A stretch of 64,000 nucleotides of DNA. It comes from Dromaius novaehollandiae (lineage: Eukaryota > Chordata > Aves > Casuariiformes > Dromaiidae). A program made the translations under genes and the position numbers. This document shows, in pieces, positions 1 through 64,000 of this stretch (position 1 is its first letter; each line of letters starts with the position of its first letter). The notes under the pieces were generated by a model. That model saw only the letters and a program-made list of their open reading frames with translations, did no database searches and had not been told where the DNA came from. The stretch is from NCBI RefSeq assembly GCF_036370855.1, contig NC_088113.1:21906501-21970500 (forward strand), in the 5' to 3' direction.

Positions 1-59
1 GGACAAACATGTCTGGAAGATCGAGATATGTTATTATCCCCTTTAATTGGTGCTAGAGA

Positions 60-560
60 GGTTGTGCCGGGAATACTGTGCCCAGCTGAGACACTGAAGA
101 GGGTCCAGGAGGGAGGTCTACCAAGATGGTCTGGGGCCTAGAGCACATGAGGTGCAAGGAGAAGTTGAGAGAGCTGGGCTTGGTCAGTGTGTTGAAGAAG
201 AGGGTAAGGGGAAATCTAGTAGCAGCTTACAACTATCTGAAGGGAGAGGGACAAAGCTGACAAAGCCAAACTTTTCTCAGTACTGGCAGATTACATAACA
301 AGAGGCAATGGCAGAAGGTTGTAGCTTGTGAAAATTGTATTGGACGAGAGAAAAAATCCTCACTACAAGGGTACCGCAGCACTGGACAAGTCAGCCAGAG
401 GGCCTGTGAAGCCTCCATCCTTGGAGATTTTCCAGGCAGCCTGACAGAGACACGGCTGATCTGATCTAGTGCTACTGTAAGCTCATATGAAATGGGAGAT
501 TGGCCTAAAGACCTCTGTGGACTGGTCCTTCTACATACCACCCCATCACTTACACTTGCA
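60..560 (+). repeat. CR1 LINE 3' fragment (old, intron 5)
   Basis: Degenerate CR1 reverse-transcriptase C-terminal region. Decayed translations include [26 protein letters not shown] and KPPSLEIFQ, matching the usual RELGLFSLEKRRLRGDLI...YLKG and SPSLE.FK strings. It is 5'-truncated with many frame breaks and lies in the intron after exon 5 of the TGM3-like gene. Ends are approximate. Confidence 0.75.
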
Positions 561-781
561 GTTTGACAACTGGCTATCAAAGCGATAAAGTGTCAGAAAT
601 ACCACAGATGAAATAAGTTTAGCAGACTCAAATCAGACAGCCACCCAGAGGTTTCTCTGGCCGACATTTCTGTGCACAAAAACAGTGGCCTAAAATTTCC
701 TGAGAAATATCTTCATACTCATTTTAACTAACTACTTTAAAAGAACAAGTAATAGTTTGGATTTTTGAATAGCTTGCTTAC

Positions 782-910
782 CATTGCACTGAGAACACGG
801 CCCACATATTTGGGATCATTTCGGTGAGATACATCTGTGGCAGGATCCTGGCGGTAGTTTAAACTTCGATCCAGCATGGAAAGGCAAATATTGAGAATAT
901 CTCCTTGAAA
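782..910 (-). CDS. TGM3: TGM3-like exon 5
   Basis: 129 bp, again the length I recall for this exon in the family. It opens [20 protein letters not shown] and closes VGRVLSAM at donor ATG/GTAAGC, phase 0. The next exon, which should carry the catalytic cysteine (YGQCWVF motif), is not found between 1 and 781, so it must lie left of the window. Confidence 0.92.
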
Positions 911-3900
911 CTATGTTACAGAAATACATTAGTGTGTTGGGACCACAGATTGTTCTACCGTACTAAAAATCTAAATAAAGAGAGGCTAATAATTGGTTAA
1001 CGTTTTTCATATCACTGAATGAAGTGTTGTAGCTCAACCAGGAATTACCAGATGAAAAGATGGCCTCAACAACTGTGAAGATTAGAACTTGAAGAGCTTT
1101 TCAAAACTTGGAATCTGTGTAATGAAGGCAGGGCCTGTGCGTCCCAGTGTTGCTACAGTACTTTACTACATAGCAGAAATGAAGATTTCTGCAGACTGCA
1201 TCTCTGAGTCCTAAGCCATATAGCTGATTAGTCTTCCAAATCCTCCTGTTAATCAGTGTAACAGGGCTTGACATGAGTTCTAATTTCAATACTGGACTCT
1301 GCTGCTCTTCTGAGGTATATGACTGTGATGAACTGGGAAAACTGAACAAGCCCTTGTCACCCAGCTCATGTGAAAACAGGAGCACAAAACACCCAAGTTG
1401 CAACCCTGCGTTTACCTGGCCAAAGTTCCATCCAAAGCTGTTGATATGATGCTTATTGCCCGCGAAAATGATGCCAAACTCTTCTAGCACATATTCCTCA
1501 CACTCAGCCTCGTTAGGCAAGAACACATCATCACCTGAAAAGCCAAAGCAGAGGTCTGTAACCCCCCATCTGCCAAAATACATGAAAACCCTATACGGCA
1601 GCCTCAGTAAGAAAGTTTGCAGATATCCACCCTTTGCTATTCTCATTGGTATAAACAGATGGCAAAACTCAGGTTTTCCTAAATTTAGAGAGGGGGGATG
1701 TATTAGAGAGGAGAAAGAGGTATGGACCTCTCTCTCTCCAGAAGAAGGTGGCAGCTGGTAGATTTGTCTTTTTTCATGGTTTCTCAGAGACTGGGCACAC
1801 TCTTCTGAACTTGTGCAGAAGCAGGGAAGCGCTGGCAAAAGCAGAACTTAATCTACACCTTTTGGGGTAAGAAGCTGTCCAGTAAGTATGTGATAAAGAG
1901 CTGATTTTATGTACCAGAAGGTCCTAAGAAACGGTTAAACCATTTCCTGTTCCAGTGCTAGGTTATGTGGTGAATGTTCAGCTCCTGTGCAAAAAATGCA
2001 TAGATCAAGTGGAGAAGCTGCAAATATTAATGAAGCAATGAGAGAGCTGGTTCTTTCAGGGGAAATCCAACATGTTCATACCTGAAGACCAAGGGTTAAA
2101 GAGCAAAACGAAGGTGCCAAGGTTTGCTGGGGAGGAGCTGCCACTTGAAGTACTTTGTAAATTCAGCTTGTAACGTCCTATGACTGCATTAGCTGGGCTG
2201 GAAATGGAAATGCTCACAGAGTTGGAAGTGGTGGACTGCAGAACTGCACTCCAGCTGTCCTTGCTCACTGTGCTGGAGATACCAAACATGGCCTGCGTCT
2301 TAGCTTGCTTTGAAGGTTTTGGACCTTTTAAAGAAAATAAACAACACTGTTTTTTTCCCAGATGTCTGAAATAGAGATTTAATCGTCAATAAACACCACC
2401 CTTCTGGGCAGCTGAGTTCATGCCATATGTTTGAAACCAAAGAAAGCTATCACTGCCAATTGAGGTGGGAGTAGTACAAGAAACACCTCAATCAGTCCCA
2501 TGGCTGTGTAAACCAGCATGTTGGCTCTGAGATATTCTTGTTCTCATGTAGTGAATATCAAGCTAAAAGAGTGTCACCAGATGGCATTACTAACTCTGAG
2601 AAAGAAGAATTTGGGAGCTATACCTGTTTCTGCAATGAATGTTAAGTTTTGCTCAGGCTGTCCCGTTCCATTGAAGGTGAGAGTGAAGGCCTGCCCTCTC
2701 CTCACAGTCAGCTCTTTGCTAGAAAGTTTACTTGTATGATGGTCTCTTGCATTTTCTTTCAGATGCCAATTGATACTTGGCTGCGTCATAGCTGTGAAAA
2801 AAATGAGAAGAGCAAGAAAACTTAAGGGTACATCCAAGGCTTTGTGGGGAGGAAGAAGCAGGGACTCACTCTTGAGCGTTGCATGTTACTCTCTACAGGT
2901 AACTAGTAGCCACATGAGATGTCTATCACAAATAGAAATCAACTATTTGTGAGTATTTTATCCTTTTTTTTGGAGAGACTCCCCCTGTGGAGACTGTTAG
3001 GGACTATCTGCATAATTAAATATAAAAGGTCTAGTATATGCCATACCAAAGAAGAATCAGAAAGAAATCTAAGAGGAGAGAACCATGAGAGAATCGAATA
3101 AGAGTTACTGGGATAAAGAATACAGCTGAACTCAGCTAAGTCTTTCAAGGTGTCATCCAGTCTGTGATATGGTGTTGTACTAACAGAGCTTCACGTTCTC
3201 TGAATAAGAAAAGAAGAAAACTGATCCGAGAAACATTTCTGTATTTAAAACTGTGAGTGCTCTCTAGCTCCCTTTACCTTTCATGTACCTCTGATATAAC
3301 TGAGAGCGGTTATCTTTTGGAAGCACCTATCAAGAATATGCTAATTGGCCTGTCATTTGGCAATGGGAGAGATGGTAGAATTGGAGTGATAACACTACTA
3401 AAATCGTGTGCATGAAATGTTGCAGAGAGCTGTTGTGTGTGAGCTGTGGCTTCTGTGGAGGTCAAAGAGTAAGCACCTCAGATCAGTTTAGCTCCAGCAT
3501 CACCAGAGCCAAACTGATGGAGGGTTCTCTAGTAGGAGGTAGCTTGATGGTTTAAGTGCAGTGCACAAGTACAGAAGAAAAAGAACTTTTTTCCTAAGGG
3601 TACTGTATGTTTTTTAAAACTGTTTTACTATTCTCCATTCCCCACCCAAAAAGAGAGAACAGGAAAGAGTAACAGTGTGGTCCCTAGTAATGGAACAGAG
3701 CTACCCTGTGCCATTATTGAGTAAAAAACATTGTCTTGTGTTTAACCAGATTCATGGAAAGATATTTCTTACAGCATGATCTTAAGCTTATCACGTTTAG
3801 GCAATCCTTCAAGTAACTACATTAGTAGCCTTAGCAATGTAGTCACATTTCAAACATGGGAAATGTGTTTTTTATGGTATCTAGGCAAGCAGCACAGATG

Positions 3901-6900
3901 TGGATTTTTCAGGAACAAACCTACCTTAAAAAAAAAAAAGAAATAAAAATTTAGCAATGAAGCACATCTATTGTAGAGCAAGGTTGGGATTGGGGGAGAC
4001 TTGTCTTTAGAAAGACAGGAATTAGCTACCAAGCTTGGAAGAGCAACATGGAACCTTTTATAATAATTATTAAACTGGGCAATTTGCATATGTATAAATA
4101 TTTAGCATACAAGCAAAAAAAAAAAAAAACACCTTGAAATTTTTTTATCCTCTCTACCCTACTGTCAAGTTTCAAAACTCTCTCCACATTCTAGCCCCCC
4201 TCAGCCTTTGCAATTGTACCTTCTCCAGGTTCTGCTTTGTCTCTGTTGCTCTTGTGTCAGATTTGCCAGCCTCTCATTTACACTGCTTATGTCTGACATC
4301 TTCAAATAGCTGTAGACTTTTCTTTCCTTCCTACGTATAAAAGACAGCATATCTACCTCAGATAATGTACCTGTTCTCCCAAATTCCGTTCTGACAAGCT
4401 TGCTTTATCCATATGCACAGTCAGCGAAGAAAATACAATTCCCACGCAAATCCTCCTCCTAAATCCTAATCTTCTTCCTTGTTTTTCTTGGATCAAAGCT
4501 CATTAGAGGAGTAGCAACCTTTCAGTGTCCATTACAGAGCTGAATGTGATGTACGGATGTAAGAAAATAATGGAGCACCACAGAAGGGGCTTGCTCCCTT
4601 GCTCACCTTGGCCCATATCTGATCAATATGTCCTGTATGAGCAGCTTCTGGACTTTTCCTCTGAATGTCCTCCTCTACTTCTCTTCTCTCAAGGAAGAGA
4701 TTGTGCCTTTCACTTCTTTAAAAGTCTACTTGTAAAATTGCCTGTTTGCAATATTTCCTTTGGGGGTGGAGCATGAATATCTTCCTTTGCTTCCCAGCCC
4801 TTTATCGAACTGATGAGCTTGAGGAGTCATTCTTCATTCCTTTTTCACTCTCTCCTGAGCTCATTTCCTTGCAAATTAAAATCTGAAACTGGGACAATGT
4901 TTATCCTTAACAGTCTGGCCACTTGTTTCTTAATGTATTTAAATCTGTAAGAATTTCAATATTCAGTTGCTTTTCTTTCTGTTATAATGATGCATTCATA
5001 GTAATAACAATTCCTTCTTTTCATCACAATGTTTTTAATTTGGGGGTCTCCATGAGCAATATTTTCAGTGGTGTTCTTTTTAAAATTAATTCACAAAATC
5101 CTTTGTTTTTCTGGAGCTGCTTCCTTGAGTGCTTCTCAATCCATTTCATGTCTAAATGAGGGCTGGCAGAATTTGCATCCTTGCAAAGTGTGCTTGTTTC
5201 CAGGACTTCTTAGAAGTTTACCCCTACTGACATGTTGTTTTCTCTTGTTGGGGCTAGTCAGAATGTATGCTGCATAAATAGGTCATGTAGTTTCTTTACA
5301 TTGGTAGAAAAAGCTGAATGTACCTCATGTTGTAATGACATTATTTTTCTCTGCGTTTTAGTAATTGCAAAACAATGAGTAAGCTATTGCTTCTTCTCCA
5401 AATTTAATCAGACCAAATTTAAAGAAACAATTTTTTGGTTATCCTGTAGCTACAGTTTAGTGACATTAAAGAGACAAGCACTCAATGTCATATTTGCATG
5501 ACACACTACCCAGATGATGGGCAAATACTGTGATAAAATACCTATCATTGTTATCACCTGGTATACTACTACTTTTTTGATAGCATATGCCTGCACATCC
5601 ATTGGAGATGCCAATTCGTGTGCAAAAATTTTTGACTTTCATTTCAAGGAGAATGATTTTGGTCATGGTTTGCAAGTGGCTCCACTTTATATAAAGAAAG
5701 AGATGTGCTAATTCTGATATTTTTACAATACAGAATCACAGAACGGTTGAGGTTGGAAGGAACCTTTAAAGATTATCTGGTCCAACCCTCCCCCTCCCCC
5801 CCCCCCGCTCAAGCAGGGTCACCTAGAGCAGTCTGCCCAGGACCCTGTCCAGACAGCTTTTGCACATCTCCAAGGATGGAGATGCCACAACCTCTCTGGG
5901 AAACCTGTTCCAGTGCTCTGTCACCCTCGCAGTAAAAAAGTTTTTCCTCATGTTCAGATGGAATGTCCCTTGAGCTGCTGGCATGGCTCTGCTCTTCCTG
6001 ATGCAGCCCAGGACACCGCTGGCCTCAAGGGCACCTTGCTGGCTCATGGTCAACTTGTCCACCAGGATCCCCAGGTCCTTCTCTGCAGAGCTGCTTTCCA
6101 GCAGGTCAACCCCCGACTGGTACTGGTGCATGGGGTTATTCCTGCCTAGGTGCAGGACCCTGCACTTGCCTCTGTTGAACTTCATGAGGTTCCTCTCTGC
6201 CCATCTCTCCAGCCTGTCAGGGTCCCTCCGAATGGCAGTGCAGTCCTCTGGTGGATCAGCCACACTCCTCTCAGTTTTGTGTCATCAGCAAACTTGCCGA
6301 GGGTGCACTCTGCCCCTTTGTCCAGGTCATTGATGAGTAAGTTGAACAAGATTGGACCCAATATTGACCCCTGGGGTACGCTGCTAGTTACTGAAAAAAG
6401 AAAAGCTTTGGAGCTTTCAGCAGTTAAGCTACCCTCTTCTAGCCATGCTTTTACGTTCTCTTTAATGACCTGAACACACATGCTAGCATTTTTCAGAATA
6501 AATTCTCAGTAGGCTTTGAGTCTACTTTCAGATACATAGCAGAGATTTTTCTCTGTGATAGAAAAACTAGTTACTATTGGGCGGAGTGGTGATGTCAGTG
6601 ATTATTCCCTAAATGGCAGCCAGTACGTATTTGGTCATGCATTTCTTGTTCTTTGTGAGAGCAATAGTGTACTGAATATCATAGTCTCATAGTTCAATGA
6701 CATAACTGTTTTTTTCTATTTAGTGATATGATAGCATCATTAGAAACAGCATGTTCAGAAACACAGATAGATACAGTACATTTATTCTGGAAGACAGTAT
6801 GGTAAGGCAAATAAGTTGTTTGTTACATCAGCTTCCTGTGTTTTATTCCCAGCTCTGGCTAAGTTGCCTTGCAGACCTGTCATTTGTTCTGTTTGTAAAA

Positions 6901-7349
6901 CAGATGGATGATACATACCGGACCTGTGGACTGATATTATGGGCCAAAGTTGAGAATGAGGGTTACATTGTGGAGAAATATTAACACTAGTCAGAATACT
7001 AGTCAAGCAGAATGTATTTTTTCCTAGCTGCCCTGGCCCAAGCACCTTCCTGTAAGCCAGGTGGTACTGCATTGTGTAAATGTGAGGAGTGCACAGCTAT
7101 GCAGCTGACATGTTTCAGGGACAGCTAGAGAACAAAGCCCTTAAAAAAACATGCCATCACATTTACAGGATTTTTTTTTAGGTGCTTTCCTTTTCTTTAG
7201 GCATCACCTTCACTCCTCTTTATGTATTCTGTTAAACTAGATCTATTACAGAATGGCCCTTCAATGCATAAAAACTTTCTGGAAAAAAAAAGTGTGTATA
7301 TTTGCAGGATGTATGTTTGTGTGTGTGAAAACAGTTCTGTGCGTGCGTG

Positions 7350-7393
<44 letters not shown>

Positions 7394-8984
7394 TGCACAT
7401 GCACATGCACATGCACATGCACATACACACAGAGCTTTTTTTTAAGTTAAAATTGCCCTAAGTATGCCATGGCACTGTGAGGAGGAACCCCCTGGGTCCT
7501 TTTGACATCTCCAACTTAACACTGGGTTTAGAATGTGCCCTGGGTATTTCAAAAGCAAGAGTTGACCATGATCAGCAAATATCAGTTTGTTCATTACTGC
7601 TTCTTGCATTTAGTGTGATGAAAACAATGTGGTTAAAATGGCTAACGGGTAGATTGGTGTATGATACTTAGGAGGAAGTTCTGGGGGAGCACCTTGCTAA
7701 AATGTCTTGGCTAAGTTATTGGCACATTGTTGCTTAAGAGGAAGTGTTATAATGCAGAAACAATTGGTTTGTGGTTATTTCCCTGTTGCCGTAGTTGACA
7801 GTTTTTACTGTCCGGTTTTACCATATACCTCTTCTGTTTTTATCATTTACCTCTTCTGTTAAAAAAGGATTTTTCTACCCAGTCCAGTCTTTCATATTGA
7901 CCAATAGAACTGTGGTTTGTCATTTATTTAAGTTTTGCTCAGCGGAGGAGATTCCTGAATGGATCAGTAGCCTTATGCCTATTGTATATGCCTGTTTCCA
8001 TCCCAGCCTATGTTCAACTCTTAAATAGATGAACATTTAGGTAGTATTATACTTAGCAAATACAGTGAGACAGTCATTAAATAAGCACAGGCAGGTCAGG
8101 CAAACAGCAGCTACTGCTGAGGGATGCTAATGCAAGCAGTTCAGGTCAACAACATGAAGCATTTCAAATAATCTTATGTGGACAAACACTGTCTATGGGG
8201 AAACTGTGCCTCTCTCAACCTCCGTAAGGGGAAAACAATGCCTGTGGTTTCTGTACTTCAGACACTGCTCTCTGGATATATATGTATTTTTTAATTTATT
8301 GAACTTTTCAAGCTTACATCACATAAGGTCAGCAGAGCATGGACTCCATGCCTAGATGAGTGTCATCTGCACTCAGGCTTCATTCATTATACATTTTTAT
8401 AGAGGTACCAGGAAGTCCAGCCTAAGCAAGAACAAGGCCAACCTTGCTGAAGTGTGTTGATTCAATATCTTTCCTAGTAAGACCTCATTGCTGGGACTTC
8501 TGTAATGCTTTGTCTATATTTTAAAGAGCCTTTGCCTTTCACACTAATTTTAACAAATAGTTAAAAAGGGGATTGCAATTTGCTGGCTCTGAATCTACAG
8601 GAAGGAATCTATCCTAGAGCCTATTCTTGGCACAAATATTCCCATTAACAGAAGATCCATTCATGCCTGAGCTACTCTCTGGTTCTGTAAGCTTCACACT
8701 AAAAGCTAATTTGCCATCATAACTTAGTCTGCTCTACCTGCAGTTTTATCATATTTAACTCTAGTATGATAATACATGGATTATCTTCTTTTCCTTGTTT
8801 GTGTCTTTTTCAATATTTAGGAAATAAAATGCTGAAGTAACCTATTCAAAATCTCAGAATGTAGTGTACTCCAGCAATTCAGAGCCCTTTACCAAAAATA
8901 TCCCCACAGAAGAAAACAGTGTTTGGTAGGTTATCCAGTTGCCCACTCCTTATCCACGGAGACTCGTTTTTACTTACCAGCCAT
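782..8984 (-). CDS. TGM3: Transglutaminase, TGM3-like, 5' half (exons 1-5)
   Basis: Protein-glutamine gamma-glutamyltransferase, a calcium-dependent enzyme that cross-links glutamine to lysine side chains; TGM3 in mammals acts in cornifying epithelia. Five coding exons are visible: 8978-8984, 2624-2791, 2082-2324, 1416-1534 and 782-910. Each junction has GT-AG ends and phases agree (1, 1, 1, 0, 0), giving 222 codons without a stop. The product starts [11 protein letters not shown] and contains the beta-sandwich signatures [33 protein letters not shown] and [11 protein letters not shown], then the start of the core domain ([49 protein letters not shown]). These resemble TGM3 more than TGM2 or TGM6 as I remember them; TGM6 is the main alternative. 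The Cys-His-Asp catalytic residues lie in later exons outside the window, so the gene is cut by the window edge, not shown to be broken. Confidence 0.9.
1416..1534 (-). CDS. TGM3: TGM3-like exon 4
   Basis: 119 bp, the length I recall for exon 4 across the transglutaminase family. The acceptor is GGCTTTTCAG and the donor CCAG/GTAAAC. It encodes [20 protein letters not shown] through GWNFGQ and ends in phase 0. Confidence 0.92.
2082..2324 (-). CDS. TGM3: TGM3-like exon 3
   Basis: 243 bp, phase 1 in and phase 1 out. The acceptor follows a TTTTCTTTAAAAG run and the donor is TCAG/GTATGA. It encodes SWSAVLQS, the strongly conserved [13 protein letters not shown] and [11 protein letters not shown] motifs of the transglutaminase N domain. 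Confidence 0.9.
2624..2791 (-). CDS. TGM3: TGM3-like exon 2
   Basis: 168 bp. The acceptor is a pyrimidine run ending ACAG just above 2791 and the donor is CAG/GTATAG at 2624. It encodes the N-terminal beta-sandwich segment with [11 protein letters not shown] and VRRGQAF, ending in phase 1 after AETG. Confidence 0.88.
2792..5730. other. TGM3-like intron 1, left part: no gene seen
   Basis: AT-rich intronic sequence with short A and T runs (for example near 3928 and 4116). Open frames are short and show no recognisable domain. I see no exon, RNA gene or mobile element. Confidence 0.6.
5731..6393 (-). repeat. CR1 LINE fragment, reverse orientation
   Basis: The minus strand encodes CR1 ORF2 C-terminal sequence: [48 protein letters not shown], then [14 protein letters not shown]. 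About a hundred residues normally lying between the GCIRKS and HLNMRK stretches are missing, so the copy has an internal deletion, and frames are shifted. The 3' end at 5731-5745 shows the CR1 octamer tail (AGAATCACAGAA on the plus strand). 5'-truncated, as most CR1 copies are. Confidence 0.93.
6394..8977. other. TGM3-like intron 1, right part: no gene seen
   Basis: Apart from the microsatellite at 7341-7432 I see only AT-rich intronic sequence with no convincing exon on either strand. Confidence 0.55.
7341..7432. repeat. (CA)n / (CACATG)n compound microsatellite
   Basis: About 35 bp of perfect CA dinucleotides followed by about six GCACAT hexamers, preceded by GCGTGCGTGCACGCAC. Alternating purine-pyrimidine throughout. 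Confidence 0.95.
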
Positions 8985-9048
8985 GCTTCCTTGCTCCTCT
9001 TTGTCTTGGACTTTGTATTTCTGTGAGCAATTGTAGGGCGATATGATA
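8978..9048 (-). CDS. TGM3: TGM3-like exon 1: 5'UTR plus 7 coding bases
   Basis: On the minus strand ATGGCTG is followed directly by GTAAGT (donor at 8977-8976). The seven coding bases join exon 2, which begins CTATGACG, to give MAAMTQ, like the tiny first coding exon of mammalian TGM3 (MAA...). The right end is an estimate, placed about 27 bp below the TATA box at 9075-9081. Intron 1 is therefore about 6.2 kb. Confidence 0.8.
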
Positions 9049-9074
9049 AGACTTCAAGCTCTGTTTGTGGCAGC

Positions 9075-9081
9075 ATTTATA
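9075..9081 (-). promoter_or_regulatory. TATA box of the TGM3-like gene
   Basis: TATAAAT on the minus strand sits about 90 bp upstream of the ATG at 8984. The spacing fits a start site near 9045-9050 and a 5'UTR of roughly 60 bases. The inference rests on spacing only. Confidence 0.6.
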
Positions 9082-10190
9082 GAGAAAACTTTGGGCCTCT
9101 CCTTCTGTTCAAACCAATTATAATTCACATTAGGTGGGTGAGGCAGGTAAGTCATACAAGTGGGCCTGTGAACTTCCTAGTGACCACCTATTAGCTCATG
9201 GGTTTTAACATACTGTGTTTATGCAATTCTGTCTATTTACCCAGAGGGCTGACTGAGATGCTCAGAAAAGTAAAGCATTTAATTGCATACCTGGAATCCA
9301 GAATTTCACATACAATGATGTGTCACGTTGGAAGAGTAAGGAACATTTTTCGAGTCAGTATGAATGTATATTCCAGTATGAGCCACAGATGAGCATATGT
9401 GAAATAAAAGTATATATTCATAATAAAATTCATAGAGTTTCCTTCCTGTGAGTGTACACCTAAGTCCAAAAAAAAAAAAAAAAAAAAAAAAAGCTGCATT
9501 TAACTCATCAATCCTGTTTTCAGGATCACCACAGTGATGCCTTTGTACCAGCCCCTCCCTAGAGTCTCTGTAAATTAATAATAATGGTATTAATGCTACA
9601 AATGATATTAACCTAAGCTGCTATTAACCTGACAACCTGAATGCTGAATAATTCCAAAGAATGTAATTCAAGTGGTGATACTCCCTGCACAACAACAAAC
9701 TTCATAAAATTAAAGAAAATGTTCATTTTGTAACAGGTAAAAATTAAAACTACAATTTGCGCTTTTATGGTGGTTACTCACCTAATTGTTTGGGAGTACA
9801 GAGGCGCACATTAAAATACTTTGATCTGCCCAGGTAGGGCATTTTAGGGAAAGAAAATGAATTTGTTGGCATGGCCTCACAGTGTTCCTTTTTTTTTTTT
9901 TTTTACCCCTAATTCTCCTTTTTTCATATTACCTCTCTTGCTATTTGATCATGGATCTCTCTCTCTTTCTATAGGAGCTTCCATTTCCTTTTGTTTACAC
10001 AGATAAGACATTTTTTTCTCCTTTTATTATTACTTCACTTCACTTATCTTCAGTGAGGAAAAGAGCCTGAAGCAATCTCAGGAATGTTAGGGCTTAGCTT
10101 GAAGAACTTGAAGGGTGGAAGTTGCATAAGATCAGAACTTGGCAAGCATAATACCTATGTATAAAATGGGGGAGAGGCATGAGGAGGAGT
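9082..10190. other. Upstream flank of TGM3-like gene, no gene seen
   Basis: AT-rich flank with a poly(A) run at about 9467-9493 and a T run near 9892-9904. No supported exon or RNA gene. Confidence 0.55.
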
Positions 10191-10194
10191 TGAG

Positions 10195-10720
10195 AAATTA
10201 TAGACTAAATTGATGTCAATTCCTGGAAAATACTGGAATAGATAAACTCCTTGTTAGCAGCTAGCAGATGACTAACAGCTAGCATGGATTTGCCAGAAGT
10301 CAGTCAAACCCATTTAATTTTTTCCTTGACAGATCAACATGCCAGAGGAGAATTGAGCAGCAGCAGCTGTCATATATAGACTTTAATTTGCAGCAAGGTC
10401 CCATAGAACATTTTCATAAGCACACTTCAGAAACACTGATTACACAAAATTTCTAATAGTTAACTTTATAACTTGTTGGACTAAAACAAATGTTGTTTCA
10501 ATGGTTTACTGTCAAATTGGAAGGACATAGTGACAGAGGTGTTGTTAAAGGCTGTCTTGGAGCTTTGATGTTTTTTAAATTTGCTCTTTCTGGTGTTGGT
10601 AAGACTTCAGCTGAAGTACCATGTCCAGCCTTGGGCACAACACTTCAGTTGGATCATGTCAAGAATACAGAGACTGAAAAGCTTAAAATAAAATTAGAAA
10701 GATCAACGTGGACCAATCAA
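10195..10720 (+). repeat. Ancient CR1/L3-type LINE fragment
   Basis: The stretch around 10260-10345 (AGCATGGATTTGCCAGAAGT and onward), the CAATGGTTTACTGTCAAATT stretch at 10499, and the CTTCAGCTGAAGTACCATGT stretch at 10609 follow, in order, reverse-transcriptase segments of an old amniote CR1 family. Large parts between them are missing. Family assignment is from memory of the consensus. Confidence 0.65.
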
Positions 10721-10980
10721 AAAAAGAGGTAACTGGGGAGAGATGATGATGATGATGATTTTTAAAAAATGTGAAAGGCGGTTATAGAAGAAGAAGAATA
10801 AATTTTCAGTAGCTTCTGTGGATCAGTCAAGGGGAAAAAAAACCAGAAAAAGACACTAAAGATAAGCATGAGGGGAAAATGTTACTGGTAAAGATAAGTA
10901 CTCCACTAGAAATTCTAGGTGGGTTGTGAAAATGTTCATCATTTTTCCATGGAGTTTAATAATGGACTGTCAAGGATAAT

Positions 10981-11025
10981 GTATGTATGTGTGTGTATAT
11001 ATATATTTTTGTGTGTGTGTATCTC

Positions 11026-11056
<31 letters not shown>

Positions 11057-11068
11057 ATAGATAGATAT
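10981..11068. repeat. (GT)n / (TA)n microsatellite
   Basis: Interrupted GT dinucleotides with short TATATA and GATA stretches. Confidence 0.95.
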
Positions 11069-11519
11069 GTAGTCAATCTTGCCTTGGGGAATTTATTTTG
11101 ATGTCAAAGCTGCAACAGTGACCCCCCCCACCCCGTTATGTATTCTTGGTTCTTGAAGTTGAGCTGTCTGATATGGGGAGGGGCTTAGGATCTTATTTTA
11201 TTCACTTAAAACTAGAAATTTGCAAAAAGAATTCATCATCTGTGTATCCTCAATAAGTTATCTTGGGCTGATCCATGGATCAGCCTATATATGGAGTCTA
11301 TGTAGTCTGCATCAGTGTTGATTCAATCGTGTTTGCTTTGCTGTTGCTCCATTACTGTGATTTACCCATACTGGACAAACTTCACATTGCGTCCTACCAT
11401 GAAAGGTTACCAAATTCCTGAGTAATATGACACACAAGATCATAGGTTTCTTGCATGTCATTTCTACATCTTAAGAAATGCTCTTTTCAAAGAAGTAATT
11501 GAATGTTTTGCATAGAAAT

Positions 11520-11960
11520 AGAGGAATGTCAGCACCATATCAGACCAGTATGGCACCTAGTTGAGATTCCTGTTTCTTCCAGTACAGGCCAGTTCCCAAG
11601 AATCCAAACTGCAGTCTTTCTTGATTATCTTGTGAAGAGAAAGCCTGCCCTACTTTCTGTCGCTTGGGTACTTCTTCCCTGAAAGGGGTGATTTATATGT
11701 TTATATGTTATTCTAAAATAACTATGGGGGGGTTTTGCCCAGAAAAAAAAAGCTTCCTCATTTATAGAATCTGTTAAAGTTCATGACTTTTTGTACCTTG
11801 CAGCAATGAGTTTCACATGCTAATTATGAATTGTGTAAATAATCTTCTAAATGTTTCTTTTCCTTATTGAATATCCACTAGTTCTTAAACTGTCAGCATG
11901 GGAGAATATACTATTGACAAATAAAGTGACAGTGATTTTTTAGTATTTCCTGAGCTATTT
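11520..11960 (+). repeat. Possible ancient amniote interspersed repeat
   Basis: The order CATATCAGACCAGTATGGCAC, then CAATGAGTTTCACATG, then a decayed AATTGTGTAAATAATCTTC and CACTAGTTCTTA resembles a repeat common in reptile genomes. I cannot name the family with certainty and the copy is heavily diverged. Confidence 0.4.
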
Positions 11961-14900
11961 CTTATTGAGCCAAGTTTGGGGGGGGTTGTTTGTTTTGTTT
12001 TGTTTTGTCTTGTCTTAGCATTTACTCAGCTGAGCCCACAAGACTGTGTTTGTTCATCCAAGAGAAAGTAATGGTGTCATAATGAGGTATAAGGTAACAA
12101 TACCCTGGAGAAGAGGTTTAGATGCATAGATGGTTTAAAAAGTGTATATTAGAAATCTTGCTAAGAGAGAAAACACTACCGCTACAATAGCATTGGTATT
12201 TTGGCAATGCTGAAACTGTCCTAAGAATCTCAACCTGTCCTTCACCTGCACCTAAGAAGTGCTTTCCTTGCTGTCCAAGAATCCTTCAATTCATAGGTAC
12301 GGATTTGCTCCTTTTAGCAGTAAATCAGGTATTTCTACACTTAGGCTGTGCATAACTAGCATTTTTTGTGATGACTTTTCACAATTCCTCAACTCCTTTG
12401 GCAGCAGACTAGTGAGGGCTGGACTTCAGGTCCAGCTCTAACTTATAGGCAAAGTAGGAAACTGGCAAGGACAGAGGCTGCTGGGTGGGCAGCAAAATGC
12501 CGCCTTTATCTGTGTCAGAGTCTTGGAAAGCCAGACTGTTGTTACAGCTCCCAAGAAGGAGTACGGGGGTGGCAGCTATTGTGGGAGTAGGGGATTCCTC
12601 TCCCAGAAGCGGTGGCTACCACTCCACACCTCCCGTCACACCAGCTGTCCCTTTTCTCCAGAGCTCTCTCCTCAGTTGTACTGTCTGTCTCTCTTTCTCG
12701 CAGCAGATGTGGTCAGACAGGAGTTTAGTAGGGCTGTAACTAGATACTTAGGAGCTCATTGTACATTCTGTAGCGGATAATTGTGCCTGACGGTAAGAGA
12801 ATTCTTTGGAGTCCGTGAGTGGCAGGGAGCAGGTCATGCCCTCAGTATACTGGGCTAGAGACACTGTATCATGGTTTTGAGAAGGTGTTTTTCCCCAGTC
12901 ACAGAGGGAGAGTTAACCCAAGCCAACCAAAGCTGTTCTGTACAATCTTGCACTGTACAGAGGAACTGCCTCTTTAGCTCATCTTTACTCATGGCCACAT
13001 GACTTTTCTCAGTTTCAAATCACAGTGAAGACATTTTTTGTCACCCGTGTGGCCTCTTACTTACCTCTGAGATCATTCTGTTCCATTCATTCTAGATCAT
13101 TCGTTCCGCAGCAGTAAAATATCAAGTCAGAGTTCAGGTGGAATGCATGACTATGGCTAAAATAGAGCAGAATCCATTTAATCCCCACGCAAGACTAAAT
13201 CTGACTGGTTGTAGTACAGAGAGTGAACAAGATTAGGGGAGAGACATGGAGAACAAGAAACAGCAAGCAAAACAACAGGCTTTCTGAGGGCTATTTCCAA
13301 GGTAACAGATCAACCTGTGAATCTCATTGCAGATTTAAAGAAGTATTAAAACATTAAAGAAGCTGCACTATTTCACAGAGACCATTAGTTTGTTGATCAC
13401 TGTGGACGAGGCAAAATGAAATTTCTCTAGCTCTACAAGAAGCTCAGTGCCTTCCACTGTAAAAGAAGGGAAGCTGCTATCACACTGTTGTCTCCATGAG
13501 ACAAATAAAACAGCCAAAACTTAGTATTTTGGACAGGAGTTACTTTTAAAAGTAACTCTAAATGCACTTTCAATGGTGAAAGAGGGGAAGGGACACAGGT
13601 AAGAAACATGTTCTTATTTGCAGATATTACTGCTTTGCAGCTATCCATTTTTTGTTCCTGGGAGTGCAATAATTTCACAGCAAGGGCATCCATAGCACTA
13701 TCAGCTTATCTTGATTTTTTTTGTTGTTGTTTTAAGCTAGTGTCTGTAGTGAGTAGTATCCCTGTTTTATGACTGGGGAAACAGTCAAAGATAGGTGCCA
13801 TGACTTGACATCATAAATAATGTGATATCCTAAGTCTCCGCCTAGCATATTACTGTCAGCCCTTTTGTCCTATCTAATCCTGTCTTTTAGGATAAAAAAC
13901 ATTGCAATAATATTTCCCTTTGGAAATTTTTTGAGCAAGTAACCTGATGATAAATGATACAGTACTATATTCTTTGTGTTTAGCAAAATAACCATTGGCA
14001 TGACTTGGTGGTTACACAGGGAAAAAAAAAGTAATTGATACCAAATATCCCCAAACTTTTAAACTACTGCTATTGAAATTAACAATAACAATATTGAGTA
14101 GTGAAAACAATATTGCCTTTTTTCCTTTCTATTTAATTTAAAATACTCAATAACATTCTCAGAAACCATCAAATCTGCAGGGTTTTTTAATCTGCAAATT
14201 ATATTTTGTATCTGAAATCTGGTTTCTAAATCTCAAATGTATTTGAGTAAAGAAATACTCATTTTCTTGGCCCTTCCTCTGTTCAGGTTGCTCATACTAG
14301 CACAGCTGTGTGTGTGTGTTGCTTTGCAAAAAGGTTTAGGACAGTTCCTGCAATTTCATACTCAGGCCTAGTTTTGAGAAACCAACCTGTTTTAACAGTT
14401 ATTTCTTCTCTGTGAACTGTAATATAAGAAGTTATTGGTGTAATTGCAGAAACTATGAGTGTGTCAAATCTCTTTCTTTGGGCAAAAGGGGAAACAAAAG
14501 TATTGCCTCAAAAAGGCAAGCTATTGCAAGCTTGCTATGTCCTCGCTTCCCTATATAGCTCTCTCCCTTCTCTGGCATGCTTCTGTAACCACATGCTATC
14601 AGGTTTCTATTAACATTTTTAAAAGATCTAGTAGGAGCAGCTAATGATGTAAAATGAATATAGCAAAGCTAAGTGTGAGACTTTATAGGAGGGGAAGGTG
14701 ATTTTATTTTAAACAAAAGTGATTTCAGTTACTCATACCCATTCTCATATAGATTTCATGCACTCAGTCTTCCATACTTATTTTTCCATACTCACATGCT
14801 CACAAGCACCAAGCTGTATATGTCTGGCTAGTCTGACTAGGATCAGCTGTGGTGAAATGGAGGACAAGTGATGCCAGATTTGGGGCCATAGTTATGTCTC

Positions 14901-16889
14901 CTGGGTTCCTTTTGATGGGTGACCATTTGCTTACTCTGGATGTGCCTTCTCTATCCTTCAGTGACCCAGTTCTGTGAGTCATTAAGCAATACCGTCAATT
15001 TACTGCCTCTCCTTTTGTCTCCTCTTCTGGAAGTAGTCTTTCTTTTGTTTTAAGCTGTCCTTTGTTTTCCCAGTCATGGGTCTTGAGAATCTGAATGTAG
15101 ATCTCAATGACCTGCTGATGCCATCAGCTCATGCCATTCTTTTGTCTCTTTTTTTCTTGTCTTTTCTTCTTGTGCTTTCATACTGATATTTCTGCTCATA
15201 ATTTATTTACTCCAACCTTAATATTTCTATCACAAAGCTCTGCATAAAGAAAGTACCTCAGCTAGATGAGGAAAGTATGCAGTGTCCCAAACAGCCGACA
15301 AGCTATAGAAAATACTCTGGGCTAAGTACTGTAATTGTCATACTGAAATTGCATTTGGAGGGACTTCTCTGATGGTCATTCTGGCATAATAGGGTTTAAT
15401 ACCAGTAGAAGTCCATTGGTGTAAAGTAATTCACTCACTTGTTCTGTCATGAAAGGTACCTGCTTTTCAAACTCAATGCTGTGAACACTTTCTGAAGGAG
15501 GACAATGTGATGAACCCTCTGGAATGATTGTAAATATATCACTGCTCCTTCATGTACAATTGCTCCACTGAGTGTTACCCAATAGTAACAACAGTGCTAT
15601 ATAGGCTTTTGCAAGAGGGGTTCCCGAATTTAGGCACCGCTAGCTTTGTGTGAGAGGCTCTGCACTGTTGTTTCACCTATAGATCTAGTTTTGTTTGAAT
15701 AGTGGCCTACAGTTCCTGGCATTGTCGGGAACATTGTCTCCTCCCAGACTTGTCTTCAGTGTCTCCCTCCTCTTCACTTCTCTGGGAACAAGCAGACCTC
15801 CTCTAACAGGTGTTTATACTTTTTTTTTAGGAAGCAAACCACTCTCTCTTCATGTTTTCTGACTCCAGGGCCCTAAATGCACACACAAAAAAACATTTCA
15901 TTACTTTCCTGTTTCAATACTGCAGCTTTCATATCTCCTGACAACCAGATACAGTGAGATGGTATTGTAGGAAAGACTTGCAATTCACAGTTAAAACTGC
16001 ATACACGAAGAAAATCTGACTATGAATGGGAGAAAAATTCAGACTGCTTTTGTTTTAAATTGTGGCTTGGGAACTGATTGCAGTTTATATCACTCTGATA
16101 CCTAGCCACTACAAACAAAGTGCTAATAAGTATTAAAAATGAGTGAGAGAAAAGCCAAAGGAGGATCTTTTGTTGGGCAAGCTGACTAATGGAGAACCAT
16201 AAGGGAAAAACAAGCTCTCCATATTAAAAGAAGGAACTTCTAGCCCTCATGGATGGGAAAGGAAATGTAAAACTATAACTCTGAGGTGTATTTAATATGG
16301 CTTTTTAAAATTCATTCCTCACTAGACTGACTGGTAGTAATGATAGAGAAAAAAAGAAATTGCAGCAGCTAAAAGGGCTAAGTACTCAGGGTGGAACAGG
16401 GAAGGAACAGAACTGACTACTTAGATTAGGTTTTCTCAGATTGGCTTAGCCTGATGAAACCTTCTCTAGAGTAAGGATGGTATGTAAATTGTCACAACAA
16501 TTCACGTGGCCTGCTACCTATTCCTATGTCCCTCTTTCTCAAGGGAAGAAACTGGGGCTAGATTAATCTTACTGGCCATGACAGGCTCTTTGTCTTATCT
16601 TCCCTGAGCATCTACAGCTCCTCCTCTGTTACATGCAGACAAGAAATGACTGCTGGCGCTCTACCATGAATGTGCAGTAAGGCCAACCCTTTCAGACAAC
16701 GTCATACTCATGATCTACAAATACGCAAAGTAGATATATGGTATACTCCAGCAGGAAAAACCATCAGAAACAATCTTGGAATTGTAAGCAGTTGTCTCCA
16801 AGAGTTCTTGCAGTGCAGATAAGGTTCTGAATATCCAATAAAATATAAGCATGGTGGAATCACACTTCAGGAAGCCTAATGTTGATTCT
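11961..16889. other. No gene recognised
   Basis: Single-copy AT-rich sequence. Open frames are at most about 86 codons and without recognisable domains. No CpG island, RNA gene or clear mobile element seen. Confidence 0.5.
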
Positions 16890-16966
16890 CAGAATGATAC
16901 TGGACTATACAGTCTCCAGAGGTCCCTCCCAAACCCAGCAGTTCTGTGTTTGTGTAATTCTGTTTT
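16890..16966 (+). repeat. CR1 3' tail fragment
   Basis: GACTATACAGTCTCCAGAGG, then TCCCTCCCAAACCCAGCAG and TTCTGTGTTTGTGTAATTCTG match the bird CR1 3' terminus and its octamer tail. Confidence 0.75.
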
Positions 16967-19040
16967 TGCTCTGGGGGGAAGGGGTCACAGAATATGCTGT
17001 CAATCTTGGACTGCTTGCTAGCAGAGAGTGATAGAGGTGTGGCTGTAGGAAAAGGGTCTACTTTTGGCAAAGTACATGCAAGCAGTAAGGAAAACCAGCT
17101 CTAGATGGAGAGTCTGAAATGAGCATGGTCACCTAACAAGGAGGTGAAAGCCAGGGTACTGATGAAGAGTGTTTTTCAGAGGCAAATACAAGAAAGAACA
17201 GCAGTGGCCTGGGGCGGGCAGTAGTTGCTCTCTGGGATGCAATGCAGCCATACTCCATGCACCACTTTGGGCGCAAAGTAGAAGAGAGAGCTGAATGTCC
17301 CTACAGGAGGTCTGTAGCCCTTCATCTTGTCATCTAGCACACTCTGGTTGGCCTTCCGGGCCCTGGTCTCAGTAGCCTTGTTTCAGTCTATTTGGGGTTA
17401 CGGTGCCCTCCCCAACTCTCCACAGGAGCTCAGCAAGACTTGGACCAACCTCATTCTCTAAGTGCGTGAGTTTAGCTACAGTCAGGCACATGATAGCGTG
17501 CTGTAGTAGGGAGCTTTGGCAGGTGCCTAGGAGGACAAGGGCCTCCATCATGCTGATGCAGTCCCTGTGATCCTTGACAGGTAGTAGAAAAGGTTACTTT
17601 ATCTTGGGCTTGATGCAGCATGTGTTGGCCTTACAGTCTTTGTCCAAGCATGCTCTGAACTATTCCGGAAGGAAGAAAAAGCAATTGTTCAGATATTGAA
17701 AAAAAAGCAGAACAATATGAATGTATGATATACCTTTTTTCCACTCCCACACAATAAACTAGCTTTTGTTCTGGGCTGCTTTCGGCAGTGACATACTGAT
17801 TTTTCTCTCCTCCTCTAGACTGCACCACAAAATATCTGGTCATCACAGGAGGCAATCACTGCACTCCCTGGGCACATCACTGAGAATCTCTCTCAGTGGT
17901 GGGCAATGTGCTATTTTTTTGTGCACATCTGTAACAGATTTGTAAACTAGCATTTTGGATTTGCCAGTGCTGGTGGCTGCTAGTCCAGTCTGTGCTTGTT
18001 CCTGTCACATTTGCAAGGATTTATATCAAATGGAGTGTGTCTGTCCCCTTCCGTTGACTCAAAGCTATAGTGGTACTTAGTAAGTAGCAGGGTTTGGAAT
18101 TTGTGTCTTTGCGTAAGAAATCATTACTTTGGCCTTTACAGTAATGATGCCTGCACATTTCAAATACAGAGTTACAGCAGTGCTTAGAGTTTACTTTGTA
18201 TCATGTGTAGAAATAAGCTTGTAAAGTAAGATACGCTGTCACAGCATTGCATTCTTATGTGCTGAAACGTTTGTACGTTAAAAATACTCACCTTTTGGCC
18301 TATGCTGCTCCAGAGATTTGGATGACGCTGGAGCACAGAAACATGGCTGCTCATGGGGAACAGAGTCAAGTGATGCCCAGTAGAAAGATCATCACCATTA
18401 CTGAAAGGGATATTTGTCCCTAGGGAAGCTGGTCCACTCCCAGTCATGAAGCAAGGGTGAAGCAGAGGGAGCAGAGTTGGGCCCACTGTACAGCTGTGTG
18501 CTGGCAGTGAGCTTCTCATTGCCCTTGGCAGGTAGGGGCCAGGACCACCTTGCACTGAGGGCGTGGCAGTACTAGGGAGGTGAGAGCATTTCTGGGGTGG
18601 CTGCGCATGCCTGGGTTTCTTCTGCCCACCGCAAGGCATGGATGTGGGGAAAAAAATGGTGGGAGCTTTCAGGGGGCCTGGCAGTACTCTGCACTGCGAC
18701 TGCACCGGGTAGGGTGTGCCTGGAACACATATTTGACTTTCCCTTTCCCTTTCCCTTTTTCTTTTTCCTTTCCTTTTTTTTCCCCTAATCTTGTCTTTAG
18801 GGCTGAGGTTCCTTTCCAAAGCAGGCTTGTGTGTGTGCCCTTATATGGGGGTATGGGGAGGCAGGCTGGCCCTCAAGCAGGATTTTTGCATGGTATCCAT
18901 GGGAATATAGCTCCTATGTACCTTGTGTGCCCAAGGGTGTTGGTGAGTGACAAGATGGTAACAAGTGGTGGTCAGTTACAGGGCTGTTTCTTTGCCATTC
19001 CCCTTACTAGAGAAAAAATCAACTTACAGGTTGGCTTTCC
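16967..19040. other. Flank left of the array, no gene recognised
   Basis: Single-copy sequence ending abruptly at the array. It includes a pyrimidine tract (CCCTTT-like, about 18737-18785). The 211-codon minus-strand frame at 18184-18819 translates that tract into a Lys/Arg/Glu-rich run and has no recognisable domain, so it is not called a gene. Confidence 0.5.
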
Positions 19041-20365
19041 GTGTCACTGCCTCGCAAGGCCACTGCATGCAGGTACGTTTGACTACATCCGGCAGAAGAA
19101 ATGTAAGCCGAAGGATCAGGGCAAATAGCTGCTTGTCTAGGTTTGTTACCTAGCGACGCACTGGCAAAGCTTTTCATGAACACCCGTACTCGATCGAGTG
19201 CGTATTCATTCTGTGAATATTAATTACTGCCAGACCGCGTACGTCACTGATGCTTTAAAGCAAGTCCGTGGCGCTGGGGTAGCACGTGTAGTGGAGGCTA
19301 AATGCAATAATACCTCGTTTTGATGTTGTTCTCTTATACGAAAGCACTTGGAGCAGATTAAGACATTTCTCGTCCTATTTTGTTTATTGAGTGGGCCCTG
19401 ATACTGGGGAGAAGCTGCCATGAAGCAGACCTAGTAGTCAGCTTCCTTAGAGAAGGCATCTTGTCCTGTATTTGAGGGCTTCCGGTACGTTTTGACAGAC
19501 AGTAGTGAGTGACGGGTTTCCTTTGGACCCCCCAGGGAGCAGAAAGTTCTGCCGGGAAGGCAAAATGTTTCTTGCGGCTGGGTTGGAAGAAGCTGGCTGC
19601 TGATGCAAGGCAGTGACAATTCTGGGGAGTCGCGGGAAGTTTTGAAAAGACGGTCGTTCCCTTTTCTAGAAGGCTGTGCACTTCGGTTCCTAATAGCTGT
19701 AGTAATGAAGCCAGGTAAGCGTTCGGGAGGAGCCCAAGCCGTTTTTGTCTAGCGAGTATTGTGCAAGGGGGGCAGGAAAGCGCTGCGCCCTGCTCCTTGC
19801 TGCCCTCGCGTGTCTGAAAGGCGGCACTGCACGCGGGAGGGGGGGCGCGCATGCGCATTGCGTTCCGGCGCGCTGACTGCTGCCCTCGCGTGTCGACAAG
19901 GCAGCACTGCAGCCGCCGGCGGCCACCGCTGCGTACGGAGACCGTTGCGGGCAGCCGGCGCACACGTGCGCGCTGCCGGTCGCCGTGTTGGCCGCTACTC
20001 TGCGCTCTCTCGGGGACGGGTAAGCGCAGGGGCCGCGCTCGTGCCCCCTGCCCGGTGCTCACGGACCGGGAGCGCTTTTCCCGAGAGGGCTTTTCCTTCT
20101 CGGTGCTTCCTGGGGGCGCGGGGACGGGCAGTGCCGTCTCGGAGCTGCTCCGCGGCGCTCTCTCCCCGGGGCAGCCCCAGCGCCTGCTCGCTGAAGCCCG
20201 CCGCTCTCTCGGGCGCGGGCAGAGCAGCCTCGGGGCGCTCGCTGCTCGGCCTGAGCGCCGGGGTGGCGCGGCGGGCTGCGGTTGGCGCGCGGGAGCCGGC
20301 CGGCTGCAGCGTGGCGCTGCGACCACGCGAGGGCGCCATTGCGGGTCTGGCCTGCCTCGCGCTCC

Positions 20366-20555
20366 GCTCCCCCGCCCCTCGCGCTCCCCCCGCCCCTCGC
20401 GCTGCGCTCCCCCGCCCCTCGCGCTCCCCCCGCCCCTCGCGCTCCGCTCCCCCGCCCCTCGCGCTCCCCCGCCCCTCGCGCTCCCCCCGCCCCTCGCGCT
20501 CCCCCCGCCCCTCGCGCTCCCCCCGCCCCTCGCGCTCCCCCGCCCCTCTCTCGCG
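20366..20555 (+). repeat. GC-box minisatellite, unit A (~10 copies)
   Basis: 18-, 22- and 23-bp variants built on CCCCCGCCCCTCGCGCT. Each copy holds a CCCCGCCCC box of the Sp1/KLF type. Confidence 0.9.
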
Positions 20556-20572
20556 GTCCTGGGCCGCGCACG

Positions 20573-20667
20573 CTCGGTGCGGCGGCGCGAGCCCTGGGCG
20601 GCCGGCGCACGCGCGGTGCGGCGGCGCGAGCCCTGGGCGGCCGGCGCACGCGCGGTGCGGCGGCGGG
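20573..20667 (+). repeat. 39-bp NRF1-like minisatellite, unit A (2 copies)
   Basis: Copies are GAGCCCTGGGCGGCC followed by GGCGCACGCGCGGTGCGG. The GCGCACGCGCG core fits the NRF1 consensus except for the first base; the first element here is degenerate (CGCACGCTCG). Confidence 0.88.
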
Positions 20668-20679
20668 CAAGATGGCGGC
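20668..20679 (+). promoter_or_regulatory. YY1-type initiator element, unit A
   Basis: CAAGATGGCGGC is a perfect YY1 promoter element. It lies directly after the NRF1-like minisatellite and about 80 bp before a splice donor, the place expected for a CpG-island transcription start on the plus strand. The start itself is inferred. Confidence 0.7.
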
Positions 20680-22104
20680 GAGCAGGGCGGGTGTTTTGGC
20701 TGGACGGCGGCGGGCGAGGGCAGAGGCGGGCTGGAGTCGAGCATGTGGGGGCCGCGGTGAGGCGAGGTGAGGCGAGCGTGTGCCTTCGGGTGGCCGCGGG
20801 TGTCGGGCTGTGTCCTGCCAGCCGGGGCCGTCGCTGCGTGGAGGCGGCGGGGCGGGGGGCGGGGAGTCGGGCCGGGGGCCGCGCCGGGTCTGCGCGGCGC
20901 CGGGTCTGCCGGAGCGCGGCTCTGACTCTCCCTTTTGCGTGTGTCGCCTGTAGGGCCCCGGTTCCTCCCCAGCGCGGGCCGGGGCGTGCGCTCGCCCCTG
21001 CGGACGCAGCCTGGAGGAGTGTGTGTGGGGTGTCTGCGCGGGGGTCTGGATGTCTCTAGCAGCGGCACGGCAGCCTGATGCCTCCTCTCGTCTGGGACGC
21101 GGGGTCCTTGGGGAGTTCCCTGCTGCCTCCTCTGGCGTTCTCTGCGAGCTCATAGATCCCTCCACTTCCTCTCCCCCCCCCCCCCCCCCCGCCCCGCTCC
21201 CCTGTCTGGTGGGGTGGGAGACCGGTGGCTGCTCCCGCCGAGCTGAGAGCCACGTAGGGCACCCCTATGTGCTCGCTACGCATCTGGGATGGCGCCCCTG
21301 CCCTGAGGGCCCCGCAGAGTCCCACCCTTCCTGCAACCAGCCCCCCCAGAGCCATTAAACCACCCACAAATCTTGCCCCAACACCCCCACAGGCCCCAAA
21401 ACGCCTCCGAGCCCTGCCGCAATGTTGTCACTGACTCCAGACCTTCCCCTGCACTCTGTGCAAGGCCCCAAACATTCCTCAAACTGCTGCCAGACCCAGT
21501 GCCTGCAGCAGTGAGGCGTTCTAACAAAGATGGGGTGCGATGTGCGTCTCCGCCTCGACTCAGTCCCGCTTTAGAGAAACAGGAAGTTACAGCACTTCCT
21601 GGTGAAGAGTGTTGACGGGTGAATGTGCGGATGACAAAGAGACTTTTCTCTCTTTTCTTCTGAGCCGCCTCTCAGAAGCCTCTGTGTGTGCACGATGTGG
21701 CTGATCTGGGATAATCGTGCTGTGCGCAGTGCTTAAGGAGAACATTGCCCTAAAATGGAGGGCTAAGGAATAGCCTAAAAAACCTAAAAGGCTCGGGAAG
21801 AGCCAAAGAGAACACCGATGGGCTCTGGGAAGCCCCAGTGATGCTAGCGAAAACAGCGTGGCTTTTAGGCACCTCCTCAGAGCAGCAGCAATGTCTCGCT
21901 CCAGCCTATGGGACAATGGGGACTCTTAATTACCGCCTTGAATTACCACAAGTGTTGCAAAAGCAGAAGGGACTAGGGAGCATGCAGAGCAGGTTATGGA
22001 CTATATGTCAAGTTTAAACAAGCAACAAGCCCCTCTGCAAACAGAAACAGGTTTAGCCCTAAGTAATAGACGAAGGTAGCTGTGAGTGACGTGAAGCGAA
22101 GCGG

Positions 22105-22112
22105 TGACGTCA
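22105..22112. promoter_or_regulatory. Perfect CRE palindrome, unit A
   Basis: TGACGTCA inside the larger near-palindrome GGTGACGTCAGTCACC, about 80 bp before the 128-bp predicted exon. It occurs once per unit (29499-29506 in B), in the sequence leading the subrepeat block and not in internal copies. Confidence 0.55.
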
Positions 22113-22202
22113 GTCACCCCGAAAGCCTCGGAGAAGCGGTCTGAAAATCTGGTACCCTCGCGACCTCGGCAGTCTTTTTGGTTTGTTTGGCAGGGTAGCC
22201 CA

Positions 22203-22967
22203 CCGAAGGGGGACATCTCGAAGAGAAGCAGCAAGACCTGGGGATCCGGTGGTTCATTTTGGTCGTCGCCTGTGAGGCCAGCATGCAAGAGTAAGAGGAA
22301 GCTAGGAGCAGTCTCAAAAAGGTAATAGGTTTGAAAGGGAGACAGGCAAATCGAGGGCTGTCATTCCTCCACGTAGTTAAAGACCGAGAGAGTTGTCGGT
22401 TAAGCGCATGCATACGAGGGTTTGCGAACAGTACCAATAACACTGAAGCGGAATAAAAATAAGGTTTCGTGGAAGATGGCATTAGGTAGGTATTAGGCGA
22501 CGTGCCCGCCTGCCTAATAACCTAGCCCTAATTGCTGTGTGTAACGTTTCCAGACCGTTTACCCTGCAACGTATGGTGCAAAGTGCCGTATTAAGACCTT
22601 TCCCTTAAGGAAAAGAAGAAGGAAAAAAGAAAAAAAAGGGGGAAAAAGAAAACAGGGTAAAGAGAAAAAGATCATGCATAAACCTAAGCGTTTCACTGGA
22701 AGTAAAACGCGAGTTTATCGCTTCCTTACAGAGATGGAACCAAGGACAGCAAATGCTGACGAGGAGAAGAGACGGACGAGCGTTTGCTTGCGGTTAATAC
22801 CGAAGGGACGGGATGAAACAAGGAAGCCAGAATGCAGCGGCCCCTCGATATCACCAGGAACTGCTACAGGAGGAGGCGTTCTGGCACGGGTAACTAGGGT
22901 AAGTATCGCTAATGACCATTAGCAGTTATTTTGGCCTCCCCGAGGCAGCGCTGAGGACTGAGTAACC
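22203..22967 (+). repeat. 924/933-bp subrepeat, single copy, unit A
   Basis: One partial-length copy containing the predicted exon 22732-22898. It starts at CCGAAGGGGGACATC, where the first copy in every unit diverges from the internal copies, and ends at GAGTAACC. Confidence 0.92.
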
Positions 22968-23032
22968 TGAGGGGCTCTGGCCTGGGTTAGGGCAGAAGTG
23001 CAGGCAGGCGCGATCAGGCATTTTCCTCTCAG

Positions 23033-23180
23033 CTCTCCAAGCTGAATCCTAGCCCTGAAGGAAAAAGCACTGGGGGGAGGCTACTCGGACACCTGCCACG
23101 TCGAGGGCAGGGGCAGGAGCTGACCCTTCCCCGACGGACGGACAGACGCTGGTGCGGCGGTGACTCTTTGGATATCGTAG
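23033..23180 (+). ncRNA. Predicted exon after the subrepeat, unit A
   Basis: 148 bp between acceptor CATTTTCCTCTCAG and donor TAG/GTAAGG. Equivalents of 156 bp are 32285-32440 (B), 41410-41565 (C), 51572-51727 (D) and 60722-60877 (E); the 8-bp difference is two tetramers in the GACG/GACA run. Confidence 0.45.
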
Positions 23181-23838
23181 GTAAGGGGAGGCACGCTGGT
23201 GCCGAGCTCCAGGGCGGTTTGCCTGAACACGATGCCCGGGGCAGGAGGTTACGCATTGTGTCCGGGGCTGGGAGCTGGTCCCCGAGTCCCATGTACTTGG
23301 GAGTGCCTGCGCTTGCCAGGGAGCCCGGTGCTGTTCCCAGAGCTGTGGGGAATTTCCCTTGCGTTGCCTGGACCCTCGGGGCTCTTGGGGGTGTTTCCCC
23401 TCATCGCAAGGGCAGCCAGAGCCCCTCCAGGGCTGCGTGAGGTCCCCGAACCGCTCCCGGATTTGCTTTTGGCACTCCGCAGTGTCGCTCGTGTGCCTGG
23501 GGCAGCCTGCAGGCGCCATCCTGTCAGCCGCGTTGAGCCCTGCGGCGTGCCTGGTGACCCCTCTGGTGTGCGCCAAGGCCCTTCCTCTGTATTTTGGTCT
23601 GCCCCAGAGCCCTGCACTTGCCCTCTGATGCCCTCAGGACCCCTCAGTTCACATTCTGGGTTGCCCCCGAGCCCTCTGCGTGCCTTTCGGTGCGCCCCGT
23701 GGCCCCGTGTGTGTTTTGCGGCATGCCGCAGAGGTCTCTGTTTAGCTTTTTCTCCTGTCCTGGAGTTTTCTGGGTGCTTCTGGGTGTGCCCCAGGGCCCT
23801 CCTTTTGGTGCCCCCAGAGTCACTCTGTTTGCTCTATC

Positions 23839-23842
<4 letters not shown>

Positions 23843-23879
<37 letters not shown>

Positions 23880-24295
23880 CTTGACTTGTGTTGCACCCAG
23901 AGCTCTCGATTTGTTCTCTTGTGCTCCGCATACTCCCCTTTCCGCACTCTACACCCCAGGCAGGGCTCTCCCTTCAGCTCTCAGCAAGCTGCTGTCAGGA
24001 GAGTGGGGGTGCCTCTGCTGCCCTGGCAGCCCCAGCTGTCCCTGAAGGGGCTGATGGCCAGGCCCCCTGCCCAGTTCCTGCAGGCCCACAGCTGCGGGCC
24101 CTGGGGCTGGGATGAATGCCAGGGGGAGCTGGGTGGCAGGACAGGCCCCAGGTGGGGCTGATGGCAAGGGCAGGCCCACATTTGGGGGCTGGGGCCGCAG
24201 TTGGGGGGAGCTGGCGCTGGGGCAGGAGCTGGGCAGCGGAGCTGCCGCGGAGCACGGCCCTTCGGGACCAGCCCGGCGGCCGCCCCGCGGAGGAG
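23843..24295 (+). ncRNA. Poly(T) tract and predicted exon, unit A
   Basis: A T run of 37 (23843-23879) precedes TTGCACCCAG, giving a very long pyrimidine tract and acceptor (exon start 23901). The exon would end at donor GAGGAG/GTGAGC (24295), 395 bp. Unit B equivalent: 33162-33556. T-run lengths are about 37, 38, 42, 37 and 40 in units A-E. Confidence 0.4.
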
Positions 24296-24729
24296 GTGAG
24301 CGGGGCCGGGGGAGGCGCACTGCAGGCTGCGGGTCCCGCATGTGCCGGGGGTCCCGGCGGCTGGGAGCGTCCCGGGGCCACGGAGGCGGGGGGAGGAAGG
24401 GGGTGCGCCGGGGCTGTGGTGCGGTTTACTGCGCGGTCGGAGGAGCGCGGGGGGGGGGTCTCCTGTGTCAGCTCGGGAGCGTGTCGGGGAGCGGGGGGAG
24501 GAGGGTCGTGGAGGGGCGGGGGCAGTGTCGGAGCTGAGGCGGGGCCGGTCGCGGGGGTGTCGGGGGAGCCCCGGGCCGGTGGTGGGGCTGGCGGGGCCGC
24601 GCTCGGGGCTCTGCGGCCGTTTCCGGGGGGGACAGGGGGGAAGGGGAAGGGGGGCGGGACGGAAAGGAACGGAATGTGCCGAGGGTCAAAGGTGCCCCAG
24701 CGCTGCGGGTGGGGGGCGGGAGTTGGGGT

Positions 24730-24980
24730 GCGGGAATGCGGGGAGCCGTAGCTTTCGGCGCGGCATGCCGGGAGCAGTAGTCTTCCGGCACTGGGCTTCC
24801 GGTGGGGCCTGTTTGTTCTGAGCGCGGCATGCTGGGAGCGGTAGTCTTCCGGCACTGGGCTTCCGGGCGGCCATGTTGCTTGGCATGGCATGCCGGGAGC
24901 AGTAGTCTTCCGGCACTGGGCTTCCGGGCCGCCCTTTTCGCGTGCACGGTATGCTGGGAGGTGTAGTCTTCTCAGGCGGG
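24730..24980. promoter_or_regulatory. Four-module ZNF143/ETS-like promoter cluster, unit A
   Basis: Sites GCATGCCGGGAGCAGTAG (24763), GCATGCTGGGAGCGGTAG (24827), GCATGCCGGGAGCAGTAG (24888) and GTATGCTGGGAGGTGTAG (24949) sit 61-64 bp apart. On the minus strand they read ACTAC..CTCCCAGCATGC, the ZNF143 (Staf) SBS motif with 2-3 mismatches of 19. A fifth, weaker site is at 24735. Each of the first three is followed by two CTTCCGG ETS-type cores. Such pairs mark strong, often bidirectional, CpG-island promoters. Confidence 0.75.
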
Positions 24981-25401
24981 GCTACTGGGTGACCATGCTG
25001 CGCCTCTCGAGGTGGCCCCGCGGGGGGGGCGGCGGCGGCGGCGGCAGGTCCCTGCCAGCGGGGTTCCCAGCAGGCGGCCGCGTGGCAGGCCAGGAGCTGT
25101 AGTGCCCGCTGGGTCTGTTCCTTACTGGACATGTGTCACTCACGCCTGAGTCCCCACAGGTCACGGGGGACAGTGGAATGCCCCTGTTTTTCCCCGGTAC
25201 AGGGCAGGAAGTGTTTTCCATCTCCGATGGTGTTGCAAGACAACCTTGGAAGCTCAGAAAGAGTGTTCCTGCTGTTTAAACTAGGCAGATGAGGAGAACC
25301 CCCCCCCCCCATTTCCTGGGAGGAAATAATTCTTTAATCAAGGCCATGCTAGAAGTGCTAAAGCCTTAAAGAAATAGTAAATCAAAATGTTTTGTTTTCT
25401 A

Positions 25402-25798
25402 TGTAGACGTTGCCAATTTAGCAAAGGAATTCGAGGTATCCCCGAACTGAACTGTCCTCATTATAATACAAGAAAATCACGCCCATAGGTCAGAAAGACC
25501 TGTGCCCGGGTGAAGACCCCTCCCCTGAGCATGCGTAGTTTTAAAATGGCGTGTAAGCAATATTAGAATTGTATGTAAATCACTAACCAACCGGTGTAAG
25601 AGGGAAAGTTGCAAACCTTGCAACTTGTATAAATGCTACTTGGAAAGCCGGGGCGGGGGGGGGGAGTTGCGCTTGATTTGTGGGGAAAACACCGAGCAGC
25701 CAGGCTTGCACAACTCTGAAATAAATAAGCAAATGTCTCTCCTGAGCGTGTCATTATTGGCTTAGTGCACAGCGGGCAACGAATCCGCTTTTCGGACA
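25402..25798 (+). mobile_element. Solo LTR-like fossil, avian ERV, unit A
   Basis: About 397 bp from TGTAG to GGACA, with a TATAAATGCT box, an AATAAATAAG polyadenylation-type signal and a C-rich 3' end typical of bird endogenous retrovirus LTRs. No internal retroviral region and no convincing target-site duplication were seen. Ends are approximate and the family is not certain. It predates the amplification because every unit has it at the same place. Confidence 0.5.
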
Positions 25799-26078
25799 GC
25801 AGCGTGACCAGGCAGGGTTGTCCCCGGGGGCTGGGGCTGTCCCTCTTGGAAATGGGGAGGGCGGGAAGAGTAGGAGGGGTGCTGCGGGCTCCTGGGGGTC
25901 GTAGCTTTGCTCAGGATTGGGGCCGGTTAGGCAGCTGCTGGGAGGAGTGGCGGTGCTGGGAGGGCACGGTGCGGAGCTGTCCTGCTGTGCAGCGCAAGGG
26001 AAAGTCGACCAGCACCGTTGCTGTCCGAGGACCCTGGAACAGCCCGAGAGACCCTGGAACAGCCACCCCACGGACACC

Positions 26079-27033
26079 GTGTCACTGCCTCGCAAGGCCA
26101 CCGCATGCAGGTACGTTTGACTACATCCGGCAGAAGAAATGTAAGCCGAAGGATCAGGGCAAATAGCTGCTTGTCTAGGTTTGTTACCTAGCGACGCACT
26201 GGCAAAGCTTTTTATGAACACCCGTACTCGATCGAGTGCGTATTCATTCTGTGAATATTAATTACTGCCAGACCGCGTACGTCACTGATGCTTTAAAGCA
26301 AGTCCGTGGCGCTGGGGTAGCACGTGTAGTGGAGGCTAAATGCAATAATACCTCGTTTTGATGTTGTTCTCTTATACGAAAGCACTTGGAGCAGATTAAG
26401 ACATTTCTCGTCCTATTTTGTTTATTGAGTGGACCCTGATACTGGGGAGAAGCTGCCGTGAAGCAGACCTAGTAGTCAGCTTCCTTAGAGAAGGCGTCTT
26501 GTCCTGTATTTGAGGGCTTCCGGTACGTTTTGACAGACAGTAGTGAGTGACGGGTTTCCTTTGGACCCCCCGGGGAGCAGAAAGTTCTGCCGGGAAGGCA
26601 AAATGTTTCTTGCGGCTGGGTTGGAAGAAGCTGGCTGCTGATGCAAGGCAGTGACAATTCTGGGGAGTCGCGGGAAGTTTTGAAAAGACGGTCGTTCCCT
26701 TTGCTAGAAGGCTATGCACTTCGGTTCCTAATAGCTGCAGTAATGAAGCCAGGTAAGCGTTCGGGAGGAGCCCAAGCCGTTTTTGTCTAGCGAGTATTTT
26801 GCAAGGGGGGCAGGAAAGCGCTGCGCCCTGCTCCTTGCTGCCCTCGCGTGTCTGAAAGGCGGCACTGCACGCGGGAGGGGGGCGCGCTCACGGCTGCCCT
26901 CGCGTGTCGACAAGGCAGCACTGCAGCCGCCGGCGGCCACCGCTGCGTACGGAGACCGTAGCGGGCAGCCGGCGCACACGTGCGCGCTGCCGGTCGCCGT
27001 GTTGGCCGCTACTCTGCGCTCTCTCGGGGACGG
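26079..27033 (+). ncRNA. Three predicted splice donors at the unit start, unit B
   Basis: Plus-strand donors GCAG/GTACGT (exon end 26110), CCAG/GTAAGC (26752) and GACGG/GTAAGC (27033), with equivalents in unit A at 19072, 19714 and 20019. The last lies in a CpG-rich block with a CACGTG E-box in each unit (19963-19968 in unit A) and could end an alternative first exon. Acceptors for the first two are unclear. Confidence 0.4.
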
Positions 27034-27372
27034 GTAAGCGCAGGGGCCGCGCTCGTGCCCCCTGCCCGGTGCTCACGGACCGGGAGCGCTTTTCCCGAGA
27101 GGGCTTTTCCTTCTCGGTGCTTCCTGGGGGCGCGGGGACGGGCAGTGCCGTCTCGGAGCTGCTCCGCGGCGCTCTCTCCCCGGGGCAGCCCCAGCGCCTG
27201 CTCGCTGAAGCCCGCCGCTCTCTCGGGCGCGGGCAGAGCAGCCTCGGGGCGCTCGCTGCTCGGCCTGAGCGCCGGGGTGGCGCGGCGGGCTGCGGTTGGC
27301 GCGCGGGAGCCGGCCGGCTGCAGCGCGGCGCTGCGACCACGCGAGGGTGGGGCCATTGCGGGTCTGGCCTGC

Positions 27373-27630
27373 CTCGCGCTCCGCTCCCCCCGCCCCTCGC
27401 GCTCCCCCCGCCCCTCGCGCTGCGCTCCCCCGCCCCTCGCGCTGCGCTCCCCCGCCCCTCGCGCTCCCCCCGCCCCTCGCGCTCCGCTCCCCCCGCCCCT
27501 CGCGCTCCGCTCCCCCCGCCCCTCGCGCTCCGCTCCCCCCGCCCCTCGCGCTCCGCTCCCCCCGCCCCTCGCGCTCCGCTCCCCCCGCCCCTCGCGCTCC
27601 CCCCGCCCCTCGCGCTCCCCCCGCCCCTCT
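27373..27630 (+). repeat. GC-box minisatellite, unit B (~12 copies)
   Basis: Same minisatellite; the 23-bp form (CGCTCCGCT spacer) prevails in the right half. Confidence 0.9.
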
Positions 27631-27644
27631 CGCGCGGTCCTGGG

Positions 27645-28061
27645 CCGGCGCACGCGCGGTGCGGCGGCGCGAGCCCTGGGCGGCCGGCGCACGCGCGGTG
27701 CGGCGGCGCGAGCCCTGGGCGGCCGGCGCACGCGCGGTGCGGCGGCGCGAGCCCTGGGCGGCCGGCGCACGCGCGGTGCGGCGGCGCGAGCCCTGGGCGG
27801 CCGGCGCACGCGCGGTGCGGCGGCGCGAGCCCTGGGCGGCCGGCGCACGCGCGGTGCGGCGGCGCGAGCCCTGGGCGGCCGGCGCACGCGCGGTGCGGCG
27901 GCGCGAGCCCTGGGCGGCCGGCGCACGCGCGGTGCGGCGGCGCGAGCCCTGGGCGGCCGGCGCACGCGCGGTGCGGCGGCGCGAGCCCTGGGCGGCCGGC
28001 GCACGCGCGGTGCGGCGGCGCGAGCCCTGGGCGGCCGGCGCACGCGCGGTGCGGCGGCGGG
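27645..28061 (+). repeat. 39-bp NRF1-like minisatellite, unit B (10 copies)
   Basis: Ten perfect 39-bp periods (GAGCCC at 27671 through 28022) and 11 GCGCACGCGCG cores. Confidence 0.92.
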
Positions 28062-28073
28062 CAAGATGGCGGC
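28062..28073 (+). promoter_or_regulatory. YY1-type initiator element, unit B
   Basis: Identical CAAGATGGCGGC element in the same context. Confidence 0.7.
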
Positions 28074-28545
28074 GAGCAGGGCGGGTGTTTTGGCTGGACG
28101 GCGGCGGGCGAGGGCAGAGGCGGGCTGGAGTCGAGCATGTGGGGGCCGCGGTGAGGCGAGGTGAGGCGAGCGTGTGCCTTCGGGTGGCCGCGGGTGTCGG
28201 GCTGTGTCCTGCCAGCCGGGGCCGTCGCTGCGTGGAGGCGGCGGGGCTGGGGGAGGGGGGAGTCGGGCCGGGGGCCGCGCCGGGTCTGCGCGGCGCCGGG
28301 TCTGCCGGAGCGCGGCTCTGACTCTCCCTTTTGCGTGTGTCGCCTGTAGGGCCCCGGTTCCTCCCCAGCGCGGGCCGGGGCGTGCGCTCGCCCCTGCGGA
28401 CGCAGCCTGGAGGAGTGTGTGTGGGGTGCCTGCGCGGGGGTCTGGATGTCTCTAGCAGCGGCACGGCAGCCTGATGCCTCCTCTCGTCTGGGACGCGGGG
28501 TCCTTGGGGAGTTCCCTGCTGCCTCCTCTGGCGTTCTCTGCGAGC
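28062..28545 (+). ncRNA. Predicted first exon, 199-bp intron and second exon, unit B
   Basis: From the YY1 element an exon runs to donor CCGCG/GTGAGG (exon end 28150). A 199-bp intron ends at a pyrimidine-rich acceptor, CGCCTGTAG (exon start 28350). The same intron is 20757-20953 in unit A. Spliced, the ATG inside the YY1 element opens a frame of about 69 codons ending in TGA shortly after 28470; no homology is recognised. The right end given is arbitrary. Whether the product is coding is unknown. Confidence 0.5.
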
Positions 28546-29587
28546 TCATAGATCCCTCCACCTCCTCTCCCCCCCCCCCCCCCCGCCCCGCTCCCCTGTC
28601 TGGTGGGGTGGGAGACCGGTGGCTGCTCCCGCCGAGCTGAGAGCCACGTAGGGCACCCCTATGTGCTCGCTACGCATCTGGGATGGCACCCCTGCCCTGA
28701 GGGCCCCGCAGAGTCCCACCCTTCCTGCAACCAGCCCCCCCAGAGCCATTAAACCACCCACAAATCCTGCCCCAACACCCCCACAGGCCCCAAAACGCCT
28801 CCGAGCCCTGCCGCAATGTTGTCACTGACTCCAGACCTTCCCCTGCACTCTGTGCAAGGCCCCAAACATTCCTCAAACTGCTGCCAGACCCAGTGCCCGC
28901 AGCAGTGAGGCGTTCTAACAAAGATGGGGTGCGATGTGCGTCTCCGCCTCGACTCAGTCCCGCTTTAGAGAAACAGGAAGTTACAGCACTTCCTGGTGAA
29001 GAGTGTTGACGGGTGAATGTGCGGATGACAAAGAGACTTCTCTCTCTTTTCTTCTGAGCCGCCTCTCAGAAGCCTCTGTGTGTGCACGATGTGGCTGATC
29101 TGGGATAATCGTGCTGTGCGCAGTGCTTAAGGAGAACATTGCCCTAAAATGGAGGGCTAAGGAATAGCCTAAGAAACCTAAAAGGCTCGGGAAGAGCCAA
29201 AGAGAACACCGATGGGCTCTGGGAAGCCCCAGTGATGCTAGCGAAAACAGCGTGGCTTTTAGGCACCTCCTCAGAGCAGCAGCAATGTCTCGCTCCAGCC
29301 TATGGGACAATGGGGACTCTTAATTACCGCCTTGAATTACCACAAGTGTTGCAAAAGCAGAAGGGACTAGGGAGCATGCAGAGCAGGTTATGGACTATAT
29401 GTCAAGTTTAAACAAGCAACAAGCCCCTCTGCAAACAGAAACAGGTTTAGCCCTAAGTAATAGACGAAGGTAGCTGTGAGTAACGTGAAGCGAAGCGGTG
29501 ACGTCAGTCACCCCGAAAGCCTCGGAGAAGCGGTCTGAAAATCTGGTACCCTCGCGACCTCGGCAGTCTTTTTGGTTTGTTTGGCAG

Positions 29588-32150
29588 GGTAGCCCACCGA
29601 AGGGGGACATCTCGAAGAGAAGCAGCAAGACCTGGGGATCCGGTGGTTCATTTTGGTCGTCGCCTGTGAGGCCAGCATGCAAGAGTAAGAGGAAGCTAGG
29701 AGCAGTCTCAAAAAGGTAATAGGTTTGAAAGGGAGACAGGCAAATCGAGGGCTGTCGTTCCTCCACGTAGTTAAAGACCGAGAGAGTTGTGGGTTAAGCG
29801 CATGCATACGAGGGTTTGCGAACAGTAACAATAACACTGAAGCGGAATAAAAATAAGGTTTCGTGGAAGATGGCGTTAGGAAGGTATTAGGCGACGTGCC
29901 CGCCTGCCTAATAACCTAGCCCTAATTGCTGTGTGTAACGTTTCCAGACCGTTTACCCTGCAACGTATGGTGCAAAGTGCCATATTAAGACCTTTCCCTT
30001 AAGGAAAAGAAGAAGGAAAAAAAGAAAAAAAAGGGGGAAAAAGAAAACAGGGTAAAGAGAAAAAGATCATGCATAAACCTAAGCGTTTCACTGGAAGTAA
30101 AACGCGAGTTTATCGCTTCCTTACAGATATGGAACCGAGGACAGCAAATGCTGACGAAGAGAAGAGACGGACGAGCGTTTGCTTGCGGTTAATACCGAAG
30201 GGACGGGATGAAACAAGGAAGCCAGAATGCAGCGGCCCCTCGATATCACCAGGAACTGCTACAGGAGGAGGCGTTCTGGCACGGGTAACTAGGGTAAGTA
30301 TCGCTAATGACCGTTAGCAGTTATTTCGGCCTCCCCGAGGCAGCGCTGAGGACTGAGTAACCCGTTCCTACCCTGTGGCTGCTGTTGCCTGTATCTGCCT
30401 TAGCTTTGCTTTGGCTGTTTCTGTTTTGTTTTGTTATCGTACGCACAGCTACGGAAAGGAATAGATGTCATACTTACTTTTTTAGATTAATTGCCACGGC
30501 TGAAGTTGAAGAGACCAAGAAACGTAAGCCCCGAAGGGGCACATCTTGAAGAGAGGGGGCTAGACCTAGCGATCCAGTTGTTCGTTTTGGTCGTCGCCTG
30601 TGAGGCCAGCATGCAAGAGTAAGAGGAAGCTAGGAGCAGTCTCAAAAAGGTAATAGGTCTGAAAGGGAGACAGGCAAATCGAGGGCTGTCATTCCTCCAC
30701 GTAGTTAAAGACCGAGAGAGTTGTCGGTTAAGCGCATGCATACGAGGGTTTGCGAACAGTACCAATAACACTGAAGCGGAATAAAAATAAGGTTTCGTGG
30801 AAGATGGCGTTAGGAAGGTATTAGGCGACGTGCCCGCCTGCCTAATAACCTAGCCCTAATTGCTGTGTGTAACGTTTCCAGACCGTTTACCCTGCAACGT
30901 ATGGTGCAAAGTGCCGTATTAAGACCTTTCCCTTAAGGAAAAGAAGAAGGAAAAAAGGGGGAAAAAGAAAACAGGGTAAAGAGAAAAAGATCATGCATAA
31001 ACCTAAGCGTTTCACTGGAAGTAAAACGCGAGTTTATCGCTTCCTTACAGAGATGGAACCAAGGACAGCAAATGCTGACGAGGAGAAGAGACGGACGAGC
31101 GTTTGCTTGCGGTTAATACCGAAGGGACGGGATGAAACAAGGAAGCCAGAATGCAGCGGCCCCTCGATATCACCAGGAACTGCTACAGGAGGAGGCGTTC
31201 TGGCACGGGTAACTAGGGTAAGTATCGCTGATGACCGTTAGCAGTTATTTCGGCCTCCCCGAGGCAGCGCTGAGGACTGAGTAACCCGTTCCTACCCTGT
31301 GGCTGCTGTTGCCTGTATCTGCCTTAGCTTTGCTTTGGCTGTTTCTGTTTTGTTTTGTTATCGTACACGCAGCTACGGAAAGGAATAGATGTCATACTTA
31401 CTTTTTTAGATTAATTGCCACGGCTGAAGTTGAAGAGACCAAGAAACGTAAGCCCCGAAGGGGCACATCTTGAAGAGAGGGGGCTAGACCTAGCGATCCA
31501 GTTGTTCGTTTTGGTCGTCGCCTGTGAGGCCAGCATGCAAGAGTAAGAGGAAGCTAGGAGCAGTCTCAAAAAGGTAATAGGTTTGAAAGGGAGACAGGCA
31601 AATCGAGGGCTGTCATTCCTCCACGTAGTTAAAGACCGAGAGAGTTGTCGGTTAAGCGCATGCATACGAGGGTTTGCGAACAGTACCAATAACACTGAAG
31701 CGGAATAAAAATAAGGTTTCGTGGAAGATGGCGTTAGGAAGGTATTAGGCGACGTGCCCGCCTGCCTAATAACCTAGCCCTAATTGCTGTGTGTAACGTT
31801 TCCAGACCGTTTACCCTGCAACGTATGGTGCAAAGTGCCGTATTAAGACCTTTCCCTTAAGGAAAAGAAGAAGGAAAAAAGAAAAAAAAGGGGGAAAAAG
31901 AAAACAGGGTAAAGAGAAAAAGATCATGCATAAACCTAAGCGTTTCACTGGAAGTAAAACGCGAGTTTATCGCTTCCTTACAGAGATGGAACCAAGGACA
32001 GCAAATGCTGACGAGGAGAAGAGACGGACGAGCGTTTGCTTGCGGTTAATACCGAAGGGACGGGATGAAACAAGGAAGCCAGAATGCAGCGGCCCCTCGA
32101 TATCACCAGGAACTGCTACAGGAGGAGGCGTTCTGGCACGGGTAACTAGG
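29588..32150 (+). ncRNA. Predicted exon cassettes in the subrepeat block, unit B
   Basis: Two exon types alternate. The first is 128 bp in the leading copy (29588-29715, acceptor TTTGTTTGGCAG) and 164 bp in internal copies (30486-30649 and 31410-31573, acceptor ACTTACTTTTTTAG), all ending AAAAG/GTAATA. The second is 167 bp (30127-30293, 31051-31217, 31984-32150), with acceptor CGCTTCCTTACAG and donor AGG/GTAAGT. In unit A the pair is 22194-22321 and 22732-22898. Signals are kept in all copies seen. Lengths are not multiples of three, so repeated inclusion would shift frame; this favours a non-coding transcript or use of one copy only. Unconfirmed by transcripts. Confidence 0.5.
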
Positions 32151-32219
32151 GTAAGTATCGCTAATGACCGTTAGCAGTTATTTCGGCCTCCCCGAGGCAG
32201 CGCTGAGGACTAAGTAACC
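29597..32219 (+). repeat. 924/933-bp subrepeat block, 3 copies, unit B
   Basis: Equivalent positions 30069, 30993 and 31926 give periods 924 and 933. The 9-bp difference is the presence or absence of a GAAAAAAAAG stretch in the purine tract. Confidence 0.95.
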
Positions 32220-32440
32220 TGAGGGGCTCTGGCCTGGGTTAGGGCAGAAGTGCAGGCAGGCGGGATCAGGCATTTTCCTCTCAGCTCTCCAAGCTGAATC
32301 CTAGCCCTGAAGGAAAAAGCACTGGGGGGAGGCTACTCGGACACCTGCCACGTCGAGGGCAGGGGCAGGAGCTGACCCTTCCCCGACGGACGGACGGACA
32401 GACAGACGCTGGTGCGGCGGTGACTCTTTGGATATCGTAG
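31986..32440 (+). CDS. Candidate two-exon open frame, 106 codons, unit B
   Basis: An ATG two bases into the last 167-bp predicted exon (31986; G at -3 and +4) opens 55 codons, MEPRTANADEEKRRTSVCLR onward. These end on a codon boundary at donor AGG/GTAAGT. The next predicted exon, 32285-32440 (acceptor TTTTCCTCTCAG, donor TAG/GTAAGG), continues in frame for 51 more codons, LSKLNPSPEGKSTGG onward, and stops with TAG as its last three bases. Same layout at 41111-41565, 51273-51727 and 60423-60877. Unit A lacks 8 bp in the second exon, so its frame runs on past the donor. No domain, signal peptide or homology is recognised; chance openness in GC-rich DNA is a real alternative. Confidence 0.25.
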
Positions 32441-33098
32441 GTAAGGGGAGGCACGCTGGTGCCGAGCTCCAGGGCGGTTTGCCTGAACACGATGCCCGGG
32501 GCAGGAGGTTACGCATTGTGTCCGGGGCTGGGAGCTGGTCCCCGAGTCCCATGTACTTGGGAGTGCCTGCGCTTGCCAGGGAGCCCGGTGCTGTTCCCAG
32601 AGCTGCGGGGAATTTCCCTTGCGTTGCCTGGACCCTCGGGGCTCTTGGGGGTGTTTCCCCTCATCGCAAGGGCAGCCAGAGCCCCTCCAGGGCTGCGTGA
32701 GGTCCCCGAACCGCTCCCGGATTTGCTTTTGGCACTCCGCAGTGTCGCTCGTGTGCCTGGGGCAGCCTGCAGGCGCCATCCTGTCAGCCGCGTTGAGCCC
32801 TGCGGCGTGCCTGGTGACCCCTCTGGTGTGCGCCAAGGCCCTTCCTCTGTATTTTGGTCTGCCCCAGAGCCCTGCACTTGCCCTCTGATGCCCTCAGGAC
32901 CCCTCAGTTCACATTCTGGGTTGCCCCCGAGCCCTCTGCGTGCCTTTCGGTGCGCCCCGTGGCCCCGTGTGTGTTTTGCGGCATGCCGCAGAGGTCTCTG
33001 TTTAGCTTTTTCTCCTGTCCTGGAGTTTTCTGGGTGCTTCTGGGTGTGCCCCAGGGCCCTCCTTTTGGTGCCCCCAGAGTCACTCTGTTTGCTCTATC

Positions 33099-33140
<42 letters not shown>

Positions 33141-33990
33141 CTTGACTTGTGTTGCACCCAGAGCTCTCGATTTGTTCTCTTGTGCTCCGCATACTCCCCT
33201 TTCCGCACTCTACACCCCAGGCAGGGCTCTCCCTTCAGCTCTCAGCAAGCTGCTGTCAGGAGAGTGGGGGTGCCTCTGCTGCCCTGGCAGCCCCAGCTGT
33301 CCCTGAAGGGGCTGATGGCCAGGCCCCCTGCCCAGTTCCTGCAGGCCCACAGCTGCGGGCCCTGGGGCTGGGATGAATGCCAGGGGGAGCTGGGTGGCAG
33401 GACAGGCCCCAGGTGGGGCTGATGGCAAGGGCAGGCCCACATTTGGGGGCTGGGGCCGCAGTTGGGGGGAGCTGGCGCTGGGGCAGGAGCTGGGCAGCGG
33501 AGCTGCCGCGGAGCACGGCCCTTCGGGACCAGCCCGGCGGCCGCCCCGCGGAGGAGGTGAGCGGGGCCGGGGGAGGCGCACTGCAGGCTGCGGGTCCCGC
33601 ATGTGCCGGGGGTCCCGGCGGCTGGGAGCGTCCCGGGGCCACGGAGGCGGGGGGAGGAAGGGGGTGCGCCGGGGCTGTGGTGCGGTTTACTGCGCGGTCG
33701 GAGGAGCGCGGGGGGGGGGTCTCCTGTGTCAGCTCGGGAGCGTGTCGGGGAGCGGGGGGAGGAGGGTCGTGGAGGGGCGGGGGCAGTGTCGGAGCTGAGG
33801 CGGGGCCGGTCGCGGGGGTGTCGGGGGAGCCCCGGGCCGGTGGTGGGGCTGGCGGGGCCGCGCTCGGGGCTCTGCGGCCGTTTCCGGGGGGGACAGGGGG
33901 GAAGGGGAAGGGGGGCGGGACGGAAAGGAACGGAATGTGCCGAGGGTCAAAGGTGCCCCAGCGCTGCGGGTGGGGGGCGGGAGTTGGGGT

Positions 33991-34241
33991 GCGGGAATGC
34001 GGGGAGCCGTAGCTTTCGGCGCGGCATGCCGGGAGCAGTAGTCTTCCGGCACTGGGCTTCCGGTGGGGCCTGTTTGTTCTGAGCGCGGCATGCTGGGAGC
34101 GGTAGTCTTCCGGCACTGGGCTTCCGGGCGGCCATGTTGCTTGGCATGGCATGCCGGGAGCAGTAGTCTTCCGGCACTGGGCTTCCGGGCCGCCCTTTTC
34201 GCGTGCACGGTATGCTGGGAGGTGTAGTCTTCTCAGGCGGG
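33991..34241. promoter_or_regulatory. ZNF143/ETS-like promoter cluster, unit B
   Basis: Same four modules as in unit A, 9261 bp further on. Confidence 0.75.
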
Positions 34242-34662
34242 GCTACTGGGTGACCATGCTGCGCCTCTCGAGGTGGCCCCGCGGGGGGGGCGGCGGCGGC
34301 GGCGGCAGGTCCCTGCCAGCGGGGTTCCCAGCAGGCGGCCGCGTGGCAGGCCAGGAGCTGTAGTGCCCGCTGGGTCTGTTCCTTACTGGACATGTGTCAC
34401 TCACGCCTGAGTCCCCACAGGTCACGGGGGACAGTGGAATGCCCCTGTTTTTCCCCGGTACAGGGCAGGAAGTGTTTTCCATCTCCGATGGTGTTGCAAG
34501 ACAACCTTGGAAGCTCAGAAAGAGTGTTCCTGCTGTTTAAACTAGGCAGATGAGGAGAACCCCCCCCCCCCATTTCCTGGGAGGAAATAATTCTTTAATC
34601 AAGGCCATGCTAGAAGTGCTAAAGCCTTAAAGAAATAGTAAATCAAAATGTTTTGTTTTCTA

Positions 34663-35059
34663 TGTAGACGTTGCCAATTTAGCAAAGGAATTCGAGGTAT
34701 CCCCGAACTGAACTGTCCTCATTATAATACAAGAAAATCACGCCCATAGGTCAGAAAGACCTGTGCCCGGGTGAAGACCCCTCCCCTGAGCATGCGTAGT
34801 TTTAAAATGGCGTGTAAGCAATATTAGAATTGTATGTAAATCACTAACCAACCGGTGTAAGAGGGAAAGTTGCAAACCTTGCAACTTGTATAAATGCTAC
34901 TTGGAAAGCCGGGGCGGGGGGGGGGAGTTGCGCTTGATTTGTGGGGAAAACACCGAGCAGCCAGGCTTGCACAACTCTGAAATAAATAAGCAAATGTCTC
35001 TCCTGAGCGTGTCATTATTGGCTTAGTGCACAGCGGGCAACGAATCCGCTTTTCGGACA
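34663..35059 (+). mobile_element. Solo LTR-like fossil, unit B
   Basis: Same element, 397 bp, same position in the unit. Confidence 0.5.
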
Positions 35060-36647
35060 GCAGCGTGACCAGGCAGGGTTGTCCCCGGGGGCTGGGGCTG
35101 TCCCTCTTGGAAATGGGGAGGGCGGGAAGAGTAGGAGGGGTGCTGCGGGCTCCTGGGGGTCGTAGCTTTGCTCAGGATTGGGGCCGGTTAGGCAGCTGCT
35201 GGGAGGAGTGGCGGTGCTGGGAGGGCACGGTGCGGAGCTGTCCTGCTGTGCAGCGCAAGGGAAAGTCGACCAGCACCGTTGCTGTCCGAGGACCCTGGAA
35301 CAGCCCGAGAGACCCTGGAACAGCCACCCCACGGACACCGTGTCACTGCCTCGCAAGGCCACCGCATGCAGGTACGTTTGACTACATCCGGCAGAAGAAA
35401 TGTAAGCCGAAGGATCAGGGCAAATAGCTGCTTGTCTAGGTTTGTTACCTAGCGACGCACTGGCAAAGCTTTTTATGAACACCCGTACTCGATCGAGTGC
35501 GTATTCATTCTGTGAATATTAATTACTGCCAGACCGCGTACGTCACTGATGCTTTAAAGCAAGTCCGTGGCGCTGGGGTAGCACGTGTAGTGGAGGCTAA
35601 ATGCAATAATACCTCGTTTTGATGTTGTTCTCTTATACGAAAGCACTTGGAGCAGATTAAGACATTTCTCGTCCTATTTTGTTTATTGAGTGGACCCTGA
35701 TACTGGGGAGAAGCTGCCGTGAAGCAGACCTAGTAGTCAGCTTCCTTAGAGAAGGCGTCTTGTCCTGTATTTGAGGGCTTCCGGTACGTTTTGACAGACA
35801 GTAGTGAGTGACGGGTTTCCTTTGGACCCCCCGGGGAGCAGAAAGTTCTGCCGGGAAGGCAAAATGTTTCTTGCGGCTGGGTTGGAAGAAGCTGGCTGCT
35901 GATGCAAGGCAGTGACAATTCTGGGGAGTCGCGGGAAGTTTTGAAAAGACGGTCGTTCCCTTTGCTAGAAGGCTATGCACTTCGGTTCCTAATAGCTGCA
36001 GTAATGAAGCCAGGTAAGCGTTCGGGAGGAGCCCAAGCCGTTTTTGTCTAGCGAGTATTTTGCAAGGGGGGCAGGAAAGCGCTGCGCCCTGCTCCTTGCT
36101 GCCCTCGCGTGTCTGAAAGGCGGCACTGCACGCGGGAGGGGGGCGCGCTCACGGCTGCCCTCGCGTGTCGACAAGGCAGCACTGCAGCCGCCGGCGGCCA
36201 CCGCTGCGTACGGAGACCGTAGCGGGCAGCCGGCGCACACGTGCGCGCTGCCGGTCGCCGTGTTGGCCGCTACTCTGCGCTCTCTCGGGGACGGGTAAGC
36301 GCAGGGGCCGCGCTCGTGCCCCCTGCCCGGTGCTCACGGACCGGGAGCGCTTTTCCCGAGAGGGCTTTTCCTTCTCGGTGCTTCCTGGGGGCGCGGGGAC
36401 GGGCAGTGCCGTCTCAGAGCTGCTCCGCGGCGCTCTCTCCCCGGGGCAGCCCCAGCGCCTGCTCGCTGAAGCCCGCCGCTCTCTCGGGCGCGGGCAGAGC
36501 AGCCTCGGGGCGCTCGCTGCTCGGCCTGAGCGCCGGGGTGGCGCGGCGGGCTGCGGTTGGCGCGCGGGAGCCGGCCGGCTGCAGCGCGGCGCTGCGACCA
36601 CGCGAGGGTGGGGCCATTGCGGGTCTGGGCTGCCTCGCGCTGCCCTC

Positions 36648-36873
36648 CCCCCGCCCCTCGCGCTCCCCCCGCCCCTCGCGCTGCGCTCCCCCGCCCCTCG
36701 CGCTGCGCTCCCCCGCCCCTCGCGCTCCCCCCGCCCCTCGCGCTCCGCTCCCCCCGCCCCTCGCGCTCCGCTCCCCCCGCCCCTCGCGCTCCGCTCCCCC
36801 CGCCCCTCGCGCTCCGCTCCCCCCGCCCCTCGCGCTCCGCTCCCCCCGCCCCTCGCGCTCCCCCCGCCCCTCT
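36648..36873 (+). repeat. GC-box minisatellite, unit C (~11 copies)
   Basis: Same minisatellite; starts with the GCTGCCCTCC variant shared only with unit E. Confidence 0.9.
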
Positions 36874-36889
36874 CGCGCGGTCCTGGGCC

Positions 36890-37187
36890 GGCGCACGCTC
36901 GGTGCGGCGGCGCGAGCCCTGGGCGGCCGGCGCACGCGCGGTGCGGCGGCGCGAGCCCTGGGCGGCCGGCGCACGCGCGGTGCGGCGGCGCGAGCCCTGG
37001 GCGGCCGGCGCACGCGCGGTGCGGCGGCGCGAGCCCTGGGCGGCCGGCGCACGCGCGGTGCGGCGGCGCGAGCCCTGGGCGGCCGGCGCACGCGCGGTGC
37101 GGCGGCGCGAGCCCTGGGCGGCCGGCGCACGCGCGGTGCGGCGGCGCGAGCCCTGGGCGGCCGGCGCACGCGCGGTGCGGCGGCGGG
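36890..37187 (+). repeat. 39-bp NRF1-like minisatellite, unit C (7 copies)
   Basis: Seven periods (GAGCCC 36914 to 37148), preceded by one degenerate core. Confidence 0.92.
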
Positions 37188-37199
37188 CAAGATGGCGGC
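37188..37199 (+). promoter_or_regulatory. YY1-type initiator element, unit C
   Basis: Identical CAAGATGGCGGC element in the same context. Confidence 0.7.
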
Positions 37200-38721
37200 G
37201 AGCAGGGCGGGTGTTTTGGCTGGACGGCGGCGGGCGAGGGCAGAGGCGGGCTGGAGTCGAGCATGTGGGGGCCGCGGTGAGGCGAGGTGAGGCGAGCGTG
37301 TGCCTTCGGGTGGCCGCGGGTGTCGGGCTGTGTCCTGCCAGCCGGGGCCGTCGCTGCGTGGAGGCGGCGGGGCTGGGGGAGGGGGGAGTCGGGCCGGGGG
37401 CCGCGCCGGGTCTGCGCGGCGCCGGGTCTGCCGGAGCGCGGCTCTGACTCTCCCTTTTGCGTGTGTCGCCTGTAGGGCCCCGGTTCCTCCCCAGCGCGGG
37501 CCGGGGCGTGCGCTCGCCCCTGCGGACTCAGCCTGGAGGAGTGTGTGTGGGGTGCCTGCGCGGGGGTCTGGATGTCTCTAGCAGCGGCACGGCAGCCTGA
37601 TGCCTCCTCTCGTCTGGGACGCGGGGTCCTTGGGGAGTTCCCTGCTGCCTCCTCTGGCGTTCTCTGCGAGCTCATAGATCCCTCCACCTCCTCTCCCCCC
37701 CCCCCCCCCGCCCCGCTCCCCTGTCTGGTGGGGTGGGAGACCGGTGGCTGCTCCCGCCGAGCTGAGAGCCACGTAGGGCACCCCTATGTGCTCGCTACGC
37801 ATCTGGGATGGCACCCCTGCCCTGAGGGCCCCGCAGAGTCCCACCCTTCCTGCAACCAGCCCCCCCAGAGCCATTAAACCACCCACAAATCCTGCCCCAA
37901 CACCCCCACAGGCCCCAAAACGCCTCCGAGCCCTGCCGCAATGTTGTCACTGACTCCAGACCTTCCCCTGCACTCTGTGCAAGGCCCCAAACATTCCTCA
38001 AACTGCTGCCAGACCCAGTGCCCGCAGCAGTGAGGCGTTCTAACAAAGATGGGGTGCGATGTGCGTCTCCGCCTCGACTCAGTCCCGCTTTAGAGAAACA
38101 GGAAGTTACAGCACTTCCTGGTGAAGAGTGTTGACGGGTGAATGTGCGGATGACAAAGAGACTTCTCTCTCTTTTCTTCTGAGCCGCCTCTCAGAAGCCT
38201 CTGTGTGTGCACGATGTGGCTGATCTGGGATAATCGTGCTGTGCGCAGTGCTTAAGGAGAACATTGCCCTAAAATGGAGGGCTAAGGAATAGCCTAAGAA
38301 ACCTAAAAGGCTCGGGAAGAGCCAAAGAGAACACCGATGGGCTCTGGGAAGCCCCAGTGATGCTAGCGAAAACAGCGTGGCTTTTAGGCACCTCCTCAGA
38401 GCAGCAGCAATGTCTCGCTCCAGCCTATGGGACAATGGGGACTCTTAATTACCGCCTTGAATTACCACAAGTGTTGCAAAAGCAGAAGGGACTAGGGAGC
38501 ATGCAGAGCAGGTTATGGACTATATGTCAAGTTTAAACAAGCAACAAGCCCCTCTGCAAACAGAAACAGGTTTAGCCCTAAGTAATAGACGAAGGTAGCT
38601 GTGAGTAACGTGAAGCGAAGCGGTGACGTCAGTCACCCCGAAAGCCTCGGAGAAGCGGTCTGAAAATCTGGTACCCTCGCGACCTCGGCAGTCTTTTTGG
38701 TTTGTTTGGCAGGGTAGCCCA

Positions 38722-41344
38722 CCGAAGGGGGACATCTCGAAGAGAAGCAGCAAGACCTGGGGATCCGGTGGTTCATTTTGGTCGTCGCCTGTGAGGCCAG
38801 CATGCAAGAGTAAGAGGAAGCTAGGAGCAGTCTCAAAAAGGTAATAGGTTTGAAAGGGAGACAGGCAAATCGAGGGCTGTCGTTCCTCCACGTAGTTAAA
38901 GACCGAGAGAGTTGTGGGTTAAGCGCATGCATACGAGGGTTTGCGAACAGTAACAATAACACTGAAGCGGAATAAAAATAAGGTTTCGTGGAAGATGGCG
39001 TTAGGAAGGTATTAGGCGACGTGCCCGCCTGCCTAATAACCTAGCCCTAATTGCTGTGTGTAACGTTTCCAGACCGTTTACCCTGCAACGTATGGTGCAA
39101 AGTGCCATATTAAGACCTTTCCCTTAAGGAAAAGAAGAAGGAAAAAAAGAAAAAAAAGGGGGAAAAAGAAAACAGGGTAAAGAGAAAAAGATCATGCATA
39201 AACCTAAGCGTTTCACTGGAAGTAAAACGCGAGTTTATCGCTTCCTTACAGATATGGAACCGAGGACAGCAAATGCTGACGAAGAGAAGAGACGGACGAG
39301 CGTTTGCTTGCGGTTAATACCGAAGGGACGGGATGAAACAAGGAAGCCAGAATGCAGCGGCCCCTCGATATCACCAGGAACTGCTACAGGAGGAGGCGTT
39401 CTGGCACGGGTAACTAGGGTAAGTATCGCTAATGACCGTTAGCAGTTATTTCGGCCTCCCCGAGGCAGCGCTGAGGACTGAGTAACCCGTTCCTACCCTG
39501 TGGCTGCTGTTGCCTGTATCTGCCTTAGCTTTGCTTTGGCTGTTTCTGTTTTGTTTTGTTATCGTACGCACAGCTACGGAAAGGAATAGATGTCATACTT
39601 ACTTTTTTAGATTAATTGCCACGGCTGAAGTTGAAGAGACCAAGAAACGTAAGCCCCGAAGGGGCACATCTTGAAGAGAGGGGGCTAGACCTAGCGATCC
39701 AGTTGTTCGTTTTGGTCGTCGCCTGTGAGGCCAGCATGCAAGAGTAAGAGGAAGCTAGGAGCAGTCTCAAAAAGGTAATAGGTCTGAAAGGGAGACAGGC
39801 AAATCGAGGGCTGTCATTCCTCCACGTAGTTAAAGACCGAGAGAGTTGTCGGTTAAGCGCATGCATACGAGGGTTTGCGAACAGTACCAATAACACTGAA
39901 GCGGAATAAAAATAAGGTTTCGTGGAAGATGGCGTTAGGAAGGTATTAGGCGACGTGCCCGCCTGCCTAATAACCTAGCCCTAATTGCTGTGTGTAACGT
40001 TTCCAGACCGTTTACCCTGCAACGTATGGTGCAAAGTGCCGTATTAAGACCTTTCCCTTAAGGAAAAGAAGAAGGAAAAAAGGGGGAAAAAGAAAACAGG
40101 GTAAAGAGAAAAAGATCATGCATAAACCTAAGCGTTTCACTGGAAGTAAAACGCGAGTTTATCGCTTCCTTACAGAGATGGAACCAAGGACAGCAAATGC
40201 TGACGAGGAGAAGAGACGGACGAGCGTTTGCTTGCGGTTAATACCGAAGGGACGGGATGAAACAAGGAAGCCAGAATGCAGCGGCCCCTCGATATCACCA
40301 GGAACTGCTACAGGAGGAGGCGTTCTGGCACGGGTAACTAGGGTAAGTATCGCTGATGACCGTTAGCAGTTATTTCGGCCTCCCCGAGGCAGCGCTGAGG
40401 ACTGAGTAACCCGTTCCTACCCTGTGGCTGCTGTTGCCTGTATCTGCCTTAGCTTTGCTTTGGCTGTTTCTGTTTTGTTTTGTTATCGTACACGCAGCTA
40501 CGGAAAGGAATAGATGTCATACTTACTTTTTTAGATTAATTGCCACGGCTGAAGTTGAAGAGACCAAGAAACGTAAGCCCCGAAGGGGCACATCTTGAAG
40601 AGAGGGGGCTAGACCTAGCGATCCAGTTGTTCGTTTTGGTCGTCGCCTGTGAGGCCAGCATGCAAGAGTAAGAGGAAGCTAGGAGCAGTCTCAAAAAGGT
40701 AATAGGTTTGAAAGGGAGACAGGCAAATCGAGGGCTGTCATTCCTCCACGTAGTTAAAGACCGAGAGAGTTGTCGGTTAAGCGCATGCATACGAGGGTTT
40801 GCGAACAGTACCAATAACACTGAAGCGGAATAAAAATAAGGTTTCGTGGAAGATGGCGTTAGGAAGGTATTAGGCGACGTGCCCGCCTGCCTAATAACCT
40901 AGCCCTAATTGCTGTGTGTAACGTTTCCAGACCGTTTACCCTGCAACGTATGGTGCAAAGTGCCGTATTAAGACCTTTCCCTTAAGGAAAAGAAGAAGGA
41001 AAAAAGAAAAAAAAGGGGGAAAAAGAAAACAGGGTAAAGAGAAAAAGATCATGCATAAACCTAAGCGTTTCACTGGAAGTAAAACGCGAGTTTATCGCTT
41101 CCTTACAGAGATGGAACCAAGGACAGCAAATGCTGACGAGGAGAAGAGACGGACGAGCGTTTGCTTGCGGTTAATACCGAAGGGACGGGATGAAACAAGG
41201 AAGCCAGAATGCAGCGGCCCCTCGATATCACCAGGAACTGCTACAGGAGGAGGCGTTCTGGCACGGGTAACTAGGGTAAGTATCGCTAATGACCGTTAGC
41301 AGTTATTTCGGCCTCCCCGAGGCAGCGCTGAGGACTAAGTAACC
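38722..41344 (+). repeat. 924/933-bp subrepeat block, 3 copies, unit C
   Basis: Equivalent positions 39194, 40118 and 41051. Confidence 0.95.
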
Positions 41345-42223
41345 TGAGGGGCTCTGGCCTGGGTTAGGGCAGAAGTGCAGGCAGGCGGGATCAGGCATTT
41401 TCCTCTCAGCTCTCCAAGCTGAATCCTAGCCCTGAAGGAAAAAGCACTGGGGGGAGGCTACTCGGACACCTGCCACGTCGAGGGCAGGGGCAGGAGCTGA
41501 CCCTTCCCCGACGGACGGACGGACAGACAGACGCTGGTGCGGCGGTGACTCTTTGGATATCGTAGGTAAGGGGAGGCACGCTGGTGCCGAGCTCCAGGGC
41601 GGTTTGCCTGAACACGATGCCCGGGGCAGGAGGTTACGCATTGTGTCCGGGGCTGGGAGCTGGTCCCCGAGTCCCATGTACTTGGGAGTGCCTGCGCTTG
41701 CCAGGGAGCCCGGTGCTGTTCCCAGAGCTGCGGGGAATTTCCCTTGCGTTGCCTGGACCCTCGGGGCTCTTGGGGGTGTTTCCCCTCATCGCAAGGGCAG
41801 CCAGAGCCCCTCCAGGGCTGCGTGAGGTCCCCGAACCGCTCCCGGATTTGCTTTTGGCACTCCGCAGTGTCGCTCGTGTGCCTGGGGCAGCCTGCAGGCG
41901 CCATCCTGTCAGCCGCGTTGAGCCCTGCGGCGTGCCTGGTGACCCCTCTGGTGTGCGCCAAGGCCCTTCCTCTGTATTTTGGTCTGCCCCAGAGCCCTGC
42001 ACTTGCCCTCTGATGCCCTCAGGACCCCTCAGTTCACATTCTGGGTTGCCCCCGAGCCCTCTGCGTGCCTTTCGGTGCGCCCCGTGGCCCCGTGTGTGTT
42101 TTGCGGCATGCCGCAGAGGTCTCTGTTTAGCTTTTTCTCCTGTCCTGGAGTTTTCTGGGTGCTTCTGGGTGTGCCCCAGGGCCCTCCTTTTGGTGCCCCC
42201 AGAGTCACTCTGTTTGCTCTATC

Positions 42224-42269
<46 letters not shown>

Positions 42270-43118
42270 CTTGACTTGTGTTGCACCCAGAGCTCTCGAT
42301 TTGTTCTCTTGTGCTCCGCATACTCCCCTTTCCGCACTCTACACCCCAGGCAGGGCTCTCCCTTCAGCTCTCAGCAAGCTGCTGTCAGGAGAGTGGGGGT
42401 GCCTCTGCTGCCCTGGCAGCCCCAGCTGTCCCTGAAGGGGCTGATGGCCAGGCCCCCTGCCCAGTTCCTGCAGGCCCACAGCTGCGGGCCCTGGGGCTGG
42501 GATGAATGCCAGGGGGAGCTGGGTGGCAGGACAGGCCCCAGGTGGGGCTGATGGCAAGGGCAGGCCCACATTTGGGGGCTGGGGCCGCAGTTGGGGGGAG
42601 CTGGCGCTGGGGCAGGAGCTGGGCAGCGGAGCTGCCGCGGAGCACGGCCCTTCGGGACCAGCCCGGCGGCCGCCCCGCGGAGGAGGTGAGCGGGGCCGGG
42701 GGAGGCGCACTGCAGGCTGCGGGTCCCGCATGTGCCGGGGGTCCCGGCGGCTGGGAGCGTCCCGGGGCCACGGAGGCGGGGGGAGGAAGGGGGTGCGCCG
42801 GGGCTGCGGTGCGGTTTACTGCGCGGTCGGAGGAGCGCGGGGGGGGGGTCTCCTGTGTCAGCTCGGGAGCGTGTCGGGGAGCGGGGGGAGGAGGGTCGTG
42901 GAGGGGCGGGGGCAGTGTCGGAGCTGAGGCGGGGCCGGTCGCGGGGGTGTCGGGGGAGCCCCGGGCCGGTGGTGGGGCTGGCGGGGCCGCGCTCGGGGCT
43001 CTGCGGCCGTTTCCGGGGGGACAGGGGGGAAGGGGAAGGGGGGCGGGACGGAAAGGAACGGAATGTGCCGAGGGTCAAAGGTGCCCCAGCGCTGCGGGTG
43101 GGGGGCGGGCGTTGGGGT

Positions 43119-43369
43119 GCGGGAATGCGGGGAGCCGTAGCTTTCGGCGCGGCATGCCGGGAGCAGTAGTCTTCCGGCACTGGGCTTCCGGTGGGGCCTG
43201 TTTGTTCTGAGCGCGGCATGCTGGGAGCGGTAGTCTTCCGGCACTGGGCTTCCGGGCGGCCATGTTGCTTGGCATGGCATGCCGGGAGCAGTAGTCTTCC
43301 GGCACTGGGCTTCCGGGCCGCCCTTTTCGCGTGCACGGTATGCTGGGAGGTGTAGTCTTCTCAGGCGGG
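43119..43369. promoter_or_regulatory. ZNF143/ETS-like promoter cluster, unit C
   Basis: Same four modules; surrounding bases carry the C/E class variants. Confidence 0.75.
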
Positions 43370-43795
43370 GCTACTGGGTGACCATGCTGCGCCTCTCGAG
43401 GTGGCCCCGCGGGGGGGGCGGCGGCGGCGGCGGCGGCAGGTCCCTGCCAGCGGGGTTCCCAGTAGGCGGCCGCGTGGCAGGCCAGGAGCTGTAGTGCCCG
43501 CTGGGTCTGTTCCTTACTGGACATGTGTCACTCACGCCTGAGTCCCCACAGGTCACGGGGGACAGTGGAATGCCCCTGTTTTTCCCCGGTACAGGGCAGG
43601 AAGTGTTTTCCATCTCCGATGGTGTTGCAAGACAACCTTGGAAGCTCAGAAAGAGTGTTCCTGCTGTTTAAACTAGGCAGATGAGGAGAAACCCCCCCCC
43701 CCCCATTTCCTGGGAGGAAATAATTCTTTAATCAAGGCCATGCTAGAAGTGCTAAAGCCTTAAAGAAATAGTAAATCAAAATGTTTTGTTTTCTA

Positions 43796-44190
43796 TGTAG
43801 ACGTTGCCAATTTAGCAAAGGAATTCGAGGTATCCCCGAACTGAACTGTCCTCATTATAATACAAGAAAATCACGCCCATAGGTCAGAAAGACCTGTGCC
43901 CGGGTGAAGACCCCTCCCCTGAGCATGCGTAGTTTTAAAATGGCGTGTAAGCAATATTAGAATTGTATGTAAATCACTAACCAACCGGTGTAAGAGGGAA
44001 AGTTGCAAACCTTGCAACTTGTATAAATGCTACTTGGAAAGCCGGGGCGGGGGGGGAGTTGCGCTTGATTTGTGGGGAAAACACCGAGCAGCCAGGCTTG
44101 CACAACTCTGAAATAAATAAGCAAATGTCTCTCCTGAGCGTGTCATTATTGGCTTAGTGCACAGCGGGCAACGAATCCGCTTTTCGGACA
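43796..44190 (+). mobile_element. Solo LTR-like fossil, unit C
   Basis: Same element, 395 bp; the length is shared with unit E. Confidence 0.5.
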
Positions 44191-45773
44191 GCAGCGTGAC
44201 CAGGCAGGGTTGTCCCCGGGGGCTGGGGCTGTCCCTCTTGGAAATGGGGAGGGCGGGAAGAGTAGGAGGGGTGCTGCGGGCTCCTGGGGGTCGTAGCTTT
44301 GCTCAGGATTGGGGCCGGTTAGGCAGCTGCTGGGAGGAGTGGCGGTGCTGGGAGGGCACGGTGCGGAGCTGTCCTGCTGTGCAGCGCAAGGGAAAGTCGA
44401 CCAGCACCGTTGCTGTCCGAGGACCCTGGAACAGCCCGAGAGACCCTGGAACAGCCACCCCACGGACACCGTGTCACTGCCTCGCAAGGCCACCGCATGC
44501 AGGTACGTTTGACTACATCCGGCAGAAGAAATGTAAGCCGAAGGATCAGGGCAAATAGCTGCTTGTCTAGGTTTGTTACCTAGCGACGCACTGGCAAAGC
44601 TTTTTATGAACACCCGTACTCGATCGAGTGCGTATTCATTCTGTGAATATTAATTACTGCCAGACCGCGTACGTCACTGATGCTTTAAAGCAAGTCCGTG
44701 GCGCTGGGGTAGCACGTGTAGTGGAGGCTAAATGCAATAATACCTCGTTTTGATGTTGTTCTCTTATACGAAAGCACTTGGAGCAGATTAAGACATTTCT
44801 CGTCCTATTTTGTTTATTGAGTGGGCCCTGATACTGGGGAGAAGCTGCCATGAAGCAGACCTAGTAGTCAGCTTCCTTAGAGAAGGCGTCTTGTCCTGTA
44901 TTTGAGGGCTTCCGGTACGTTTTGACAGACAGTAGTGAGTGACGGGTTTCCTTTGGACCCCCCGGGGAGCAGAAAGTTCTGCCGGGAAGGCAAAATGTTT
45001 CTTGCGGCTGGGTTGGAAGAAGCTGGCTGCTGATGCAAGGCAGTGACAATTCTGGGGAGTCGCGGGAAGTTTTGAAAAGACGGTCGTTCCCTTTGCTAGA
45101 AGGCTATGCACTTCGGTTCCTAATAGCTGCAGTAATGAAGCCAGGTAAGCGTTCGGGAGGAGCCCAAGCCGTTTTTGTCTAGCGAGTATTTTGCAAGGGG
45201 GGCAGGAAAGCGCTGCGCCCTGCTCCTTGCTGCCCTCGCGTGTCTGAAAGGCGGCACTGCACGCGGGAGGGGGGCGCGCTCACGGCTGCCCTCGCGTGTC
45301 GACAAGGCAGCACTGCAGCCGCCGGCGGCCACCGCTGCGTACGGAGACCGTAGCGGGCAGCCGGCGCACACGTGCGCGCTGCCGGTCGCCGTGTTGGCCG
45401 CTACTCTGCGCTCTCTCGGGGACGGGTAAGCGCAGGGGCCGCGCTCGTGCCCCCTGCCCGGTGCTCACGGACCGGGAGCGCTTTTCCCGAGAGGGCTTTT
45501 CCTTCTCGGTGCTTCCTGGGGGCGCGGGGACGGGCAGTGCCGTCTCGGAGCTGCTCCGCGGCGCTCTCTCCCCGGGGCAGCCCCAGCGCCTGCTCGCTGA
45601 AGCCCGCCGCTCTCTCGGGCGCGGGCAGAGCAGCCTCGGGGCGCTCGCTGCTCGGCCTGAGCGCCGGGGTGGCGCGGCGGGCTGCGGTTGGCGCGCGGGA
45701 GCCGGCCGGCTGCAGCGCGGCGCTGCGACCACGCGAGGGTGGGGCCATTGCGGGTCTGGGCTGCCTCGCGCTG

Positions 45774-46216
45774 CGCTCCCCCCGCCCCTCGCGCTCCCCC
45801 CGCCCCTCGCGCTCCGCTCCCCCCGCCCCTCGCGCTCCGCTCCCCCCGCCCCTCGCGCTCCGCTCCCCCCGCCCCTCGCGCTCCGCTCCCCCCGCCCCTC
45901 GCGCTCCGCTCCCCCCGCCCCTCGCGCTCCGCTCCCCCCGCCCCTCGCGCTCCGCTCCCCCCGCCCCTCGCGCTCCGCTCCCCCCGCCCCTCGCGCTCCG
46001 CTCCCCCCGCCCCTCGCGCTCCGCTCCCCCCGCCCCTCGCGCTCCCCCCGCCCCTCGCGCTCCGCTCCCCCCGCCCCTCGCGCTCCGCTCCCCCCGCCCC
46101 TCGCGCTCCGCTCCCCCCGCCCCTAGCGCTCCGCTCCCCCCGCCCCTCGCGCTCCGCTCCCCCCGCCCCTCGCGCTCCGCTCCCCCCGCCCCTCGCGCTC
46201 CCCCCGCCCCTCGCGC
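45774..46216 (+). repeat. GC-box minisatellite, unit D (~20 copies)
   Basis: The longest version, mostly regular 23-bp copies; runs directly into the 39-bp minisatellite with loss of the usual GGTCCTGGGC linker. Confidence 0.9.
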
Positions 46217-46414
46217 GCGAGCCCTGGGCGGCCGGCGCACGCGCGGTGCGGCGGCGCGAGCCCTGGGCGGCCGGCGCACGCGCGGTGCGGCGGCGCGAGC
46301 CCTGGGCGGCCGGCGCACGCGCGGTGCGGCGGCGCGAGCCCTGGGCGGCCGGCGCACGCGCGGTGCGGCGGCGCGAGCCCTGGGCGGCCGGCGCACGCGC
46401 GGTGCGGCGGCGGG
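46217..46414 (+). repeat. 39-bp NRF1-like minisatellite, unit D (5 copies)
   Basis: Five periods (GAGCCC 46219 to 46375). Confidence 0.92.
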
Positions 46415-46426
46415 CAAGATGGCGGC
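46415..46426 (+). promoter_or_regulatory. YY1-type initiator element, unit D
   Basis: Identical CAAGATGGCGGC element in the same context. Confidence 0.7.
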
Positions 46427-47950
46427 GAGCAGGGCGGGTGTTTTGGCTGGACGGCGGCGGGCGAGGGCAGAGGCGGGCTGGAGTCGAGCATGTGGGGGCC
46501 GCGGTGAGGCGAGGTGAGGCGAGCGTGTGCCTTCGGGTGGCCGCGGGTGTCGGGCTGTGTCCTGCCAGCCGGGGCCGTCGCTGCGTGGAGGCGGCGGGGC
46601 GGGGGGGGGGGGGGGAGTCGGGCCGGGGGCCGCGCCGGGTCTGCGCGGCGCCGGGTCTGCCGGAGCGCGGCTCTGACTCTCCCTTTTGCGTGTGTCGCCT
46701 GTAGGGCCCCGGTTCCTCCCCAGCGCGGGCCGGGGCGTGCGCTCGCCCCTGCGGACGCAGCCTGGAGGAGTGTGTGTGGGGTGCCTGCGCGGGGGTCTGG
46801 ATGTCTCTAGCAGCGGCACGGCAGCCTGATGCCTCCTCTCGTCTGGGACGCGGGGTCCTTGGGGAGTTCCCTGCTGCCTCCTCTGGCGTTCTCTGCGAGC
46901 TCATAGATCCCTCCACCTCCTCTCCCCCCCCCCCCCCCGCCCCGCTCCCCTGTCTGGTGGGGTGGGAGACCGGTGGCTGCTCCCGCCGAGCTGAGAGCCA
47001 CGTAGGGCACCCCTATGTGCTCGCTACGCATCTGGGATGGCACCCCTGCCCTGAGGGCCCCGCAGAGTCCCACCCTTCCTGCAACCAGCCCCCCCAGAGC
47101 CATTAAACCACCCACAAATCCTGCCCCAACACCCCCACAGGCCCCAAAACGCCTCCGAGCCCTGCCGCAATGTTGTCACTGACTCCAGACCTTCCCCTGC
47201 ACTCTGTGCAAGGCCCCAAACATTCCTCAAACTGCTGCCAGACCCAGTGCCCGCAGCAGTGAGGCGTTCTAACAAAGATGGGGTGCGATGTGCGTCTCCG
47301 CCTCGACTCAGTCCCGCTTTAGAGAAACAGGAAGTTACAGCACTTCCTGGTGAAGAGTGTTGACGGGTGAATGTGCGGATGACAAAGAGACTTCTCTCTC
47401 TTTTCTTCTGAGCCGCCTCTCAGAAGCCTCTGTGTGTGCACGATGTGGCTGATCTGGGATAATCGTGCTGTGCGCAGTGCTTAAGGAGAACATTGCCCTA
47501 AAATGGAGGGCTAAGGAATAGCCTAAGAAACCTAAAAGGCTCGGGAAGAGCCAAAGAGAACACCGATGGGCTCTGGGAAGCCCCAGTGATGCTAGCGAAA
47601 ACAGCGTGGCTTTTAGGCACCTCCTCAGAGCAGCAGCAATGTCTCGCTCCAGCCTATGGGACAATGGGGACTCTTAATTACCGCCTTGAATTACCACAAG
47701 TGTTGCAAAAGCAGAAGGGACTAGGGAGCATGCAGAGCAGGTTATGGACTATATGTCAAGTTTAAACAAGCAACAAGCCCCTCTGCAAACAGAAACAGGT
47801 TTAGCCCTAAGTAATAGACGAAGGTAGCTGTGAGTAACGTGAAGCGAAGCGGTGACGTCAGTCACCCCGAAAGCCTCGGAGAAGCGGTCTGAAAATCTGG
47901 TACCCTCGTGACCTCGGCAGTCTTTTTGGTTTGTTTGGCAGGGTAGCCCA

Positions 47951-50900
47951 CCGAAGGGGGACATCTCGAAGAGAAGCAGCAAGACCTGGGGATCCGGTGG
48001 TTCATTTTGGTCGTCGCCTGTGAGGCCAGCATGCAAGAGTAAGAGGAAGCTAGGAGCAGTCTCAAAAAGGTAATAGGTTTGAAAGGGAGACAGGCAAATC
48101 GAGGGCTGTCGTTCCTCCACGTAGTTAAAGACCGAGAGAGTTGTGGGTTAAGCGCATGCATACGAGGGTTTGCGAACAGTAACAATAACACTGAAGCGGA
48201 ATAAAAATAAGGTTTCGTGGAAGATGGCGTTAGGAAGGTATTAGGCGACGTGCCCGCCTGCCTAATAACCTAGCCCTAATTGCTGTGTGTAACGTTTCCA
48301 GACCGTTTACCCTGCAACGTATGGTGCAAAGTGCCATATTAAGACCTTTCCCTTAAGGAAAAGAAGAAGGAAAAAAAGAAAAAAAAGGGGGAAAAAGAAA
48401 ACAGGGTAAAGAGAAAAAGATCATGCATAAACCTAAGCGTTTCACTGGAAGTAAAACGCGAGTTTATCGCTTCCTTACAGATATGGAACCGAGGACAGCA
48501 AATGCTGACGAGGAGAAGAGACGGACGAGCGTTTGCTTGCGGTTAATACCGAAGGGACGGGATGAAACAAGGAAGCCAGAATGCAGCGGCCCCTCGATAT
48601 CACCAGGAACTGCTACAGGAGGAGGCGTTCTGGCACGGGTAACTAGGGTAAGTATCGCTGATGACCGTTAGCAGTTATTTCGGCCTCCCCGAGGCAGCGC
48701 TGAGGACTGAGTAACCCGTTCCTACCCTGTGGCTGCTGTTGCCTGTATCTGCCTTAGCTTTGCTTTGGCTGTTTCTGTTTTGTTTTGTTATCGTACGCAC
48801 AGCTACGGAAAGGAATAGATGTCATACTTACTTTTTTAGATTAATTGCCACGGCTGAAGTTGAAGAGACCAAGAAACGTAAGCCCCGAAGGGGCACATCT
48901 TGAAGAGAGGGGGCTAGGCCTAGCGATCCAGTTGTTCGTTTTGGTCGTCGCCTGTGAGGCCAGCATGCAAGAGTAAGAGGAAGCTAGGAGCAGTCTCAAA
49001 AAGGTAATAGGTTTGAAAGGGAGACAGGCAAATCGAGGGCTGTCATTCCTCCACGTAGTTAAAGACCGAGAGAGTTGTCGGTTAAGCGCATGCATACGAG
49101 GGTTTGCGAACAGTACCAATAACACTGAAGCGGAATAAAAATAAGGTTTCGTGGAAGATGGCGTTAGGAAGGTATTAGGCGACGTGCCCGCCTGCCTAAT
49201 AACCTAGCCCTAATTGCTGTGTGTAACGTTTCCAGACCGTTTACCCTGCAACGTATGGTGCAAAGTGCCGTATTAAGACCTTTCCCTTAAGGAAAAGAAG
49301 AAGGAAAAAAGGGGGAAAAAGAAAACAGGGTAAAGAGAAAAAGATCATGCATAAACCTAAGCGTTTCACTGGAAGTAAAACGCGAGTTTATCGCTTCCTT
49401 ACAGAGATGGAACCAAGGACAGCAAATGCTGACGAGGAGAAGAGACGGACGAGCGTTTGCTTGCGGTTAATACCGAAGGGACGGGATGAAACAAGGAAGC
49501 CAGAATGCAGCGGCCCCTCGATATCACCAGGAACTGCTACAGGAGGAGGCGTTCTGGCACGGGTAACTAGGGTAAGTATCGCTGATGACCGTTAGCAGTT
49601 ATTTCGGCCTCCCCGAGGCAGCGCTGAGGACTGAGTAACCCGTTCCTACCCTGTGGCTGCTGTTGCCTGTATCTGCCTTAGCTTTGCTTTGGCTGTTTCT
49701 GTTTTGTTTTGTTGTCGTACACGCAGCTACGGAAAGGAATAGATGTCATACTTACTTTTTTAGATTAATTGCCACGGCTGAAGTTGAAGAGACCAAGAAA
49801 CGTAAGCCCCGAAGGGGCACATCTTGAAGAGAGGGGGCTAGACCTAGCGATCCAGTTGTTCGTTTTGGTCGTCGCCTGTGAGGCCAGCATGCAAGAGTAA
49901 GAGGAAGCTAGGAGCAGTCTCAAAAAGGTAATAGGTTTGAAAGGGAGACAGGCAAATCGAGGGCTGTCATTCCTCCACGTAGTTAAAGACCGAGAGAGTT
50001 GTCGGTTAAGCGCATGCATACGAGGGTTTGCGAACAGTACCAATAACACTGAAGCGGAATAAAAATAAGGTTTCGTGGAAGATGGCGTTAGGAAGGTATT
50101 AGGCGACGTGCCCGCCTGCCTAATAACCTAGCCCTAATTGCTGTGTGTAACGTTTCCAGACCGTTTACCCTGCAACGTATGGTGCAAAGTGCCGTATTAA
50201 GACCTTTCCCTTAAGGAAAAGAAGAAGGAAAAAAGAAAAAAAAGGGGGAAAAAGAAAACAGGGTAAAGAGAAAAAGATCATGCATAAACCTAAGCGTTTC
50301 ACTGGAAGTAAAACGCGAGTTTATCGCTTCCTTACAGAGATGGAACCAAGGACAGCAAATGCTGACGAGGAGAAGAGACGGACGAGCGTTTGCTTGCGGT
50401 TAATACCGAAGGGACGGGATGAAACAAGGAAGCCAGAATGCAGCGGCCCCTCGATATCACCAGGAACTGCTACAGGAGGAGGCGTTCTGGCACGGGTAAC
50501 TAGGGTAAGTATCGCTGATGACCGTTAGCAGTTATTTCGGCCTCCCCGAGGCAGCGCTGAGGACTGAGTAACCCGTTCCTACCCTGTGGCTGCTGTTGCC
50601 TGTATCTGCCTTAGCTTTGCTTTGGCTGTTTCTGTTTTGTTTTGTTGTCGTACACGCAGCTACGGAAAGGAATAGATGTCATACTTACTTTTTTAGATTA
50701 ATTGCCACGGCTGAAGTTGAAGAGACCAAGAAACGTAAGCCCCGAAGGGGCACATCTTGAAGAGAGGGGGCTAGACCTAGCGATCCAGTTGTTCGTTTTG
50801 GTCGTCGCCTGTGAGGCCAGCATGCAAGAGTAAGAGGAAGCTAGGAGCAGTCTCAAAAAGGTAATAGGTTTGAAAGGGAGACAGGCAAATCGAGGGCTGT

Positions 50901-51506
50901 CATTCCTCCACGTAGTTAAAGACCGAGAGAGTTGTCGGTTAAGCGCATGCATACGAGGGTTTGCGAACAGTACCAATAACACTGAAGCGGAATAAAAATA
51001 AGGTTTCGTGGAAGATGGCGTTAGGAAGGTATTAGGCGACGTGCCCGCCTGCCTAATAACCTAGCCCTAATTGCTGTGTGTAACGTTTCCAGACCGTTTA
51101 CCCTGCAACGTATGGTGCAAAGTGCCGTATTAAGACCTTTCCCTTAAGGAAAAGAAGAAGGAAAAAAGAAAAAAAAGGGGGAAAAAGAAAACAGGGTAAA
51201 GAGAAAAAGATCATGCATAAACCTAAGCGTTTCACTGGAAGTAAAACGCGAGTTTATCGCTTCCTTACAGAGATGGAACCAAGGACAGCAAATGCTGACG
51301 AGGAGAAGAGACGGACGAGCGTTTGCTTGCGGTTAATACCGAAGGGACGGGATGAAACAAGGAAGCCAGAATGCAGCGGCCCCTCGATATCACCAGGAAC
51401 TGCTACAGGAGGAGGCGTTCTGGCACGGGTAACTAGGGTAAGTATCGCTAATGACCGTTAGCAGTTATTTCGGCCTCCCCGAGGCAGCGCTGAGGACTAA
51501 GTAACC
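47951..51506 (+). repeat. 924/933-bp subrepeat block, 4 copies, unit D
   Basis: Equivalent positions 48423, 49347, 50280 and 51213; one extra 933-bp copy compared with B, C and E. Confidence 0.95.
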
Positions 51507-52385
51507 TGAGGGGCTCTGGCCTGGGTTAGGGCAGAAGTGCAGGCAGGCGGGATCAGGCATTTTCCTCTCAGCTCTCCAAGCTGAATCCTAGCCCTGAAGG
51601 AAAAAGCACTGGGGGGAGGCTACTCGGACACCTGCCACGTCGAGGGCAGGGGCAGGAGCTGACCCTTCCCCGACGGACGGACGGACAGACAGACGCTGGT
51701 GCGGCGGTGACTCTTTGGATATCGTAGGTAAGGGGAGGCACGCTGGTGCCGAGCTCCAGGGCGGTTTGCCTGAACACGATGCCCGGGGCAGGAGGTTACG
51801 CATTGTGTCCGGGGCTGGGAGCTGGTCCCCGAGTCCCATGTACTTGGGAGTGCCTGCGCTTGCCAGGGAGCCCGGTGCTGTTCCCAGAGCTGCGGGGAAT
51901 TTCCCTTGCGTTGCCTGGACCCTCGGGGCTCTTGGGGGTGTTTCCCCTCATCGCAAGGGCAGCCAGAGCCCCTCCAGGGCTGCGTGAGGTCCCCGAACCG
52001 CTCCCGGATTTGCTTTTGGCACTCCGCAGTGTCGCTCGTGTGCCTGGGGCAGCCTGCAGGCGCCATCCTGTCAGCCGCGTTGAGCCCTGCGGCGTGCCTG
52101 GTGACCCCTCTGGTGTGCGCCAAGGCCCTTCCTCTGTATTTTGGTCTGCCCCAGAGCCCTGCACTTGCCCTCTGATGCCCTCAGGACCCCTCAGTTCACA
52201 TTCTGGGTTGCCCCCGAGCCCTCTGCGTGCCTTTCGGTGCGCCCCGTGGCCCCGTGTGTGTTTTGCGGCATGCCGCAGAGGTCTCTGTTTAGCTTTTTCT
52301 CCTGTCCTGGAGTTTTCTGGGTGCTTCTGGGTGTGCCCCAGGGCCCTCCTTTTGGTGCCCCCAGAGTCACTCTGTTTGCTCTATC

Positions 52386-52426
<41 letters not shown>

Positions 52427-53277
52427 CTTGACTTGTGTTGCACCCAGAGCTCTCGATTTGTTCTCTTGTGCTCCGCATACTCCCCTTTCCGCACTCTACA
52501 CCCCAGGCAGGGCTCTCCCTTCAGCTCTCAGCAAGCTGCTGTCAGGAGAGTGGGGGTGCCTCTGCTGCCCTGGCAGCCCCAGCTGTCCCTGAAGGGGCTG
52601 ATGGCCAGGCCCCCTGCCCAGTTCCTGCAGGCCCACAGCTGCGGGCCCTGGGGCTGGGATGAATGCCAGGGGGAGCTGGGTGGCAGGACAGGCCCCAGGT
52701 GGGGCTGATGGCAAGGGCAGGCCCACATTTGGGGGCTGGGGCCGCAGTTGGGGGGAGCTGGCGCTGGGGCAGGAGCTGGGCAGCGGAGCTGCCGCGGAGC
52801 ACGGCCCTTCGGGACCAGCCCGGCGGCCGCCCCGCGGAGGAGGTGAGCGGGGCCGGGGGAGGCGCACTGCAGGCTGCGGGTCCCGCATGTGCCGGGGGTC
52901 CCGGCGGCTGGGAGCGTCCCGGGGCCACGGAGGCGGGGGGAGGAAGGGGGTGCGCCGGGGCTGTGGTGCGGTTTACTGCGCGGTCGGAGGAGCGCGGGGG
53001 GGGGGGTCTCCTGTGTCAGCTCGGGAGCGTGTCGGGGAGCGGGGGGAGGAGGGTCGTGGAGGGGCGGGGGCAGTGTCGGAGCTGAGGCGGGGCCGGTCGC
53101 GGGGGTGTCGGGGGAGCCCCGGGCCGGTGGTGGGGCTGGCGGGGCCGCGCTCGGGGCTCTGCGGCCGTTTCCGGGGGGGACAGGGGGGAAGGGGAAGGGG
53201 GGCGGGACGGAAAGGAACGGAATGTGCCGAGGGTCAAAGGTGCCCCAGCGCTGCGGGTGGGGGGCGGGAGTTGGGGT

Positions 53278-53528
53278 GCGGGAATGCGGGGAGCCGTAGC
53301 TTTCGGCGCGGCATGCCGGGAGCAGTAGTCTTCCGGCACTGGGCTTCCGGTGGGGCCTGTTTGTTCTGAGCGCGGCATGCTGGGAGCGGTAGTCTTCCGG
53401 CACTGGGCTTCCGGGCGGCCATGTTGCTTGGCATGGCATGCCGGGAGCAGTAGTCTTCCGGCACTGGGCTTCCGGGCCGCCCTTTTCGCGTGCACGGTAT
53501 GCTGGGAGGTGTAGTCTTCTCAGGCGGG
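53278..53528. promoter_or_regulatory. ZNF143/ETS-like promoter cluster, unit D
   Basis: Same four modules. Confidence 0.75.
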
Positions 53529-53949
53529 GCTACTGGGTGACCATGCTGCGCCTCTCGAGGTGGCCCCGCGGGGGGGGCGGCGGCGGCGGCGGCAGGTCCC
53601 TGCCAGCGGGGTTCCCAGCAGGCGGCCGCGTGGCAGGCCAGGAGCTGTAGTGCCCGCTGGGTCTGTTCCTTACTGGACATGTGTCACTCACGCCTGAGTC
53701 CCCACAGGTCACGGGGGACAGTGGAATGCCCCTGTTTTTCCCCGGTACAGGGCAGGAAGTGTTTTCCATCTCCGATGGTGTTGCAAGACAACCTTGGAAG
53801 CTCAGAAAGAGTGTTCCTGCTGTTTAAACTAGGCAGATGAGGAGAACCCCCCCCCCCCATTTCCTGGGAGGAAATAATTCTTTAATCAAGGCCATGCTAG
53901 AAGTGCTAAAGCCTTAAAGAAATAGTAAATCAAAATGTTTTGTTTTCTA

Positions 53950-54346
53950 TGTAGACGTTGCCAATTTAGCAAAGGAATTCGAGGTATCCCCGAACTGAAC
54001 TGTCCTCATTATAATACAAGAAAATCACGCCCATAGGTCAGAAAGACCTGTGCCCGGGTGAAGACCCCTCCCCTGAGCATGCGTAGTTTTAAAATGGCGT
54101 GTAAGCAATATTAGAATTGTATGTAAATCACTAACCAACCGGTGTAAGAGGGAAAGTTGCAAACCTTGCAACTTGTATAAATGCTACTTGGAAAGCCGGG
54201 GCGGGGGGGGGGAGTTGCGCTTGATTTGTGGGGAAAACACCGAGCAGCCAGGCTTGCACAACTCTGAAATAAATAAGCAAATGTCTCTCCTGAGCGTGTC
54301 ATTATTGGCTTAGTGCACAGCGGGCAACGAATCCGCTTTTCGGACA
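53950..54346 (+). mobile_element. Solo LTR-like fossil, unit D
   Basis: Same element, 397 bp. Confidence 0.5.
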
Positions 54347-55931
54347 GCAGCGTGACCAGGCAGGGTTGTCCCCGGGGGCTGGGGCTGTCCCTCTTGGAAA
54401 TGGGGAGGGCGGGAAGAGTAGGAGGGGTGCTGCGGGCTCCTGGGGGTCGTAGCTTTGCTCAGGATTGGGGCCGGTTAGGCAGCTGCTGGGAGGAGTGGCG
54501 GTGCTGGGAGGGCACGGTGCGGAGCTGTCCTGCTGTGCAGCGCAAGGGAAAGTCGACCAGCACCGTTGCTGTCCGAGGACCCTGGAACAGCCCGAGAGAC
54601 CCTGGAACAGCCACCCCACGGACACCGTGTCACTGCCTCGCAAGGCCACCGCATGCAGGTACGTTTGACTACATCCGGCAGAAGAAATGTAAGCCGAAGG
54701 ATCAGGGCAAATAGCTGCTTGTCTAGGTTTGTTACCTAGCGACGCACTGGCAAAGCTTTTTATGAACACCCGTACTCGATCGAGTGCGTATTCATTCTGT
54801 GAATATTAATTACTGCCAGACCGCGTACGTCACTGATGCTTTAAAGCAAGTCCGTGGCGCTGGGGTAGCACGTGTAGTGGAGGCTAAATGCAATAATACC
54901 TCGTTTTGATGTTGTTCTCTTATACGAAAGCACTTGGAGCAGATTAAGACATTTCTCGTCCTATTTTGTTTATTGAGTGGACCCTGATACTGGGGAGAAG
55001 CTGCCGTGAAGCAGACCTAGTAGTCAGCTTCCTTAGAGAAGGCGTCTTGTCCTGTATTTGAGGGCTTCCGGTACGTTTTGACAGACAGTAGTGAGTGACG
55101 GGTTTCCTTTGGACCCCCCGGGGAGCAGAAAGTTCTGCCGGGAAGGCAAAATGTTTCTTGCGGCTGGGTTGGAAGAAGCTGGCTGCTGATGCAAGGCAGT
55201 GACAATTCTGGGGAGTCGCGGGAAGTTTTGAAAAGACGGTCGTTCCCTTTGCTAGAAGGCTATGCACTTCGGTTCCTAATAGCTGCAGTAATGAAGCCAG
55301 GTAAGCGTTCGGGAGGAGCCCAAGCCGTTTTTGTCTAGCGAGTATTTTGCAAGGGGGGCAGGAAAGCGCTGCGCCCTGCTCCTTGCTGCCCTCGCGTGTC
55401 TGAAAGGCGGCACTGCACGCGGGAGGGGGGCGCGCTCACGGCTGCCCTCGCGTGTCGACAAGGCAGCACTGCAGCCGCCGGCGGCCACCGCTGCGTACGG
55501 AGACCGTAGCGGGCAGCCGGCGCACACGTGCGCGCTGCCGGTCGCCGTGTTGGCCGCTACTCTGCGCTCTCTCGGGGACGGGTAAGCGCAGGGGCCGCGC
55601 TCGTGCCCCCTGCCCGGTGCTCACGGACCGGGAGCGCTTTTCCCGAGAGGGCTTTTCCTTCTCGGTGCTTCCTGGGGGCGCGGGGACGGGCAGTGCCGTC
55701 TCAGAGCTGCTCCGCGGCGCTCTCTCCCCGGGGCAGCCCCAGCGCCTGCTCGCTGAAGCCCGCCGCTCTCTCGGGCGCGGGCAGAGCAGCCTCGGGGCGC
55801 TCGCTGCTCGGCCTGAGCGCCGGGGTGGCGCGGCGGGCTGCGGTTGGCGCGCGGGAGCCGGCCGGCTGCAGCGCGGCGCTGCGACCACGCGAGGGTGGGG
55901 CCATTGCGGGTCTGGGCTGCCTCGCGCTGCC

Positions 55932-56264
55932 CTCCCCCCGCCCCTCGCGCTCCCCCCGCCCCTCGCGCTGCGCTCCCCCGCCCCTCGCGCTGCGCTCCCC
56001 CGCCCCTCGCGCTGCGCTCCCCCGCCCCTCGCGCTGCGCTCCCCCGCCCCTCGCGCTGCGCTCCCCCGCCCCTCGCGCTGCGCTCCCCCGCCCCTCGCGC
56101 TGCGCTCCCCCGCCCCTCGCGCTGCGCTCCCCCGCCCCTCGCGCTCCCCCCGCCCCTCGCGCTCCGCTCCCCCCGCCCCTCGCGCTCCGCTCCCCCCGCC
56201 CCTCGCGCTCCGCTCCCCCCGCCCCTCGCGCTCCCCCCGCCCCTCGCGCTCCCCCCGCCCCTCT
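55932..56264 (+). repeat. GC-box minisatellite, unit E (~16 copies)
   Basis: Expanded for the 22-bp form (CGCTGCGCT spacer) in its left half, unlike unit D, showing independent expansion. Confidence 0.9.
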
Positions 56265-56278
56265 CGCGCGGTCCTGGG

Positions 56279-56500
56279 CCGGCGCACGCGCGGTGCGGCG
56301 GCGCGAGCCCTGGGCGGCCGGCGCACGCGCGGTGCGGCGGCGCGAGCCCTGGGCGGCCGGCGCACGCGCGGTGCGGCGGCGCGAGCCCTGGGCGGCCGGC
56401 GCACGCGCGGTGCGGCGGCGCGAGCCCTGGGCGGCCGGCGCACGCGCGGTGCGGCGGCGCGAGCCCTGGGCGGCCGGCGCACGCGCGGTGCGGCGGCGGG
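56279..56500 (+). repeat. 39-bp NRF1-like minisatellite, unit E (5 copies)
   Basis: Five periods (GAGCCC 56305 to 56461) and six NRF1-like cores. Confidence 0.92.
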
Positions 56501-56512
56501 CAAGATGGCGGC
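56501..56512 (+). promoter_or_regulatory. YY1-type initiator element, unit E
   Basis: Identical CAAGATGGCGGC element in the same context. Confidence 0.7.
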
Positions 56513-58033
56513 GAGCAGGGCGGGTGTTTTGGCTGGACGGCGGCGGGCGAGGGCAGAGGCGGGCTGGAGTCGAGCATGTGGGGGCCGCGGTGAGGCGAGG
56601 TGAGGCGAGCGTGTGCCTTCGGGTGGCCGCGGGTGTCGGGCTGTGTCCTGCCAGCCGGGGCCGTCGCTGCGTGGAGGCGGCGGGGCTGGGGGAGGGGGGA
56701 GTCGGGCCGGGGGCCGCGCCGGGTCTGCGCGGCGCCGGGTCTGCCGGAGCGCGGCTCTGACTCTCCCTTTTGCGTGTGTCGCCTGTAGGGCCCCGGTTCC
56801 TCCCCAGCGCGGGCCGGGGCGTGCGCTCGCCCCTGCGGACTCAGCCTGGAGGAGTGTGTGTGGGGTGCCTGCGCGGGGGTCTGGATGTCTCTAGCAGCGG
56901 CACGGCAGCCTGATGCCTCCTCTCGTCTGGGACGCGGGGTCCTTGGGGAGTTCCCTGCTGCCTCCTCTGGCGTTCTCTGCGAGCTCATAGATCCCTCCAC
57001 CTCCTCTCCCCCCCCCCCCCCGCCCCGCTCCCCTGTCTGGTGGGGTGGGAGACCGGTGGCTGCTCCCGCCGAGCTGAGAGCCACGTAGGGCACCCCTATG
57101 TGCTCGCTACGCATCTGGGATGGCACCCCTGCCCTGAGGGCCCCGCAGAGTCCCACCCTTCCTGCAACCAGCCCCCCCAGAGCCATTAAACCACCCACAA
57201 ATCCTGCCCCAACACCCCCACAGGCCCCAAAACGCCTCCGAGCCCTGCCGCAATGTTGTCACTGACTCCAGACCTTCCCCTGCACTCTGTGCAAGGCCCC
57301 AAACATTCCTCAAACTGCTGCCAGACCCAGTGCCCGCAGCAGTGAGGCGTTCTAACAAAGATGGGGTGCGATGTGCGTCTCCGCCTCGACTCAGTCCCGC
57401 TTTAGAGAAACAGGAAGTTACAGCACTTCCTGGTGAAGAGTGTTGACGGGTGAATGTGCGGATGACAAAGAGACTTCTCTCTCTTTTCTTCTGAGCCGCC
57501 TCTCAGAAGCCTCTGTGTGTGCACGATGTGGCTGATCTGGGATAATCGTGCTGTGCGCAGTGCTTAAGGAGAACATTGCCCTAAAATGGAGGGCTAAGGA
57601 ATAGCCTAAGAAACCTAAAAGGCTCGGGAAGAGCCAAAGAGAACACCGATGGGCTCTGGGAAGCCCCAGTGATGCTAGCGAAAACAGCGTGGCTTTTAGG
57701 CACCTCCTCAGAGCAGCAGCAATGTCTCGCTCCAGCCTATGGGACAATGGGGACTCTTAATTACCGCCTTGAATTACCACAAGTGTTGCAAAAGCAGAAG
57801 GGACTAGGGAGCATGCAGAGCAGGTTATGGACTATATGTCAAGTTTAAACAAGCAACAAGCCCCTCTGCAAACAGAAACAGGTTTAGCCCTAAGTAATAG
57901 ACGAAGGTAGCTGTGAGTAACGTGAAGCGAAGCGGTGACGTCAGTCACCCCGAAAGCCTCGGAGAAGCGGTCTGAAAATCTGGTACCCTCGCGACCTCGG
58001 CAGTCTTTTTGGTTTGTTTGGCAGGGTAGCCCA

Positions 58034-60656
58034 CCGAAGGGGGACATCTCGAAGAGAAGCAGCAAGACCTGGGGATCCGGTGGTTCATTTTGGTCGTCGC
58101 CTGTGAGGCCAGCATGCAAGAGTAAGAGGAAGCTAGGAGCAGTCTCAAAAAGGTAATAGGTTTGAAAGGGAGACAGGCAAATCGAGGGCTGTCGTTCCTC
58201 CACGTAGTTAAAGACCGAGAGAGTTGTGGGTTAAGCGCATGCATACGAGGGTTTGCGAACAGTAACAATAACACTGAAGCGGAATAAAAATAAGGTTTCG
58301 TGGAAGATGGCGTTAGGAAGGTATTAGGCGACGTGCCCGCCTGCCTAATAACCTAGCCCTAATTGCTGTGTGTAACGTTTCCAGACCGTTTACCCTGCAA
58401 CGTATGGTGCAAAGTGCCATATTAAGACCTTTCCCTTAAGGAAAAGAAGAAGGAAAAAAAGAAAAAAAAGGGGGAAAAAGAAAACAGGGTAAAGAGAAAA
58501 AGATCATGCATAAACCTAAGCGTTTCACTGGAAGTAAAACGCGAGTTTATCGCTTCCTTACAGATATGGAACCGAGGACAGCAAATGCTGACGAAGAGAA
58601 GAGACGGACGAGCGTTTGCTTGCGGTTAATACCGAAGGGACGGGATGAAACAAGGAAGCCAGAATGCAGCGGCCCCTCGATATCACCAGGAACTGCTACA
58701 GGAGGAGGCGTTCTGGCACGGGTAACTAGGGTAAGTATCGCTAATGACCGTTAGCAGTTATTTCGGCCTCCCCGAGGCAGCGCTGAGGACTGAGTAACCC
58801 GTTCCTACCCTGTGGCTGCTGTTGCCTGTATCTGCCTTAGCTTTGCTTTGGCTGTTTCTGTTTTGTTTTGTTATCGTACGCACAGCTACGGAAAGGAATA
58901 GATGTCATACTTACTTTTTTAGATTAATTGCCACGGCTGAAGTTGAAGAGACCAAGAAACGTAAGCCCCGAAGGGGCACATCTTGAAGAGAGGGGGCTAG
59001 ACCTAGCGATCCAGTTGTTCGTTTTGGTCGTCGCCTGTGAGGCCAGCATGCAAGAGTAAGAGGAAGCTAGGAGCAGTCTCAAAAAGGTAATAGGTCTGAA
59101 AGGGAGACAGGCAAATCGAGGGCTGTCATTCCTCCACGTAGTTAAAGACCGAGAGAGTTGTCGGTTAAGCGCATGCATACGAGGGTTTGCGAACAGTACC
59201 AATAACACTGAAGCGGAATAAAAATAAGGTTTCGTGGAAGATGGCGTTAGGAAGGTATTAGGCGACGTGCCCGCCTGCCTAATAACCTAGCCCTAATTGC
59301 TGTGTGTAACGTTTCCAGACCGTTTACCCTGCAACGTATGGTGCAAAGTGCCGTATTAAGACCTTTCCCTTAAGGAAAAGAAGAAGGAAAAAAGGGGGAA
59401 AAAGAAAACAGGGTAAAGAGAAAAAGATCATGCATAAACCTAAGCGTTTCACTGGAAGTAAAACGCGAGTTTATCGCTTCCTTACAGAGATGGAACCAAG
59501 GACAGCAAATGCTGACGAGGAGAAGAGACGGACGAGCGTTTGCTTGCGGTTAATACCGAAGGGACGGGATGAAACAAGGAAGCCAGAATGCAGCGGCCCC
59601 TCGATATCACCAGGAACTGCTACAGGAGGAGGCGTTCTGGCACGGGTAACTAGGGTAAGTATCGCTGATGACCGTTAGCAGTTATTTCGGCCTCCCCGAG
59701 GCAGCGCTGAGGACTGAGTAACCCGTTCCTACCCTGTGGCTGCTGTTGCCTGTATCTGCCTTAGCTTTGCTTTGGCTGTTTCTGTTTTGTTTTGTTATCG
59801 TACACGCAGCTACGGAAAGGAATAGATGTCATACTTACTTTTTTAGATTAATTGCCACGGCTGAAGTTGAAGAGACCAAGAAACGTAAGCCCCGAAGGGG
59901 CACATCTTGAAGAGAGGGGGCTAGACCTAGCGATCCAGTTGTTCGTTTTGGTCGTCGCCTGTGAGGCCAGCATGCAAGAGTAAGAGGAAGCTAGGAGCAG
60001 TCTCAAAAAGGTAATAGGTTTGAAAGGGAGACAGGCAAATCGAGGGCTGTCATTCCTCCACGTAGTTAAAGACCGAGAGAGTTGTCGGTTAAGCGCATGC
60101 ATACGAGGGTTTGCGAACAGTACCAATAACACTGAAGCGGAATAAAAATAAGGTTTCGTGGAAGATGGCGTTAGGAAGGTATTAGGCGACGTGCCCGCCT
60201 GCCTAATAACCTAGCCCTAATTGCTGTGTGTAACGTTTCCAGACCGTTTACCCTGCAACGTATGGTGCAAAGTGCCGTATTAAGACCTTTCCCTTAAGGA
60301 AAAGAAGAAGGAAAAAAGAAAAAAAAGGGGGAAAAAGAAAACAGGGTAAAGAGAAAAAGATCATGCATAAACCTAAGCGTTTCACTGGAAGTAAAACGCG
60401 AGTTTATCGCTTCCTTACAGAGATGGAACCAAGGACAGCAAATGCTGACGAGGAGAAGAGACGGACGAGCGTTTGCTTGCGGTTAATACCGAAGGGACGG
60501 GATGAAACAAGGAAGCCAGAATGCAGCGGCCCCTCGATATCACCAGGAACTGCTACAGGAGGAGGCGTTCTGGCACGGGTAACTAGGGTAAGTATCGCTA
60601 ATGACCGTTAGCAGTTATTTCGGCCTCCCCGAGGCAGCGCTGAGGACTAAGTAACC
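58034..60656 (+). repeat. 924/933-bp subrepeat block, 3 copies, unit E
   Basis: Equivalent positions 58506, 59430 and 60363. Confidence 0.95.
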
Positions 60657-61535
60657 TGAGGGGCTCTGGCCTGGGTTAGGGCAGAAGTGCAGGCAGGCGG
60701 GATCAGGCATTTTCCTCTCAGCTCTCCAAGCTGAATCCTAGCCCTGAAGGAAAAAGCACTGGGGGGAGGCTACTCGGACACCTGCCACGTCGAGGGCAGG
60801 GGCAGGAGCTGACCCTTCCCCGACGGACGGACGGACAGACAGACGCTGGTGCGGCGGTGACTCTTTGGATATCGTAGGTAAGGGGAGGCACGCTGGTGCC
60901 GAGCTCCAGGGCGGTTTGCCTGAACACGATGCCCGGGGCAGGAGGTTACGCATTGTGTCCGGGGCTGGGAGCTGGTCCCCGAGTCCCATGTACTTGGGAG
61001 TGCCTGCGCTTGCCAGGGAGCCCGGTGCTGTTCCCAGAGCTGCGGGGAATTTCCCTTGCGTTGCCTGGACCCTCGGGGCTCTTGGGGGTGTTTCCCCTCA
61101 TCGCAAGGGCAGCCGGAGCCCCTCCAGGGCTGCGTGAGGTCCCCGAACCGCTCCCGGATTTGCTTTTGGCACTCCGCAGTGTCGCTCGTGTGCCTGGGGC
61201 AGCCTGCAGGCGCCATCCTGTCAGCCGCGTTGAGCCCTGCGGCGTGCCTGGTGACCCCTCTGGTGTGCGCCAAGGCCCTTCCTCTGTATTTTGGTCTGCC
61301 CCAGAGCCCTGCACTTGCCCTCTGATGCCCTCAGGACCCCTCAGTTCACATTCTGGGTTGCCCCCGAGCCCTCTGCGTGCCTTTCGGTGCGCCCCGTGGC
61401 CCCGTGTGTGTTTTGCGGCATGCCGCAGAGGTCTCTGTTTAGCTTTTTCTCCTGTCCTGGAGTTTTCTGGGTGCTTCTGGGTGTGCCCCAGGGCCCTCCT
61501 TTTGGTGCCCCCAGAGTCACTCTGTTTGCTCTATC

Positions 61536-61579
<44 letters not shown>

Positions 61580-62428
61580 CTTGACTTGTGTTGCACCCAG
61601 AGCTCTCGATTTGTTCTCTTGTGCTCCGCATACTCCCCTTTCCGCACTCTACACCCCAGGCAGGGCTCTCCCTTCAGCTCTCAGCAAGCTGCTGTCAGGA
61701 GAGTGGGGGTGCCTCTGCTGCCCTGGCAGCCCCAGCTGTCCCTGAAGGGGCTGATGGCCAGGCCCCCTGCCCAGTTCCTGCAGGCCCACAGCTGCGGGCC
61801 CTGGGGCTGGGATGAATGCCAGGGGGAGCTGGGTGGCAGGACAGGCCCCAGGTGGGGCTGATGGCAAGGGCAGGCCCACATTTGGGGGCTGGGGCCGCAG
61901 TTGGGGGGAGCTGGCGCTGGGGCAGGAGCTGGGCAGCGGAGCTGCCGCGGAGCACGGCCCTTCGGGACCAGCCCGGCGGCCGCCCCGCGGAGGAGGTGAG
62001 CGGGGCCGGGGGAGGCGCACTGCAGGCTGCGGGTCCCGCATGTGCCGGGGGTCCCGGCGGCTGGGAGCGTCCCGGGGCCACGGAGGCGGGGGGAGGAAGG
62101 GGGTGCGCCGGGGCTGCGGTGCGGTTTACTGCGCGGTCGGAGGAGCGCGGGGGGGGGGTCTCCTGTGTCAGCTCGGGAGCGTGTCGGGGAGCGGGGGGAG
62201 GAGGGTCGTGGAGGGGCGGGGGCAGTGTCGGAGCTGAGGCGGGGCCGGTCGCGGGGGTGTCGGGGGAGCCCCGGGCCGGTGGTGGGGCTGGCGGGGCCGC
62301 GCTCGGGGCTCTGCGGCCGTTTCCGGGGGGACAGGGGGGAAGGGGAAGGGGGGCGGGACGGAAAGGAACGGAATGTGCCGAGGGTCAAAGGTGCCCCAGC
62401 GCTGCGGGTGGGGGGCGGGCGTTGGGGT

Positions 62429-62679
62429 GCGGGAATGCGGGGAGCCGTAGCTTTCGGCGCGGCATGCCGGGAGCAGTAGTCTTCCGGCACTGGGCTTCCG
62501 GTGGGGCCTGTTTGTTCTGAGCGCGGCATGCTGGGAGCGGTAGTCTTCCGGCACTGGGCTTCCGGGCGGCCATGTTGCTTGGCATGGCATGCCGGGAGCA
62601 GTAGTCTTCCGGCACTGGGCTTCCGGGCCGCCCTTTTCGCGTGCACGGTATGCTGGGAGGTGTAGTCTTCTCAGGCGGG
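62429..62679. promoter_or_regulatory. ZNF143/ETS-like promoter cluster, unit E
   Basis: Same four modules; surrounding bases carry the C/E class variants. Confidence 0.75.
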
Positions 62680-63104
62680 GCTACTGGGTGACCATGCTGC
62701 GCCTCTCGAGGTGGCCCCGCGGGGGGGGCGGCGGCGGCGGCGGCGGCAGGTCCCTGCCAGCGGGGTTCCCAGTAGGCGGCCGCGTGGCAGGCCAGGAGCT
62801 GTAGTGCCCGCTGGGTCTGTTCCTTACTGGACATGTGTCACTCACGCCTGAGTCCCCACAGGTCACGGGGGACAGTGGAATGCCCCTGTTTTTCCCCGGT
62901 ACAGGGCAGGAAGTGTTTTCCATCTCCGATGGTGTTGCAAGACAACCTTGGAAGCTCAGAAAGAGTGTTCCTGCTGTTTAAACTAGGCAGATGAGGAGAA
63001 ACCCCCCCCCCCCATTTCCTGGGAGGAAATAATTCTTTAATCAAGGCCATGCTAGAAGTGCTAAAGCCTTAAAGAAATAGTAAATCAAAATGTTTTGTTT
63101 TCTA

Positions 63105-63499
63105 TGTAGACGTTGCCAATTTAGCAAAGGAATTCGAGGTATCCCCGAACTGAACTGTCCTCATTATAATACAAGAAAATCACGCCCATAGGTCAGAAAG
63201 ACCTGTGCCCGGGTGAAGACCCCTCCCCTGAGCATGCGTAGTTTTAAAATGGCGTGTAAGCAATATTAGAATTGTATGTAAATCACTAACCAACCGGTGT
63301 AAGAGGGAAAGTTGCAAACCTTGCAACTTGTATAAATGCTACTTGGAAAGCCGGGGCGGGGGGGGAGTTGCGCTTGATTTGTGGGGAAAACACCGAGCAG
63401 CCAGGCTTGCACAACTCTGAAATAAATAAGCAAATGTCTCTCCTGAGCGTGTCATTATTGGCTTAGTGCACAGCGGGCAACGAATCCGCTTTTCGGACA
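63105..63499 (+). mobile_element. Solo LTR-like fossil, unit E
   Basis: Same element, 395 bp, as in unit C. Confidence 0.5.
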
Positions 63500-63779
63500 G
63501 CAGCGTGACCAGGCAGGGTTGTCCCCGGGGGCTGGGGCTGTCCCTCTTGGAAATGGGGAGGGCGGGAAGAGTAGGAGGGGTGCTGCGGGCTCCTGGGGGT
63601 CGTAGCTTTGCTCAGGATTGGGGCCGGTTAGGCAGCTGCTGGGAGGAGTGGCGGTGCTGGGAGGGCACGGTGCGGAGCTGTCCTGCTGTGCAGCGCAAGG
63701 GAAAGTCGACCAGCACCGTTGCTGTCCGAGGACCCTGGAACAGCCCGAGAGACCCTGGAACAGCCACCCCACGGACACC

Positions 63780-64000
63780 GTGTCACTGCCTCGCAAGGCC
63801 ACCGCATGCAGGTACGTTTGACTACATCCGGCAGAAGAAATGTAAGCCGAAGGATCAGGGCAAATAGCTGCTTGTCTAGGTTTGTTACCTAGCGACGCAC
63901 TGGCAAAGCTTTTTATGAACACCCGTACTCGATCGAGTGCGTATTCATTCTGTGAATATTAATTACTGCCAGACCGCGTACGTCACTGATGCTTTAAAGC
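63780..64000 (+). repeat. Array unit F, first 221 bp only
   Basis: Starts with the same unit-start string and continues to the window edge, so the array extends further right. Confidence 0.95.

Follow-up and report, generated by a model that had tools for sequence, protein, structure and literature searches.

A subtelomeric macrosatellite family that is probably transcribed toward the telomere as noncoding RNA was found near many chromosome ends of the emu (Dromaius novaehollandiae). On 12 large contigs, near-identical units of ~9 kb sit no more than ~0.4 Mb from an end (at least 13 ends in all), and the unit points outward at 13 of 13. The sequence-only reading had described one array in the window (the whole 64,000-nucleotide stretch that was analysed); the presence near many chromosome ends is an addition to it. 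Few parts of vertebrate genomes are as poorly assembled as subtelomeres. An outward-facing end repeat with two promoter-like islands and vertebrate housekeeping-factor motifs is a testable candidate for a source of bird chromosome-end RNA, and the emu family may be such a source.

The array and its spread over chromosome ends

Five full head-to-tail units, 7.0-10.2 kb long and all on the plus strand, occupy positions 19041-63779. Unit 1 (19041-26078; 7038 bp) contains one internal subrepeat and forms the proximal edge of the array, with an abrupt border against CpG-poor DNA. It is followed by unit 2 (26079-35339; 9261 bp), which served as the reference, unit 3 (35340-44470; 9131 bp), unit 4 (44471-54626; 10156 bp), which contains four subrepeats, and unit 5 (54627-63779; 9153 bp). 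The start of a sixth unit, also on the plus strand, fills 63780-64000. As the sequence-only reading had proposed, the array does not end in the window: it runs another 34.6 kb, to contig coordinate 22,005,146. The whole array on the host contig (C16) spans 79.6 kb with nine units, and 134 kb separate its end from a TTAGGG telomere.

The unit borders and the difference counts outside the minisatellites bear out the earlier description of five nearly identical units. With minisatellites excluded, units 2-5 show 0-4 differences from one another over ~3,110 positions of the last third, and again 0-4 over ~1,607 positions of the middle. Between unit 1 and units 2-5 there are 10-11 differences in the middle (~1,606 positions) and 11-14 in the first part (1,236 positions). 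Unit lengths differ because the numbers of the 924-934-bp subrepeat (1, 3, 3, 4 and 3 copies in units 1-5), of a 39-bp minisatellite (2.7, 10.7, 7.7, 5.1 and 5.7 copies) and of an adjoining ~23-bp minisatellite differ.

Evidence for the spread comes from a genome search with 26079-29000 as the query, in which 40 of 679 candidates were scored. It gave 87 rows, 75 of them at 90% identity or more. Those near right contig ends (C8, C11, C13 and C16) were all on the plus strand, and those near left ends (C1, C2, C7, C14 and C19) or on the unplaced C231 were all on the minus strand. The remaining 12 rows, which were 67-71% identical, on the opposite strand and confined to the minisatellite region, were dropped. 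At the left ends of C16 and C10 and the right ends of C3 and C15, the contig ends inside the array, and the orientation is as predicted. Telomere repeats are present at five array-bearing ends (C16, C13, C11 and C8 right, C7 left); no telomere was seen at the other eight, six of which are contig ends inside the array. Mean divergence is 0.01-0.72% within chromosomes and 0.45-1.15% between them (17-48 copies per segment). A location near the ends of several chromosomes in one uniform orientation is that of a subtelomeric family, and the best reading of these data is a recently homogenised subtelomeric satellite. The uniform polarity may simply result from DNA exchange between subtelomeres.

Is the family a macrosatellite, as the sequence-only reading had called it? 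The unit size falls within the range of 2 to over 12 kb for tandem macrosatellite units given in an excerpt of PMC3218863. The large-unit, GC- and CpG-rich, promoter-like tandem array stands. The same excerpt places a macrosatellite at one or two genomic locations, and that part of the definition does not apply because the family occurs at 13 or more contig ends. The definition also includes a copy number that varies between individuals; in the one genome covered, the variation is between units, in their subrepeat and minisatellite numbers.

Promoter-like blocks of the unit

The claim of two CpG-rich blocks per unit held. CpG enrichment in the array exceeds that of its surroundings at matched GC: observed/expected CpG was 0.84 in 35 array segments (minimum 0.45) versus 0.17 in 7 flank segments (maximum 0.26). 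In unit 2, CpG island 1 (27000-28160, plus strand) is a putative promoter facing the telomere. It contains the ~23-bp minisatellite (27372-27618, plus) and the 39-bp minisatellite (27643-28059, plus), every copy of which (11) carries GCGCACGCGC, which we take to be the NRF1 core. Just after it, at 28063 on the plus strand, lies AAGATGGCG, presumably a YY1-type site. The NRF1 core occurs 11 times in unit 2 versus 0.07 in shuffles, and 4-11 times in each window unit; a motif scan with the longer consensus, YGCGCAYGCGC, gave no match. YY1-type sites number 4 in unit 2 versus 0.085 in shuffles. One is present in each copy of the subrepeat array (29669-32228, plus), which consists of three copies (934, 924 and, for the last one, 702 bp) and has a GC content of 0.48 and an observed/expected CpG of 0.93.

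CpG island 2 (33451-34420, no strand assigned) combines motif sites with a 61-bp minisatellite (34018-34232). ZNF143/THAP11-like sites with 0-1 mismatch lie on the minus strand at 34024, 34088, 34149 and 34210, and a fifth, weaker one with 2 mismatches lies at 34346. The window holds 25 such sites versus 0.02 expected, many of them copies of one another. The island also has six ETS-type sites; the whole unit has 7 versus 2.3 expected, and shuffles reach 9. All five window units have motif sites. The NRF1, YY1-type and ZNF143/THAP11-like sites are mostly copies within minisatellites, subrepeats and units, and represent few independent events.

Each unit also has an LTR-like insert of ~575 bp, which in unit 2 lies beyond CpG island 2 (34488-35062, plus), with TATAAA at 34889 and AATAAA at 34981. 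Diverged copies on C16, C13 and C14 show the empty site, and the insert has no exact target-site duplication of 4-6 bases. In the diverged block, two ZNF143-like sites and two ETS sites are retained, as is a CpG-rich island amid CpG-poor DNA. A claim that the ZNF143 block is specially conserved was dropped: agreement was 38 of 40 positions for the first copy and 32 of 40 for the second against a local background of mostly ~80-90%, in an alignment that misplaced D4 and yielded no value there.

Putative transcription toward the telomere

How might such a unit have arisen, and what would it do? We infer an order of events in which an older chromosome-end element (a D1 - CpG island 2 - D4 block) received the LTR insertion and at some stage became fused to the segment of CpG island 1 and the subrepeats. 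Unequal exchange would then have expanded the chimeric ~9-kb unit head-to-tail, and subtelomeric exchange, which would preserve its polarity toward the telomere, would have carried it among chromosome ends. RNA polymerase II would start in CpG island 1, where the NRF1 minisatellite and the YY1-type site at the start may be bound, and proceed toward the telomere. Splicing via a repeated exon (X2, below) would be optional, and the poly(A) signal of the LTR would end the noncoding RNA within the unit. CpG island 2 is a possible second promoter or ZNF143-type chromatin contact site. Against this model stand the weak splice signals, an exon-pair P of 0.285, the unmatched longer NRF1 form and an ETS count within the shuffle range.

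A rather unlikely alternative is that the family is a subtelomeric satellite that is inert and not regularly transcribed, its promoter-like modules being relics that travel with end exchange. Subtelomeric exchange would suffice for both spread and polarity, and the signals for splicing and ORFs lie close to chance. Further evidence in this direction comes from an excess of CpG transitions: among copies, CpG sites show 4.5 times the transitions of other G:C sites (70/744 versus 53/2523). This suggests germ-line methylation part of the time and is ill-suited to a constantly open promoter. Two neighbouring segments were rejected as a methylation control: their CpG spectra gave ratios of 9.1 (11 transitions) and 1.45 (38 transitions), too few events and too discordant a result. 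The inert reading is opposed by the high observed/expected CpG at moderate GC, by motif sites in all five window units and by the sites and CpG-rich island retained in the diverged block.

A TERRA-type promoter, from which transcription would start in CpG island 1, reach the telomere and yield telomere-repeat RNA, is quite unlikely; it is a special case of the reading as a noncoding unit transcribed toward the telomere, and the likelihoods of the two overlap. Excerpts of PMC6600276 and PMC12242772 describe human TERRA promoters (61-29-37-bp repeats) as subtelomeric CpG islands that consist of short GC-rich repeats, contain putative NRF1 sites in multiple copies and are transcribed in the direction of the telomere. 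Each 29-bp repeat carries a pair of putative NRF1 sites that deviate from the consensus by two nucleotides (excerpt of PMC6600276), and CTCF binds these promoters (excerpt of PMC12242772). The emu family shares the chromosome-end location, the outward polarity (with a putative transcription in the same direction) and a CpG island built from GC-rich minisatellites; its 39-bp repeats each hold a putative NRF1 core. Unlike the human promoters, the emu promoter repeats sit in a ~9-kb tandem unit that has ZNF143/THAP11-like sites and no clear CTCF enrichment in a consensus scan. On C16 the putative start is not close to the telomere tract: the 134-kb gap includes a 162-bp satellite, and the last 3.5 kb before the telomere has no CpG island. 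AATAAA in every unit also argues against a transcript of this type. The emu unit has minisatellites of 39, 29 and 61 bp, the 29-bp one without CpG, in an order other than that of the TERRA repeats; the likeness is by lengths alone, not sequence, and is taken as coincidence. Human TERRA promoters are a further functional analogue, one that the sequence-only reading did not name. It is conceivable, though rather unlikely, that birds evolved NRF1-driven CpG-minisatellite promoters at chromosome ends independently of primates, firing toward the telomere and multiplied into macrosatellite arrays, whose long RNAs (or TERRA) act in chromosome-end chromatin or in meiotic or oocyte chromosome organisation.

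Besides TERRA promoters, the closest analogues appear to be D4Z4 and the chicken Z-macrosatellite. Of the likeness to D4Z4 and DXZ4 that had been suggested, the D4Z4 part is upheld by position. D4Z4 (human 4q/10q) is a subtelomeric large-unit array that is expressed and has transcriptional elements in each unit (excerpt of PMC3218863); its 3.3-kb unit contains the DUX4 ORF, whereas Pfam showed no homeobox in 19 ORFs of the emu unit. DXZ4, on the human X, is likewise a GC-rich, promoter-bearing tandem unit that is not obviously coding (excerpt of PMC3218863), but it is a single X-linked locus that binds CTCF, whereas the emu family occupies many ends. CTCF consensus matches numbered 24 versus 16.8 expected (s.d. 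4.25), and 5 of 100 shuffles gave as many; every match had at least 2 mismatches, and most were copies of a few sites. A DXZ4-like CTCF design was rejected on this lack of clear enrichment, leaving the DXZ4 likeness weak. The chicken Z-macrosatellite is also avian and large, forms clusters at several chromosome termini and is transcribed on lampbrush chromosomes (excerpts of PMC7397634 and PMC4301066). Its units, compared by description only, are ~22 kb long, cover 9 Mb on Z and are called Z-only in an excerpt of PMC4992247. The 14-kb crowSat1, again compared by description only, is another bird satellite; an excerpt of PMC6115840 suspects it to be a heterochromatin component, unlike the reading of the emu unit. 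The emu family offers an independent case for comparison with human D4Z4 and TERRA promoters. Literature searches by word, which cannot settle publication, yielded no paper recognised as describing the unit family.

Splice signals and coding potential

Since the units are copies of one another, their plus-strand splice signals agree from unit to unit, as had been claimed; compared with shuffled versions of one collapsed unit, the signals are only weakly above chance. Donors scoring at least 8.5 numbered 8 versus 4.7 expected (P 0.12) and acceptors 7 versus 3.9 (P 0.10); at a score of 10, the counts were 3 versus 1.2 (P 0.11) and 4 versus 1.2 (P 0.045). Exon-like pairs at three thresholds gave P values of 0.03, 0.285 and 0.025. 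The minus strand had 11 acceptors versus 5.7 in shuffles (s.d. 2.9) and 1 donor versus 2.0 expected. Two candidate plus-strand exons were noted. X1 (29588-29715, 128 nt) occurs once per unit in five of five units and has a strong acceptor and a donor below score 9. X2 (30127-30293, 167 nt) recurs at 31051-31217 and 31984-32150, with borders unbroken in all 14 subrepeats of the window. Neither length is a multiple of three.

The unit shows no clear coding signal. In five segments, the longest ORFs were not clearly beyond chance (P 0.065-0.415 versus shuffles). For 17 of 19 unit ORFs, a Pfam scan found no family with an E value of 1 or lower. One ORF had a sub-threshold match to PAGK (E 0.084); a minisatellite ORF matched CHZ above the cut-off, with a best stretch of 8 residues, and a PCF11 repeat below it. 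The CHZ match is taken as a composition effect. A homologue search with an A-region ORF found nothing. A multicopy protein-coding gene array is very improbable. It would draw on a 125-aa subrepeat frame with three relatives on short ENA contigs (83-91% amino acid identity over 66%), but this frame is no longer than those of shuffles (P 0.275-0.415), the similarity extends across the predicted intron-exon border, X2 copies would disrupt the frame, and 17 of the 19 scanned ORFs had no family. Relatedness of the subrepeat ORF to viral sequence was rejected, as none of 88 pattern matches was confirmed. Exact 19-base probes gave one match in viral contigs and three in genome contigs, and 35-base probes gave none in viral contigs; the four loci had no further similarity to the window.

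An rDNA or vector identity, either of which would have refuted the sequence-only reading, found no support: Rfam gave 0 matches (18S/5.8S/28S, 5S), rDNA and structured RNA were rejected on this and a tRNA scan, and there was no match to plasmid sequence or, with 28560-36000 as the query, to phage sequence. A false tandem duplication in the assembly, to which the very high identity between units and the several contigs ending within the array might point, is scarcely credible, as subrepeat and minisatellite numbers differ between units, private variants are present, the C16 array is joined to other sequence at both edges and the family is found on many contigs.

Arrays at chromosome ends

The macrosatellite is an outward-facing array that occurs at multiple contig ends and was homogenised recently; an LTR-like poly(A) signal is embedded in its unit, which carries two promoter-type motif clusters and no clear coding signal. 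Self-alignment confirmed the five complete head-to-tail units proposed in the sequence-only reading (19041-63779; 7038, 9261, 9131, 10156, and 9153 bp, in order) and the beginning of a sixth. The window covers bases 21,906,501-21,970,500 of contig 16 (C16; 22.15 Mb) in an assembly of 1.468 Gb and 271 contigs, and the array was found to continue beyond it as had been proposed, the whole C16 array consisting of nine units (contig coordinates 21,925,541-22,005,146).

In the genome search, 75 of the 87 matches listed had at least 90% identity. Those on the plus strand lay near the right ends of contigs C8, C11, C13, and C16, and those on the minus strand lay near the left ends of C1, C2, C7, C14, and C19 or on C231, an unplaced contig of 0.21 Mb. 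Twelve opposite-strand matches (67-71% identity), confined to the minisatellite region, were discarded. The counts are a lower bound (40 of 679 candidates were scored), and the censuses of the unit, of CpG island 2 on its own, and of the LTR-like element are incomplete. Fetched pieces showed that C1, C2, and C16 start within the array in minus orientation. Three of 40 further 1-kb contig ends inspected also lay within the array, namely C10 left (minus), C3 right (plus), and C15 right (plus), each oriented as predicted. The remaining 37 comprised nine with telomere repeats, four of all N, two with a 162-bp satellite, one resembling the C16 pre-telomere sequence, and 21 without a match to anything searched.

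Units thus located face outward at at least 13 ends of 12 large contigs, in 13 of 13 cases. A two-sided sign test gives 2 x 2^-13 (~0.0002, by our own arithmetic), but the ends are not independent and the polarity is no proof of function, because subtelomere exchange preserves polarity. Telomere repeats were present at five of the 13 array-bearing ends (TTAGGG on the right of C16, C13, C11, and C8; CCCTAA on the left of C7). Six of the other eight stop inside the array (C1, C2, C10, and C16 left; C3 and C15 right), and the fetched pieces of C14 left and C19 left contained no telomere.

Homogenisation and CpG transitions

Three elements vary in copy number: a 924-934 bp subrepeat and two minisatellites, of 39 bp and ~23 bp; the nine C16 units contain, in order, 1, 3, 3, 4, 3, 3, 2, 3, and 4 subrepeats. 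Outside the minisatellites, each segment shows a few differences among units 2-5, and unit 1 diverges by ~1% or less. Pairwise comparison of the unit's last third gave 0 differing positions of 3110 for units 2 and 4, 1 of 3114 for units 3 and 5, and 3 of 3108 for units 2 and 3, a pattern which hints that a two-unit block underwent duplication. Mean pairwise differences among near-complete copies in the fetched pieces (17-48 per segment) were 0.01-0.72% for copies on one chromosome and 0.45-1.15% for copies on different chromosomes, with a maximum of 2.2%. This low divergence indicates homogenisation of the units, both inside an array and, recently, from one chromosome end to another.

Among the copies compared, 70 of 744 CpG sites and 53 of 2523 other G:C sites showed transitions, a 4.5-fold excess at CpG (Fisher P 7e-17) that is somewhat inflated because a site was scored as CpG when any copy has CpG. 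The window alone gave a 3.7-fold excess (20 of 928 vs 19 of 3269), and two neighbouring segments intended as controls gave discordant ratios of 9.1 and 1.45, each from few changes. The excess suggests that the array is methylated during part of germ-line life. Even so, CpGs are still numerous in the array; the two observations would be compatible if the unit is young or methylated only in part.

Promoter-type motifs, splice signals, and a possible RNA

In unit 2 (26079-35339), the reference unit, CpG island 1 (27000-28160; GC 0.81 over 27000-28560) contains the ~23-bp and 39-bp minisatellites. The NRF1 core GCGCACGCGC is present in every 39-bp copy and occurs 4, 11, 7, 5, and 6 times in the five window units versus 0.07 in shuffles of unit 2; the longer form YGCGCAYGCGC gave no match. 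The island ends with a YY1-type site, AAGATGGCG at 28063, in the sense orientation seen at many transcription starts. The subrepeats (29669-32228; GC 0.48, CpG observed/expected 0.93) have one YY1-type site each and no excess of TpG/CpA. CpG island 2 (33451-34420) contains a 61-bp minisatellite with ZNF143/THAP11-like sites; PMC7154149 describes the ACTACA submotif of ZNF143 and THAP11. At up to two mismatches there are 25 such sites in the window versus 0.02 expected, five per unit (two with 0, two with 1, and one with 2 mismatches), but independent events are few, since the units are copies of one another and the minisatellite holds four of each unit's five sites. ETS-type sites number six in this island versus 0.19 expected, and 7 in the whole unit, inside the shuffle range (up to 9).

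The ~575-bp LTR-like insert (34488-35062) carries TATAAA at 34889 and AATAAA at 34981. Two proteins on other ENA contigs resemble part of it, at 63-66% across roughly half of a 115-aa query; the residues beside the match are different, as would be expected from a dispersed element. The short ENA contigs holding relatives of the subrepeat ORF and the insert (P0001-P0003 and P0004-P0005) are perhaps, at a guess, other birds' host DNA in metagenomes.

Is the unit spliced? One collapsed unit was scanned against shuffles with approximate matrices. Donors scoring at least 8.5 numbered 8 versus 4.7 expected (P 0.12) and those at score 10 numbered 3 versus 1.2 (P 0.11); the corresponding acceptors numbered 7 versus 3.9 (P 0.10) and 4 versus 1.2 (P 0.045). 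For the consistent plus-strand splice signals of the sequence-only reading, exon-like pairs exceeded shuffles at the first and third of three thresholds (7 vs 1.9, P 0.03; 1 vs 0.03, P 0.025) but not at the second (1 vs 0.37, P 0.285). The minus strand gave 2 versus 1.5, 1 versus 0.3, and 0 pairs (P 0.25-1), with 11 acceptors versus 5.7 expected and 1 donor versus 2.0. Taken together, the statistics of both strands make plus-strand splicing plausible, not established. Candidate exon X2, a 167-nt stretch in the subrepeats flanked by a strong acceptor and donor, has intact borders in all 14 window copies.

Neither X2 nor candidate exon X1 (128 nt) has a length divisible by three. Forty-six ORFs of at least 90 aa overlap the unit, and the longest ORFs of five segments showed no clear excess over dinucleotide shuffles (P 0.14, 0.23, 0.415, 0.275, and 0.065). 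In a Pfam scan of 19 unit ORFs, some shorter than 90 aa or extending into unit 3, 17 gave no family match with E of 1 or below, and one more had a sub-threshold match only. The minisatellite ORF matched CHZ above the cut-off (best stretch 8 residues) and the PCF11 repeat below it; both were attributed to composition. The subrepeat frame has three relatives with 83-91% amino-acid identity and was rejected as protein-coding: the similarity crosses the predicted intron border, so the likeness is at the DNA level, as far as can be told.

Transcription would proceed telomere-ward from CpG island 1 and yield an RNA that is noncoding, may be spliced, and terminates at the poly(A) site of the LTR-like insert, with CpG island 2 as a second promoter or a chromatin contact site. 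The closest functional analogue is the human TERRA promoter, a telomere-facing CpG minisatellite with putative NRF1 sites; methylation-sensitive NRF1 binding is reported there (PMC6600276) and, by analogy, may apply to CpG island 1. A TERRA reading overlaps with that of a subtelomeric family probably giving telomere-directed noncoding RNA. Three features weigh against classing the unit as a TERRA promoter: the telomere is distant, each unit contains AATAAA, and CTCF sites show no clear enrichment. D4Z4 shares the subtelomeric position and the promoter-in-unit design but carries a homeobox gene. Large-unit satellites do exist in birds, as described for the chicken Z-macrosatellite, with units of ~22 kb (PMC4992247), located at the ends of several chromosomes (PMC7397634) and transcribed in growing oocytes (PMC4301066), and for the 14-kb crowSat1 (PMC6115840); these were compared with the unit by description.

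Sequences flanking the array

The array has a sharp left border, at 19041: CpG observed/expected per kb is 0.06-0.25 in the 19 kb leftward versus 0.44-1.08 in the array. In GC-matched 500-bp windows (GC 0.44-0.52), the mean was 0.17 in the flank (maximum 0.26; 7 windows) versus 0.84 in the array (minimum 0.45; 35 windows). A transglutaminase gene is represented at 1104-2885 (minus strand) by three exon-like stretches, two with Pfam Transglut_N, and their closest PDB match is transglutaminase E; the gene extends leftward beyond the window with its 5' side facing the array. A reverse-transcriptase fragment at 5823-6505 (minus strand; Pfam RVT_1 at 6185-6505, E 2.3e-6, slightly below the cut-off) resembles a CR1 LINE. 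Together with the transglutaminase gene and the contig sizes, which range from 219, 170, 132, and 88 Mb to less than 10 Mb, it suggests a bird genome.

On C16, a diverged partial unit copy (66-85% identity) consisting of the unit segments D1, CpG island 2, and D4 lies ~5.9 kb distal to the array, and the telomere starts ~134 kb distal to the array. The block was found in contig pieces L017 (545-3353), L018 (8193-10000) with L019 (1-999), and L023 (7868-10000). It retains two ZNF143-like and two ETS sites and is perhaps an ancestral chromosome-end element. C16, C13, and C14 carry diverged copies that lack the LTR-like insert; being near-identical to each other, these copies count as one independent comparison. 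C16 22,003,207-22,010,500, array edge included, is 99.4% identical to a stretch of C13.

The diverged copy on C16 is followed by a CpG-poor satellite of 162-bp period (L017 5539-10000), which is distal to the macrosatellite on C13 (L019) as well and is common to several contig ends, being present on C14 (L023), C231 (L025), the C3 left end (L039), and the C26 right end (L078). Among the first 100 (TTAGGG)6 matches listed, many are interstitial in C1, at 27.67 Mb and 30.38-30.48 Mb, spaced a few hundred bases to kilobases apart; they may belong to a satellite that carries telomere repeats well away from the contig ends.
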